From: Hyaloraphidium curvatum
Lineage: Eukaryota > Monoblepharomycota > Hyaloraphidiomycetes > Hyaloraphidiales > Hyaloraphidiaceae
Direction of reading: 5' to 3'
Assembly (NCBI GenBank): GCA_025558095.1
Contig: JAIVFI010000006.1
Span: 248,001-312,000, forward strand
Length of the DNA stretch: 64,000 bases
Part shown: positions 1 to 64,000 of the stretch, in pieces
Position numbering within the stretch: the stretch's first letter is position 1
Layout: every line of letters starts with the position of its first letter
The notes under the pieces: model-generated
What the model saw: the letters and a program-made list of their open reading frames with translations, nothing else
What the model was told of the DNA's origin: nothing
The model's database searches: none
Made by a program: the position numbers and the translations under genes

Positions 1-1477
1 ACGATGGCGCTTGCTCACTGGCAGAAGGCTTGAGGGTTAATTCTACGCTGAAGCTCCTGAGGCTGACCTTCAATACCATTGGAAACATGGGGGTGCAAGC
101 GCTGGCAGAGGCCCTGAAACACAACGTGGTGCTCAGTGATCTCAACTTACGCTGGAACAGCTTCGACGTTGAAGGTGTTCTAGCGCTGGCGGACATGCTG
201 AGAGTGAACTCGACGCTGAGCAATCTGGACCTCAAGATCAATTCCATCGGACGTGACGGAGCTCGCGCGCTCTTGTCGGTTCTGGAGCTCAACCCTTCCG
301 TGGAGGCGCTGGAACTGAGCTCTGGCACCGGTGATGACCTGCTCGATGATCTGGTGGTGCAGATCCGGCGGTTGGTGGTCGATCCAGGCAGGAAGGAACG
401 TGCACTACTGGCAAGGGGACGAATGGCCGGCACCACGAACGGAACTCGTCCTGCCAGCGCTGTTGCTTCGCCAGGTTTGAACGTGCTCAATGGCCAGAAC
501 GTGAGGAGCAGCTACGAAGTCGAACCGAAGCAACTGGTTCGGGGCGAGTTCTTGGGATCTGGAGGCTTTGGCACGGTGTTCGAAGGAACCTACCAGAAAC
601 ATACGCGCGTCGCGCTGAAGGTGCTCAATGGATCGGACTTGGTGGGCAGTCAGCTGGAAGAAGCGGTTTCGGACTTGGAAAGGGAGATGGCTGTGTGGTC
701 GCAGCTGCCTTACCATGCCAACGGTAGGGGACCGTACGCCGGTCTTGGTATTCAGGCAACTCGCAACCTGATGTCGCTTTTCGCAGTCTTACCGCTGATG
801 GGGTGGTGCCGCGAGCCACTTTGCCTTGTGACTACGTTCATGGCACGTGGCACGGCCAAGAACTACCTCAAGTCGCTCCAGCCCCCGTACGAATCGCGAG
901 CCGTGCACCGGCTGCTTTTCCAGGTTGCCCTCGGGATGAACCACCTGCACTCGAGGCCGACCCCGATCCTGCACCTCGATCTGAAGGGGGACAACATCCT
1001 CGTGGACGAGATCGGCATCGCCAAGGTCGCCGACTTTGGGCTGTCCAAGATCAGGGCCACGGCCTCGCTGCATTCCACGAATCGGGGCGGAGGAACGACT
1101 GTTTTCAAGGCGCCCGAGAGTAAGTGATCATTCCGGGACTGGTTGGATATCTGCTAACCAAGTCGCCGACGCTCGCAGCTTTTGCCAGGCCCAATCCGAA
1201 ACCAGGGACGGCCACGGACGTTTACGCCTTCGGCGTGACCATGTGGGAACTCTTCTCGCTCGGCGAGATACCACTCCTGCGCGAAGCGCGTTTGCTTGGC
1301 CCCGACGCCTTCGGCGAGCGGATAAGGACGGACCCCGGTTTCCGGCCGCAGCGGCCGTACGGCTGCCCCGATGCCACGTGGGGTCTGATGCAGAGGTGCT
1401 GGGCGATGGATGCGGCGGAGAGACCGAGATTCGAGGAAGTGGCGGACGAGCTGAAGGCGATCTTCGAAAGCCTGTAG
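1..1477 (+). CDS. LRR-TKL protein kinase, 5' partial
   Basis: The gene runs off the left edge; exons are <1-1119 and 1179-1477, joined by a 59-nt GTAAGT...CAG intron with a CTAAC branch-like site. About 471 residues are visible. The first ~110 are leucine-rich repeats of the ribonuclease-inhibitor type (repeated L..NSTL..L.L..N.IG pattern). A linker then leads to a kinase domain: glycine loop GSGGFGTVF near visible residue 185, VALKVL lysine, HLDLKGDNIL catalytic loop, ADFGLSK, then APE and DVYAFGV after the intron. The composition is that of tyrosine-kinase-like (TKL) kinases. The usual HRD arginine is leucine (HLDLK), so it is a non-RD kinase. It probably acts in cytosolic signalling; the ligand is unknown. 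Confidence 0.85.
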
Positions 1478-1508
1478 TCAGCAAAAAAAGGGCCCAGATT
1501 CGGAAATA

Positions 1509-3050
1509 TCATTCGATCGTGCACCAGCTCTGCATGGTCGCGCGCACCCCCGCGCCCCTGAGGATCCCCACGAGCCCCACGGCGATGGTGACGAGCGTGG
1601 CCGCGATCCCCCTGACGAACCCGAACGTTACTGGGACGCCGAACAGCCTCGCCAGGTTCTCGTCCACAGCCCGCTCGAAACGTTCGAGCACGGCCACCTG
1701 CGCCGCCGCGGCCGTGGAGACGGGCAGCCGGCGGCCGGCGAACGCGAGCCGGATGTCGGCGGCCGCGCGGCCGTACAGCGCGGCGTTCCGGGCGACGATG
1801 CCATTGGCGGTGGCGAAATTGAGAAGGGCGAAGAGAAGCTCGAGGGTATGGAGGGCGAGGGAACCGATGATCCAGGCCGTTGCGCACCCGGAGCCAAACA
1901 TGAAGACGAGCAGCACCACCACCGAGAGTCCGAAAACCGCAGCGTGTGCGAGATTGTAGTCTTGCGAGGCCTTGGCTCTCGCACGCCACTTTGGCGCCAG
2001 CGTGTGGTGAAGCTCTATGTACGTTTCCCACGTGCCATTTCGTTGGCCTTGGGTTTGGGAGTCTGTCGTCAGCACCGGCTCTCCTTCTTGCGCGTCGGCA
2101 TCGGCGACGCAGAATTGGACGACCTCCGAGAGGGACATCGCGATGGCCCTCGCTTCGAGCCGGCCCTCCAACTCGAGCAGGGCAACATCCGTCGATATGC
2201 CCTCCAGGATGATGGACACGTGCTGCACGACATAAACTACGGGCAGGTAGGAAAACAGCGCGGCCTTCCAAGGCACCCCCCATATGGCATCGCCGAGAAA
2301 GACGGTCGGCGTCCACGACGCGAACAACCAGTAAACCAGCTGGGCAAGGATATTCGTGACGATCTGGCGCGCGAGCTGGATCGCCGACGATCTCCGGGGC
2401 AACCCCCCTGCGCACGACGACCGCGCGCACGGGCACCACGGGTCCCGATCGCGGTGCTCCAGCATCGGCCGCGGCCGGGGTCCCCGCTCCGCCGGCGCCT
2501 CGGCGTCCCCGGCTTGCGCCGTGCCCCAGCCCGACAGCTCGATCCAGCGGGCCAGGCCGCACCACGGGCTCGCGTCCTCCGTCGGCGGCCGGCCCCAAGC
2601 CGGAACGCGCTGCGCAAGGAGGACAACGTGGAAGGCCGCGCATTCGAAGGCGAAGGCTGCGACGCCGACGGCGGCGCCGCGCGCGGAGAAGGCGCCGGAG
2701 GCCAACGCGGGGCCCCAGGCCGCGTACGGGGCGGCGACGGCCACGGGGAGCAGGAAGAACAGCGTGCGCGAGACGGGCAGGCGGTTGAGCCGCGGCCACG
2801 CCTGCGCGGCGACGAGGGCGAACGGGACGCGGAGGGGCGCGAGGGCCGCCAGCAGCCGCGCGCGCGTCATGGGGTCCGCGGCGCGGAAGTCCGCCGCGGG
2901 ATCGCTTTCCATCGGCACGAGGGAGGCAAGCTCCGGCGCCAGCGGCGGTTGCAGGGCCGCGGGCGTCGGCAGCAGCGCGAGCAGTTCCGCGGCGCTGAAC
3001 ATGCCGCCCAGCGCCTGCGGCTCCTTGGGATTCGCCGCCGCCGCGTCCAT
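1509..3050 (-). CDS. multi-pass membrane protein, family copy A
   Basis: Single-exon gene of 513 residues starting at the ATG at 3050. The frame stays open further upstream, but that part overlaps the next gene and has no family match. I recognise no named family. It is clearly homologous to the genes at 17471-19025 and 29013-30563. Shared marks are a short N-terminal motif (FSAAELLALLP), several hydrophobic segments, a cysteine cluster DPWCPC...C at residues 206-213, an ETYIELH motif before the last membrane block, and an ending of the form GILRGAGV...SWC. Five to seven membrane segments are plausible. Transport or sensing is possible, but nothing in the sequence shows a substrate. Confidence 0.75.
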   Translation of the reverse strand: MDAAAANPKEPQALGGMFSAAELLALLPTPAALQPPLAPELASLVPMESDPAADFRAADPMTRARLLAALAPLRVPFALVAAQAWPRLNRLPVSRTLFFLLPVAVAAPYAAWGPALASGAFSARGAAVGVAAFAFECAAFHVVLLAQRVPAWGRPPTEDASPWCGLARWIELSGWGTAQAGDAEAPAERGPRPRPMLEHRDRDPWCPCARSSCAGGLPRRSSAIQLARQIVTNILAQLVYWLFASWTPTVFLGDAIWGVPWKAALFSYLPVVYVVQHVSIILEGISTDVALLELEGRLEARAIAMSLSEVVQFCVADADAQEGEPVLTTDSQTQGQRNGTWETYIELHHTLAPKWRARAKASQDYNLAHAAVFGLSVVVLLVFMFGSGCATAWIIGSLALHTLELLFALLNFATANGIVARNAALYGRAAADIRLAFAGRRLPVSTAAAAQVAVLERFERAVDENLARLFGVPVTFGFVRGIAATLVTIAVGLVGILRGAGVRATMQSWCTIE

Positions 3051-3264
3051 TTGCGAGAAGGCGACGACCGGCAGCGGGATCGATGCGCGATTCGGTGGCG
3101 GTTTGTTATCGCGAAGTGCGACTGGCGCCGAAGAACTTTCGATTTCGGCCCGCCAAGCCTGGCTGGAAGATCCGCGCGAACGGTCGGCAACGTGCGAGGA
3201 TGGCGAACGGGATATCATTCGAGTATTGATACAATTCGCTCCGCACCGCAGCATCCGGCAGCTT

Positions 3265-3987
3265 TCAGTTGGGGCACCTGGGGAAGCAGGCGTACGAGAC
3301 GGGGTCGTTCGCGCCGCCCACCAGCGGGCACCACTGGCCGCCGATACGTTGGCACTGCGTGGCGTTGAACACTCCAGGGGGAGCGCGCTTCGCGATGCGG
3401 GGGTCGCCGTCCCTCTTGGCCTTGGCGGGGAGTGCGGGCGGCAGCGCGACCGGGGCGTCCGTGGGCTCGGGCAGGTTGCCGGGCTTGGACAGCAGGCTGC
3501 AGATGGCCTTGTTCGGGGCGCACGTGCCGTCGGCGCAAAAGACGAGGCCGAATCCGGCGCAGTCCACGGGCGGCCTGTAGTTCTCCGGGCACTGGTCGGC
3601 CGAAGGCACGCAGCCGCCGTCCTGGCAGGTGCTCCAGCCGAGGTCGGCGCAGGTCCTGGGGCACAGGTCGGCGCTGGGGGCGCAGATGGAGCTGCTGGGG
3701 CATAGGGTCCAGCCGGCGGAGGTGCAAGTGTCGGCGAGGGCGGCGGCGAAGGCGTCGGTGGGGTGCGCGTCCGGCGCAACAACCCGGGGGACCACGGGGG
3801 GAGCGAGGCCGCGGGCTCGGAGGCCCTGGCAGGCGTAGATGTTCTGGGCACAGAAGCCGTTGAGGCACTTGACGGTGCCGGGGGGACAGTTCGCGGGGGG
3901 ACTCGGGCGGGCGTGCGCCGCGGGGAGCAGGGACACCGCCAGGGCCGCGAGCAGGAGGGCGGCGGCGAAGGCGCTGAGGCGGGCCAT
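3265..3987 (-). CDS. secreted cysteine-rich repeat protein
   Basis: Intron-free, 240 residues. The N-terminus is a clear signal peptide (MARLSAFAAALLLAALAVS, then ...AHA cleavage). The mature part holds many paired cysteines and three degenerate tandem units of roughly C..(A/F)G(W/L)..C..(G/S).C.P......C, then a proline-rich linker containing a KAKR-like basic site and a last cysteine pair (WCPLVGG...CFPRC). Small-fold secreted proteins of this kind are common in fungi, but I recognise no named family. It is probably extracellular and disulfide-bonded. The 5' side faces a 660-bp gap shared with the small gene at 4649. Confidence 0.75.
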   Translation of the reverse strand: MARLSAFAAALLLAALAVSLLPAAHARPSPPANCPPGTVKCLNGFCAQNIYACQGLRARGLAPPVVPRVVAPDAHPTDAFAAALADTCTSAGWTLCPSSSICAPSADLCPRTCADLGWSTCQDGGCVPSADQCPENYRPPVDCAGFGLVFCADGTCAPNKAICSLLSKPGNLPEPTDAPVALPPALPAKAKRDGDPRIAKRAPPGVFNATQCQRIGGQWCPLVGGANDPVSYACFPRCPN

Positions 3988-4648
3988 TGCTGCCGATAGA
4001 GTTTTGGCTTTATTTGAGTGTTGCTGGTTTTGGATTCGAGCTCGCGGTGGTGCTGTGCGGTGCCAAGGGGGTGCTTATGTAGGGTCTCGATTTCGGGAAA
4101 TGCGGCGCAGCAGCGTCCCGAACGGTCGGCAAAGCGGCCGAAGGTTCCAGGCGGCCGAAACACCGCATTCCGCGGTCTATCCGCTTCCGAACGAACTCAG
4201 CACCGCCGCTGCGCCGCGACGGTTCGTGCACAGCGTGGCGGTTCCGAGAGCGGCAGCGCGGTGCGCGGGCGGCTTGACCACCAATTCTCGCCGGGCCGAG
4301 GCGAAGAACAACCGATCGCAAACAGAGACAAGCATAGAGCGGTGCACACACCTGGGAGTCGAAATCTCACCGGCCTGTCTCCGCGGAAGTTCCCGCGGCC
4401 ACGCAGACCCTGCTTTGTGCGGCCAGTGCTTCCGCCCGCACACCTTCGAACAAGCCCAAGGCGCACCGAGCGAGCCCGTGCCATCGCGGACGCGATTCAG
4501 GCAGGTGATGAATCGATTCCCGGGACGGTGGTCGCGCGGCAGACGGAGGTGGTCGGTGACCGCCGTCCCGCCTGTGCGCCCGAACCTCCGCGGGGACGAT
4601 ACCCTTTCTCGCCAGCTCTCCCCCTTTTGCACGGCCGCACGCTCTCCA
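3988..4648. other. intergenic, divergent promoter region
   Basis: About 660 bp between the secreted cysteine-rich gene (leftward) and the small gene at 4649 (rightward). Several long open frames cross it on both strands but look like GC-rich shadows without recognisable domains. No clear TATA box or repeat seen. Confidence 0.5.
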
Positions 4649-4965
4649 ATGGCAGTGAGCAGATCCCGCCCCCTTTTCCCGCCTGCGCCGCCGACCGCCC
4701 CCCGTCGACAGCGCCTCGTCAAGGCCTCCACCCTCAAGTCGGGCGACCGCCTGGTCCGCGACGACCGCGCCGTCGCGCTCAGCAAAGTCACGACGGACTA
4801 CGACGTGGTGCATGCGGACTATTACGACGAGGAACAGGTGCAGACGGTCACGCTGAGCTTCAGGCCCGACGAGGACGTGGAGGGTGGGTGCTGCGCTGCC
4901 TGGTGGGTAGGGATGGGGGCTGATGGGGTGCGTGGCGGGCAGTACTGGACAAGGATGAGCAGTGA
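4649..4965 (+). CDS. small two-exon protein, unknown
   Basis: Proposed exons 4649-4883 and 4943-4965, joined by a 59-nt intron with the GTGGGT donor and CAG acceptor typical of this window; this gives 85 residues. The core (KASTLKSGDRLVRDD, then alternating hydrophobic and acidic strands) looks like real protein and may be a small beta-rich fold, but I recognise no family. The last exon encodes only VLDKDEQ. An in-frame ATG at 4508 could extend the start. A homology search is needed; it could also be a chance open frame in GC-rich DNA. Confidence 0.42.
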
Positions 4966-5395
4966 GCTTGATACCAAGGACGAGCAGCGGCTTGATACCA
5001 CGGTCGCGTTCGCGGGACCGTCGCAAGGAAACAAGGGGGGTCGGCGGGCGGATGTTCCAACTCCGCTTTCGCGATAGCGAATAACTGGCTGTTTAAATAC
5101 TCTCGAAATGGACAGATCCGCCCCGATTTCATTCGTCGCCATTTCCCGCTTGGGCCCGCCTGGCTCGCATTCCGGTCAGCTCTCGGGTCCGAACGGTCAT
5201 GTCCTCCACCGCCCTTCACTCGCACGCAAAAGCAACCAGCGACATCGGACGGGTTACGACGCAAAGCCACCGGATCCGAATGGATCGATCGTCTTTGGAT
5301 CGTCCGCCAGCGGATGCGCCCAGCTCGATCGAGCTGCATGCTTCGCCACCCGCAACAAAGGACGCGTCCCCTGCGCTCTTCGCTTCCCTTCCGCG
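4966..5395. other. intergenic, nothing recognised
   Basis: About 430 bp upstream of the HD-domain gene. It contains an imperfect direct repeat (CTTGATACCA twice, near 4970 and 4991) and an AT-rich TTTAAATAC near 5092. No gene is supported. Confidence 0.5.
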
Positions 5396-6136
5396 ATGCC
5401 TCCCACCGTCAGCGACCGCGACCCCGCCTCCCTCTTCCTCGCCCTCTGCGCGCGCCTCTCGCCCGCAGTTCCGCCCACCGTCTCCGCCGCCTGGGCCTCC
5501 CGCCTCGCCTCGCTGTACTCCGCGAACGACCGCGCGTACCACACTTTGGCGCACGTCGAATGGCTGTTGAGGCTGCTCCCCGGCTCCCCCGGGCACCCTC
5601 TCGGCGCGTTCACAGACGGCGGGGAGGACTGGACCGCCGCGGAGCTGGCGATCTGGTTCCACGACGCCATGTACGACCCGCGCGCGGGAAAGGGGGACAA
5701 CGAGCGCGCGAGCGAGGCGCTGTGGCGCGAGTTCGCGGACGAGGCGTTGGTTTCCGGAGGGATGGCGGGGAAGGTGTCGCGCATGATCCTGGCCACGGTA
5801 GACCACCGCCTTCCCGAGCCCCACGACGCGACCGACGCCGCGTTCCTGGACATGGACCTCTCCATCCTCGCCGCCCCGCCGGGAAACGGTGCGGGTAGCG
5901 ACGCCTCGGGTAACGCCTCGGGATGGGACATCGGCTACGACGAATACGCCTCCCGCATCCGCCGCGAGTATTTTCACTATCCCGACGAAGCGTACAAAGC
6001 CGGCCGCGCCGCCGTCCTCCGCGGCTTTCTCGCCCGCGACAGGCTCTACTTCTCCTCCCGCGCGCGGGACTGGGAGCCCCGCGCGCGCGATAACCTCGCC
6101 CGCGAGATCGCCGCCCTCTCCCCGCCTCCCTCCTAG
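5396..6136 (+). CDS. HD-domain predicted metal-dependent phosphohydrolase
   Basis: Single exon, 246 residues, ATG at 5396. The pattern YSANDRAYHTLAHVEWLL followed by AIWFHDAMYD and later ATVDHR is that of the predicted metal-dependent HD phosphohydrolase family (COG4339). These histidines and aspartates are expected to hold the metal. Members are 200-250 residues long, cytosolic, and of unknown natural substrate. The longer in-frame extension to 5108 has no domain and is taken as non-coding. The gene ends only 4 bp before the stop of the converging gene on the other strand, so the 3' UTRs must overlap. Confidence 0.85.
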   Translation: MPPTVSDRDPASLFLALCARLSPAVPPTVSAAWASRLASLYSANDRAYHTLAHVEWLLRLLPGSPGHPLGAFTDGGEDWTAAELAIWFHDAMYDPRAGKGDNERASEALWREFADEALVSGGMAGKVSRMILATVDHRLPEPHDATDAAFLDMDLSILAAPPGNGAGSDASGNASGWDIGYDEYASRIRREYFHYPDEAYKAGRAAVLRGFLARDRLYFSSRARDWEPRARDNLAREIAALSPPPS

Positions 6137-6140
6137 CCCT

Positions 6141-7744
6141 TCACGCGTGCGTGCCGGCCTTTTGTCCGGGCGGCAGCCCCGCTTCCTCCCCGGCGCCGTC
6201 GGCAACGTCGGCGCCGTAGACTTCCCTCCCGCCCGGCCCGCCGCGCGGCGCCAGCACCCCCGCGAACCCCGCGTGCCCGGGCACCCCGAGCGCCGCCTGG
6301 CCCGCGCAGCAGAAATCGTACAGCGATTCCAAGGTGTCGGACCAGATGTCTTCGGGGAGATCGGGGGCGAGGTCGAGGATCGGGGAGGGGAGCGCGGACG
6401 GGGCTGGGGGAGGCGGAGGGTAGAGCGCGAGGAGGTCCGAGAGGGTGGTGGGGGCGGAGGGGGCCGGGAGGTCGAAGTACTTGCCGGGGAGCATGGAGAT
6501 GAAGGAGAGCACGGCGAGTGGGTTCCTAGAACAACCGAGAGCCGTGAGCTCGGAAGCGCACGGACGGGCAGACGGGGCACGAACAGGTTCATCTTGGCGC
6601 CCGCGCTTCCGACCGCCACGAAATCCCCCACGAACTTGCCGTCCGCCTTTTTCTCGACGCCGACCACCGCCAGGGCTTCCGAAACGCCCGCCTTGCCAGC
6701 CTCGGCGCACTCCTTGCAGGCCGCAAGGTCGTGCGGGTGCCGCGCGCACACGGGCACGCTCGCAAACGAGGTGCACACGGGGTGGGGCTCAGCAGGGCCC
6801 GCGGGGCCGAAGGGCGAGGCGCGGCCGCAGCACGTCGCAAAGACGGTTCCCTGCGGGACCTGCGCGCCGTGCGCGAGTCGATCTGAAACGGCGGATCGCG
6901 CGTGGTCAGCGGAAACCGCAGCGAAACCCGGAGAGGACCCACCACGGAGGTACATCCCGACCGCCGCCACCACGCTCCCCACCGCCGTCCCCTCGCCCTC
7001 GCCTCTCGGGAAGAACCCCTCCTCCCCCTCGTCATCCCCCGCTTCCTCCACCAGCGCCCCGCCCTGGACCACCGCGCCCGCGTCCGTCAGCGGGACGATG
7101 CGGCCCGACGAGACCGCGATGTGCCATTGGCGCAGCCACGCGTCGAGCAGCCGCGCGAGGTCCGGCACGGGGGGCGGCGGCGAGCCGGCGAGGCGGCCGA
7201 GGAGGAGGGAGAGGCGGAGGGCGGCGTCGGCGAGGACGTCCGGGGAGAAGGAGGGGTCCTGCTGCCGCAGAGCGGGAGGTTGCGGGGATGGGTGCGGGGA
7301 CATGCCGCCGGCGGGCGATGGGAACAGGGGCGTGTAGTCCGCCGCGGGCTCCGAGAGCGCGGGGGAGAAGCCGGCGAGCTGCGCGGCGCGGAGCCACGCC
7401 TTCTTGCGGAGCGCGTTGAGGAACACGAGGAGCAATTTCGTGCCTTCCGTGGTGGACGAGACTGCCCAGAGGTCGCCGTCGGCCGCGTCCGTGTCCGCCA
7501 TCTTCCTCGCCGAGCGCGCGAACATCGCTGCGTCCCACCGAGATCCGTCATCGCGCGGCGGCAGCGCGTCCGCCGCGACCTCCAGCAGCAGAGCGCGGGA
7601 AACGAGGGCGCCCGGGATCGACGCGCACGTCGCGCAGGGCGGCCGCAGGAACGCCGCGTTGGGGTCGACGTCGGGCGCATCGCGAATGCGGCCGCCGGGA
7701 GACGCGTGGCGCTGGCCGAAGAGGAAGGTGCCGGGGCAGGACAT
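6141..7744 (-). CDS. hypothetical protein with cysteine-rich middle
   Basis: Two exons: 7744-6585 and 6525-6141, joined by a 59-nt intron (GTTCGT...TAG) that gives ...GAKMNL|NPLAVLSF... and 514 residues. I do not recognise the family. The N-terminal half is mostly helical with proline-rich stretches. A cysteine/histidine-rich stretch near residues 310-355 (FATCC, HPVC, CARH, CKEC) could bind zinc. The C-terminus has an acidic segment with DLPEDIWSDTLESLYDFCC. The intron choice is the only GT-AG join that keeps both well-formed frames. It could be a fungal-specific nuclear or cytosolic protein; no function is claimed. Confidence 0.6.
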
Positions 7745-7994
7745 GGCGGTTGTTTCGGGTTGTTTTCGGACGCGTCGATCTGTTGACTCGATGTCGCTCG
7801 ATGAGTCTTGGCGTCCCGGTGTTTCCTATGAAGCCAAGCGGATCTACATCCGGCAGCATCGATGAAGATGTGCTCTTGAAAAGATGGCTCAGGACTGGAT
7901 CCTCTCGATGCTCCCTCAGATCGTACCAGACGCACGTCCAATCCCAGCATCAGGCGAGGCGCATGCATACATCTAGAAAGCCCAACACCGTACA

Positions 7995-9602
7995 TCACCT
8001 GCACCAATCCTCCAGCCCCCGCATCGCCTTCTTCGCCGCCGTGCCCTCCATCTCCCTCGCCAGATCCCCGAGCGGCTTCCCGAACCCCCATTCGGACGCC
8101 AGCACCTCCCTCCCCGGCAGCGCCTCCCTCGCGCGCTCCAGCATCGCTTCGCACCTCGACGCGTTGAGCAGGGCCGCGGAGCGCGGGTAGACTGCGGTGC
8201 CCGGGCCCGGAGGCCGGAACGACGGCGACGGCAGCCCCATGTGCGCCTCGGCATGCAGCAGCGCCGCGTGCACCACGAGCGCGAGCTTCCTCGGATCCGG
8301 CTCGATCACCGACAGGTCCCTGGCCGGCTGCACGTGCTCGCCGTATCGCTCCCTGAGCGCTGCGAGCTCCTCCCTCTGCGGTACCCGCGCCTCGTGCGCC
8401 TCCGTGGGGTAGTAGAGGGCGGCGACGGAGGTCGAGGTGCGGAACACGTTTTCGATGCTCCCGGCGCGGCCGGTGGCGGGTTCGTGGTAGCACACGTAGA
8501 CCATGGCGGCGCCGGGGGGGAGGAAGAGGGAGGAGAAGGCAATGCCGCCGCAAGGAGTGATCAGCACCGTAGTGCGCGCCATGGCGTCCATCTGCGCGGG
8601 GAACTTGAGGTCGGATGGGTTGAGGACGTCGGTGGGGACGCCAAAGGTGCGGGCAAGGTGGGCGGCGAGGGCGCGGACGTTGGCCACGGCGCGCTTGCCC
8701 TTCTTTTCCAGGAGGAGGATGCGCTGCGAGCGCGGACGAGCGCTTGGATCGCGTCCCGCGCGGGCGAGGAGATGCGCGCCAAAGTAGACCCAGTCGCCGT
8801 CGCCGGCGTGCTTGATGCCGTAGTGCGAGCCCCCGAGGGCGAGGTTGCGGGCGCAGAAGAAGCCTTCGGGGACGGAGCCCGAAGTGAGCAAGGGCCGGCG
8901 CGTGAGCAGCTGCCGCGTGTTGGCGGCCTGCACTTTGCATCCGATCGGGGGTCCGGCGCCGCCGAGCGTGCAGTTCGGATGCACGATGAGCAGCGGGTCG
9001 GCGGTTGCTGGCGAGCCGGGCGGAGCCAGCATACCGAAGCGCCTCAGCAAGCGGAAGGCGGGGAACAGCTCGTCGCCCAGGTGGTGCCCCCAATTGTGCG
9101 GCCAATAGGTGCCGATCAGCGCCGCGTTGTCCGCGGCCAACCACGGTGCGTCCGCCGGCGGGCTGCCGCGCACCACGTCGACCTCGGCGCGAACCTCCCG
9201 CATGTTCGGGTCCCACGACCGCAGCGCGAGCGGCGGGAGGGCCGGCGAGAGGTTGTCGTCCCGCGGCAGCGCGTCCGCATGCGCGCCCGCGTAGTACCGC
9301 ACGCGGGCGACGGTGACCGCCGCGCCTGCGTTGTGTACGCTGACCTCGCCGCCGTGGTCCCCCAGCCGCACGCAGACGTTCCTGAACGAACACGACCGCA
9401 GCGCTGCCGATCGCATCTGCACGCATCGGTGCGCGGACGCCGCGGGGTTGGGCGGCCGCGGGCCCCACGCGGCCCCCGTCCCGCCGGGCAGCGGGTCGGC
9501 CGGGTCCGCCGCTGGCTCCGGCTCCCGCTCCTCCCGCCGCAGCCGCACGGCCAGGAAACAAACAAACAACACCGCGGCCGCCGCGAGCACGCCGTGCCGC
9601 AT
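7995..9602 (-). CDS. GT61-family glycosyltransferase, type II membrane
   Basis: Intron-free, 535 residues. A hydrophobic anchor lies at residues ~5-20 (VLAAAAVLFVCFLAV), then a proline-rich stem, so the catalytic domain should face the Golgi or ER lumen. The motifs HNWGHHLGDELFPAF and, in the C-terminal half, TTVLITPCGGIAFSSLFLPPGA match the DUF563/GT61 family, which includes plant xylosyl- and arabinosyltransferases and animal EOGT and POMGNT2. The usual GxHGAGL-like element is replaced by TPCGGIAF. Donor and acceptor sugars cannot be told from sequence. Confidence 0.75.
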   Translation of the reverse strand: MRHGVLAAAAVLFVCFLAVRLRREEREPEPAADPADPLPGGTGAAWGPRPPNPAASAHRCVQMRSAALRSCSFRNVCVRLGDHGGEVSVHNAGAAVTVARVRYYAGAHADALPRDDNLSPALPPLALRSWDPNMREVRAEVDVVRGSPPADAPWLAADNAALIGTYWPHNWGHHLGDELFPAFRLLRRFGMLAPPGSPATADPLLIVHPNCTLGGAGPPIGCKVQAANTRQLLTRRPLLTSGSVPEGFFCARNLALGGSHYGIKHAGDGDWVYFGAHLLARAGRDPSARPRSQRILLLEKKGKRAVANVRALAAHLARTFGVPTDVLNPSDLKFPAQMDAMARTTVLITPCGGIAFSSLFLPPGAAMVYVCYHEPATGRAGSIENVFRTSTSVAALYYPTEAHEARVPQREELAALRERYGEHVQPARDLSVIEPDPRKLALVVHAALLHAEAHMGLPSPSFRPPGPGTAVYPRSAALLNASRCEAMLERAREALPGREVLASEWGFGKPLGDLAREMEGTAAKKAMRGLEDWCR

Positions 9603-9964
9603 CCCGCCCCCGGATGGGACGCGTGTCGTGTTTGCCGGCGTCGATGGTGAATCCTGAATTCAGACTTCAGCGCGCCCCCCATCCCGCACGGCCGCATCCG
9701 ACTGCCGTGGCGATCATGTCGGTTCGGATCCCGTCCTTTACACAGAAAGACCGCAACCGCATTCGCCGCGCCACTCGAGTCGTGGCCGTCCATCGATTGA
9801 GGGCATCCTGGCCCCTATCATCACAAACATCCTTCCTGCAAGCCCACATTCGCAGCCACTGGCATCGGTATATCCTGTCCGCTGCAATTTCTGAAAACAG
9901 ATCCATGCCGATGTCGTCGATTCCATATACCATCACAACTTCGCATCCCGCATCTTTCCCCGCG
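9603..9964. other. intergenic, promoter of the GT61 gene
   Basis: About 360 bp between the GT61 start and the stop of the TPR-like gene. Moderately AT-richer than the coding DNA around it. No gene or repeat supported. Confidence 0.5.
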
Positions 9965-11787
9965 TCACTGACCCCTACCGTCCCTCTCCCTCTCCACCTC
10001 CTCCCTCAGCGACCTCGCAAACGCCTGCAGCTCCCCGAACGCCGGCTTGGCCCTCTCCTCGGGGGGCAGCACGCCCGCGAGGTCCTCGATGCGGTTGCCC
10101 TGCCGGTCCACGCCGCGCACGCCGTGCGCGAGCTTGCCCACCGTCAGCACGGAGAGGTCGTCCTCGAGCTGGCGGTAGTACTTGATGGCCCGGTCCAGGT
10201 CGCCCAACGTCTGTTTCGGCAAGTCAGCGGGTCGCTCGGCGGCGGGGTTGCCCATCCGCAGGTCACACCCACCCGGAACATGGATCCCAGGATCGTCGAC
10301 ACCGACGCCAGGCACTCGGTGCACCCCACCGCGTTGGGAACCCCCGCATCCAGCGATTTGAGCGCCACCTCCCTCGCCTTTTCCCCGAACTCCTCGGCGC
10401 TCGCCGCGCCCATGCGGCCCGTGCTCGCGTACGTCTCCATGATCCCCGTGAGCTGCACCGCGAGCCCGCACGGGTCGTTGACGCCGTCGAGGTCAAGGAG
10501 GACGCCGTGCAGGCGGTACGAGAGGGAGCGGAGCAGGGCAGACGGGGAGAGCTCGGGGAACTTGGGCTGCTCGGCGGCTCCGCCGCGCGGGGGGTGGAGG
10601 GCGGGGTCGGAGGGGGCGGCGTCGAGGACGAAGAGGTACTCGGAGATGTTGTTGAAGGCGGTGATGAGGACGTTGCGGTTCTTGGTGGGGCGGAGGAAGG
10701 GGAGGAGCGGTGATTTCGGTGCCGAGGGCGCGTCGGGTGGCCCGCCGGCCTTGACTCCCGCGGCAGCCTCGTCCAGGAGCTTGCCAAAGTCGAGGGCGGC
10801 GATATCGCCAACCGCGGGTGCCAGAACCTCAACCCAGCCGAGATCGTTGTCGACCGTCTCGGGCGTCACAGCAGCATCGCTGCCGTCCTTGGCGAGGAAC
10901 GCGTTGGCGGCGCGCCGGTTCCACTGCAGCGCCCAATCGATGGCCTCCTGCTCCGTCGCCGTCTCGTCCATCATTTCGGCGCCGCCGGCGGCGTAGAGGG
11001 CGATTAGACCAGCGCGATCCAGGCGAGAGATGCGTGCGTCCTTGGGCTCCACCTTCCACGTTTTGCCGTCCTCCTCCAGGGCGGCGGGCGCCTTGACCAG
11101 AGACCAGAACAGGTTCTCGTACAGCTCCATCGCCTTTTTTCCGTTGCCCAGCCGGGACTCGAGGTTGGCCCACCGCATGATCAGCGCCGTGACCAGCTCG
11201 CCCTGGTGGTCGACGCCCTCCTCGACCGCCTTGCCGAGGGCGACGTAGTACCACTGTCCCGCCAGATGCGGTCTCCCGCCGGTCTCGAGCGCCATCGCGT
11301 TGAGCAGCGGGCGCCGCACCGACCGCGGGAACATTGCCAGCATCGGCGAGTCCAGCGTGCGCTGCACGAGGTACTCCTGCGCCAGCCGCACAGCCGACGG
11401 GCCGAGCAGCAGCCCGACGATCAGCACGACGAATGCGGGATGGAAGTACCACGGCCGCGGCGGCCTGGGCGGCGGGGCGGCGGGCTCGGGTGCCGGGGCC
11501 GGCTGCCCCGCGCCGGGCGCCTCCTTCGCCTCGTACGCGAAGCCGCGCCTAGAGATCCAAGCATTCGATAGGATGTCCCGGCAGATGGCCGGCGACGGGG
11601 CCGGGAAACGCCCGGCGGGCGGCGCGGGCAGCGCCCATCTCGCCGGAGCGGAACGCGTCGAGAACGCGGCGGCGGAGCACGGCGCGGCCCGCAGCAACGA
11701 CGTCCGCAGCAGAGACGCCCTCGGAGGAAAGCACGCCGGCGCGATCTGGCCGCGCGCCGCGGCTAGGAGCCGGCACGTCGCGGACAT
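9965..11787 (-). CDS. mitochondrial inner-membrane TPR-like protein
   Basis: Exons 11787-10273 and 10210-9965 with a 62-nt GTGGGT...CAG intron, giving 586 residues. The N-terminus is rich in arginine, serine and alanine with almost no acidic residues, like a mitochondrial presequence. A single membrane segment follows near residue 125 (YFHPAFVVLIVGLLLGP). The rest is helical with TPR-like stretches (GNGKKAMELYENLFWSL; LGDLDRAIKYYRQLE). The layout resembles fungal Mgr3-type adaptors of the i-AAA protease, but this is a weak assignment and another TPR protein of the inner membrane is equally possible. Confidence 0.6.
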
Positions 11788-12038
11788 CGTGGAGGTCCAA
11801 GTTCACCCGGCGCGGCGACGATCATATGCACTCCGCGCCGCCCTCCTCCACAAGATCTGGGGCCGTCTCGCAAAGCACACCGCTCATCCGATCAAAAGTA
11901 GAAGCGCTACATGGTTGCATCCCAGTGCCAAAAGATCGAGATGTGAAGGCACCTGCACGCCTACACACCCGCCCAAGATCCACGCGTCCACCCGCCCAAG
12001 ATCGACCCTTCCACCCGCTCGAGATAACCGGGTACCCC

Positions 12039-14480
12039 TCAGGCCGCGCCCTTCTTCTCCAGCTGGTCCAGCACCCTCCTCAGCAGCCCCTCCAGCTCGC
12101 CCACCTGCTTCGCCCGCACCTCCGCGATCTCCTCGAGCTTCCTCACCGCCCCCTGCAGGCCCCCCAGCACCCGATCCACCTGGTCCGCGAACCCGTGGAA
12201 CTTTTCCTGCCGATCCTCCATCCGGTCCAGCCGCTCGATCACCCGCCTGCCGAGGTCCTTGTCCTCGTCCTGCGTCTCGACCTCGTCCGCGTCGTCGGAG
12301 TCCTGCGACACGATCCGCAGCGACCCAACCTGCTCCGCGCGCGCCAGCGCCGAGACGGGCGGCGGGGAGACGGTCTCGTAGACGGCGATCAGCAGCGCGA
12401 AAGGGAAGGTGACGACGGTCCACACGACCGCCTCGAGGGGCTTGAAGAACGGGAAGGGGCGCAGAGGGAACATGAGCACGTCGAAGAGGTTCAAGGGAGG
12501 GAAAAAGGGGCGGTCGTCGGCCTGCTTCCAGAGCTCCAGCACCCGCACGGCGAACTGGTACTCGTACAGCGTGTCGGCGTTGTCGACGATCGATGCATAC
12601 GACGAGTTGAAGATGGCTGGCGTGACATGTCAGCGCCGTCCCCATGCAGCGCCAAGCAACGCTACCCACCGATGAGCAGGTTCATGAGCACGATCCCCGC
12701 GACCGCGAGCCAGCACATGAACAGCACCGGCCCGTAGATCGGGTGGTACGTCTCGGCCATGTCGTAGTCGGCGGCCTGGAGCACCGCCTTGAGCAGGAAG
12801 TTGATGGTGCTTCCCGGGGCCAGCGCCGGGTTCAGCCCCACGACTGGCATGCGCGACACGTCAGCCCGCATGCCCGGCGGCGGGGCCACCGACACCCACA
12901 GGTCTGCGCGAACCCCACGAGCACGAGGGCGAAAAGCACCAGGAACAGCAGCGAGTCCTTGAGCATCGCCTTGGTGATGAGCATGCTCGTGCCCATGTAG
13001 CGGTACCCCGAGAAGATGGAGAGCATGCGGCACCACAGGAAGATGGCGTTGATGCTGACGAGGTCGTCTGCGGGGCAGATCGCGGTCAGCAGAAGCCACG
13101 AGCAGGCAGATGGGGTTTGCGCACAGGCCATGTCGTTGTAGTACGCTAGGCGGCCGCTGTCGGTCTGGTTGATGGCGTACATCCGGATCGCGAAGGCGGT
13201 GATGAAGATGCCGTACATCTGCGAGGTGCGTGAGCGTCCGTTGCGGCACACGGCAGGGGAAGGCTCACGATGGCGTCCAGGCCGTTCCACAGGTTGAGGA
13301 AGTAGATCGACAGGCCGACCTGCGCGGCCTGGTAGAGCTCGTGGAGGAAGTAGGCGATGGCTTGGGCCCACTGCGATGAAAGTCAGGCTCCCACAGCGTG
13401 CGCGCGGCGCCGGCGCGCCCGTACCATCAGCCACTCCTCGATCTGCGGGTACTTGTCGCGCCCGTTGACGACCAGGGTGAAGTTGAACACGAAGATGGCG
13501 AACACGCCGATCTCGATGAAGTACTGGTAGCGCGGGATACGGAGCCGCCCGTCCAAGATGCCGCCGAAGCCGACGTCCTGCTGCGTAGCCGCGCGGTAGG
13601 TGGGCAGCATGTGCGTCGGCCGAAGCATGAGCTGCCAGGGCGAGGGCGGAGGTGTCAGAATCACAGAGCCGGCAAGCCCCGTTCGGAGACCCACCGAACC
13701 CCGCCAGATCTCGTCAATGCAGTCCTGGACCGCCACGTCGGCTAGGAAATGGTCCGCCTTGATCTCCACCGCCTTTTCCAGGGCCGACGACACCGGCAGG
13801 AGGTACGCCCCGCCGTCCGCGGTCATGATGAGGTTCTGGTTCCCGTCCTCGCCCGGCGAGAACATGGGCAGGTAGCCCTGCCCGTACTCGAAGCCGAAGA
13901 GGCGGACCAGGTTGCGGTACGTGTCGGTCCTCTGGATCCGCTCCGTGAAGGTGAGCTGCCGCCCGACCTCGGTCCCGTCGGCGCGGTACTGCGTCGTCCG
14001 CCGCCAGGGACGCTTCTCCCGGCTCTGAGGCGGCTCGATGACCTCGATGGGGTCCGGCCATTTGTTCGCCAGCACCCAGACGAAGAGCTCGCCCCTGTCC
14101 GAGTAGGTGTGGACCAGCTCCTGGGCCAGCGACTCGGCGTAGGCGGCGCGGGACTCGTTCAGCTGCTTCTTGAACTCGTCCGCGTCCGCCTTGAGCTGCG
14201 CCCGCTCCATGCACACCAGGGCGACGAACACGGCCGCCAGCCCCGCCGCGTCGCGCGCCTCGTCGACGACACTTTGCGGAATCGAGATGCCGACGCGAAG
14301 ATCGGGGTCGATGGGCCGCCGCACGCGCCGGCAGATGAGCGCGTACACGTCGGTAACGGCGGAGACCATGGAAGGCGGAACGCGGGGTCTCTCGCGGGGG
14401 GCATCGTCGTCGCGTTCGGCGGGCGGCGGCGCGTCGTGCGGCGAGTCGGCGATGGAGACGGAACTGCTGGGCGCCGACAT
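12039..14480 (-). CDS. Yvc1-like TRP calcium channel
   Basis: Five exons: 14480-13425, 13370-13269, 13218-12900, 12843-12670 and 12616-12039; introns of 54, 50, 56 and 53 nt. The joined product is 742 residues, close to yeast Yvc1 (675). A long cytosolic N-terminus is followed by six membrane segments. The pore region (FLLKAVLQAADYD, then VLFMCWLAVAGIVLMNLLI) and the AIFNSSYASI stretch restored across the last intron match the fungal vacuolar TRP family. The C-terminus ends in a coiled coil (QVDRVLGGLQGAVRKLEEI). In fungi Yvc1 releases calcium from the vacuole under osmotic or mechanical stress; the same role here is inference. Confidence 0.82.
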
Positions 14481-14737
14481 GGCTCCGGAAGGTTCGATGG
14501 ACGCGTCTGTGGCGCGTCTGTCGGGATGTCGGGCGGCGGGGTCGACAGCTGGCGGACGGGCGGCTTCTTCAGGGTCGTCTCCCTTCCGCCCTCCTCACAC
14601 GATCAGAAGCCTATTGGAGGTACGGATGATCAATGCATCAGAAGAGCATGCATTAAAAATCATCGCCTGTTCAATTCGATGCCTGCAGCTCGCGGCGATC
14701 GTCGCACCCCGTCTCCTTTACACTTTCTCGCACGCGG
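14481..14737. other. intergenic, TRP-channel promoter region
   Basis: About 260 bp between the channel start and the stop of the glucosaminidase gene. It is AT-richer near 14620-14690. No gene seen. Confidence 0.45.
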
Positions 14738-16084
14738 TTAGGACAGCACATGGAGCCAGAGGCCTTCGGGGACGCGGAGCACTTCGAGGTGACGGATGGG
14801 CACGTGGGAGCACAGGAGCTCGGGCACACGCCGCATGTGGAGGGGGCCGCCGCTGGTTCCGTGATGCACGAAGCTGCACGGAAACCTATAGTACCGTCTG
14901 CTCCCTCTTCTACTCCTTGCATTGTCATGTCACGGACCCCTGTTCTCAACACGGAAGACCCGCGGCCCCTCCCACCCCGGCCGCATCACCGTGTACGCAA
15001 ACTCCCACCCCGCAGGTCCCCAGCTCGCGCCCCCGACGTGCCCGCTCCTGTCCATGAGCACCAAGCCCGCATGCAGTCCCGCCGCCTCCCGCTCGCCGAG
15101 GCGTGAAACGATGTGGTCCAGGACGTGCGCGAGGATGGCTTCCAGGCGCGCCGATCGGTCCGGATCTTCGCCGTGCAGGGGCGGATTCTTCCGTTCGAGG
15201 AGCAGCACCGCATGATGGCACGGCAGGAACCTCAGCAGCACGTCCCCGTCCCCTGTCGCCCCGCACGCGCCCGCGCGGTCGTCCGCGTAGCCCCCGCTGC
15301 CCGGGATCGCGGCGTCCCCCACGCGGCCGGGGATCTTGAACGCCGCGCCGTTGGTGGAGGTCGCAACGGCGAGATGGCCGGCGCCGTCGAGGGCGAGGAT
15401 GGAGATGGTGTCGTGGGACGGGTGGGGGGAGTTGGGCGGCAAGAAGTGGTGGTGTGGGTCAGGCTGGTGGGAAAGCGCATGCGCTGTCAGGGTGTCCAGC
15501 TTGTGATAGGGCCCGCAGGATTCGCTCGGGTCCGGAAACACGCGTCCGGCCTTCCAGAAATTGGGCCTGCACTTGTTTTCGCCCCTCCACCGCGCCCAAT
15601 CTGCATCGCTCTCCGGGGTTCGCAGCCGGTCGTCCCCGTGACCCATCTGCCGCGCGAACCCGGCCGCCCCGCAGAGAATCGAGTGCTCCGTCCGCTCGAG
15701 CACGTCCCTCGCCAGCGCCGCCGCGTTCCTGGTTGCGCTCGTGGCCATTACCGAGCCCACGGACACGTCGCGCCCGTCGACGACCATCGCGTCCAGCGCG
15801 ACTTCGCCGTCCTCGTCGGGATGGCCGCCGTATCCGACGCTCCCGTCGCACTGGGCCTTCTCGCAGACCGAGGCGCCGAGCACCACGGCGTCGATTGCCG
15901 CCGTGGTGTAGGGGACGGAGGGCGGATCGCCGACGCGTCCGAAGGCGGCGGCGACCGCGTCGACAAAGGGCCACGTGGCGGCTACGACTGGCGGCCGTGC
16001 CTCATGTGTAATGTCCTCGTGAGCAGAACATTGCAGTATGAATTGGAGCAGACAAGCAGCTAGAAAGGAGATTCGGGGGGCCAT
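14738..16084 (-). CDS. AGA: N4-(beta-N-acetylglucosaminyl)-L-asparaginase
   Basis: Exons 16084-14934 and 14873-14738 joined by a 60-nt intron (GTGACA...CAG), 428 residues. It begins with a signal peptide (ISFLAACLLQFILQC). The N-terminal nucleophile hydrolase motif HDTISILALDG places the catalytic threonine at residue ~226, exposed by autocleavage. The GlcNAc-Asn pocket motif STNGAAFKIPGRVGDAAIPG follows. The enzyme cleaves the GlcNAc-asparagine link during glycoprotein breakdown in lysosome or vacuole. The second exon (FVHHGTSGGPLHMRRVPELL...) keeps the frame open but lies beyond the usual family end, so the C-terminal ~45 residues are less certain than the rest. Confidence 0.85.
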
Positions 16085-16340
16085 GCTTGGATGAGGACCA
16101 CGGGATCGACCATCGCCAGCGCTGCAACGCTTCGTCGATCCACTTCGCTCCGTTGGTCAAAGAGCTGGGGGACATCCTGAAACACTATCGGTTCTAGGAA
16201 CTCGCCTTTCCAAACGAGGTCCGTAGTAGATTCGTTTTGCCCATTCCGATTGTACGCCGATACTCGGAGTTACAGCTCCCGTTCCACCGGCTGCGCATTT
16301 TCGCTATGCGCGCTCCCCGGATACTTCCACTCCACGTCAA

Positions 16341-17163
16341 TCAGGCCACGTTCTGGTTGAGCGCCTTCAGACCGTTGACTAGGTCCTTCTCGTTTACGCC
16401 GTTACAGGGCACGTGGAAGAGCAGGCGCTCCTTGGAGCTCTCGTGCAAGATGGAGAGGACCGCGGATATGTCGTTGAACTTCACGGTCTTGGCCGAAGGA
16501 ATGACCTCGAAGAGATCTGCTCCATGCATTCCGATTAGCGGCGACCACCAGGTCCCACCTAGCTCATTCTCGTACGGACCATCCACATTGCTAACCCGGA
16601 GCAAAGCCCTCTCTCGTGAACCTCCGAAGGCGTATCACCTTCCTCACAAGCACGCCGGGATCCTCGGGGTCGTCATGGCTCTTGAAAATGTGCTGGAACG
16701 CAGTGCTGGAAGAGGCGTTCAACTTCCCTGCACAGTCTACCGCGCTCGCCAGTTCTCACCACGCATAGGCCGTCTTGTCCTTGAAGCCCGTGCGGTCAAG
16801 TCTGTCTTCCATGGCCATGCGCGCCGACCGAACCGCCGACATGGAGAAATGGTCCTCGACGGGCACAGCAGCTTGGACGCCGGGGCCGGCCACCACTGCG
16901 AGATTGCTTTCCTGGTTCGTCACCCCCGCGGCGTGGCCGACGGCGGTCGAGGGCGTGATTGGGGAGAGTGGCGCGTCGTTGTCCGGGCTGCGAGCGTTGC
17001 GGTCAGAGGGGCGCGTCGGCAGCCGCGGCACTGGCCCACTGCGTGGCCATCGTTTCAGTAGGCGCGAGAAGATGTGGCGATGGCGGCGGACGTGTTCGAA
17101 GATGGCCGCGATGCGGGCAAAAGCGCCTCTTGACCCTCTTGGCCGGGAACGAGTCATCACCAA
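16341..17163 (-). pseudogene. broken or unresolved reading frames, AT-richer
   Basis: This stretch is visibly less GC-rich than its neighbours. On the minus strand three coding-like pieces lie in different frames: one ending KDKTAYAW (17163-16756), one through KLNASSSTAFQHIFKSH (about 16710-16610), and one from GTWWSPLIGMHGADLFEVI to a stop at 16341. Normal 50-60-nt introns do not join them; the available GT-AG pairs are only about 25-35 nt apart. I read it as a decayed gene, or a gene whose exon structure I cannot solve. The GMHGADLFEVI piece faintly recalls GT61-type enzymes, but I do not assign a function. Confidence 0.35.
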
Positions 17164-17470
17164 CGCGAGGGCGCCAATTGTAGGTCCCGATCGACGCTGG
17201 AACGGATCCAGCTAGACGGATTCCCGGAGCATAGTCGCGTTAGCATTCAGACAGAGAGTTCGTTATCGATAGAGGATGGTCGAGGCCGGATGCGTGCGAT
17301 CGGCGGAGAAGCCTTTCTCTCGTCGACATTGCATGAGGCGAGTTCACGAGAACATAAACCTCATCATCTGGAACAATTGACGAGCAAGCAATACAATTAA
17401 CGCAATGAACATTAACTCCCCACTTAACCACTCTTGGGAACTAAACCACCGTCCGCCGCGAACTCGCCTT
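17164..17470. other. AT-richer intergenic, nothing recognised
   Basis: About 300 bp continuing the AT-richer stretch up to the stop codon of membrane-family copy B. A 63-codon minus frame at 17240-17431 is too short and patternless to support as a gene. Confidence 0.45.
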
Positions 17471-19025
17471 TCAGGGCACCGGGCACACATTGTCCACGAC
17501 CATGCTCACCCCCGCCGACCTCAGCACGGACCACAGCGCCGCCGCGATCGTCACCACCGTGACCACAAACACCCTCACCGTCCCCAGCCCAACGCGGCTC
17601 CCCGCGAACCGCGCGCTGTTCCGCTCCGCCGTGGCCATGAGGAGCTCCAACTGCCTGTCGTGCGCGTCGGCGCGGGCCAGGGCGCGCGGGTCGGCGCCGT
17701 TGGGCGCGGCGGCGCACGCCTTGCGGAGGGCGAGGCGGGCAGAGACGTACAGGTCCACGAAGGCGTCGATCTGCGAGTTGCCGATGGCGAGGGGGACGAG
17801 CACGGCGAGCAAGTTCACGAGGAGGTACAGGAGGAAAATGGGGACGAAGGCCGGGATGCAGGAACCCCCGGCGACGGAAACGATGCCCCCGAGCGCGCAT
17901 CCCAGGAACATGATGGCGAAGCGGGTGAAAGAGTAGCCGACGGTTCGGGAGCGGCGTTTCCAGTTCTGCAGGTGAAGCAGTAAGGGGCGGTTGCTGCGCG
18001 CATCGCGGAGAAGACTTTACCTCTGCGATTCGCTCATGCAATTCGAGGTACGTTTCGACGGCGGGCGGCTCCGCGTCCGGCGCTCCGAGCTGGGCGCCGG
18101 GGTCGACGCTCTTTTTCAGCCTTTCGACCAGCTCGTCCAAAGCAAGGGTCATGGCGCGGCGCTGCAGGCGCTTGGCCAGCTTGAGCAAGGGGGCCGACTG
18201 TCCCAGGATCCCGTAAAGAAACGAAGACCCGTGCGCCGATAAAGATATGATGGCCAGCAAGCCCAGGATGGCCGTAAACCACGTTGTCCAGAAAACCGGC
18301 CCGAATGTGACGATGGCAGTGTAGTTCCAAGTGAACTGGATGGCGAGCAGCAAACTGCATTTGAGGCTGGATTCGCCCCAGTAGATCGCGCCCACTTCCG
18401 TCCCCACGCGGCTCAGGCACGTCGGACAAGCGCATTCAGGATCGTCGGGCACGTGGGTGAGCAGCAAGCTGGAGGGTTCGGCGGCAACGAACTCGCGGAA
18501 GCGGACGAGCAGGGCGACGGGCTGCCGCGAGTAGTCGCCGAGGTTCCGCGGATTGGAGGCTTCAATGACCGGTGCAAACTTGTCGATGTGCTGCATTATG
18601 AGCGCGCCGATAATGACCGCCAACGTCGCACCAACGGCGTAGCCGAGCTGCACGCGGGAAAACGTCTTGCCGTTCTCGACGGTGACCCCGCCGCCCGCAG
18701 GAATGAAAGCAAAGAGACAGGCAACAACGGCGGCAGGAAAACTATAAGGTAGAGTCGTGTAGAGTGCGACGATACGAATCGCCTTGTGCAGCGTCAGCGC
18801 GAGTGGATAGAACCGGACTGCGGCGCGAGTCACGGGTTCTGGTATCACAGCCAGCACCTCTGCAAGCGGCAGCCTCTCGGTGTCAGCGAGCTCGACGCTT
18901 CTGGGGTCTTCTTGCGCGGGCCCCGGGTCCTTGTCCGGCCTGTCGTCCGCGAGAAGAGCCGGAGGGGGAGCCGCCCCCGGCAAAAGCGCCGCCCACTCCC
19001 GCCGCGAAAACTTCACGGGAGACAT
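17471..19025 (-). CDS. multi-pass membrane protein, family copy B
   Basis: Exons 19025-18021 and 17965-17471; a 55-nt intron (GTAAAG...CAG) splits the conserved ETYLELH...NWKRRSR region, giving 499 residues. It is homologous to copy A at 1509 and copy C at 29013. N-terminal FSRREWAALLP, cysteine cluster DPECACPTC at residues 198-203, several hydrophobic segments (for example LLAIISLSAHG and PAFVPIFLLYLLVNLLAVLV) and a C-terminal SVLRSAGV...NVC block are shared. No known family recognised. Copies A and C appear uninterrupted here, so an intron was gained or lost after duplication. Confidence 0.78.
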
Positions 19026-19139
19026 AACGAGTGCCTCAGCTCAAGCTGCCATGGCCAGATTGGAGCAGCGCTGCCACTAGGAGTTCCGAGGACGGTCTGC
19101 TCCCTCCGATCGCGCGCGCCCTGATCGAGCCGTGCACAA
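19026..19139. promoter_or_regulatory. short divergent promoter
   Basis: Only 114 bp separate the start of membrane-family copy B (leftward) from the start of the phosphatase-fusion gene (rightward), so the two must share promoter DNA. No TATA-like element seen. Confidence 0.45.
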
Positions 19140-20763
19140 ATGGACTACCGCCCCGCGCTGGAGGTCTGCGTGGCGGCAGCGCGCGCGGCCGGCGCCCTGC
19201 TGCGCGCCGAGTTCCACCGCGCCGGCGGGCCGCGCGGCACGCTCTCGTCGGCGGGCTCGCACGGCGCAAAGGCCGCGGCCGACGACGCGTCCGAGGACCT
19301 CATCCGCCGCGCGCTCGCCGACAGCGCACCGTGCGGAGCGTGGACGTTCGTCGGCGAGGAGTCCGGCTCGCACGGCGCGCCCGCCGAGCACGTCGTGGTG
19401 TGCGACCCGAACGACGGCACGTCGCACTTCCTCAAGGCCGAGCGCGGGTCGGCCGTGTCGATCGGCGTGCTGCGCGGCGGGCAGCCCGTGCTCGGCGTCG
19501 TCTACGCGTTTGGATACCCGGACGACGCGGGCGACCTGGTCGCGTGGGCAGAGGGCTGCCCGCTCACGCGCAACGGCAAGGAGATCGAGGCGCCCAAGCT
19601 GGGAGACATCGCCTCCTTCGACGCCGCCCCCTCCTCCTCCCTGCCCCGCATGATCGCGCTCGTGCCCCGCTCCGTCGACCACCGCCGCCAGCCCGTGGCC
19701 CCCTTCCTCGGGCTGCCGTACGTCTCGCTCCCCTCGGTCGCCTACCGCCTCGCGCGGCTGGCCTGCGGCGACGGCGCGCTCTGCATCTCCCTGCACGGCC
19801 TGAGCTCCTGGGACGTGATCGCCGGACATGCGCTTGTCCGCGCCGCGGGAGGGACGCTGATGAACGACCGCGGGGTGGAGGTCACCTACGCGCCCGACGG
19901 GCGGTTCGCCGACCCGAGCATGGGCGCCTCCAGATCGTTCTTTGCCGGACCGCGGGCCGCCGTCGCACGCCTGCTGCAGGACCGGTCGCCGCAGTTCGCG
20001 GAGCTGCTGGACTTCATCAGGTCCAGGAAGGAGGTGCCGCGCGACCCGGCCCTGCGGCTCATCCCCGCGGTGCCCAAATCGCTGCGGTGCCCCGACCCCG
20101 CGAAGCTGTCGCGCGTGCAGGGCGCGCTGCTCGGGCTCGTTGCGGGCGGCGGCGCCGGGGACGGCCTTCTCCTCGCCAGGTGGGCACAAGCACGTCCTCC
20201 CGCCGCTGCATCCTCGGCTCACGTTCGGCCACAGATCCCTCGTCCACGCCAAATCCTGGTCCCCCGCCTTCTCCTGGCCCGACATGCAGCAGAACTGGCC
20301 CTCCCGCGCCGCCGTCCTCGGCATCTTCGGATCGCTCCTCCCCTCGGCCACGCCCCAATCTGCCGCCCTGCGCGCGGGGCGCGACTGCGCGAGCAAGAAG
20401 CCCGACAGGGAGCTGCCGGCGCGGTGCAGGGCGGTCGCCGCCGCGGTGTGCGCCGGGATACAGCAGGGCACGCTAATGGATGCGGCGGAGGCGGCGGCAA
20501 GGGAGCTCGGCAAGGAGATCGACGCCGGCGCGGGCGACGAAGCCGTGGTTGCCGCGATCGCCGGCCCCGATGCGCCGCGGCAGATCTCCGACGCGGTGCT
20601 CGGCGCCGTCTACGGGCTCGCCCGCTTCGGAGCGGACGTGCTCGTGGGCGCGCAGACGTTCCGCGATGGGCCTGAGGGGGGGTGGACCGCGGACGTGCTG
20701 GAGCTGGCCGAGGCGCTGGCGTTCGGCGGGAGGACGTGGGACGACGAGGAGGGGGGTAGTTGA
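19140..20763 (+). CDS. inositol-monophosphatase-like / ADP-ribosylglycohydrolase-like fusion
   Basis: Exons 19140-20179 and 20235-20763 (55-nt intron), 522 residues. Residues 1-~290 carry the inositol monophosphatase superfamily motifs: VGEES, CDPNDGTSHF and SSWDVIAGHALVRAAGG, which hold the metal ions. IMPase, Hal2-type 3'(2'),5'-bisphosphate nucleotidase and histidinol-phosphatase are all possible. After ~residue 320 a second domain starts with SRVQGALLGLVAG, like the opening of ADP-ribosylglycohydrolases, and continues with helical, alanine-rich sequence. The usual GDALG is altered (GGGAGDGLL), so the second domain may lack activity. One continuous gene is supported by the clean intron; the second-domain name is tentative. 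Confidence 0.72.
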
Positions 20764-21301
20764 CGCCAGGAGGGTGGTCGGCTGTAAACGCAGCTGGCCA
20801 CCGGCTTTCGGGACGAAGGAAAGACATGGTCGATGCTATCCAGTTCCCGTTGCAGTCTGAGAAGTCCGGGCAGCTCGAATAGGCGGATCTCCTAGGCCAC
20901 GGACCTCTGCGAACGTTCTCCAACGAAGTGCAGAGCTCGGGCACAGCGCTAGGGGACTCGATCACCGCGTAGCGGAGCTCGAGAAAGACTCTCGGGGAGC
21001 AAACGACAAAAGGACGGCTCGAGCGGTCAAGGTACGACATCTTCCGCCGTCGATCGACTCCATTATTATCTTCTACTTTGCCGTTTTCCGAGTGTCCGGA
21101 GCTTCGGAGTTGTCGAGCGTGAGCGCGGATCCCTCAAAAAGAGAGTAAACAAACAACCGTCGCTACCCCCCGAATCACGTCGTTTCAAGGTCGATTTCAT
21201 CTCTAATTGCCTACGGCAGGATCCCAAAGAACCCCTATCCTATGCGGCCGGCGCCTGGTCAAGCCCCTCCAGGCGTCCCGGTCTTTCCCACGCCGCCCCG
21301 A
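20764..21301. other. convergent intergenic, nothing recognised
   Basis: About 540 bp between two converging genes, AT-richer from 20870 to 21240. Probably 3' UTRs and terminators. No gene, repeat or RNA recognised. Confidence 0.5.
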
Positions 21302-23044
21302 TCAAGCGTGGCCCGAAGCGCCGTACTGCAGCGACTCCATGACCCGGTTGAGGTTGAAAACGCCGGCCTTTTGCGCGGGAGGGTAGTCCTTGAAGGTCGC
21401 GAGGACTTCGGCGACGATGCTCTGCGAAGGGACCAGGACGTAGGCGTGGTCGATGTACCTGGGGGGCGGACGGCGGAAAAGTCAGCGGACACCGGAAAAA
21501 GTACCAAAAGGACGTGCCAATCCCAGTAAGTGTTACCTAGATACGAAACAGGGGTCAGAAAATGGGTTTTGCACCTTCGGGAGGCCTTACTTGTGATGTC
21601 GGCCTGCTCATACGGATCCGTCCGCAGGTTGAAGAGCTTGGGCGCCCGCAGCAGCGTCCATGGCTCCAGCCAGATCTTGAGGGTGCCCTCTGCGCGCTGT
21701 TCCATGAAGACGACCTTCCAGTTGTCCATCCTGAGGGCGCAGAGCTCGCCCTCGTCGGTGAAGTACAGGAACCCCTTGCGCGGGCTCGGAGCGCCCTCGG
21801 TCAGGTGCGCGAGCAGGTTGTGCCCGTCGAGGTGGCTCCTGTACTGCCGGCCGTTGAGCTCGGTGCCCTTGAGGAGCTGCTCCTTGATGTCGGGGTTGCC
21901 GGCGATGGCCAGGAGGGTGGGGAACCAGTCGAGGTGCGAGACGATGTCGTTGGAGATGCTGCCGGGCTTGATCTTGCCGGGCCAGCGGACCATGCAGGGA
22001 ACGCGGTAGGCGCCCTCCCAGTTGGTGTTCTTCTCGGAGCGGAAGGGCGTCGTGCCGGCGTCGGGCCAGCTGTTGCAGTGGGGCCCGTTGTCGGTCGAGT
22101 ACATGACGAAGGTGTTGTCCTTGATGCCGAGCTCGTCCACGAGGGCGAGGAGCTTGCCGATGGTGTCATCGTGGTCGATCATGACGTCGTGGTACTCGGA
22201 CTGCCAGCGCCCGGCCCGGCCCCTCTGGCCCGTCTTGACGTGCGTGCGGAAGTGCATGTGGGTGGTGTTGAACCAGACGAAGAAGGGCACGCCGGCCTCG
22301 TGCTGGCGCCTGATGAAGTCCGTGGTCTTTTGCATGACCTCGTCGTCGATGGTTTCCATGCGCTTGCGGGTCAGCGGGCCCGTGTCCTCGATGGTCTGCC
22401 CGCCCTTGCCGTCCGACTTGCAGTGCAGCACCCCGCGGGGGCCGAACTTCTTCCGGAAGTTGGGGAAGTCCTTTTCGGTCGGGTAGTCGTCCGTCTCGGG
22501 CTCTTCCTCGGCGTTGAGGTGGTAGAGGTTGCCGAAGAACTCGTCCATGCCGTGCATCGTCGGCAGGTGCTCGTCGCGGTCACCGAGATGGTTCTTGCCG
22601 AACTGGCCGGTCGCGTAGCCCTGCTGCTTGAGCGCCGCGGCGATGGTCGGGATGGTGTTCTGCATTCCCTGCTCCGCCCTTCGGAAGCGGTTCAGGAAAC
22701 GAGATGATCCTGCCCGCTCGTCGCCACCCACCCCGGCATCCCGACTTTGGTCAGGCCGGTGCGCAAGCCGTTGTTGCCCGTGATGAAGCTCGAGCGGCCC
22801 GCCGTGCAGGACTGCTCTGCGTAGTAGTCCGTGAAGAGCATGCCCTCGTTGCCGATGGAGTCAATGTGCGGGGTCTTGTAGCCCATCATGCCCTTCGTGA
22901 AGATCGAAAGGTTCGACTGCCCTGAGGGAGAAAGAGAGAGAGAGAGAGAGAGTTGGAGGCCGCTCCGCACCGCGCCGACCAGGACCCACCAATGTCGTCG
23001 CCCCACATGATGAGGATGTTCGGGCTCTTCGCGCCGCCCGCCAT
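21302..23044 (-). CDS. arylsulfatase (CTAGR type)
   Basis: Five exons: 23044-22990, 22921-22728, 22668-21591, 21536-21518 (19 nt) and 21458-21302, 500 residues. Exon 1 gives NILIMWGDDIG, the metal-binding start of the fold. SCTAGRSSFITG holds the cysteine (residue ~57) that is converted to formylglycine. GQFGKNHLGD, STDNGPH and SHLDWFPTLLA follow as in bacterial-type arylsulfatases, and the end YIDHAYVLVPSQ...LATFKDYPP also matches. The intron after the 19-nt exon appears to use a GC-AG pair, the only join that keeps the conserved WDW|YIDHAY reading. No signal peptide is seen, so location is uncertain. It should hydrolyse sulfate esters. Confidence 0.88.
22930..22952. repeat. (AG)n microsatellite inside an intron
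   Basis: About eleven AG units on the plus strand lie in the first intron of the arylsulfatase. On the coding (minus) strand this is a CT run just before the CAG acceptor, so it serves as the polypyrimidine tract. Confidence 0.85.
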
Positions 23045-23381
23045 AGTGTGGTCGTAACGCGTTCGCGGGGGAAACGGTGCGCGTTGAAGGACAGGAAACG
23101 CCGCGGAGCGGCGGGCGACAGTGTTGTCGGAAGTCGGGCTCAGTCAGGGACTAAAGTCGGACGTGGTCCCTGGGGGACCACGGCCCCGGACGCAGGACGT
23201 CAATCAGAGGAGCGAAGCAAGAGGATGGCGCTATAAATGCGTATTGACCTTGCCGCCGTTGAGCTGGCCGCCGCTTCATCATCAAGTCGGTTGTCCCTTT
23301 CGCGGCAGCTGACGGCGCGCGCGCGCGCGACGGCTTTGCCACACTCGTCGACGCCACCTGAACTCCCTCGAAAGCATCGCG
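23045..23381. promoter_or_regulatory. divergent promoter, sulfatase / P450
   Basis: 337 bp between divergent starts. A TATAAAT at 23232-23238 lies ~145 bp before the P450 ATG and faces it. A (GC)n run at about 23315-23329 follows. No operator recognised. Confidence 0.45.
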
Positions 23382-24995
23382 ATGTCCGAGACGATTCCGC
23401 TCCTGTTGGTCGGCGGCGCGCTCGGTGCGGCGTGGCAGATGAACAGCGCCGTGGCGTGGACCGCGGCGGCCGTCTTCTCGCTCTACGTCCTCCTCCTGAG
23501 CTTTATCAATGGCCGTTGGTCGAACCGTCGTCCGGACGATCCCCCGTACCTCTCGGGCTGGATTCCGGGGCTGGGACTGGCGCTCTCGCTCTCCGCGCGC
23601 GGGGAGGGGTTCCTGGCGGACTGTGCGCGCCGCCACGGGCCCGTCTTCACCATCTACGTTTCCGGCCGCCGTATGACCTTCGTAACCAGCCCAACGATGC
23701 TGGACGCCATCGTCAAAGACACGCGGCATTTCCAGTACGCGCCCGTCAGGGCCACTTTCTACCACCAGGCCGGCGGCGTGGACGCGTCGCTCCCCGGCCT
23801 CAAGGGCTTCATCGAGGACGAGGCCAAGGTGTTCCAGAAGTTCCTCCTCGACGACGCCTCGGCGATGGCACGGAGGTTCTCGACGTTTGCGCTCCCAAAG
23901 CTGGAGTCGGAGCTGGCGTCGGCCGCGGATTCAGGCGAAGCCGTGGACCTCTTCCACCTGGCCAAGAAGCTCGTCTGGTACGCCGGCACGACGGCCCTCT
24001 GCGGCAGCGATTACCCCATCGCGGGCGACAATGCGGACGCCTTGCTCGCCGCCTTTGACTTTTACGAGGCCGCTTTCCCCCTCATGGCCGGCGGCGCGCC
24101 TGCTTCGATGCTCCCGACCGAGTCGCGCAACGCCCTTAAGGCCTTTGTCGACCTCATGACTCCCAAGGAGGTCGACGGGCTCTGGACGTCCTTCCTGAAC
24201 GGCATTCCCGGGATCACAAAGGGCCGCGCCAGCGGCTCAGTGGCGGACGCCCTGCAGACGTCGCCGAAGCAGCCATCGCCCGCCTTTGCCGCCCGGACTG
24301 TCGCCTTCCTGAAGCGCGGTCTCGCCTCCGATCCTCGGCGGATCGGATCGAGCGATCTCCTGCTCGTCCACGCGGCGATGGCCAACACGGCCCCTGCTCT
24401 CTACTGGACCTTGAAGAACGTTTTGCAGGGGATCAGTGATGGCGCGCCGTGGGCTGCCGACGCGGTCGCCGAATCCAAGGGGTGCTTCCCGGGCGGCAAG
24501 TTCGACCCCGACGTCTCCGCACCGACGTTGGACGCCTGCCTCACGGAATCCCTGCGCCTCGCTTCCTCCCCCTTCGTCACTCGCGCCGCGGTTCCAGACG
24601 CCTCGGACCGGTCCGCCCGCGTCAAGATCCCCGGCACCCGGTTCTCGGTGGCTCTGGGCGAGCAGATCGTCTTCCCCGCGCGGCTGGCGATGCACCTCAA
24701 CCCGTCGCTGTACGAGGGCGGGGCCCCGTTGGATGCGTTCGATCCCGCGCGGCACTTGGGAGCGGGCGCCGCCGAGGCGGCGAAGAGGATGGCGGCTTTC
24801 GGCGCGGGGCAGAGCATCTGCCCGGGGCGCAGGTACGCGGGGAGCGAGATCAGGTGCCTGGTTGCAGCCGCGCTGCGGAGCTGGGATTTCGAGGTCGTGG
24901 AGGACGGGGGAGGAAGGCTGAAGCCGGGGCGGTGGGGATCGGGAGTCCTGCCACCGGTGCAGACGACCAAGGTGCGGATCACGAGGAAAATGTAA
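23382..24995 (+). CDS. cytochrome P450 (CYP7/CYP8-like)
   Basis: Single exon, 537 residues. A hydrophobic N-terminal anchor (residues ~5-42, with LLLVGGALG and AAAVFSLYVLLLSF) should hold it in the ER membrane. The ExxR helix is CLTESLRLASSPF; the heme loop is FGAGQSICPGRR with the ligand cysteine at residue ~480. The spacing and the AFGAGQSICPG form, plus the I-helix region HAAMANTAPALYW, resemble CYP7/CYP8/CYP39-like sterol or prostanoid enzymes more than the usual fungal CYP51 or CYP5xx types. It would use NADPH-P450 reductase; the substrate is unknown. It converges on the PhyH gene with only 33 bp between stops. Confidence 0.88.
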   Translation: MSETIPLLLVGGALGAAWQMNSAVAWTAAAVFSLYVLLLSFINGRWSNRRPDDPPYLSGWIPGLGLALSLSARGEGFLADCARRHGPVFTIYVSGRRMTFVTSPTMLDAIVKDTRHFQYAPVRATFYHQAGGVDASLPGLKGFIEDEAKVFQKFLLDDASAMARRFSTFALPKLESELASAADSGEAVDLFHLAKKLVWYAGTTALCGSDYPIAGDNADALLAAFDFYEAAFPLMAGGAPASMLPTESRNALKAFVDLMTPKEVDGLWTSFLNGIPGITKGRASGSVADALQTSPKQPSPAFAARTVAFLKRGLASDPRRIGSSDLLLVHAAMANTAPALYWTLKNVLQGISDGAPWAADAVAESKGCFPGGKFDPDVSAPTLDACLTESLRLASSPFVTRAAVPDASDRSARVKIPGTRFSVALGEQIVFPARLAMHLNPSLYEGGAPLDAFDPARHLGAGAAEAAKRMAAFGAGQSICPGRRYAGSEIRCLVAAALRSWDFEVVEDGGGRLKPGRWGSGVLPPVQTTKVRITRKM

Positions 24996-25028
24996 TGATC
25001 AAAACAACATCCCAAAATCGCGAGCACC

Positions 25029-26233
25029 CTACAACTTGTTCCGCTTGTCCGTCTTGTTGGCGTACGAGCCCGGGAACCCGCCCGTCCTCAGCAGCTCGGC
25101 GTGAGTCTCCTCGGGCGTGTTCTCCTTGCACGTCCTCATGTAGCAGAAATCGAGGAAAGGCTCGGTGGGCCTCTGAAGGGGGTCCTCAGGGCCGATCGTG
25201 TGGACGACCCGGCGAACGTCGGCCATGGCGCCCGACTGCTTGCGTGTGCGGTCAACGGCATCCCAGGGGAGGTTGGAAGTGCCGCTCATGTAGTGGTTGG
25301 TCAGCTTTGGGCGCAACGAAGAAAAGCGAGAAAGAACGACATCAGCGCCATCAACACCACACACTGCGTGAAAACCTACGACGCGACGGTAGTCCTGGGA
25401 CCGGTTCTTCGTCGATCGGTGGAGCAGGTACCCGTTGAAGAAAAGGACGCTGCCTGGCTTCAGATCCACCGTCACTTCCTCGCCCCAGCCGTCCGACTTG
25501 GCCACGCCGTCGAAGCCGTACGATTCCTTCGCGAAATCGTACTCGTCCACGTTGGTGTGCTCCCGCTGCGGGAAGAGGATCCCCCTCCGGTGCGACCCGG
25601 GCAGCACGCGGAGCGTCCCGTTCTCCGCCGTCGCGTGGTCGATGGCGATCCAGATGGCGGTGAGCGAGCGGTCGCGCGTTGGAATATAGGCCTCATCCTG
25701 GTGCCAGGCCTGCCCCTGGAAGCCAGGAGGCTTCACGAAGAGCATCGTCTGCATGCACTTGACCGAGCCGTCCCACCAGCCGGGCGCCATGTGCGCTCCC
25801 GTGAGCTGGCCGAGGATCGGAGCGATCCGGGGGTGCGAGATGTAGCGCCGCATGACCGGTGAGACGTAATGGGGCATGTGTATGGCCAAAACATTCTTCA
25901 GGACCTCCGAATCGGAGGAATCGGCTGGCAGAGGCTTGATGTTCGACGAAGGATAGCCGCCCTGAGTTTGAGAGACGCCACCAACGACAAGCGAGGGCAG
26001 CCAGTCACTCAGGAGAGGTCTAAGATAGTAACGCAGGTGCCACGCACCTTCGCAATTGTAATGAAGTCGCGCTTGAGTTCCTCGAGCTCAGCGGAGGGGA
26101 CGAGCCCGTCCACGATGAGGAACCCATCCCGCAGGTAAGCGGCCACCTGCTCCTCGCTCAACGGCGGCCTAGAAGCAGTTGACGGCGCCTGCCACGCCAA
26201 ACTCGGCGATTCCAGGGCGGGAGACACGGACAT
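25029..26233 (-). CDS. phytanoyl-CoA dioxygenase (PhyH) family protein
   Basis: Exons 26233-26048, 25961-25380 and 25304-25029 (introns of 86 and 75 nt), 347 residues. An N-terminal helix (LSEEQVAAYLRDGFLIVDGLV) is typical of the family. The iron site shows HQD in QAWHQDEAYIPTRD and a distal histidine in FNGYLLHRSTKNRS; the RRV|LTNHYM region is restored across the second intron. The fold is a 2-oxoglutarate/Fe(II) oxygenase; substrates in the family vary widely (acyl-CoAs, small metabolites), so the name describes the fold only. The in-frame upstream extension to 26323 is not needed. Confidence 0.86.
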
Positions 26234-26353
26234 TTCGGTGCCGGGCAAGAACTGGCGGACCAATCCTTTGCACCGTAGTTTGCCACACACAGTCACGCTT
26301 CTAGCACGCTTTACTGCTTTCACGCTTATTGTCGCCTCGTGCTACAACCAGTT

Positions 26354-26847
26354 ATGCTGTCCTCTACGCAATCCGGAACCGCCGGCGCCCAGAGCCGCGC
26401 TTCTTCCGAGGGACTTGGCAACGCCCCGACGGGACGAAACGAGGAGCTGGCTTCCGAGGGCTCCGGCCGCGTTCTGACGGGCGTACCCCGCAACGACCTC
26501 GAGGAAAGGAAGGGGCTTCAGCAGATGGCCGAGGTGCGTGTCTTATCTAGTTCGAACGGGAGAGCTCGAGTAACGGCGCGCTGACGTGGACGCCGATGCC
26601 AAAGAAAGCCGGAAAGGGCTCCGAGAACAAAGGTGAAAGGGCAGCGGGGCGAATATTCTTAGCCATTGACATTTTCTGGCCAGCCGGAGTTATCAAGGGG
26701 GAGGAAGACCCGGCCAAAGTCAAATCCGAGGACTCGTCTGTCAATCGCGCTGCTGGCGCCGAGTTCTCGGGAAGCACTGCCGGCGAGCTGCCTTCGACGA
26801 CGGCTTCGGCGATCAAGGAGACGGAAAGCGGTCGCGGGGCTCGCTAG
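26354..26847 (+). CDS. small hydrophilic protein, doubtful
   Basis: Two coding-like pieces, 26354-26533 and 26605-26847, can be joined by a 71-nt intron (GTGCGT donor, AAG acceptor) to give 140 residues. The product is rich in serine, glycine, glutamate and lysine (NDLEERKGLQQMAE; KVKSEDSSVNRAAGAEF) and looks disordered. No family recognised. The acceptor is weak, and the two pieces might be separate or non-coding. Confidence 0.3.
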
Positions 26848-26897
26848 AGGCTGGCTTTTGACGATGATCAAGGTTCAGTCACATACAGCTCACGTGC

Positions 26898-28784
26898 TCA
26901 ATCTGCCCTCTCCCGCTCCGTCCGATCATTCAGCTCCGCAACCCTCTTCCGCCAATCTTTCAGGCCACCTGGCTTCAAAATCTCCTCTACATCGACCGTG
27001 CCGTCCACCACGGAGACCGAGATCGCCGGATCCACCTCCTCCCAGACGGGCTTCTTCCACATAGCCTCCCTCGCCCCGGGCACAGACGGGAGCCCAAAAC
27101 AGATGACCTTATCGGGCCCACGCCGCCAAGCTATCCTCTCCTCCGAGTGCAGGGAATCGTTCGAGTAGTACGCATCGTCGAATGGCCTGCGCCCGCGCTG
27201 GACATCGTCAAAGACGTCGTGCCGATACGCGGTCCGGACGTTGGGCACGATCGCCACGCGGCCCATTCCCAGCGCCCACAGGTCCTTGTCGAGAAGCGAA
27301 CACTCGCTGGCCGGGCACTCGGTGCCGTTGGGCTTCGCCGCGCGGAACCTCAGTCCGAGGAGGAACGGGTGGGGAATGAGGGCGGAGATGCCGTTCCAGC
27401 ACGACCAGACCTGCACCGGCAGGCCCCTTTCGAAGCGAGCGCGGCCGAGAGGATCGCCCAGGAATCGGTCGCGGTACCAGATCTTGGGCACGGCAAGCAC
27501 GTCCCCGGAAAGATCGCGGGCGACCCAGGAGTCGTAAAAGTCGCCGCCGCCGCCAGGGCCCCTTTCGCGGGAACGAATGAAGCGCCAGAAGTCGAGACCG
27601 CATACGTGGGATGCCGCTGCTAGAGAAGCTGGCTGGCTATTGCGACTGGAACCGTCAAACTTGCTCCCTCGTGAACCCTGCACGACAAGAAGCTGGTAAA
27701 CGAGCTCCAGCACATCCTCTGCGCAAAAGAAGACGTCGTTGAGGAAGAGCACGGCGTCCCAGACAGGCCGGTCGTCCTCTAGCCCTTGGTCCAGCAGAGG
27801 CTCCAGCGCGGCATTGCGCATCTTTGCCAGCTCGAGAATTCGGAGCGCGCGCGACCAATCCGTGCGCACGTTGGGTCCGCGAGCGACAATTCGGTGCGGG
27901 ATCTTGTGTTGCGAAAACGAGCGCCGCAAGAGAAGCAGGAGCGGCTGCGTCAGATCGTCCGAGCCATTCTCGTAGATCGAGAGGAAGAGCGGTTCCGCGC
28001 TGGCTGCGGCCAACGACTCGCGAGGCACAAGGCGCCGTTCCAAGATCCTGCCATGTTCCTCAGTCCGGCCTCCCTTCTCTGGCCCTTCAAGACTGAGCAG
28101 GTACTGACGAACGAGCAGGAGCTGCCTCCCAAAGTTGGGCAGGACCGCCTGGGAACCGTGCAGGTTCGCGGCGACGAATATCCGTTTCCCCCTCAGCGAC
28201 GCGTACCTCCGCCTCCTCGAGTCCGTGAACGCGCACTGGGGCAGATGGAAGTAGGCGTGGTCCGGCGGAATCTCGGGCAGGCCCAAAAATGGGAGCGAGA
28301 GAAGCCGCAGCGTGTCGTTCACCGGATCATCCGCGAAAGACTCTCCACGGCCGTCCCTTGCCGCCAAGTCCCCGAGCAGCGCCCGCTGCCATTCGGATGC
28401 CGGCGCAAACTTAGGAGTCACGCCGGGAGGCAGCTCTTCTCCGAATGCCCAATGCCCCAGGATAGCCGATAGTCCGAACGGCGCCCGACGAAACATTGGC
28501 TCCAGGACATAGAACGAGAGCAGGGAAAGCCCGAACGGGTTTCCGGTGGCTGGCACAACGTGTAAAAGGATATGAACGAGCGCTGCCGACGAAAGAACAG
28601 CCAAGAAAAGCACGAAAGCCGCGGCCCGTGGAAGGAGAAGCGCGTCGTCCTCCGACGCGCTTTTCCACCCCAACGCGGTCCGGACGGCCCGCAGAAGCGC
28701 TTGGAGATGCCGCGTCCGACGGACCGCGAGCGCCGATAACCGCCTCAGCACCACCGGCAGTCGGAGGGCGCGCAGGCGGACCAT
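26898..28784 (-). CDS. CAP59/CMT1-like glycosyltransferase (GT69)
   Basis: One frame open for 628 residues, with a probable in-frame 57-nt intron at 27676-27620 (GTTCAC...TAG); removing it gives 609 residues and restores ...LLVVQ|AAASHVCGLDF. A membrane anchor at residues ~52-78 follows a basic tail (type II topology). Motifs KRIFVAANLHGSQAVLPNF, SIYENGSDDLT, AVLFLNDVFFCAEDVLEL and CGLDFW are those of cryptococcal mannosyltransferase CMT1 and capsule protein CAP59. Family members transfer alpha-1,3-mannose in the Golgi; the acceptor here is unknown. The gene is divergent from membrane-family copy C. Confidence 0.85.
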   Translation of the reverse strand: MVRLRALRLPVVLRRLSALAVRRTRHLQALLRAVRTALGWKSASEDDALLLPRAAAFVLFLAVLSSAALVHILLHVVPATGNPFGLSLLSFYVLEPMFRRAPFGLSAILGHWAFGEELPPGVTPKFAPASEWQRALLGDLAARDGRGESFADDPVNDTLRLLSLPFLGLPEIPPDHAYFHLPQCAFTDSRRRRYASLRGKRIFVAANLHGSQAVLPNFGRQLLLVRQYLLSLEGPEKGGRTEEHGRILERRLVPRESLAAASAEPLFLSIYENGSDDLTQPLLLLLRRSFSQHKIPHRIVARGPNVRTDWSRALRILELAKMRNAALEPLLDQGLEDDRPVWDAVLFLNDVFFCAEDVLELVYQLLVVQGSRGSKFDGSSRNSQPASLAAASHVCGLDFWRFIRSRERGPGGGGDFYDSWVARDLSGDVLAVPKIWYRDRFLGDPLGRARFERGLPVQVWSCWNGISALIPHPFLLGLRFRAAKPNGTECPASECSLLDKDLWALGMGRVAIVPNVRTAYRHDVFDDVQRGRRPFDDAYYSNDSLHSEERIAWRRGPDKVICFGLPSVPGAREAMWKKPVWEEVDPAISVSVVDGTVDVEEILKPGGLKDWRKRVAELNDRTERERAD

Positions 28785-29012
28785 CTGGCCCGCGTCGCGC
28801 CGAGAGAGCGCGCCGCAAACCGGCCCCTATCTCCGCATCTGGCAAGCTCCTCGGGGCCGGTAACACGGCGACGACGGCGGAATCCTTCGCTCCACACTGG
28901 CTGCCGGCGGCAACGACAACTCGCGTGACGACGGCGCGATTGGGTCCGCGATCGTGTGGCGCGTGCGCACGGCGGGGGGGATCGCGGCGGACAGCTTCCG
29001 CAGAGAGCAATC
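28785..29012. promoter_or_regulatory. divergent promoter, GT69 / membrane copy C
   Basis: 228 bp between two divergent start codons; any promoter elements must be shared. No TATA box seen. Confidence 0.45.
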
Positions 29013-30563
29013 ATGGCGGAATCGAACGTGCCTCTCGAACGCGGTCCTCTCAAGCTGAATGCCGCCGAGCTCGCTGTGGTCTTTCCGCGGCCCGCGCCGC
29101 AGGTCCCGCCCGAGGCATCGTTGCCAGAGGGCCTGAGCCGGGCCTCGTGCAAAACCGAACTGGGTGCGGATGCAGATCGTGAGTCGACCGGACCGCCAAG
29201 TGTCGAATCTGTACTTGTGACGCTGCAAGCGATGGAGCAGCCCGCGCTGGCTTCTATGCTTGCCACGGTCCGCGCGACTTCCGCGCTCCACATCGCGACT
29301 CTGGGGTCGCTTGTCATCTACTGCGCCGGAACTGCAGCAACCGTCATTGCAGCAGCGGGACTCGTATTCTGGCTCAATGACGGATTGTTCGGAACGCGTC
29401 AGATTGCAGCCAGCCTTGCCGGCATTGCCCTGTTTTGGGCCTGCGTGCTGGTTCCCCAAATCATGGGTGCCCAGCTCTCACGTGCACGGCCCGGCTTGGC
29501 TGAATGGTTTGCCGTGAACCTCGTCGCCATTCGCAGCTGGGGCGACGCCGTTCTCGCGCACTCGCCGCTGTTCGACCACGTGGACGGTGATGCAGCCTGC
29601 CCTTGCAGCCGGTGCTGCTCTGGCGTGATAGCATGGTCGTTTTGGGAACGCGTCATCCGCATCGTGCCGATGCACCTCTTCTCGGCCTTTGCGATCTTCA
29701 CGATGGCTTGGACCCCGCTGGTCCACTTCGGATCAGCATTCTGGAGCAGTTGGTGGGGGATCACCTTGGGCTCTTTCCTCGTGATTTTCGATGTAGTTTA
29801 CAATGCGGGCGTTGTTGTCTCACGATTGCCTGGTCCCAGTTCGGCGGAAGTTGCGCTAGCAACTCGTATCTACCTGCGAGCGAGCTTCCGTGCGATGCGT
29901 GACCTTTTGGAGCGATCCCGCTCGTTGCTTCTGCACACTGGTGACCAAATGGGGCCTCCAGATGATCACAGGAACGACGAACCCGGGGACTCAGCATTTA
30001 ATGGGCAGGAGCTCTATGTTCAGCTGCACTTTAGCTACAAGCGCCGCTGGAAACTTCTTGGCTCGCAATCCGCCTTTACGAACTTCTACACCGGAATAAC
30101 GCTGTCCCTTTTCCCTGCTTCCATTCTTGCTGCAATCATTATCAACCTCGCGGCGGGCACCTGCGTGACAGCATGGAGCATTCTCTCGTTTCTCACCGTC
30201 ATCTACACTTTGGCCTCGGACATCGCCTCGCTTCCGGCTCTGAACTCGCAGATCGATGCGCTTGCGCGGCTTTACTCAGATGCGCGGGTCTCGATCCGTG
30301 CAATGCTCGCTGAAGCCGCACACCTTCCCGAAGGCAACCCCGTCCGCTCTGCCGCGGCCAGGGAGCTCAAGGCGCACGCAGAGCTGCTCGCGGTTTTCGG
30401 CGACGTCGAGGGGCTGCGTGCCACGTTTGTTGGGATACCCATCACATGGGGCCTGGCCAAGACCTTGGCCGTCACGATGATCACGCTGGCGGTGGCTTTG
30501 TGGAGCGTGCTCAGAGGCATTGGGGTCGTCTTCACGATGCAGAGCGTGTGTCCTGGAGTTTGA
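29013..30563 (+). CDS. multi-pass membrane protein, family copy C
   Basis: Single exon, 516 residues, ATG at 29013. It is less GC-rich than the other two copies but clearly homologous: KLNAAELAVVFP near the N-terminus, cysteine cluster DAACPCSRC at residues 196-201, ELYVQLHFSYKRRWK, and an end of the form SVLRGIGV...SVC. Hydrophobic segments include ALHIATLGSLVIYCAG, FWACVLVPQIMG and ITLSLFPASILAAIIINLAAG. The two neighbouring segments RLYSDARVSIRAMLAEA and AHAELLAVF before the last membrane helix are also conserved. No known family recognised; predicted polytopic membrane protein of unknown role. Confidence 0.78.
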   Translation: MAESNVPLERGPLKLNAAELAVVFPRPAPQVPPEASLPEGLSRASCKTELGADADRESTGPPSVESVLVTLQAMEQPALASMLATVRATSALHIATLGSLVIYCAGTAATVIAAAGLVFWLNDGLFGTRQIAASLAGIALFWACVLVPQIMGAQLSRARPGLAEWFAVNLVAIRSWGDAVLAHSPLFDHVDGDAACPCSRCCSGVIAWSFWERVIRIVPMHLFSAFAIFTMAWTPLVHFGSAFWSSWWGITLGSFLVIFDVVYNAGVVVSRLPGPSSAEVALATRIYLRASFRAMRDLLERSRSLLLHTGDQMGPPDDHRNDEPGDSAFNGQELYVQLHFSYKRRWKLLGSQSAFTNFYTGITLSLFPASILAAIIINLAAGTCVTAWSILSFLTVIYTLASDIASLPALNSQIDALARLYSDARVSIRAMLAEAAHLPEGNPVRSAAARELKAHAELLAVFGDVEGLRATFVGIPITWGLAKTLAVTMITLAVALWSVLRGIGVVFTMQSVCPGV

Positions 30564-31290
30564 ACGACTCCACGTGTGAAGCCTGTGAAGCCAAAGGTCC
30601 GCTATCCGCACGCTTCCGAATCCCAAGGAATGCAGGCTCCTCCCCGTCCTGAGAAGCACCCTGCAGTTGATCTTCATCTCCTCGTCCGATTCCGAAGCCC
30701 CCGAGGCTTCCATCCCGGCGATCCATTCGGGCGCCGTCCTCTTGCTCTCCCGCACTAAACCCCTGGCAACCGCCCTGCACCTGGCGTTCCCGTTGCAGTA
30801 CGGCACCCATGCGACCGCAAAAACCCTCTTCTCCTGCACCGGCGCCCCCCGGCACCCAGGCCGCTCGCCTGTGCCCTTCGTACATCCCGCAAGCCTCGCG
30901 GCAGTTTGCGCACGTCCACATCCTGGCTTTCCTGCATCCCTCGGCCCATGCCTTGGGAGCGCCCAGGAGGACGGCCTCGGTTGTTTGCGGCTGGTAGCCA
31001 GCTCGTTCGCTCGCGGCGTATGCGGCGTCGACGGCGACTCGGCGCACGGGGAAGGATTGGCGATGCGAGACCAAGGACGAGGAACGAGCATCAAAAATGC
31101 GACAGATAAAGAGCACGGGGAGTTTCGGCTGGGGCATGGCGGTCTCGGCAGGGGGTCGGATCTGGGGATGACCGGGGTCGTTTGTTTACCCGCGGCGGGC
31201 GTCGCCACCGCGGTCTCTACCGTCTCCTGCGAAGCTGAGCGACACTGTGAGGCCACGCGTCGACCCGGAGGAACCGCATCGTTGGCATAA
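30564..31290 (-). CDS. possible small cysteine-finger protein, unresolved
   Basis: About 730 bp between two rightward genes. On the minus strand a frame from the ATG at 31137 contains WTCANCREACGMYEGHRR, and another frame a little downstream contains VAWVPYCNGNARCRAVARGL then acidic ASGASESDEEMKIN. Together they look like a C..C...C / C....C zinc finger, but no normal intron joins the frames and the stop overlaps membrane copy C. It may be a broken gene or a chance signal. The exact limits are not known. Confidence 0.25.
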
Positions 31291-32433
31291 ATGCCCAAGG
31301 TCGTCATCGCCGGCGTATCCGGCCTCGTCGGCCACGCGGCCGCCGAACGTTTCGCTGCCGCCGGCTTCGACGTCGTCGGCGTCTCCCGCCGCGTCCCCAC
31401 GGACCTGGACAAACCCGGCATCACGCTCCTCTCCGTCGACCTGACCGACGCGCAAAAGGTCGCCGACGCGCTCGGCAAGATCGACGGTGTCACCCACGTC
31501 GTCTACGCTGCGCTGCTGGAGAAACCCGGTCTGTTCGAAGGCTGGATCGACGAGGACCAGATCGAGCTCAACGGCACCATGCTGCGGAACTTCTTCGAGC
31601 CGCTGGCAGCTAAAAACGGTTCTAGCATCAAGCACGTCTCGCTCTTGCACGGAACAAAGGCCTACGGCATCCACCACCCTTCCCTGGGATACAACGACGT
31701 GCACATCCCGCTCCGCGAACGCGACCCGCGCCGCCCCCACCGTAATTTCTATTTTGTACAAGAGGATTACCTGCACGAGCGGCAGAAGCAGGGCGACGCC
31801 TTCGCGCTCACTGTCTGGCGCCCGACGGTCATCTACGGCGACGCAGGCGGCTTCGGGGCCAACATGAACCCCGTCCCCGCCATCGCCGTCTACGCGGCCC
31901 TGCTGCGCGAAAAGGGCGAGCCGCTGCACAAGCCGTGGGCGGACGACGGCTCGCACAACCTGCAGGAAGCCGTGGACGCCGATCTTGTCGCGGACGCCCT
32001 CGTCTGGGCCGCCGATGCGCCGTCCGCAGCGGGAGGCACCTTCAACCTCACCAACGGCGACGTGTTCCTGTGGCCCATGGTGTGGCCCGCGATCGCCGAG
32101 ACGCTGGGGATGGAGGTCGGCGAGCACCGCCCCTTCTCGTTCGCCAAGGACCTCCCCCAGCAGGACGCCGAATGGGCCGCCATCGTCAAGAAGTACTCGC
32201 TCCGCGCGCCGCCCTCAATCATGGATTTCGTCGGGCTCAACTCGCTCGTGTACTCGGACATGCTGCTCGGCGGGGGGAGGAGGCAGTATGCCGTCCCGGC
32301 GCTCAACTCGACCATCGCGGCGAGGAAGGCCGGGTTTGGGGAGTGCATGGATAGTGAGGACATGTTCCGGAAGTGGTTCGGGCTGCTGGTCGAGCGCAAC
32401 CTGCTGCCTGCAGCGCCGGCGAAGAAGGAATGA
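31291..32433 (+). CDS. PRISE-family short-chain reductase
   Basis: Single exon, 380 residues. The Rossmann start MPKVVIAGVSGLVGHAAAE binds NADPH. KHVSLLHGTKAYG and the catalytic-tyrosine segment RNFYFVQEDYLHER are the marks of the progesterone 5-beta-reductase / iridoid synthase-like (PRISE) group, as is WRPTVIYG further on. These enzymes reduce activated C=C bonds of enones. In fungi the group is common and the substrates are mostly unknown. No membrane segment, so cytosolic. Confidence 0.85.
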   Translation: MPKVVIAGVSGLVGHAAAERFAAAGFDVVGVSRRVPTDLDKPGITLLSVDLTDAQKVADALGKIDGVTHVVYAALLEKPGLFEGWIDEDQIELNGTMLRNFFEPLAAKNGSSIKHVSLLHGTKAYGIHHPSLGYNDVHIPLRERDPRRPHRNFYFVQEDYLHERQKQGDAFALTVWRPTVIYGDAGGFGANMNPVPAIAVYAALLREKGEPLHKPWADDGSHNLQEAVDADLVADALVWAADAPSAAGGTFNLTNGDVFLWPMVWPAIAETLGMEVGEHRPFSFAKDLPQQDAEWAAIVKKYSLRAPPSIMDFVGLNSLVYSDMLLGGGRRQYAVPALNSTIAARKAGFGECMDSEDMFRKWFGLLVERNLLPAAPAKKE

Positions 32434-32602
32434 GCATGCCCCTGCCGCCAGACGAAAAAGTGAGGATTCACCACGGAGAGGCGCAAAAGGGATGGAAGAG
32501 AATGCCAAACTGTGGAATGGGAATCGCAAATACACCAAGCCGCCGCAGAAACCCTCGCCGCCTCCGTCCGCCCGCGAGATCCGCACCCGTACTCCCCTCG
32601 CC

Positions 32603-34727
32603 TCAAGCGCTCTGCGGCTTCCCCCCGCTCCAGTCGATCCACAGGCTCGCCGCGCTAAGCAGCTTCCCCGTCCCGCTCCCCTTGCTCCCCGACCCCGACC
32701 CCGAGCCCCCCGCCGACGCATCCTCCCCCCCGGCCGGAACGGCGGTGCTGATCGGCCCCGGCACCAGCGCGTCCAGCGCCGCCGGATCGAAGAACCGCGA
32801 CGGCAACCCCGCGAGCGACGGCGCCGAGGTGGGCGTGGTCCCGGTGCCGGTCCACTCGACGTCCGCGGGGCCGGGCTCGGGGAAGGGGATCGGGCCGTCC
32901 TCGGATCCGCGGCGCAGGGCGGCGGAGAGGGGCTCCTCGGGGGTGGGGTAGCCAAGCATGGGGTCCGCGTCCTGCGCAGGGGTGGGGGGGTCCTGCAGGT
33001 ACGGCGCGCGGGGCCAGTCCGCGGGCTGCTCGGCCTCGACGTCGCTCCCTTCGCCGTCGGCCTCCCCGCCGCCCTCGGGCCACCCTCCGGCGTCCGTGCC
33101 CGTGCCCTCGCTCCGAGGGGACGGCTGCTTCTTGCCGCGGTCCTTCCTCACCGCCGGCGCGACCGACGGGCGGGGCAGCTTGCCGGTCTGCGACAGCTTG
33201 CGCTTGGCGTAGTGGCTCGGGCTGCGGCCGCGCACGACGAGGGGCATCGAGTGCACCTGCGCGATGTGGAGGAGCTCGCCTTCGGGGGTCGAGCCAAGGA
33301 GGTCGACGAGGAGGGAGAAGGTGTTGCCGTCGATGGGCTTGCTGCCGGGGACGGGGTTGTGGCTCGATGCGTGGCGGAACTGGAAGCGGTAGAAGATGGC
33401 GACCTGTAGACGGGCTATCAGCCAATGCGCAGGCTTTTTCGCATCGTTAAACCCACGTCGGCGGTGTCACGCATCTTCTTCTTCTTGCTCCGCGACACGT
33501 CATCCTCCCTGAACGGGTCCCCGCCCGGCACCAGCTGCACCGGCTCCGGCTTGCTCGTCGGCCCAAAGTCCCTCTGCACGCCGCTACCGTCAGCAACAAG
33601 CACGACGGCATGCCCCGGAAGAGCCCACCTTGGAAGTGCACTGCACCAGCTCCACGTTCGCGTTGCGTGCGTCCACGGCCCGCACCTCGACCCACCACTT
33701 TTCGATCCGCTTCTCGCCGTCGTCGGTCTTGACCGCGACCTCCTCCACCGGGTCGTCCAGCGGGCCGAGGAGCTCGACGGCGGCCTTGAGGTGGATGTAA
33801 TTTCTGTTTAGGTGGGGGAGAAGCGGGTCGGACTTTGCGTGCCCGGGCCTGCCCAGCCTGAACGGAGGATGCCCACCTGCGGTAGATGATCCACTCGCCC
33901 CCGTCGTCCTCGCGGAAGAAGGAGCGCTGGCAGTGCAGCAGGATGCGCGAGGTGACGGGGCCGTCTGCGCCGACCAGGGGGAGGATCTGCACGGTCATGG
34001 CGCCGGTGAAAGGGCCGGCCGGCGGGGTGCCTATTTGGCGGGAACCGGGTCAGCAACCCGATGCAAACAAGGGGGCAAAACATGACAGCCCACCCTTGTG
34101 CTCGCCGCGGCGGAGATGCTCGCCGTCCGAGTCGGAGCCTGCGGCCCGCTTGGCCTTGGGCACCCTGGCCTTCTTTGCCGCCTTCTTCGGCTGCGCATCG
34201 TCTCCCCCCTCGGAATCGGATCCCGAGCCGGCGGAGCTGCGGGGTTTGCGCTTGCCGTTGAGGCCGGCGACGCCGCTCAGGCCCAGGCCGACTTGGTTGC
34301 CGGGGTCTGCGGGGTCGGGCGACACCGAGGCGACCGAGGGCGCAGACGGGTCGGGGGTCGGCAGCTGCACGGCGTGCGAGGCGTGGCGGGCGTGGTGCGG
34401 GCGGAGCATGGGGTGGGCGGCGTCGGCGGGGCGCGCGGAGCGGGGGGTAGTTGCGGCAGCCGGTGTGGGCTCCTCCTCGGGGGGAGCGGGCGGCGCGGCC
34501 GGCGGGGCGGCCTCCGCTTCAGGCGCACCGTGCGGAGCGCGGGCGGAGTGTTCGCCGTCGCGCGAGTCGCCGCCGGGCGGAGTGTCGTCGGCGCCGCGCG
34601 GGCCGCGTTGCACGAACTCCGCATTGTCCGCCGCGCCGCCGTCGCCGCCGCCGCCCGCGCCGGCCAGAGCCACGCGCAGAGGCCGCCGCCCCAGCGCGTG
34701 CAGCTCCGTCGCGGACGTGAACCGCAT
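32603..34727 (-). CDS. NDT80/PhoG-like DNA-binding transcription factor
   Basis: Five exons: 34727-34094, 34030-33877, 33803-33629, 33573-33457 and 33403-32603, introns 53-73 nt, 626 residues. The N-terminal ~210 residues are disordered with a basic, nuclear-localisation-like stretch (QPKKAAKKARVPKAKR). The middle holds an Ig-like p53-fold domain: WIIYRR|NYIHLKAAVEL, VAIFYRFQFRHASSHN, then LPLVV-type strand PLVVRGRSPSHYAKRK, the DNA-contact motif of NDT80/PhoG factors. The C-terminus is acidic and proline-rich. In fungi such factors control meiosis, nutrient response or secondary metabolism. All four introns fall inside or next to the DNA-binding domain. Confidence 0.78.
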
Positions 34728-35011
34728 CGCGGAAAGGGGGGATGGGAGGTGGTTGCGCGAAATCCGCTGCCGGCTCGCCGCGGCCGCAGTCAACACTCGA
34801 ACGACGCCAACTCGATTCGCGTCGTGTGCCCGCCTAATTATATCGGAACCTTTATTTTGTGGCTCTGGACAGCTCAAGCAGCGCCGACCGGCCCTCGGCG
34901 TGCGGTATTCGCCGCGGCCTGCCAACCCGACCACCTCCCGCTGCCTCCCTGTCCCCCGGCGCGAAACTCTCACGCCCAGATAATTGAATCTCAACTCTGT
35001 CGTTGGCCGCC
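34728..35011. promoter_or_regulatory. divergent promoter, NDT80-like / Nudix
   Basis: 284 bp between divergent starts, AT-richer at 34835-34860 (ATTATATCGGAACC). No definite TATA box. Confidence 0.45.
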
Positions 35012-35971
35012 ATGGAGACCGTCAGGAAATGGCACCCCGGCATCCCTCCCGAGACGGCCGCGCACATTGAGCGCCTGACCGCCTACCGCCCCCCGGAACC
35101 AGACGACCACGTCGTCTCGAAACGCGCATCCGTCATGGTCGCCCTGACCATCGACCGCCGCACCGGCGAGCTCCACACCCTCCTCACCCTGCGCTCCTCC
35201 AAGCTGCGCACCCAGCCCGGCCAGTGCTCCTTCCCCGGCGGGCGGCAGGACCCCTCGGACGCGAGCAAGTGGGCCGCCGCGCTGCGCGAAGCCCGGGAGG
35301 AGGTCGGCCTGGAACCCGCCGAGGCCGTATACCTCGCGGAACTATCGGCCCGGGTGTCGATGGCCCAGGCGGTCGTCTCGCCCTTCGTCGCCCTCGTCCC
35401 GGACGACTTTATCCCCGTGCCCAACGAGCACGAGGTCGACGCCGTCTTCCGCGTGCCCCTGCGGACCTTCCTCGGCACCCGCGGCAAATCCTACGTCGAC
35501 TTCCGCCTGGACGGCTTCGGGCCAGACGTGTACGAGCGCAACCACGGGTGGCACGTCCAGCCGCCCGTGGGGCAGGCGTGGTACAGCGAGCATTTCCGCT
35601 CGGTGCTCGAGAGGGGCGACCTCCCCACGATCTCGGCGTCGCCGCACTCCCCTTTTGTTTCCCCGCCCACCGCCCCGCGGCCCCCGCCGGGCGTCTTTCT
35701 CGCCCCGCCACCCGAAGGCGGCCCGCCCCTCCCCGTGTTCCGCGTGTTCGGGCTGACGGCCGAGATCGCCATCGAGGCCGCGTGCGCCGCGTACGGGGAG
35801 CAGCCCAAGTACCTCTTTAAGCTGGCGAAGCAGCCCAGCGCGGCGGAGATGGTGCGGATGTGGATGGCGGGGGGCGAGCTGGGGAGGGGTAAGATGGTGG
35901 GGAACGGGAGGGAGGAGGAGGGGGGTGGGGGGACCGATCCGTCGCTGGAACAGTCGGGGGGGAGGCTGTGA
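35012..35971 (+). CDS. Nudix hydrolase, CoA pyrophosphatase type
   Basis: Single exon, 319 residues from ATG 35012. The Nudix box region reads SFPGGRQDPSD...AALREAREEVGL, with the REAREE glutamates that bind magnesium. The preceding SVMVALTID and KLRTQPGQCSFPGG, and the later PFVALVPDDF, resemble the Pcd1/NUDT7/NUDT8 coenzyme A diphosphatases, which cut CoA or oxidised CoA. Members of that group are often peroxisomal; no PTS1 is seen at the C-terminus. The last ~30 residues are glycine- and glutamate-rich and look disordered. Confidence 0.82.
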   Translation: METVRKWHPGIPPETAAHIERLTAYRPPEPDDHVVSKRASVMVALTIDRRTGELHTLLTLRSSKLRTQPGQCSFPGGRQDPSDASKWAAALREAREEVGLEPAEAVYLAELSARVSMAQAVVSPFVALVPDDFIPVPNEHEVDAVFRVPLRTFLGTRGKSYVDFRLDGFGPDVYERNHGWHVQPPVGQAWYSEHFRSVLERGDLPTISASPHSPFVSPPTAPRPPPGVFLAPPPEGGPPLPVFRVFGLTAEIAIEAACAAYGEQPKYLFKLAKQPSAAEMVRMWMAGGELGRGKMVGNGREEEGGGGTDPSLEQSGGRL

Positions 35972-36361
35972 GAGCTCCGGGCGCAGGAAATGCAGCATCA
36001 CGTGCTGGAGATCCACCATCCGTGCTCTTTTAGTAGGATCCGACGAGTGAGAGTCTATTCCCATGGTCATCGGGCAACGGGCTTTTTGGCCGCAGGCCGG
36101 AGCGGAACGTTTGAATCCTTCTCCCAAACTCCGGGCCGGACCATCCGCAGGCGGCCTTTCGAGCATCGGAATCGTGCGCTTTGGGCGCGATTCTTCCGGT
36201 CCTGGCCGTGGTTCGCAAGAGGAAGCGTCCCAGGGGCTCGCCGCGCCGGCCGGCCGCCGGAGGAGTCAACGACGGCGCTGCGCTCCAACTCCGACGTCTT
36301 CTCTGCACTTTCTCCGACGAAAGGACTTCCTTCCCTCCCTGCTTCCTGCTGCCGACGCGCG
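35972..36361. other. intergenic, nothing recognised
   Basis: About 390 bp upstream of the deaminase gene. The deaminase frame stays open through it, but without a domain. Upstream in-frame ATG codons are possible; none is supported. Confidence 0.4.
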
Positions 36362-36877
36362 ATGCCGCCCGTGCCGGACCTCCGAACGCAGGACGACCGC
36401 TTCGCCCGCCTCGCCTTCTCCCGCGCGCGCAAGGCCTGCTCCTCGGCCGGCGAGCCCAAAGCCGGAGCCGTGGTCATCTCGTCTTCCGGCGCCGTGGTCG
36501 CCGAGGGGTTCTCCGGGGAGCTCGAAGGGATGCATGCGGCTGAGCTGGCGGTGCTGCGGGCCGGGGCCGGGAGTGCGGGTGGGACGCTGTACACGACCTC
36601 GGAGCCGTGCGAAGTGCGGGCGTCGGGGACTCCGTCGTGCGTGGACAGAATCGTCGAGAGCGGTGTGGCCAGGGTGGTCATCGGGCAGCCCGAGCCGGCG
36701 TGCGTGGGGGTGTGCCACGGGACGCTGAGGATGGAGGCGGCGGGGATCATCGTGGACACGCTGGAGGGGTACCACGGGATCGTCAAGACCGACAGCTGGC
36801 ATTTGCTTCAGCCGCACAGCCCGATTCTGGCGCCGACGAGCCCGCGGAGCCCGGTTTTGGAGCGGAACCTGTGGTGA
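36362..36877 (+). CDS. CMP/dCMP-type deaminase, RIB2-like
   Basis: Single exon, 171 residues. Zinc-binding motifs are HAAELAVL and PCEVRASGTPSC, with the PC...C spacing of the deaminase superfamily. The stretch TLYTTSEPCEVRASGTPSC and VGVCHGTLRMEAAGI resembles the deaminase domain of fungal Rib2, which acts in riboflavin synthesis, but the pseudouridine synthase part of Rib2 is absent. It could instead act on another pyrimidine or pterin substrate. Upstream in-frame ATGs exist; this start gives a product of normal domain size. Confidence 0.75.
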   Translation: MPPVPDLRTQDDRFARLAFSRARKACSSAGEPKAGAVVISSSGAVVAEGFSGELEGMHAAELAVLRAGAGSAGGTLYTTSEPCEVRASGTPSCVDRIVESGVARVVIGQPEPACVGVCHGTLRMEAAGIIVDTLEGYHGIVKTDSWHLLQPHSPILAPTSPRSPVLERNLW

Positions 36878-37681
36878 AAGGGACGCGGTGGATGGACACT
36901 TCTTGCGCACTTCTACAGCACGGGAAACGGAAAAACATGTTCTACAGAGAAGATACTGTACAGTCCGACAAAGAACCGAAAATTGGGTCTTCTACTGGAA
37001 CTGGTCGGCGTCGATCTGCAGCTCCGTGAGAATCACATTTGGTCGCCCGCCCTGTTCAAGACGACGTGGCAGGATCCTTCGACAATGCTGGAGGATGAAC
37101 GCCTGCCTCCCCGGATTCGGAAGTGGGTAGCGTCCTTCGTGGCTTCGGCCTTGAAGGTGCGCGAGACGCACCCCGATCCGGAGCTCTGAATCGCCAAGGC
37201 GATGGCGGAGTGGATTTGACAGAAAGGAATTGATGGCGGACACAGCTTTTTGGCGCGATAACCTAGTGGCATCGATCTACGTCGTGTATTACGACGCCGA
37301 CGGAAATACCAGACCAGACCAGACCAGACAGGCCACATATTGCCCCCCTGATCCGTCCAGCCTGCCCAAATCTTGTTCCCAGTCCGCTCGCACCAGCCTG
37401 ATCCACCAGGCCACACAGCGACTTCAAAGTTGCAACGAAGCGAGGGCTTCATGGCCAAAGTCACCTCGAAGGCACCGTTGGACGACATTCCGTTGCTGCA
37501 ACTCCATAAAGCTTCCGAGCAAACACGTCTGACGAAGCCAATCGTCCGTGATATGCTTCAGGGCTCACTCCATAGCCCACAATAGCGAAGACCACGAAAC
37601 GATTCCAGAGACGCGCTCCCTGGTCCCGGCAAGTCGTTCCCTCCGATAACCGCAACAACCCGTCCGTTTTCTTGTCCATAA
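36878..37681. other. AT-richer intergenic with short frames
   Basis: About 800 bp less GC-rich than average. Two short plus-strand frames (36983-37189 and 37230-37532) have some protein-like sequence, for example PPRIRKWVASFVASALKV, but neither has a partner exon or known domain. They may be decayed coding DNA. Confidence 0.4.
37309..37328. repeat. (CCAGA)4 short tandem repeat
   Basis: Four perfect copies of CCAGA in the AT-richer intergenic stretch. Confidence 0.85.
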
Positions 37682-38038
37682 TCAGCTTTCCGTAACCTCC
37701 GGCAGGCCGGCCGCCCGCCACGCGTTCATGCCCCCGGCCAACTGCTTCGCGTCGTACCCCAGCTCCCTCAACCACCTGACGGCCGGGATGCTCCTGTGCG
37801 CCGAAAGGCACACCGCCACCACCGGCCGCGACCTGTCCAGCATCTTCTCCACCGCCGCACCGGAGAACGACGTGATGGGCACGCTGACGGCGCCGTCGAT
37901 GTGGCCCCGCGCGTGCTCGAATGCCGTCCGCACGTCGAGGAGCTGCGGCGGCGAGGGCGACGCGAGCTCGGCGCTCAGCGCGCGGGGGTCGACCTCGGGG
38001 ACCGTGCCGAAGGGGATCCACGAGAAGAGGGAGGACAT
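37682..38038 (-). CDS. single-domain rhodanese
   Basis: Single exon, 118 residues, the size of a lone rhodanese domain. LLDVRTAFEHARGHIDGAVSVP is the conserved first half. The active loop VVAVCLSAHRS carries the catalytic cysteine with the arginine-serine typical of the sulfurtransferases. ELGYDAKQLAGGMNAWRAAG ends the fold. It should accept sulfane sulfur as a cysteine persulfide. Cytosolic or mitochondrial; no clear targeting peptide. Confidence 0.88.
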   Translation of the reverse strand: MSSLFSWIPFGTVPEVDPRALSAELASPSPPQLLDVRTAFEHARGHIDGAVSVPITSFSGAAVEKMLDRSRPVVAVCLSAHRSIPAVRWLRELGYDAKQLAGGMNAWRAAGLPEVTES

Positions 38039-38381
38039 GGCAAGGATATGCGGCGGGGATTTGGGCGACGGGGAAAGGGAGAGGGCTGACCAATCAGGCT
38101 GCCGGGCAACCCGTCGTCGGAGACGAGTGTTCGGAGGTCCGAGCGGATAATTCTGCCATCAGCGATGCCGGGAAGCTATAGATTCACAATAAAGAGATGA
38201 CTTGATAGAGCCGCCTGTGATTGCCACAGGCCTCAAGCATCTGGGCGGTTCAGGCCATCAGATCACCAGCCGAGTCCCAAGCTTGAGGCGGGAAGATACG
38301 ATAGAATGTTGCGGTGGCCTTGATTACTCGAATACTGATTCCCCTGCTGGGTTGCTGTGACTTGCCACTGGCTTCGAGGGC
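38039..38381. promoter_or_regulatory. divergent promoter, rhodanese / VWA8
   Basis: About 340 bp, AT-richer at 38170-38210 (CACAATAAAGAGATGA). No TATA box identified with confidence. Confidence 0.45.
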
Positions 38382-41300
38382 ATGCTCGAAGACCCGGTCC
38401 GGCTGAATTGCCGGCCCTTGCGAACAAACGGAACCGCCAGTCACCGCTCGTTTCTGCCCACCGCGGCTCCAGCTACCGCGATGAGCGACCCGACGGCCGA
38501 CGCTGCCGTGCGGCGGCTGGCGCAGGTCGCTGCGTCGTTGCGGGAGGGCCCGACGACGCTCCGCATCGGCGACACTTCCTTGCCGGTTCACGGCGCGGGG
38601 AGCGCCCCCGAGCGCGTGCCGCGCGACGTCTCGGTCGATTTGGGCCGCTCAGACGTGCGTGCGCACCTCGCGTGGATGGCCAAGAAGGAGGCGTTGGCCC
38701 AGGATATGTTCCTGTTGGGCCCGCCCGGCCCGCTGCGGCGGCACCTCGCGCTGGCCTTCTGCGCGCTCGCCCGCCGCGAGGCCGAGTACGTCGTGCTGCA
38801 CCGCGACACGTCGGCCGAGTCGGACCTGAAGCAGCGGCGCGAGATCACGCGGGACGAGCGGAACCGCCCCGCCGTCGTGGACAACGATCCCGCCGTGCCC
38901 GGCGCACCCCCGCCGGACGCCTTCGAGGAGGCGCACGGCGGCATCCGCCTCAAGGCGGAGTGGGTCGATGCCGCAGCAGTCACCGCCGCAATCGAGGGCC
39001 GCGTGCTGATCCTCGAGGGCGTCGAGAAGTGCGAGCTCAACGTGCTGCCCGTGCTCAACAACCTGCTCGAGAACCGCGAGGTCAACCTCGAGGACGGCCG
39101 CCACCTCGTCAACCCGCACTTCTACGACACCCTGCTTTCGTCGACACACCACACGCCCGAGTCGCTGGCCGCCCTCAAGCTGGTCCGCGTGCACCCCAAC
39201 TTCCGTGTGATCGCCCTCGGCCTGCCCGTGCCTCCGTACCGCGGAAACCCGCTGGACCCGCCGTTCCGCTCGCGGTTCCAGGTGCGCTGGGTGGACGGCT
39301 GGGGGATCGGCGCCAGCAGGCTAGGCGAGGGCCGCGTGGTGCGAGGCATCGGCGGCGACGGCCTGGGCGCTGGCGACGGCCGCGACGGCATGCGCAAGGT
39401 CGTCTACCTGATGGAGACGATCCGCTTTAGCAAGAAAATCGGTGGGTAGACTGATTCGTCGGCAGCACCGTGCTGGGCGGCGGACCAATGACGGATCACT
39501 GATCACTTGTCTCCCCGTGATCCACCTCCCTCCGATCGCTTTACTTTCCCGTTCATGCAGACGAACCGCTTTCGTCGACCGGCCCCAGCGGCTCCACCCT
39601 CCCCCCCTTCCCCCAGATCTCTCTCCCCACCCTCCTCCACTTCGCCTCTCTCTTCCCCGCCGACCTCAGCGGGCCGCAGCACCTCCTCTCGGTCGTCGAG
39701 CGCATCTATCCTTACGGCGCCCTCCTGGGCGGCATGAACCGCGACCAGACCGACGCCTGGATCTCGTACCTCGTCCAGTTCGGCCTCGCCCCGAAGGACC
39801 TCGTCCCCCCCAAGAGCGCACTCGGCCCCGCGGAGCCCGAGCAGGCGCCGGCGGACGACAACCCCACCCTCGCGAGCGTGCGCGCCGTCAGGGCGTCGCA
39901 GCAGCGCGCGGCGAGGTTCAGCCAGCAGGCCAAGGAGAGGGCGGCGTTCGATTCGCGGGTGGCGGGGATGAGGAGGAGGGCCAAGAGGAGCGTGTACGAG
40001 GCGAGGGCTGTGCAGGGGGGCAAAGGGGTGGCGAGGGTGGCGTTCGCGATCGCTGGGGGTGGCGAGGCGGTGCTTGAGGTGCCTTGCGGTGGGTCTCGGA
40101 GCGCTCCGATCGGCGGCTACATGGCACTGATCCTTTTCACGCTTCTTGCGACCCACAGGACCGGCGCCCGTCGTCGCTCCGCCCTTCTCCACCGGCGCCC
40201 CCACCGTTCTCGTGCCCTCCCCCGACCCCGCGACCCCCCCGCACGTCTCCACCCCCCGCTTCCGCGACGCCGTCGCGCGCCTCGTGCAGGCCCACGCCAT
40301 GGGCACCGACGCCTGCCTCGTCGGCCCCAAGGGCAGCGGCAAGTCCTCGGCCCTCCGCCAATTCGCCGCCCTGTGCGGCTACGGCTACGGCGCGACCGAG
40401 TACATCCCCCTGTACAAGGAGATGACGGCGCGCGACCTGCTGCAGCGGCGCGGGACCCGCAGGGACGGGAGCACGTACTGGGAGGACGAGCGGCTGGTCG
40501 AGTGCGCCAAGGAGGGCAAGCTGTGCGTGCTGGACGGGGTGGAGATGCTCGAAGGAGGGGTGCTGGCGAGCCTGCAGCGCCTGGCGCAGGACAGGGAGAT
40601 GCCGCTGCCCGACGGCGGGTACCTGATCTCGGAGCGGACGGCGGAGAAGATCCGCGCCGAGACGGGGTGGACGAGGGAGGAGCTGCTGGCCAGGAAGGTG
40701 TTCCCGGTGTCGCCGGCTTTCAGGATCGTGTGCGTGGCGAGCACGCCCAACAGCGCAGGCAGCGGGGGGTCGAGGCTGGAGGAGACGATGCCGTGGTTGA
40801 CGGAGGAGGTGGTCAACATGTTCCACTTTGTCGTTTGGGGCCAGATGGAGCGCGCAGAAGAGGAGGAGATCGTGCAGGGTGGGTTGGGACGAACATTTCG
40901 CGTGGGTCGCGCTGACGCGCGCTGACCATCGATTCGTCGCCTGCCTACAGCCGTGACAGGATGCCCCGCCGGCCCCATGGCCCAGCTCTTCGACTTTGCC
41001 GGCCGCCTGCGCTACATGTCTGACGACGAGGGCCAGGGCAACAACCTCTCCAAGTCGGCACAGCTCTCCACGCGCCAGCTGATCCGGATCGGGCGCCGTC
41101 TGGCCGAGCACGAGGGCGAGGACCTGTGGCGGGCCATCAACCGGGCCTGCCTGGGGCCGTTCCTGCCGATGGCCGCCAAGCAGACGCTGGAGGGGATGCT
41201 GGCCGAGTGCAGCATCCCGAAGCCGCAGGGGACGCGCAGGGTGGGCTTCATTGGGGCGCTGATTGGATCGGCGGTGGAGTTGACGTCTTCTTCGCTCTGC

Positions 41301-43788
41301 AGGACATTGGCAAGCCGTACGTCGACGTTGATCCCAACGTGCCCGGCGGGCACGCCCGCCGACTGCACATCGGCGACATCTCGGTCCCCGTCTACGAGAT
41401 CCCGCCCTCGGACGTCGAAGGCGCCGCGCTGGTGCCCCGCGTCCCGACGCAGTTCTTCGACAACGATCTGCACACCCTGGTGATGCGGGAGATGGCCATC
41501 GACTTCAACGGCGGCGAGCACCTGCTCCTGATCGGCAACCAGGGCGTCGGCAAGAACCGGCTGACGGACCGCTTCCTGGAGCTCATCAACCGCCCGCGCG
41601 AATACATCCAGCTGCACCGCGACACGACTGTGCAGGCGCTCATGGTGCAGCCGACGGTCGAGAATGGCGTCATCTTCTACAAGGACTCGCCGCTGGTCCG
41701 CGCCGTCAAGATGGGCCGCGTGCTCGTTGTCGACGAGGCCGACAAGGCGCCCGTCTACATCACCGCGGTGCTCAAGTCGCTGGCCGAGAACGGCGAGATG
41801 AACCTGACGGACGGCCGCAAGATCCGGCCGCCGGGATCGCAGTCGCTGGGCCGCGGCCACGAGAGGGACATCACCGTGCACCCCGACTTCCGCCTCATCC
41901 TGCTGGCCAACCGGCCCGGGTACCCCTTCCTGGGCAACGACTTCTACAGCCAGATCGGCGACGTCTTTGCCACGCACGCCGTGGACAACCCGGACCCCGA
42001 GTCGGAGCTGGAGCTGCTGGCGCAGGCCGCGCCGGGGATCCTCAAGGGCCGCCTGAGGAGGCTCGTGTCGGTCTTTGGCGAGCTCCGGCAGGCCTTCGAC
42101 GACGGCCTCGTCTCCTACCCCTTCTCGCTCCGCGAGCTCATCAACGTGGTCAAGCACATGCAGGTGAGCCGGTCACGCGGAGCTGGTACCATAATCGCGC
42201 TGATCACTTCGAATTGCAGAAATACCCCGATGAGCCTCTGGACAGCGTCTTGCGCAACGTGTTCGACTTTGACGTGATGCGCAAGGAGTATCACGAGCTT
42301 CTTTTGGACATCTTCGACAAGTTCGAGTGAGTTCGGCGTTTGTGGTCCGTTGTGGCGAATGCTGACCCGGATCCGTGTTCCCAGCGTGCCCAAGCGCGGA
42401 CTTCGTCTCGGTGCCAACGCTCTCGAGGGCAACGCCACCCTGGAAGACAAGGAGCAGATCACCATTGCCTACGAAGGACCGGGTCCGGTGATGGAGATCC
42501 CTCCCCACGGCGGCTTCGTAGACACGGACGCGGACGCGAAGCACAGGGGCGGCAACCAGTTCCAGGCCGGCAGCGGCGGATCTTCCACGCCCGGCCAGGG
42601 CGGCCGCTCCGGAACGCACCGCATGAACGTCTCGGGCGACGTTGTGTTCCAGGTCGCCGAGGAGCTGAAGCAGCAGGTCTCGGACGAGATTCGCAGCGCC
42701 GCGCTGGAGTCGGCCAGGGAGAGCCTGCTGCGGAGGCTCAAGGAGATGAACATGTCGGGCAAGGAGGCGGCGCAGTACAAAGACTTTTACGACAACGTCA
42801 GGAACGAGGTGCAGCAGCTGCGCGTCGTGCTGGAGGGAGTCCAGGCAAAGGTGTGGCGTTGTGCAGCGCAGTGGTTGATGACGAACCTCAACGGCAAATT
42901 GCAGGAACGCGAGCGTGTCTGGTTGAAGAACCAGATCGAGGGCGAGCTCGACGATCGGAAGCTCATCGACGGGCTCACTGGAGAGCACGCCATCTACAAG
43001 CGGCGCGGGGAAGAGAGGCCCGAGTTTGGTGCCCCGCAGAAGAAGCCGAAGAGGCTCAAGTTCCTTTTCGATCTGAGTGGCTCCATGTTCCGCTTCAACG
43101 GGACCGATGGACGTCTCACTCGGAGTCTGGAGGCCGCCATCATGGTACGTGGCGCCGTGTCCTGTGCCATCCAACAATGCTTACACTTGTGATGCGCAGA
43201 TCATGGAGGCACTTACTTCGCTCGGTCACAAGTACTCGTACGACATGATTGGCCATAGCGGATCTTCGGAGGATGTGCCCCTCGTCAGCCACGAGCACCC
43301 GCCTCAGAACGAGATGGAGAGGCTCAAAGTCGTGCAGGAGATGCTTACGCACACCCAGTACACGGGCAGCGGCGACAACACCCTTCCTGGTTGGTTGTCA
43401 GCGCGGGCATGGCTGACTTCGTGACTGACGAACGCAATCCCAGCCACGCGCAAGGCCATCCAGGACATTGCGCAGGAGGATGCCGACGACCACGTCGTCG
43501 TTGTCCTCTCGGACGCCAACCTGCGGCGCTACGGCATCTCCACCAAGGACTTTGGCAAGATCCTGCAGAGCGACCCGAAGGTCACCGCGGTCTGCATCTT
43601 CATCGGGACCCTCCAGGACGAGGCTCAGAACCTCGTGAGTGAGCTGCCGCCGGGCAAGGCGTACATTGCGATGCAGGGCTCGGACATTCCTCGGATCATG
43701 TGGGTACTTGACTGGGCGATCGTGTTGGTCGTTGCTGACAGCCCTGATTCGCAGCCGGGAAATCTTTGCCAGCACCATCGTGACCTAG
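38382..43788 (+). CDS. VWA8: VWA8-like AAA+ ATPase with VWA domain
   Basis: Eleven exons: 38382-39441, 39561-40088, 40159-40878, 40951-41240, 41303-42163, 42220-42326, 42385-42850, 42905-43144, 43200-43389, 43444-43699 and 43755-43788; 1583 residues. Three AAA+ modules follow each other: LLGPPGPLRR (a lysine-less P-loop), then LVGPKGSGKSS, then LIGNQGVGKNR with Walker B LVVDEADK. The C-terminal VWA domain has the metal site FDLSGSM and ends IPRI|IREIFAST. VWA8 is a mitochondrial ATPase in animals; it is about 300 residues longer there, and the region between the last AAA module and the VWA domain is short here. The start could also be the ATG at 38481; no clear presequence is seen. Confidence 0.88.
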
Positions 43789-44030
43789 TTGGAAAAGGTG
43801 TAAGTAGACTAGAACTGGAAGAGAGTATGCGGGCTGCATCACCTTCGGTTGATCCAAGAGGGGCGACTCGTTGGCCGATCGGCGGGGAGACAAAGCCGAT
43901 CGGCCTGATGCCATCCCGCATTTCACGCCTCGTTTCCCAAGCTCGCATCTCGCACGGACCGACACTCCGCGCCCGAATCGGTACTGAATCGGCCCTTAAA
44001 TCCGCTTCGCTTTGTCCGAGGAAGCCAAGA

Positions 44031-44993
44031 ATGGCCTACTTCTTTTCCGCGGACGCTACGGCGAAGCGGCCCCCGTTCCCGGACGATGCCCCGTTCACCT
44101 TCTCCCAGCCGCCGCATCCCAACTGGAACCCCGGGGACGCGCAGCCGTTTCCCTACGCAGACGATAGCGAAACTTTCTTTGAATCCGACTCGACGCCGAT
44201 GAGCGTACGCTACGGCCTTCTGATCAATGGAGTGCTCCCCCGGCCCATTGCACTTGTCTCGAGCCTGGCGCCGGACGGAAAGACGGTCAACGTTTCTCCT
44301 TACTCGTTCTTTAACGCTCTGTCCTCGGATCCGCCGACCGTGATGTTTTCGGCGATCAACTCGGTCCGTGCCAACGAGGGCAAGACCGTCGCTATCGAGA
44401 AGGACAGCGTTGTCAACGCCCGCACTCACGGCCAGTTCGTCGTGAACCTGATTTCGGAGTGTAGGTCAACGGTACAGGTCTTTTGAGTGTTTTGGGCTGA
44501 CCCAATTCATTTTCAGGGTATATGGAGCAGGCGAACTACTCGTGCGGCAATTTTTTGCCTTCTATCTCCGAGGCGGACTATGTCGGGATGCCGATGCTCC
44601 CATCAAAGCTCGTGAAGCCACCGCGCGTCGCCGCGGCAGCCTTTTCCATGGAGTGCACGTTGCACGACATCTACCAGCTAAAGAACGACAAAGGCATTGT
44701 CACCACCAACGTCGTCATTGGGAGAGTCGTTGGCATGCACGTCAAGAACGCCGTGTACGACAAGGACAAGAACCGGATCCTCCTCGACAAGTACAAGCCC
44801 GTCGGACGCCTTGGAGGAGTTGGTGGGTGCCAGCTGGGTGCCCGCTCTCAACTCCTTCTGACGTGCGGGCGCCCTCGAAGAGTACACGCGGGTGAACCAA
44901 GTCTTCGAGCTGCCGAGGCCCTACTGGCCGGATGGCAAGCCGCCGCCGAAAGAGGACGGAGCCGCGGAGCAAGCCAACGCCGAAAAGCTTTGA
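44031..44993 (+). CDS. flavin-reductase-like FMN-binding protein
   Basis: Exons 44031-44460, 44517-44822 and 44881-44993, introns of 56 and 58 nt, 282 residues. RPIALVSSLAPDGKTVNVSPYSFFNALSSDPP is the conserved FMN-binding split-barrel start of the flavin reductase-like (DIM6/NTAB) family; QFVVNLISE|W and LDKYKPVGRLGG continue it. Fungal members are usually 220-300 residues with the FDLPRP-like end, seen here as FELPRPYW. It should bind FMN and may reduce flavin or a small substrate with NAD(P)H. Cytosolic. Confidence 0.85.
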
Positions 44994-45157
44994 AGATCTC
45001 GCTCAAACAGCAAATAGATGTCTATCGAATGCCGGCTCACAAACGTCGCGTCCAAATCTGCGATAGTCGATAGATGAGGTATGGGCCTGCGGCTCGCGAC
45101 CTCGCCTTCCGAACCCGCGAATCTCCTGTGAAGCAGAGGATTGGCTTCACTCGAGCT

Positions 45158-47762
45158 TCACTCGAGGAGGTACCAGTTCCACTGGGGCGCGTTGATAATG
45201 CTGCAAGCATGAGAAAGTTAGAAGAGCGCTCAGCTTCGTGCAATCGACCTGCACTGACAATCCCGTGATCCTGCAAGCGTGAGAAATGCAAACGTTAGAA
45301 GGAGTATGAAAAGAACCGACGTATACTGACCCTCCAGAGATGCAGGCAGAGAGAGGCACGGTGAGGAACCAAGAGATGAAACACCAGCCAAGAAGCTTCC
45401 AGTTGAGGCCCTTCGTTGTGCCGTTGCAGAGCCCTACCGCCGCTGTCGCCCCGGTGATGCACTGCGTGCTTGAGACGGGGATGCCAATGAAGGAAGCGGT
45501 CAGGACCGCAAACGACGCTCCAAGCTCCATCGAGAAACCGCGCGAAGGCGAGTGGTACGTCAGGTGGTTGCCCAGCGTCCGCATAACGTTGTAGCCCCTG
45601 AAGGCCGGCCAGCGTGAACCCATTGTATTCGAGCTGGGCGAACTGCAGCACATACCAGGTCGCGAGGCCGATGGAGATCGCGGCACCACCAAAGGCCTAG
45701 GTTGCTTGCCGTGAATGATGTCATAGTACACGCTGCGGTGGTCACTCACGAGAGTCCAAAGCTCGATCGGCGAACTCTTGGTCAGACGAATGCAGTATCC
45801 GCCGACCGACCAGATGGAGTAGATAGTAGCCAAAGGACCGATCGCGTTGGCAACGTCGTTGGAGCCGTGGCTGCCGGAAGGGGCACGATAAGGATGCGAG
45901 GATCGGTCAAGTACGAGGTCGCATACGCGAAGGACGCCAGCGAGCAGGTGAAGACCTGGAGGAACGAGTAGAGCTCCTCGGCCTTGGAGTCGTACACCAC
46001 GGCGACGTCGTGCAGGTAGGCGTACTTCTCGTTGTCGTGGTTGGCGATCTCCTGATTCATTCCCCACATGATCCTGTCTTTGACGGCGTTTCCCCACTGC
46101 TTCCAGGGGATGATCGGGCGGACCTCCACATTATCCGGAATGGGGATCCCCTCGTTTGCGTACATCTGGGCGGCGAGCTGGTCCGCGACGGGGTCGTTGT
46201 AGCCGGTGAGGGTGCGGCGAACAGTCGTGGTCCTGACGACGGCCTGGGCCGCGGTTCCCGAGCGGATGAGCGTTGGAGTCTCGCCCGTCACCTGGCGAAG
46301 GAGCGACCTCTGCGTCACGATGGCTTCAGGCACGACCTCCTCCTCCTTTCCGTTTGCATCCGTCTTCTCGGCTCCTTCCTCCAGCTCTTTGGCCTTGCGC
46401 TCGGCCTCCAGACGCTCCTGGCCCCCTGGAATGCCGTGAGCAGGAAACCCAAGCGCAAAGCGAAGCCCACGTACAAGGCGTTGAGGCAGAGGTAGCCTTC
46501 GGTTGTTCGGGTGTGCAGTGGATCACAGGAATGTGCCCTGATGCGCACATGCCAACGTCAGTGCAACTGGGAGGAGGGCGTGGAAACCAAAGCGGTTGCC
46601 CCATGGGGTGGTCGCCCTCTTCCCACTAACTCTCCGCACTAGCACTGGAAAACTCACAAAACTTGAGGTCCTCGTTGTTCATCAGGACGCGGCGGATCCA
46701 CGGAACGTAGAAGAAGTGCGCAAAGAGGGCGAGAAGGGCGGCGCCCCCGAGCCCGCCGAAGATGCACGCCAAGAGCTGCCACTGGGGCATGTTTTCCGGC
46801 TTGGGGAGGTTTGGCATGCCCTTGAAGATGATGCTGAAGTGCATGGGTGAGATGACGGCCGAAGGGAGAGCCCAACGAGGCAACTCACTACTCAATCATG
46901 ATCCCGACGCTGGATGAAACGAGTCAGTTGGGCAAGAACAGTCGGTATCCGTTGCAACGAACTTACGCGATGAAAAAGTAGAGCGGAAGGAACTGCAGGC
47001 CCCGCTCGAACGCGTTGTCGCTCGCGAGCACGAGGTACTTGACGGAGAGGTAGATGCCAGCGGCTAGGACGCCGGCAAAGATGGGTGCGGAGAACCAGGA
47101 GATGACGATTTTCAGCACTGCGGGGCGACGCGTCAGCCATTCCGTTCCCGCGACGTGCACAAGTGCGACCCACTCCCGTCCAGGCCCCACTGGACTGAGT
47201 TCCAGCCCGCGATCGCGACGGACATGCCGATGATGCCTCCGACGAGCGAGTGGGTCGTGCTGACGGGCAAGCCGAACCTCGTTGCGGTAATTACGGTCGT
47301 CGCTGAGCCGATCTGGCGGCAAACCATCAAGTCGGGTCCGAATAGGGGGCGGGGAAGTCGTACCAGGGCGCAGAACATGCCGAGCATGAGCATCTCGGGC
47401 TCGTCCTTGAAGTTGTTCAGGTCGGCGATGCCAGACCTGGCGGACGGGGGGAGCATCAGCATGCGGCCGACATCGCGCAGCTTGAAGCCCACTTGATCGT
47501 CTCGGCGGTGGATTTGCCGAGGAGGAAGGCTCCTAGGAACTCGGCGACGACGGCGATGTACACCGCCTGCCGCAAGGTAATCGTCTTCGACGCCACGGCG
47601 GTGGAGAACCTAGCAGCGGATGTGATGAGCGCGGGCTCGGGGGAAGATTCGGGGCCAGGGGACCCACGAGTTGGCGACGTCGTTGGCCCCGATCGCGTAC
47701 GCGTCCGCGAACGCGACGAACAGGCCGCACACGAAGATGTACGTGTAGCCCTGGGGCGGCAT
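45158..47762 (-). CDS. PHO89: Pho89-like sodium/phosphate symporter (PiT)
   Basis: Twelve exons: 47762-47668, 47609-47493, 47436-47364, 47312-47174, 47117-46967, 46909-46889 (21 nt), 46833-46658, 46425-45915, 45870-45750, 45696-45656, 45597-45331 and 45200-45158. The product is 584 residues, like yeast Pho89. The two inverted PiT signatures are IGANDVANSF and SHGSNDVANAIGP, and GLPVSTTHS and GIPVSSTQCITGA are the two repeat loops. The ~170-residue hydrophilic loop between the two halves lies mainly in exon 8. It should import phosphate with sodium at the plasma membrane, likely under phosphate starvation. The end ...CISGG|IINAPQWNW matches the family. Confidence 0.92.
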
Positions 47763-48469
47763 CGTGGAGAGCGGGTTCGGGGGCTGCGGGGGTGGGATGG
47801 TCGGCGCGGATCGGCGGACGCCGTGGGCGGCCCCCGCGGGCTCGCGCAGGCAGCACTCGCGTACCAGCCCGTCAGGGCACACTGCCGGAGGTTGTGACAT
47901 GGTTCCGGAGTCGCTTGCGGGGGCAGGAAGCTCGGTCGGTGCTTCCGGATCGGGCGGCCAGATGCGAGGATCGGCGCACCACCACCCGGAGCGCGTGGAC
48001 ACAAGGTTGGTCCCTGACCAGCGACTCCATCCGTCAGCGGATCAAACCACGGAGCGCGGTGTCGGGAATCCGCATCCAAGATGAATATATTCAGTAGGTC
48101 TTGGATATCGTGCGCTGTGCGCCGCTCGTGCACGCTCCACGTAGAGCGGAGATGGAACGTCAGATAGGGCGCTGGAAGCCCCGGCAAGCGCGGAACCGAG
48201 ATCGGTCCGATCCAGGACCACGAATGAACCTCACCGGTGCATGTCCGCCTCTTCCGCGTCGCCGGCACGCCCGTGATTCGCAGAGATCGCGAAGATCGGG
48301 AGAAGGAGCGGCACCGGGGCACACGGGCACGTGCGGGGCTGGTGGGTCCGCAAACCGTCGCCGCCCTGCCCTGAAAAGTCCGCCATGGTTCTCGCGGGCA
48401 ATGGAGCATGGCAGCAGACAGTCGGGGTTCATGGCCCACAAACTGCTGGTGTGATTCTGGCGCGTCCTT
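47763..48469. promoter_or_regulatory. phosphate-symporter promoter region
   Basis: About 700 bp between the symporter start and the stop of the bZIP gene; both genes run leftward. Long open frames cross it but lack domains. No TATA box or CACGTG-type phosphate element was spotted in a first pass. Confidence 0.4.
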
Positions 48470-49648
48470 TCAGGGGATTGAGGCGGCGCAAGCAGAGGGA
48501 CGGCAGACTGGCCACCAGTCGCAACAGCAACCGGAGGGGGTCCAACACAAGGTTTCGCCGAAGGTAGCAAAGACATCACATTCGAAAAGATACGATACAC
48601 GCTGCCGCACTGCTTGCAAATCGTCCAGCTCCGCCGGGTCCTCCGCCCATTGCCCAAAGTCCAGCCAGGAAACGCCTCCACGGCCGCCTCCCGGCCCTGT
48701 CCACCTACAACGGCCATCCTCTTGCCCCCCCCTTCCTTCTAACCTCCCCCCCGCATCCTCCCGGTCCCTCACGCAACCGCCACGTCGAGCTCCCACCACC
48801 CCTCGTCCGCGCCGATTGGACCGTCGAGGTCCCGCGCCTCGAATCCGACCTCTTCTTCGAGAGGAGGGAAAGGGCTGCGAGGACCGAGATCCGCTCGGCG
48901 AGCACGAGGAGGGGCCGGAGCCGCTGCTGGGCATCCGCCTCCCCGCAAAGGGAGGGGGCCGGGAGCGCTGCGGGCTCACCGGGTCCGGCCTGTTCTGGCG
49001 GGAGCTGGACGAGGGCGTGCACGAGGGGGTCCGGGAGGCCGAGTTGGGAGGCCAGCTGGTTGAGGGCGAGGCGCGAGGAGAGCTCGTCGAGGCGGGCGAG
49101 GAGCATGGCGTTGGATTGCTCCAGGGCCGAGAGGCGTGCCTGCAGGAGGGAGTTTTCCTGGGTCAGCTCTGCGTTGCGGGTTTCGAGTTCGGCCATGTAG
49201 CGGCGCTTGCGGTCGCGCGAGTCCTGCGCGGCGGCGCGGTTCTTCATTATCCTGGGTAAAGAGAGAAGTCAGGATTTGCTGCGGAGAGGGCGATGGATGG
49301 TTTGACGCACCTCTCGTGCTGCTTGACGGCCTTCTGCTCTGGCGTCAGCACCTGGCGCTTGCCCTTGGGGCCCGTGCGCTTCTTGACCATGGCGGGCCGC
49401 AGCGGCACGGCGTCGGACGGGCGGGCCTCGGGCGACGGGCTCGGCGACGGCGCGAACAGCGCGGATGGGTCGATTGCCGGCGCCTCGGGCCGCGGCACGG
49501 CGAGCAGCGAGGCGAGGTCGACGCCGGCGGCGGCAAGCGCCTCGACGAGCGAGGCGCCCGGCGGCGCCCACGTGGCGTCGGACGACGACGGCGACGGCGC
49601 CTCGGCGAGCTCGAGCAGGTCGCCAACGGCGAGGTCCGCGAGCGCCAT
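48470..49648 (-). CDS. bZIP transcription factor
   Basis: Four exons: 49648-49311, 49251-48980, 48926-48773 and 48704-48470, introns of 59, 53 and 68 nt, 332 residues. The basic region KNRAAAQDSRDRKRRYM and a leucine zipper (LETRNAELTQENSLLQARL) are clear. The NRAAAQxSRxRKR form is like Hac1/XBP1-type factors of the unfolded-protein response. The C-terminus is acidic and tryptophan-rich (EARDLDGPIGADEGWW; SWLDFGQWAEDPAELDD), fitting an activation domain. Each join moves the reading frame, and all three introns have ordinary GT-AG ends, so no non-spliceosomal intron is needed. The last exon may end earlier. Confidence 0.8.
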
Positions 49649-50348
49649 GGTGTCCCTAACTGGTGTCCCTAGACCGTGTGCGGGCGCGCCCTACCGCGGG
49701 AGGGAGCGTCGGTTGGTGGAAGAAGTTTCGCTAAGTTGTCCTCGGCTCCCTCCCGCGTGCGTGGCAGGTTTTATGGCGGGTCAATGTTCGGCCGATTGCG
49801 ACGTGGCAGACTTTGTCGGTCCCTTGCCTTGCGCGGCCCGTGCTCAGCCCCATCGAACCGCAGAGAAAAGTCGACACAGCACCTGCGGCAGCGTAGCCAC
49901 GGCCTTCAACCGGGTCTAATGGCGATTGACAGCTCCAAGGAAAGCTTTTGGCCGGCACCGGAGCGGAACTGGCGCGGATGGGGGTCGCGGTATCCTTGTG
50001 TATTAGCAACAGAACAAGACGTTCGCCGACAAGCAGAACGGTCCAAGCCCTCGGCTCATTATTAATGACCTCAGAAAACACACCCAGGGTCAATCCTGCC
50101 CTGGATGCTTGTCCAGGAGGTGGCCCGCCTTGTCCGTTCCTCGATTGCCACCGATCGCCAGTCTCCTCCACCGCTCGCCGTCGTCCAGCTCCCTTCCGTA
50201 ACCATCCGACGACCAATAGGACCGACTCTGGCAGCTTTTATCTCGAAAGCGTTGCCGGCGATCGCTCAGGGTTCTGAGATGACTCAAATTGACATAAAGC
50301 GAGATTGAGCCGACACCTCTGTCTGTCTCCCGGCCGGAAACACGCGCC
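49649..50348. promoter_or_regulatory. divergent promoter region, bZIP / dehydrogenase
   Basis: About 700 bp between divergent starts. AT-richer around 50000-50080 and 50250-50300. No definite element. Confidence 0.4.
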
Positions 50349-51743
50349 ATGGACGCTTCAAAGCTGCCGAAAGAGCTCAAGCGCGCCTATCTGGCACGGG
50401 TCGTCGACGGACCGGTGCAGCCGGACCACTTCCGCGTGGAAACCACGCCGTTCGACCCCGCGGCGGCCGAGGTCAAGGACGGCCAGCTCCTCGTCCTCAA
50501 CAACTTCATCAGCGTGGACCCCTCGACACGGACCCTGCTCGAGGCGCCCGTGCAGGCGGCCAGCCACGGCGTGATGGCGGTCATCCGCGTGGGATCGGTC
50601 ATGGGGCCGCGGCCGGCCGTTGCCACTGTCATCCGGTCCAACGTGCCCGACTACAAGGAAGGGGACGTGCTGTGGGTGCGTTGGGCTCGGATACGCGGTC
50701 GATGTATCGGGACCAGCGTTTACTTGGCACCCGCAGGCCCGCGTGAACTACGAGACCTACTCGGTCATCCCTGCCGCCCAGGTCATGAAGAAGATTGCCC
50801 CGCCGACGCCCTCCTACCCTATCAGCTACCACATCGGCCCGCTGGGCTGGATCGGCATGACCGGTGGGTATCCTGCGTTCCCATTTGGTAGGTCAACTGA
50901 TCGATGAGCTGACCAACTGTGCTCCCCCGAATCAAACTTCCATGTTTGGACCACTGCTTTCTCGGTTTGCGCTCTTGTCACACTTCGGAACCTCCAACAG
51001 CCTACTTCCCCCTCCTGGACCCCGCCAACGGCAACCTCCAGCCCGGCCAGACCATCTTCGTCTCCACCGCCGCAGGCGCCGTCGGCCAGCTCGTCTGCCA
51101 GATCGCCCGCCGCATCGTGGGCCCCTCGGGCCGCGTGGTGGGCTCCGCAGGCTCGGATGAAAAGTGCAAATGGCTGCTGGAGGAGCTCAAGGTCGACGCG
51201 GCGTTCAACTACAAGACCCGGGACACGGCGGAGGCGCTGGCGGAGCTGTGCCCCGATGGTATCCACGTCCATTACGACAACGTCGGCGGGGAGATGCTGG
51301 ACGCCGCCATGGGGAAGATGGTGCAGGGCGGGAGGATCATCGCATGCGGGAGCGCGAGCAAATGTGGGTGGTCGCCGTTACCCAATGATCGAGACCCTGC
51401 ATCTCATGGTGGCCTCCTGCAGACGACGGAAAGGCCCCGTCGGCCGGCATTCCGATGAAGAATACAGACCTGATCGTCATGAAGCGGCTCCAGATCAAGG
51501 GCTTCATCGTCGTCGACTACTTTGCGGACAAGCCGCTCGTGGAGCGCTTCTGGACCGACATGCCCAAGTGGGTCGCCGAGGGATCGATCAAGATGAAGGA
51601 GGACAGGAGGAAGGGGATCGAGAGGTTCGTGCGTCCACCGTATTCTTCCTCGGAGCCGGCTGACCGCGATCGCTAGCTTCCCGCAAGCATTTTGCGATCT
51701 GATGAACGGGAAGAACGACGGCAAGCTCATGATTGAAGTGTAG
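50349..51743 (+). CDS. NADP-dependent medium-chain dehydrogenase/reductase
   Basis: Five exons: 50349-50675, 50737-50863, 51001-51363, 51423-51624 and 51677-51743, 361 residues. The nucleotide-binding segment is QTIFVSTAAGAVGQLVCQIAR, then VVGSAGSDEK and AFNYKTRDTAEAL. RLQIKGFIVVDYF and FPQAFCDLMNGKN near the end match the zinc-free leukotriene B4 12-hydroxydehydrogenase / prostaglandin-reductase group. It should reduce C=C bonds of enals and enones with NADPH. A relative of this gene lies at 59294-60443. No zinc ligands, cytosolic. Confidence 0.85.
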
Positions 51744-51818
51744 CCTTAAAGAGCGCCCGTGTCGAACAGAGCTCTGATGATCGCGAATCGGACCCAAACG
51801 CGTCCGGAACGCGTAATC

Positions 51819-52304
51819 ATGGGATCCGACAAGCTGCCATTTGAGATCCGGGCCGCCGTCGCCGAGGATTTGCCCCGCATCCTCGAGCTCATGCCCCGGC
51901 TCGCGCAGTTTCCCCTCCCACCCGAACGGCATCGCGATGTGGACGCGATTTGGTCCGGCGATGCCGACCTCCTACGTTCATGGGCAGCGGGACCGCTGCC
52001 CGGCTGCGTCGTGCTCGTGGCGGTCTCCGAAACGGAGCTGCTCGGACTCGCGTTTGCTCGGTTTCGGGAGGAGCTCATTAGCCATCGGCCGAGCGCCCAC
52101 TTGGAAGCTCTGGTCGTCGCAGCCTCGGCGGAAGGAAAAGGCATCGGCAGCGCCCTAATGGACGCGGTGGAGAAGAAGGTGGTCGAAGGCGGAGCGACGA
52201 GTCTGACATTGCACGCCTTCGCGACGAACGAACGGGCGAGGGCGGTCTATGAGCGAAAAGGCTTCAACGGCGAGCTGATCCGGTACATAAAGCATCTGGA
52301 CTAG
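51819..52304 (+). CDS. GNAT-family N-acetyltransferase
   Basis: Single exon, 161 residues from ATG 51819; an in-frame ATG at 51777 would add 14. FEIRAAVAEDLPRILELMPRLA starts the fold. The acetyl-CoA loop is VVAASAEGKGIGSALMDAVE, and the end ATNERARAVYERKGF is the usual motif B. Substrate unknown; small-molecule or peptide amine acetylation is possible. It starts ~75 bp after the dehydrogenase stop and is followed by the ammonium transporter 88 bp later, all in the same direction. Confidence 0.85.
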   Translation: MGSDKLPFEIRAAVAEDLPRILELMPRLAQFPLPPERHRDVDAIWSGDADLLRSWAAGPLPGCVVLVAVSETELLGLAFARFREELISHRPSAHLEALVVAASAEGKGIGSALMDAVEKKVVEGGATSLTLHAFATNERARAVYERKGFNGELIRYIKHLD

Positions 52305-52391
52305 GCGGCCGGTGGCTTGTCGGAAGGGACCGTTTGTGTTGTTGGGAGCCCCGGCCCCGACTTCCCGCACATTTCCTCCGAAATTCCCGCT

Positions 52392-54028
52392 ATGCCGACG
52401 GTCGAAGAGGACAACGTGGTCGCCGCCGTGCTCGAGCGGCTCAATGCCAGGTCGCCTGGGCCCCCTAACCAGGGCTCGACGGCGTGGATGATGATGTCCA
52501 CGGTGCGTCGCAGACCCTTGCCACATGGCGCTCCACGAGGATGACCTCGCCGGATCCCGGCAGGCGCTCGTCTTCCTCATGATTCCCGGTCTCGGCTACT
52601 TCTATTCCGGCCTGGCCCGCCTCCGGCACGCCCTGTCGCTGGTCTTTATGTGCTTTCTCTCCATTACCGTGGTCGCGATTCAGTGGTTTCTCTTCGGCTA
52701 CTCACTGGCATTTGCCCCGTCGTCGAGCATCTGGATTGGTGGCGGGAGCTTCTGTCTCCTGCGCGGAATTTGGTACGATGTCCCGGTTGGCGAGGCGTCC
52801 TCGCTCGTCTTCATGATTCTCCAGCTCATGTTTGCCACAATCGTGAGTTGGACTAGGTCTCACCCCCTGCTGAATACCTTTGTTGAGGCCTCTCCCCGCA
52901 GACACCCGCGATCATCTTTGGCTCGGCCGCGGAGCGGATCCGCATCGTGCCTGCCGCCGTCTTCATCTTCATCTGGTCCACCGTCGTCTACTGCACGATT
53001 GCGTACTGGGCCTGGGGCCCGTCTGGCTGGGCCAAGACCATGGGCGTGCTCGACTTTGCCGGTGGTACCGTCGTGCACATTTCCTCTGGCTTCGCGGCGC
53101 TGGCTTATGCCCTGGTTCTGGGGAAGCGCCACGGACACAAGGACGAGTTCAAGCCGCACTCGGCTTCCAACGTCGCCCTCGGGACGGCTCTTCTTTGGTT
53201 CGGATGGTTTGGCTTCAACGGAGGATCCGCGCTCGACGCAACGGATCGTGCTGTCATGGTAAGCCACACTGGACTCGCGCCTGTCAAGGCGATAGGCCAA
53301 CACGTTCCCTGCAGGCCATAATCGTCACCCACCTGTCGGCGGCGGTCGGCGGAGGCACCTGGGCCCTGCTCGACAGGCTGCGCAAGGGCAAATGGTCCCT
53401 CGTCGGCTACTGCTCCGGCGCCGTCGCCGGCCTCGTCGGAATCACCCCCGGCTCCGGCTTCGTCTCCCCCGCCTCGGCTCTGGCCATCGGCGCCTCGACC
53501 GCCGTCGCGTGCCACTTTGGTGTGGAGCTCAAGCACAAGCTCGGCTTCGACGACGCGCTCGACTGCTTCGGCGTGCACGGGATCGGCGGCATCTACGGGT
53601 GCATCGTCGCCGGCATCTTTGCCGAGAACTCAATCGCCCAGCTCGACGGGGCGACCATCCCCGGCGGCTGGCTGGACGGCAACTGGGTGCAGGTGCCGAT
53701 CCAGATCCTGGGCGCCTTTGCGGGGGCCGCGTGGTCCTTCGTACTCAGCTACGCGCTGCTCTGGCTGATGAACAAGGTGCCCGCGTTGGAGCTGCGGCTC
53801 AAGAAGGAGAAGGAGATCATCGGGACCGACCAGGCCGAGCACGGCGAGGACGCGTACCAGTTTGTGACGACCCTGTCAAAGCCGCAGGAATGGGCCGCGC
53901 GCGCACAGGACGGCAGTCAGCGACCCGAGCTGATCGTCGTCGCGACCAGCTACCTCGCGGAGGAGGCAGCGACGGAGCCTGAATCCCCCGTCACTGCCCC
54001 GGAGGCGCCCCACGATCATTCGAACTGA
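52392..54028 (+). CDS. ammonium transporter (AMT/MEP family)
   Basis: Exons 52392-52502, 52564-52842, 52902-53258 and 53315-54028 (introns 61, 59, 56 nt), 486 residues, as in fungal Mep proteins. The first exon ends STAWMMMST and the second starts ALVFLMIPGLGYFYSG, the family start. FAGGTVVHISSG holds the first pore histidine; FGVHGIGGIYG holds the second. Eleven membrane helices are expected. The cytosolic C-terminus (from about LLWLMNKVPALELRL) is the usual regulatory tail. It imports ammonium at the plasma membrane, likely under nitrogen control. Confidence 0.92.
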
Positions 54029-54082
54029 CAATGATGCAAGAATGCTAGAATGCTAGACTGTACATTGCCCTGCCCATTATGC

Positions 54083-56704
54083 TCAATCCTCCGCAATGCC
54101 CATCCCCCCCACGGACGCCACCAGTTCGTCCAGCTCCTCCTCCACCGCCGCGCCCAGCTCGGACGCCTGCGACGACTGCGAACCATCCCCGCCCTCGGCG
54201 CGGTACCTCGCCGACACGATCTTCATGAGCTCCCCGTGCGCCACCCCCGGGTTCTCTTTCTTGATCGACGCAAAGTTGGCGGCCATGAAGAGCTGGAACT
54301 TCGAAGGTGCCCGCTGCTTGTACGGCGTGCCATCCTTCTTGAGCTTCTCGAGTGGCTCGAGGCGGGAGCGGCACGCGCCGCAGGCATGCACGGCCACATC
54401 GATCGACTTGGAGTGCCTGCCGTATCTTGTCCCGCCGCGTCAGCCCCCCCCACCGCGACCAGGGCAAAGAAAGCACCCACATCTTCCCGCACGCCTCGTT
54501 GACGCACCTCCACCTGAACCTGTAGTCGATCTCGTACTCGTGGCACGTCGCCACCTCGACGTCCGGGTAGGCCCGCTCCGCCTTGGCCCCCCACCTCTTG
54601 AACTCCTTCCCGTGCGGCGGCCTGTCCACCCTGTCCACCAACCACGCCGCGGCATGGCACATCTCGTGCACCAGCGTGCTCCGCAGCTTCCCTTCGGCGT
54701 CGAGGACCTTGGTCGACAGCTCGATCCGCGCGTGGTAGGTCCATTCGCTCCCCCCGAGCGGCCGCTCGCGCCGCGTGTGGGTGCGGCCGGCGGTGGTGTT
54801 GAGCTTGTTGCTCCATTCGATCGGGAGCGAGGCGGGGAGGAGGGAGGAGAAGATGCGGGCGTTGAATTCGGCGTAGAGGTCGCGCGCGAGGCGCTCCCGT
54901 TCGCGGCGGAACTTGGCCTTGGCGGCCGGGGTCTGCGAGCCCGAAGGGGCGGGGGAGGAGGGGGCGGGTTTGGAGCGCGGGGTGCCGGGGAGCGAGGGAG
55001 CTCTCGGGGCGGTGGTCCGCGGGGATGGGGGGATGCTGATCCCCGCCGCGACCGCACCGCCCATCTTGTTCCTGATCCCCGGGCTCGACGGCACCAGCAC
55101 GCTCGGCCGATCTTCCGGGGACCTTCGCCTCAGCTCCCACTCGGGGCTCTTCTTGGGCGTCCAGACGTCCCCCTCGTCGTCGTCGTCCAGGGGGATCGGT
55201 GCACGGGAGGGCGTCCGGGGGTGCAGCGGGGGACGCATGAGAACGGGGATCCGGCTGGCGGAGCCGGGCGCGGAGGGAGGAGGAGGCACGCCGCCGGCGA
55301 TCTTGACGGGCCGCTTGGAGGTCGTCCCTTCGCTGGACGAGGGAATGGAGTCAACCGAGCGAACCATGCAGCAAACCGCATGGGAGCTCACAAGACGATC
55401 AGCGGGCTGTCGTCCTCCTCGTCCCCGTCCTCGGCGGCCGACGACGCCGACCCGTCCTCAGACCCGGGCTCAAACTCCCCGTCGCTCGACCCCGAACCTT
55501 CCTCGGATCCTTCGTCCTCCTGCGATTCCTCCGATTCCTCCGACTCCCCGCTGCTGCTCCCCTCCCAGCTCCCCGCGCTCCTCCTTGAAGCCCTCCCCGC
55601 CCTGTCGAAAAGCGAAGGCGTCTTTGGCGGCGGCGACAGCCTGTCCGTCGGAGAGGACCTGCTGGCCGAGGAGCTGCTGGTCCCGCTGTCCCCCTTGCGC
55701 GCCGTCTCAAACGGTTGCGGGGCATCGTTTTCGTCGTCGTCGTCGTCGCTGACGATGCGGCGGGAGCGGGACCGACGCGCGGTGGCGAAGACGGGGGAGG
55801 GTGAGGGGCTCGCTGACCTCTGCGCGGGCGCCGGTGCGGGCGGGGTGAGGCTCGGCGAGCCCGAGGGGAGCGGGAGGGACGGCGACGGCGGGGCGGAGGC
55901 GTCCGAGTCGCTGTCGTCGGGCACGGTGCGGCGCACGCGCTTGGCTTTGGTGGAGCGGAAGATGATGGGGGAGGGTTCGTCGTCCGAGGGCGTGGCGGGG
56001 CGCGGGGGAGGGGATGACGGGCCGCAGCCGGCAGGCCGGTTGTCGGCCCCCAGGGGTGCGAAGTTGGGCGACATGATGGTGTCGGCGAAGAAGGCCACGT
56101 CCGAGGCGGCTGATTCGGGCGCTGCTTCGGGGGCGTCGCTGCCTTCCTGCGACCCGGGCAGGTCGTTGTAGGCCTCGACGATGGCCGCCACGGGGTCCGC
56201 GCCCTCCTCGTCGTCGCTCTCCACGACAGCGTAGCGCTTCTTGGTGCGCCTCAGGAAGACGGGCGAGTCGTCGTCCGCGGCGGGCCGTGCGGGCGAATCT
56301 ACGACCCCGGTGGCCCCGGTGCTTTCCAGCGTCAACGCCGCAGCCTCGCGCGCCAGCTCGTCGACGTCCAGCTCGCCCAGCGACTGCCGCGGCTGGCCCG
56401 AGGTGCGCCTGCTCGGCGGCGCGGGCTTGGCCAGCGACCGCCACCGCCGCGGCAGCTCCTTCTCCCCCGCGCCCGCATTCTCCGCGTTCTCCTTGTCGAA
56501 GCCGTCGTCCGACGGTTCGTTTTCGGGCGACGGCGGGTCCCACGCGGCGAACGACGCCTTGAGCGGCGACCCGCTGCGGGGCCGCGTCGGGCTGCCGGCG
56601 GGGCTCGCCGGCGGCGAGAAGAACACGTCGGACCCCGCGGACGACGCCGCGCTGCCCAGAGAAGCCCGCCCGAAGGAGCCGCGCCGCGATTCCGCAAACG
56701 CCAT
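54083..56704 (-). CDS. GCNA-like SprT-domain protease with acidic tail and HMG-like end
   Basis: Exons 56704-55392, 55332-54481 and 54416-54083 (introns 59 and 64 nt), 832 residues. The first ~437 residues are disordered and strongly acidic with serine runs (VSDDDDDENDAP; EESEESQEDEGSEEGSG), as in GCNA. The SprT domain has the zinc motif LVHEMCHAAAWLVDRVD and HGKEFKRWG. A C..C zinc ribbon (YRFRWRCVNEACGK...VHACGACRSRL) follows, and then an HMG-like stretch (APSKFQLFMAANFASIKKEN). GCNA removes DNA-protein crosslinks in the nucleus. The acidic part was joined through an ordinary GTGAGC intron that fuses two otherwise separate frames. Confidence 0.85.
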
Positions 56705-56819
56705 GGCGGTACACGCGGTTGATTCGGGACTTGGGCGCGGAGGGCGCGGCGACCACAACAACGCGCCCCGGCAAACAATCACGAAGCCGGTGCCCGAGCA
56801 CCGCCGAAACCCCGGCAAG
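56705..56819. promoter_or_regulatory. short divergent promoter
   Basis: 115 bp between the start of the SprT-domain gene (leftward) and the proposed start at 56820 (rightward). An ATG at 56703, overlapping the other gene's start codon on the opposite strand, was not chosen. Confidence 0.4.
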
Positions 56820-57717
56820 ATGCCCGGCAACCCCGGCAGCTGGTGGGCGTGCGACGCCTACATTGACTTCCGCGACCGCGAGCTCGCCTGGCTCCGCTCG
56901 CTGTCCCCGGACGCGCTCGCCCGCCTGGCCACCAAAGACGGCGAGTTCGAACCCCACACCATGCTCACATCGGGCGAGGTCGGCCTGCTGCTAGCCGGCG
57001 TCAAACCAGCGGTGCTCTTTGCCTGCTTCTCCTGGCCGCACGACGGATCCGGCCGGGGGTCGTACTCGGGCCACCTGGCCCAGGCGGTCTTAGCACCCTG
57101 GTTCGAACAGTGGGACCTCGAGGCGCGAGGGTTCCGGTACCGCCAAATCACGGGTGCCTGCACGGTGCCCGAGATAAAAAAACTACGGGTTCGCCGAGGA
57201 GGTCGTGCTCCACAACGGACGGCACCCGCGCGCCGGCGCCGTCCGCGCGGCGTTTGCCTCGGACAGGGCGGTCGTGCCCTGGGCAGAGATCGGCAAGGCG
57301 CTGGGGTATCCGTCCGCTGCGCTCGGCCACGACAACGCAAGGATCAGGTACCTCGCCAAGGACCCCTCGCCGTTCGGCCCGATGGCCGAGGAGGACGAGA
57401 ATGGCGCGGTGATGCTCGAATACGACGCGGACTCGTGGGACGCCGAGGCCGTCGGGAAGCACTTCCGCACGTGTGCCGATGCTGTGCATCCCTTGGGTCT
57501 GGAGCTCGTGCTGGACGCCAGGGAGTGCGGGAGCTGGGAGCTCGAAGACGTGCAGGAGCTGGAGCCGGCAGCGGCGGCCCCGCCGGCCAGTAGGGGCAAG
57601 GCTGCGGGGCGGGAGTACGATGTGCTCGTGCCGGACGAAGAGAACTACGAGGAGGAGGGCACGGGGGACGAGATGGAGGGGGAAACGGAGGAGGACCACG
57701 ACGAGGACATTTACTGA
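56820..57717 (+). CDS. hypothetical protein with apparent +1 frameshift
   Basis: The first part (MPGNPGSWWACDAYIDF...QITGACTVPEIK) and the second (NYGFAEEVVLHNGRHPRAGA...) are in different frames and meet at a run of seven A at 57176-57182. Taking out one A gives a continuous ~298-residue protein, ...CTVPEIK|NYGFAEEVV...; no normal intron fits here. The end is acidic (EEGTGDEMEGETEEDHDED). Contains GHDNARIRYLAKDP. No family recognised. It may be a sequencing error, a true frameshift mutation or programmed slippage. Confidence 0.65.
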
Positions 57718-57812
57718 AGGGTGCATCATGAGCTGGATTACGACAAAGCAACGGCATTACATTACGGAAACATACGACAACACATTTGACACATTTGTTA
57801 TCTGAGTCCGGG

Positions 57813-58868
57813 CTAGAAGAAATACTGAACCGTGAAGGCGCTGTCCGCCGGCGCCCCCGCCAGCGTGAAGCACCGCACCACCGCCTCCCCGCTGAACCAT
57901 ATCTCGACCTGGCACCTCGCGCTCCCCGTCCCGTACGCCGACACCTGCACGTGCCCCCCCCTGAGCGCCCCGATCCCCAGCCCGTGGATGAACCGGTACC
58001 TCCCCCTCGCCGTGCGCACGATCGTGCTGTTGCGCGTCCTCGCGACGCTGTTCCACTGGTACGCAGCGGGCGGGGTGTACCGCGCCGTCGAGGGCATGCT
58101 TGCGAATGCGTAGGCGGTGTGGGCGAGGTTGAGCCCGATGATGGTCTGCCTGTCGGCGAACTGCAGCGAAAAGGCCGTGTCGGCGGGCAATCCCCTGTTG
58201 TCCAGGCACAGGATGGTGATCCGCACGGGGGCGCCGGACCACCCGCGCACGCTGCACGCGACCGTGTTGTTGCCCACCGCCGTGACCTTGGCGGTGCCCC
58301 CGGTCCCGGGGATGCCGGGCATCCTGACCTCGTAGTTCCCCCGCGAGCTGCGGAGCACCGAGGCGCGCCCGTTGCCGGTGGTGAACTGCTGCACCGCCGC
58401 GGGGGAGTAGAGCACCGACGCCGCGCGGTCCGAAAAGACGGTGCCGAAGATGCCCCCGGCCCCCTGGCCGGTCGTGAACATCACCGTGAACTGCGAGTCG
58501 GCCGGCGCGCCGGTCGGGAGGTAGCACCGCACGCGGGCGACCATGTCGACTCCGCTTCGCGCCCACGAGACGGGCTTGCAGGTGCGTGGGTCGGGGCCGT
58601 ACGCGGTGACGGCGACGGCGCCGGTGTACACGCCGAAGCCGAGGGAGCCGAAGCGGACGTTGTACTGGCCCCGGCCCGTGCGGAGGATGGAGTTGGCGGC
58701 CGTGGGCACGAAGTTGTAGGAGTAGTACGATACCGGCTGGTACTCGCGGGTGAGGGTTGGATACTCGGCCCACATCCAGCCCAGATAGGCGGGCGAGGGC
58801 AGCTGCGCATCGGCGGGGGCGGCAAGCGCCAGCATGGCGATCAGCAGCGCGGCAATGCCGGGGAACAT
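57813..58868 (-). CDS. secreted three-repeat beta-sandwich protein
   Basis: Single exon, 351 residues. A signal peptide (FPGIAALLIAMLALAAPADAQ) starts it. Three units of about 100 residues follow, each with SILRTGRGQYNVRF / ASVLRSSRGNYEVRM / STIVRTARGRYRFIH, a glycine-rich turn, a VTAYG- or VSAYG-like strand, a cysteine and a GAPADSQFTV-type end. The pattern resembles repeats found in secreted bacterial proteins, which suggests an old transfer or a widespread fold. Extracellular, function unknown. Confidence 0.78.
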   Translation of the reverse strand: MFPGIAALLIAMLALAAPADAQLPSPAYLGWMWAEYPTLTREYQPVSYYSYNFVPTAANSILRTGRGQYNVRFGSLGFGVYTGAVAVTAYGPDPRTCKPVSWARSGVDMVARVRCYLPTGAPADSQFTVMFTTGQGAGGIFGTVFSDRAASVLYSPAAVQQFTTGNGRASVLRSSRGNYEVRMPGIPGTGGTAKVTAVGNNTVACSVRGWSGAPVRITILCLDNRGLPADTAFSLQFADRQTIIGLNLAHTAYAFASMPSTARYTPPAAYQWNSVARTRNSTIVRTARGRYRFIHGLGIGALRGGHVQVSAYGTGSARCQVEIWFSGEAVVRCFTLAGAPADSAFTVQYFF

Positions 58869-59293
58869 CGCGGGGATGGGTATTTCAAGCGGTGCAAGCG
58901 ATCTGATCTTCGCGCTTTTAGAAGTATCACCCTTAGTCTTTCGGGTCCGACGGCACCGAGCGACTTTCGTCAGCACGGTGTCACGGTGTTCGGAAGCGGC
59001 TGGGCGGGTGGCGTGCGGCGTGGGGGATCGGCGGGCACCGCTGCGGAGCGCCCCGGCGCGAATCCCGGCCGGCGGCGGCGGATCCGATGTCGGCGGGCAA
59101 CGGCTGACTGACGCGGCAGTTGCGCCGGTCGGTCCTCCCGGATTGCCGGAAGGGAGCGGCGAGTCGGTGCACAGCGCAAAGATGATGGGCGGTTGCGCTC
59201 CGCGGGTTCCTTCCCGGCCCGGCACCTGTCACCCGCAAAACTAGACTCTGGTTCTCTAAAACTCCGGCATTGTTTCCTGGGACTCCGAACACG
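58869..59293. promoter_or_regulatory. divergent promoter, secreted protein / dehydrogenase
   Basis: About 425 bp between divergent starts; open frames cross it but no domain is seen. Confidence 0.4.
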
Positions 59294-60443
59294 ATGGCGA
59301 CGGTCAACAAGCAGGTGCTCCTGAAGAGCGTCCCGAAAGGGATGGTCAAGACCTCGGACTTCGAGGTCGTGAGCACGCCGTTCGACCTGGCCGCGGCCGG
59401 CAACGCGTCGGGGGAACTGGTCGTCCAGAACCTGTTCTTCTCCATCGACCCGTACATGCGCGGCCGGATGAACGTCGGGGCAAAGTCCTACGCCGCCAGC
59501 TGGGCGTTGGGCGAACCGTGCCGCACCTATTCGGTCTGCAAGGTCGTCAAAAGCAACAACCCCAAGTTCGCCGTCGGCGACCACGTCTCTGGCCCGACGG
59601 GCTGGGAGGAGTACACCGTCACGACGGGGGAAGGCTTCAACCCCATCAAGGAGATCCCCGGGCAGCCGCTGTCGATCTACCTCGGCGTGCTCGGCGGCCC
59701 TGGGCTCACGGCGTTCATCGGCCTCTACAAGTACGCCGCGCCGCTCAAGGCCGGCGAGACGCTGTACGTGAACGCGGCCGCGGGGGCGGTTGGGACCGTC
59801 GTGGGCCAGATCGGAAAGGCGCTGGGGATGCGGGTCGTCGGGTCGGCCGGCAGCGACGACAAGGTGGCCCTGCTGAAGGAGATCGGGTTCGACGAGGCGT
59901 TCAACTACAAAACTCCCCCGGGGGGCTCGCTGGAGGCCGCGCTGAAGCAGGCCTGCCCCAACGGGATCGACATCTATTTTGGTGGGCTTCGAGCGAGCTC
60001 CCCTGCCATGTCTGCTGTCGCTCACGTCCGGCCGTCAGAAAACGTCGGCGGCTCGCACTTCGACACCGTTCTTCCCCTTCTCAACGAGTACGCCCGCGTG
60101 CCCGTGTGCGGCTGGATCGCCGAGTACAACACCGAGGGCAAGCTGACTCCCCTCCACAACATGGGGCCTGTGGTCATCCTGAAGAGGATTTCTATCCGGG
60201 GTTTCATCGTTTCGGACGACATTCCCGAGTACATCGGCCAGTTTATGAACGAGATGATCCCCTGGATCACGTCGGGCAAGATCAAGGTCATCGAGGACGT
60301 GCGGGGACCGATCGACATCGCGCCCGAGTATGTTCGCCGTCGTCAATGGCCCGATCCGCGACTGATCTGCCCCCAGGTACTTCGTTGGGATGTTCGCGGA
60401 GGGCGCCAACCGGGGCAAGGCGGTGGTCAAGGTGGCTCCGTGA
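59294..60443 (+). CDS. NADP-dependent medium-chain dehydrogenase/reductase, second copy
   Basis: Exons 59294-59981, 60039-60327 and 60377-60443 (introns 57 and 49 nt, the last with a GTATGT donor), 347 residues. FSIDPYMRGRMN, GETLYVNAAAGAVGTVVGQIG, VVGSAGSDDKVALLKEIGFD and IDIYF|ENVGGSHFDTVL are the marks of the leukotriene B4 dehydrogenase / prostaglandin-reductase group, and the end matches ...EYFVGMFAEGANRGKAVVKVAP. Closer to the canonical family than the copy at 50349. It should reduce enones with NADPH. Zinc-free, cytosolic. Confidence 0.88.
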
Positions 60444-60506
60444 TACCTCTAGCATATAGGAGAGCCTTTTTTCGATCTACATCCAAAAGAATCGAGGGAG
60501 AATCGA

Positions 60507-61342
60507 TTACTTCTTCTTGCCGCCCGACATCCACTCGGCCATGGCCGCGGCGATGCCGGGGACGGCCTTGAAGCGCTCCTGGTACGCGACGACGTTCTTG
60601 AACTCGGAGATGTCAACCTTGAGGAAGGCGGTCCACGAGAGGACGACGTTGGCGTAGTAGTCTGCGCCGGCGGCGTGTGAACTGCGGTCCGCGAAGCGTG
60701 CCGGGGCGGGCTACCCACCGCCGATCGTCGGGTCCTCGCCAGCCACGAGCCACTTCTGGGAGGCAAGCGTCTCGTCCATCCGCTTCACGATCTTCAGAAA
60801 GCGCGCCTTCTGGAAGTCCGCGACCTCGGCGGGCAGCGCGGGGTTGAAGAGGGCTCCGATGGTCTTGTGCAGATCGGTCGCGACAAGCGAGACGGCCTCA
60901 AGCGCCTTGTAGTACTCCCAGCTGCCCCTGGGGGGGAGGAGCTTGGCCTCGGGCTTGAGGTCGGCGATGTAGCTCAGCACGGCCACGTTCTCGGTGAGAA
61001 TCTTGCCGTCGACCTCGAGGGCGGGCACGGCGCCGGCGGGGTTGATGGTGTACTGGCGACCGGGGAAGGAAGGCGGAAGCAAAGAGTAGGGGCCGCGATC
61101 AGCGCGACCCAGACGTCCCATTACGGGAGCTACCCACGTAGTCGCGGCCATCAACGGTCTTGTGGGCTTTGAGGTCGACCTGCACGGTCTCGAAATCGGC
61201 ACCGACCGTCGAGAGGGCTGTTGGGTGACAGATCATCATCAGCGCACTTCAAGGAGCCAGCGACGCCCGGCAAACACCCACCCATGTACGACGCGCCGGA
61301 GCAGGAGCCGATCGAGAAGTAAAGGGTAATTTTGGGGGCCAT
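60507..61342 (-). CDS. glutathione S-transferase-like protein
   Basis: Exons 61342-61282, 61217-61138, 61052-60719 and 60661-60507, introns 64, 85 and 57 nt, 209 residues. The thioredoxin-like start KITLYFSIGSCSGASYM has the active-site SCS; INPAGAVPALEVDGKILTENVAVLSYIAD is the glutathione-binding half. The C-terminal helical domain follows (LVAGEDPTIG|DYYANVVLSW). It resembles bacterial-type (beta or related) GSTs. Detoxification or peroxide reduction; cytosolic. The protein ends in four lysine-rich residues (GGKKK). Confidence 0.88.
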
Positions 61343-62069
61343 CGCGTTCTGGCAGGGCAATGGTCCGTGAGCGATTGCCACGGCGAGCCGAGGTCGGCGT
61401 GCGGGATTCCGCGACTCCGTCGTGCGTCGGGAGCAACGCGACGCGTCCAAATGATGACACCGCACGTCCGCGGACCGTCGGCCGGTCGGCTGCCGCGATG
61501 CATCCGGTGACGCGTCCGAACCCAGGGGTTCGCGGGCAATGCCAGGCGTCTCGCGCGCCGCTCACCTGTTGGGCGAGGTTGCTTTGGGCGAAGAAGGTAG
61601 AGGAGACGAGCGGGTGCACGACGAAGAGGATGAGGAAGAGCAGGAGCTCCGAGCTGCTGCTTTTCATAAAACTCGGTTTCGACGGGTTTCGAAAGATTTT
61701 TTGTTCCGATCCGCCTTTCCGCCCGTCGACGCGCCCCCCGATCTTCCGGACCGCTTGCTTACTAAACAGATGATGGTACAAATGTAAATCAAAAACGGCG
61801 ATTGATCGAGTGAGCTTCAGCGTCGTTCGTTGGTCGCATTGACTGGTTCGTACCCGATCGGACGATTCAACGATCGGCCGGCCGCCATTTCGCGCGAGTA
61901 TCGTAATGAGAAGTCAGAGCGTGTGATTCCCAGGTCAGAGAGTAAGCTGGTGACTTGGAAAAGCGGATCCGATCACCGAAGGGGGAGCTTGCGGCCGGAT
62001 GATGGAGCCGGCCCCATAACTCGCAAGGCCGCACTCTCAACGCCAGTCGCCCAGCTCAAACCACTCACA
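61343..62069. promoter_or_regulatory. divergent promoter region, GST / TMEM43
   Basis: About 730 bp between divergent starts. Crossed by several open frames (for example 61360-61773 plus) without domain. AT-richer near 61690-61800. No TATA box identified. Confidence 0.4.
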
Positions 62070-63639
62070 ATGCTCGGCCAATATCTCCCCTCGTGGTTCG
62101 CGGTGCCCCGCCGCGGACGTACCTACGTCTATGTACGACGCCCTGGCGGCGGCGATGCCCCGGTGTGGCTGCAGCTCTTGCTGTTTTCGCTCCTCGGGGG
62201 TCTGGGTTGCCTCCTCGTCGCGAGGATCGAGCGCTCCCTCCACGAGAAGACCCTCTTCTACCCCATCATCGAGAAGAACGTCGTCGAACTTGGTTCCGAG
62301 GCCGTGGATCCCGGGATGGCCGGCAACATGGTCCACTTGAACGCCCGGACTGTTGCCGCATCGGATCCGCCCGTAGACCCGCTGTTCCGGGTCGGCGGGT
62401 TTGACCAGAGCATCAGGCTCAGGCGGCGTGTCGAATTCTGCGAGTGGCGCGAGTTTTCAACGGAATCCTGCCGCAAGACGGGGAGCGGCGACAACGAGAG
62501 GGAGGTCTGCACGTGAGTCGCTGGTGCTCGGTTGTCAACTTCTGCTAACGCTTCGCCCCCTCAGTCGCCAGTACTACTACATCAAAGATTGGCAGTCTTC
62601 GCACGTAACCTCCATGATGTTCGACCAGCCGTTCGGGCACCAAAATCCGTCGAGGCCGGAGCTTATGCAGCTGCTTCGGGACGGCGGCGGCGATGCGCAC
62701 ACCGGCGGCGCCATCTTCGAGGCGCCGCATGTCTACGCCGCCCATACGTCCAACTCGGACCTCGTGGAACTCGACAAGCGTATCGTCTCGGCCTTCGATT
62801 GGTTCCGCAACCTCGTGAAACCGACTCCGTCTATGCTCGAGGAGTTTCGCAGCTCACCTGCATCTTCGGCCGCCCTGCCGCCCGGAGAGCAACCCTCAGA
62901 ATCCAAACCCGTGTTCCGTTACGTCGGCGGCGGCTACTTTGTCTCGTTTTACGCACCGGGGACGGGATGGAAGATCCTCCGCGGGCTCGGCATGGCGTTC
63001 GACGGCTCGTTGCTGGACTACCAAATCGCAGACTTGTTCTCAAAGTGCGAGGCCGGTGATGTGCGGGTGAGCTTCGATGTAGTCGAGGCGTCGCCGGTTT
63101 CGGTCGTCGGGAAGCTCGGGTTCGCCGAAGGAAACGCAGGCACGTCTACACCTCATCTGACCGCCATCAATCCGTCGTGGCTCCTTGCATCTCACGGCAA
63201 AAGGAGCGCAGCTCACTCGGGCGACCCAATCGTGATTGTGCGGCAGGGCCGTTACGGCGCATCGCAGTTGATCTCTGCGGACCTTCGTTTTACGCGTATC
63301 TGGTCGTACGGTTTGAGGCTCGCATTCGCCGCTGTCTGCGTCTTTAGTGCGCGGGCAACGTCGAAGGGTGGCCCTTGGATCCCGCACATAGTTGCCGCGG
63401 CGGCTTTTTCCGTCGCCGTCTTCTGGATTCTCGGCGCGGTTCATTCCGTCGCCGGCACTGGCAGCGCGGGTCAGTGGAGCGCGTGGATGCTGCTCATGGG
63501 GTCTTTGGCGTTGTGGATGTGGCGCATTGCCCCTCGGTTCGCGGAATGGCTGTGGGCTTCCTATCCTTCTTCTTGGGACGCGCCCGCAGATGTTCAGATG
63601 GAACCCATGGGGTTCACGGACGGAAAGAAGGCAGATTGA
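62070..63639 (+). CDS. TMEM43/LUMA-family membrane protein
   Basis: Exons 62070-62512 and 62565-63639, a 52-nt GTGAGT intron with a TGCTAAC branch site, 505 residues. One membrane helix near residue 30-50 (LQLLLFSLLGGLGCLLVA), then a large luminal part with RLRRRVEFCEWREF and YYYIKDWQSSHVTSMMFDQP as in TMEM43 (DUF1625), and a cluster of hydrophobic helices at the C-terminus (SYGLRLAFAAVCVFSA; SAWMLLMGSLALWMWRI). In animals TMEM43 lies in the inner nuclear membrane and ER. It is rare in Dikarya, which supports an early-diverging lineage. Confidence 0.82.
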
Positions 63640-63674
63640 CTAGCCTGATGTATTTGAGGTGCAAACAGGGTGTG

Positions 63675-64000
63675 CTACAGCATTTTTTGGGCCTCCAACT
63701 CCTTCTCGAGGAGGGAAGTGCTCAGGTCGAAGAGCCGCACGAGTTCCGTCACCTCGCCCTCCGTGATCGTGAGAGGAGGACTCAGCATTACCCAGTTTCC
63801 TTGAGATGGAGTCAGCGCAACTTCACGAGCAGGTTGCGGGTCGACACGCACCGAAGATGCCGCCGGCCGTGCGCCTGACGTAGAGCAGCAGGCCATTGTC
63901 CTCTGCAATCTCCTGGAAGCGGTACAGGGGGTCGATAGCTTGTCCGAGCTCAAACATTTCCTTCGTGTCCTTGTCCTTGACGATTTCGACAGCCATCAAC
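63675..64000 (-). CDS. class III aminotransferase, 3' end only
   Basis: The gene runs off the right edge; visible exons are >64000-63852 and 63799-63675 with a 52-nt intron (GTGCGT...AAG). The end of a PLP-dependent class III aminotransferase is seen: MAVEIVKDKDTKEMFELG, the G|NWVMLSPPLTITEGEV strand and the closing helix. The pyridoxal-lysine lies outside the window, so substrate cannot be judged; omega-amino-acid:pyruvate transaminase or GABA transaminase types are candidates. Confidence 0.72.

What the first reader, a model, noticed from the sequence alone, without database searches (positions are those of the whole stretch)
1509..30563. A three-copy membrane-protein family with a conserved cysteine cluster
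Genes at 1509-3050 (-), 17471-19025 (-) and 29013-30563 (+) share an N-terminal motif, a C-x-C...C cluster at residues 206-213, 198-203 and 196-201, an E-x-Y-x-x-L-H motif and a closing LR-x-x-GV...C block. They are not tandem but lie within 30 kb. I know no family with this layout. The fixed place of the cysteines suggests a metal or redox site near a membrane entry.
Basis: partly seen in the sequence, partly recalled or inferred. Interest (0 to 1): 0.75.

Follow-up and report, generated by a model that had tools for sequence, protein, structure and literature searches.

The report
Fungal insect-chemoreceptor-like membrane protein repertoire
The three genes are members of a family with at least 238 gene loci in this fungus, whose membrane layout and modelled fold most resemble the odour and taste receptor channels of insects, a gene repertoire I found reported for no fungus.

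Summary
But this is not a three-copy family. Five searches of the window's own 31.9-Mb genome give at least 238 distinct loci on 44 of 55 contigs. The genome is fungal (chitin synthase).

Family-wide anatomy: seven transmembrane helices, N-terminus inside and C-terminus outside in 40/40 sequences; extracellular loops 4-14 residues, intracellular loops 66-112. An almost invariant H-x6-C-x-C-x2-4-C cluster lies in the cytosolic TM2-TM3 loop (probable zinc site). One invariant Cys lies outside between TM5 and TM6 and one after TM7 (probable disulfide). TM7 is by far the best-conserved transmembrane helix.

No Pfam or PDB sequence match exists. Models built from the window's three paralogues are low-confidence (pLDDT 48 and 53), yet insect odorant and gustatory receptors lead the fold comparisons.

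Best reading: a divergent, hugely expanded fungal branch of, or look-alike to, the 7TMIC/gustatory-receptor-like channels, working as a chemoreceptor repertoire. The TM7 motif and sequence profiles are not met, so I call it 7TMIC-like, not a proven member. Function is inferred.

The parts
1509..3050 (-). family member 1 (P0001, 513 aa, single exon)
   Evidence: translation; 62% identical paralogue on contig C14 and more than 80 further loci
18021..19025 (-). family member 2, exon 1 (335 codons; N-terminus to the TM4-TM5 loop)
17966..18020 (-). 55-nt intron (GTAAAG...TGCAG) of family member 2
   Evidence: sequence; joins conserved ETYLELH...WKRR in frame
17471..17965 (-). family member 2, exon 2 (164 aa; TM5 to C-terminus)
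   Evidence: profile E about 1e-47
29013..30563 (+). family member 3 (P0003, 516 aa, single exon)
   Evidence: translation; more than 80 further loci
29577..29615 (+). H189/C196/C198/C201 cluster of member 3 (probable zinc site, cytosolic TM2-TM3 loop)
   Evidence: H189 and C196 in 47/47, C198 and C201 in 46/47 aligned rows
2412..2456 (-). H199/C206/C208/C213 cluster of member 1
18417..18455 (-). H191/C198/C200/C203 cluster of member 2
30162..30164 (+). C384 of member 3, extracellular TM5-TM6 loop (probable disulfide partner of C513)
   Evidence: 47/47 rows
30447..30518 (+). TM7/S7b of member 3 (residues 479-502), predicted pore helix, most conserved TM segment
   Evidence: mean entropy 1.50 bits against 2.7-2.9 for the other TM helices
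30549..30551 (+). C513 of member 3, extracellular C-terminal tail
   Evidence: 47/47 rows
1554..1625 (-). TM7/S7b of member 1
   Evidence: aligned to residues 479-502 of member 3
1884..1886 (-). C389 of member 1 (equivalent of C384)
1521..1523 (-). C510 of member 1 (equivalent of C513)

Best explanation
The genes belong to a lineage-specific fungal repertoire of roughly 240-320 seven-transmembrane proteins that are built, and most likely work, like the 7TMIC (insect odorant/gustatory receptor-like) channels. In that model the variable S1-S6 bundle forms an outward-facing ligand pocket that differs from paralogue to paralogue. The long cytosolic extensions of S4, S5, S6 and S7a form an anchor domain through which subunits assemble. 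The strongly conserved last helix (S7b) lines a shared ion pore that opens when ligand moves S5/S7b. Two additions are peculiar to this family: a cytosolic H-C-C-C zinc site in the S2-S3 loop, and a probable disulfide between the S5-S6 outer loop and the tail just after S7b, which would tie the outer end of the pore helix to S5/S6. Shown: family size, topology statistics, invariant residues, conservation pattern, purifying selection. Inferred: the 7TMIC fold (from low-confidence models), the zinc and disulfide chemistry, channel activity, chemosensory role.
For: Topology N-in/C-out with 7 TM, outer loops 4-14 aa and inner loops 66-112 aa, in 40/40 sequences; these are criteria used to recognise 7TMICs (PMC7746228). 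The helix layout of the model (S5 330-381, S6 385-436, S7a 443-467, S7b 479-502, tail about 14 aa) resembles the BmGr9 structure (S5 287-339, S6 345-389, S7a 395-409, S7b 424-444; PMC11100771). I wrote down the OR/GR expectation before any fold search. Foldseek then ranked mosquito OR28 chains 1st and 2nd of 350,542 (E 0.16, probability 0.69). The second alignment gave BmGr9 first (Z 7.6, 238 aligned) and 15 insect OR/GR entries among the first 32 rows. The separately modelled S3-S7b part gave the aphid OR5-Orco complex first (Z 9.6, rmsd 6.2, 243 of 313 aligned) and 16 OR/GR entries in the first 35 rows, mostly aligned from S3 through the S7b end. S7b is much more conserved than S1-S6. Large dispersed family, median pairwise identity 26%, dN/dS about 0.26-0.43 in close pairs.
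Against: No sequence-level link: no Pfam 7tm_6/7tm_7 match for 35 members, no PDB sequence match, no profile match to the Orco C-terminus (probability under 1%). The TM7 signature TYhhhhhQF is not present; at best the T is kept. Models have pLDDT 48 and 53, so Z 7-10 for an all-helical protein is in the grey zone; GPCRs (TAS2R14, Z about 6.6-6.9) lie close behind in the full-length list, and soluble helical bundles (syntaxin, MukF) reach Z 8-9 with the C-terminal model. No control model of an unrelated 7TM protein could be run. No expression or functional data.
Confidence: 0.66

Rival explanations
1. An unrelated fungal 7TM family (orphan fold) with a zinc-stabilised cytosolic loop, for example a transporter, sensor scaffold or self/non-self recognition protein, that looks like OR/GR only because any long-helix 7TM bundle does.
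For: No sequence similarity to any 7TMIC; fold models are weak; the invariant H-C-C-C and C-C features are not described for 7TMICs in the papers read here.
Against: OR/GR entries are the most frequent group at the top of both fold comparisons and align across nearly the whole membrane domain in order; N-in/C-out topology with long inner helices and conservation focused on the last helix is what a 7TMIC would show.
Confidence: 0.22
2. An expanded fungal G-protein-coupled receptor family.
For: Seven TM helices, large variable family; class T GPCRs appear among the rows at Z 6.6-6.9.
Against: Charge distribution puts the N-terminus inside and C-terminus outside in 40/40 sequences, the reverse of GPCRs; no Pfam GPCR match; GPCR rows are absent from the first 50 of the S3-S7b comparison; the long inner loops and the short outer C-tail do not fit a GPCR.
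Confidence: 0.06
3. A mobile-element or other selfish dispersed gene family (dispersed, largely intron-poor copies).
For: Copies scattered over 44 of 55 contigs, mostly not in tandem (20 of 200 neighbour gaps under 3 kb); some copies with in-frame stops.
Against: Proteins of median 26% identity keep the same invariant residues; synonymous changes exceed non-synonymous ones (dN/dS about 0.3); no enzymatic domain for mobility was found; many copies carry a common 3' intron (one checked), against simple retroposition.
Confidence: 0.04

Closest known systems
Insect gustatory receptors (BmGr9, Gr43a, Gr64a) and odorant receptors (Orco, MhOR5, AgamOR28), the 7TMIC superfamily
   Same: 7 TM, N-in/C-out, short outer and long inner loops, S5 and S6 about 50 residues long, last helix split S7a/S7b (in the model), protein ends a few residues after S7b, large divergent multigene family; best fold matches.
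   Different: No detectable sequence similarity, TM7 motif TYhhhhhQF absent, extra H-C-C-C cluster in the S2-S3 loop, extra outer Cys pair, almost invariant Arg (R501) at the outer end of S7b.
Chytrid GR-like proteins (SpunGRL1, SpalGRL1; Benton 2020, PMC7746228)
   Same: Fungal, 7 TM, same topology criteria; there too only one of four TM7-motif positions is kept.
   Different: One gene per species there; at least 238 loci here. Sequences could not be compared directly with these tools.
Plant DUF3537 and PHTF proteins (distant 7TMICs)
   Same: Same general layout, unrecognisable TM7 motif (DUF3537).
   Different: Small families there; no match of PF12056 in this genome (the controls did not ring either, so absence is not shown).
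PAQR/adiponectin receptors
   Same: 7 TM, N-in/C-out, zinc (from my own knowledge).
   Different: PAQR zinc ligands are mainly His within the membrane and loops are short; here Cys/His lie in a long cytosolic loop; no Pfam match, not among the listed fold matches.

Membership tests
7TMIC superfamily (OR/GR/GRL) | Seven predicted TM segments | tested here: met
   seven hydrophobic segments, each with KD above 1 in 72-100% of the aligned sequences; two weaker ones are S1 and S3
7TMIC superfamily (OR/GR/GRL) | Intracellular N-terminus | tested here: met
   positive-inside rule, 40/40 sequences; computed, not experimental
7TMIC superfamily (OR/GR/GRL) | Intracellular loops longer than extracellular loops | tested here: met
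   medians 83/80/68 against 11/11/4 residues
[quoted passage not shown]
   about 470-540 aa, slightly long; no Pfam family above cut-off
7TMIC superfamily (OR/GR/GRL) | Sequence similarity (reciprocal BLAST or profile) to a known member | tested here: not met
   Pfam 7tm_6/7tm_7 not hit by any of 35 members; hhalign to Orco C-terminus at background level
7TMIC superfamily (OR/GR/GRL) | TM7 motif (T/S)Yhhhhh(Q/K/E)(F/L/M), called diagnostic but not definitive by the authors | tested here: not met
   aligned stretch T491-L-A-V-A-L-W-S-V keeps at most the T; chytrid GRLs keep one of four as well
7TMIC superfamily (OR/GR/GRL) | Tertiary structure of Orco (DALI Z over 10, TM-score over 0.5) | tested here: inconclusive
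   best Z 7.6 (BmGr9, full length) and 9.6 (aphid OR5-Orco, S3-S7b) on models of pLDDT 48 and 53
7TMIC superfamily (OR/GR/GRL) | Split TM7 (S7a/S7b) and anchor domain from S4-S6 extensions | tested here: inconclusive
   both models show it, pLDDT about 60-72 in S6-S7b, lower for S4-S5
7TMIC superfamily (OR/GR/GRL) | Tetrameric ligand-gated cation channel | not testable with these tools
   needs expression and recording
G-protein-coupled receptors | Extracellular N-terminus, cytosolic C-terminus | tested here: not met
   opposite charge bias in 40/40

The most novel reading that the evidence does not exclude
A fungus carries an insect-sized repertoire (about 240-320 genes) of 7TMIC-type ligand-gated channels, an independent mass expansion of the fold that insects use for smell and taste, with a family-specific cytosolic zinc site and an outer disulfide that clamps the pore helix.
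Probability: 0.5. Interest if true: 0.92.

Novelty: new variant of a known kind. Interest (0 to 1): 0.8.

Why it matters
Insects are the textbook case in which a channel fold was expanded into hundreds of chemoreceptors. In the two surveys read here, fungi had one such gene in each of two chytrids. A fungus with at least 238 loci would be a second, independent expansion. It would suggest a way for a fungus to read its chemical surroundings without GPCRs, and give a new set of channels for ligand screening. The invariant zinc-type cluster and outer Cys pair are simple, testable departures from the insect design. Even if the fold assignment fails, a family this large without any Pfam entry is a notable gap in annotation.

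Tried and rejected
Sequence routes to a known family led nowhere: Pfam for single members and for 35 members, PDB by sequence and by profile, Pfam 7tm_7, 7tm_6 and DUF3537 against the genome (controls did not ring, so uninformative), hhalign of the family to the Orco C-terminus with shuffled and reversed decoys (score 14.0 against decoys up to 17.3). A weak GPHR_N hit (E 0.0069 in one of 35 members) was judged chance. Helical periodicity of the cytosolic segments was only weakly significant (S6 extension p 0.02; others mostly not). Prokaryote and viral collections hold no close relative. Flagellar IFT57 and IFT46 were not found in the genome (IFT57 gave only sub-threshold matches), which argues against, but does not exclude, a zoosporic fungus. 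The species was not identified; a guess (Hyaloraphidium) could not be tested with the papers held. Folding with the deep paralogue alignment was not attempted, because those rows come from the genome search, outside the predictor's stated rule. Literature searches found no report of a large fungal family of this kind, but the library lacks subscription papers, including Himmel 2023 (Curr Biol).

Full report
CHECK OF THE OBSERVATION. The three genes exist as described. P0001 (1509-3050, minus) and P0003 (29013-30563, plus) are single open frames of 513 and 516 residues. The middle gene needs a 55-nt GT..AG intron at 17966-18020; with it the two exons (18021-19025, 17471-17965) join in frame inside the conserved E-x-Y-x-x-L-H...W stretch. 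The clusters are at residues 206/208/213, 198/200/203 and 196/198/201, each preceded by a His seven residues before the first Cys; H-x6-C-x-C-x2-4-C arises in only 2 of 9,600 shuffled sequences. A family profile scores the middle gene, which was not in its training set, at E about 1e-47 for each exon, and finds no fourth member in the window.

FAMILY SIZE. The window lies in a 31.9-Mb, 55-contig assembly. Each search of that genome with a full-length member returned about 81-85 loci, the number the tool scores. The union of four searches was 176 loci. A fifth search with the C-terminal exon of gene 2 returned 150 matches, many at new places, for a union of 238-248 loci on 44 contigs depending on how pieces are joined. 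A two-sample estimate from the overlap is about 324; it assumes equal catchability and is rough. Copies are scattered: 20 of 200 neighbour gaps are under 3 kb. Some copies have in-frame stops. The genome is fungal: three chitin-synthase loci, and CAP59-type mannosyltransferase and TRPY1-type domains in the window. The species is not known to me; no IFT57 or IFT46 was found above cut-off.

ANATOMY. Alignment of 35 members and of 47 rows (46 distinct genes) shows seven hydrophobic segments. The N-terminus and loops 2-3, 4-5 and 6-7 are long (medians 95, 83, 80, 68) and rich in Lys/Arg; loops 1-2, 3-4, 5-6 and the tail are 4-14 residues. The Lys/Arg density near the membrane is 0.110 on the first side and 0.039 on the other, with the same sign in 40 of 40 sequences. 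So the N-terminus is predicted inside and the C-terminus outside. The H-C-C-C cluster is then cytosolic, between TM2 and TM3, while C384 (the single Cys of the TM5-TM6 loop, 47/47) and C513 (after TM7, 47/47) are both outside. Four fixed soft ligands in a reducing compartment point to a zinc site, and one lone fixed Cys in each of two outer segments points to a disulfide; both are inference. Other nearly fixed positions are R285/R289 on the TM4 extension, N411/L420/Y421/A424 on the TM6 extension, and T491, L500, R501, G504, T508 in and after TM7.

CONSERVATION AND SELECTION. Mean entropy is 2.7-2.9 bits for TM1 to TM6 but 1.50 for TM7; the linker before TM7, the H-C-C-C loop, the TM5-TM6 loop and the tail are also low (1.4-1.8). 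Median pairwise identity is 26%. Close pairs (54-82% identical) have dN/dS of about 0.26-0.43 (Nei-Gojobori, computed from dN and dS listed there). So the copies are under purifying selection, while the TM1-TM6 bundle is free to differ. This is what a receptor family with a shared pore helix and variable pockets would show.

FOLD. The predictor's rule admits only window sequences here, so models rest on three paralogues. The full-length model has pLDDT 48 and pTM 0.41, the S3-S7b model 52.7 and 0.44. Both give the same order of helices, with S5 and S6 of about 50 residues, a helix S7a, a short two-strand linker and S7b, close to the BmGr9 boundaries. I had written down the OR/GR expectation before any fold search. 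Foldseek against the PDB then ranked AgamOR28 chains first and second (E 0.16). The second aligner gave BmGr9 first (Z 7.6) and 15 OR/GR entries in the first 32 rows. For the S3-S7b model it gave the aphid OR5-Orco complex first (Z 9.6 over 243 of 313 residues) and 16 OR/GR entries in the first 35 rows. In the plain Foldseek list for that second model the OR/GR entries are at ranks 7, 10, 15 and 27, behind designed helical bundles. Z values of this size are not proof for helical proteins, the tool's own notes say so, and soluble bundles reach Z 8-9 in the same list. I rest the case on the agreement between fold ranking, topology, loop lengths and conservation, not on any single score.

WHAT IT IS NOT. 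Pfam does not know it. The TM7 motif of animal members is missing. A profile comparison with the Orco C-terminus is at background level (weak test, since the Orco profile held two near-identical sequences). A GPCR is disfavoured by topology. No close relative was found in the prokaryote or viral collections.

MECHANISM. Most likely these are subunits of ligand-gated channels: variable outer pocket, conserved S7b pore, cytosolic anchor for assembly. The outer Cys pair would bind the end of S7b to the S5-S6 hinge, the place where insect receptors couple ligand binding to the gate (S5-S7b coupling in BmGr9). The nearly invariant Arg at the outer end of S7b may change ion selectivity. These steps are inferred; none was measured.

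KNOWN AND NEW. The two surveys read (PMC7746228, PMC9998090) report fungal GR-like proteins only as single genes in two Spizellomyces chytrids. A repertoire of hundreds in one fungus, with a zinc-type cluster and an outer Cys pair, is new to the literature I could search. Because two membership features were tested and not met, I call it 7TMIC-like: a new variant of a known kind.

Noticed in passing
G000, about 30 loci (query positions 46-52); checked in L027 near 1500: Many family members end in a last exon of about 130 aa that begins just before the invariant Cys of the TM5-TM6 loop; in L027 an AG acceptor (..GATACAG) precedes A-S-G-T-C. A common 3' intron may mark a large subfamily; genes 1 and 3 of the window lack it and gene 2 has its intron about 36 codons earlier.
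   Followed up: partly
window 35990-36877 (+): A deaminase ORF matches the invertebrate AID/APOBEC-like model Inv-AAD (E 1.5e-12) slightly better than the general dCMP deaminase model, unexpected in a fungus; could be a divergent dCMP-type deaminase.
   Followed up: no
window 13383-14480 (-): ORF with the TRPY1 N-terminal linker helical domain (E 2e-14), a fungal TRP-type channel part between two family members.
   Followed up: no
window 38382-39449 (+) and 41126-42277 (+): Two ORFs 1.7 kb apart each with an AAA_5 (dynein-related/MoxR-like) domain; possibly a local duplication or one split gene.
   Followed up: no
G000:C12:60163-61626 (-) and C12:69957-71450 (+) (L052, L053): Inverted pair of family members 82% identical, 8 kb apart; the closest pair seen (dN 0.10, dS 0.24), a sign of ongoing duplication.
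   Followed up: partly
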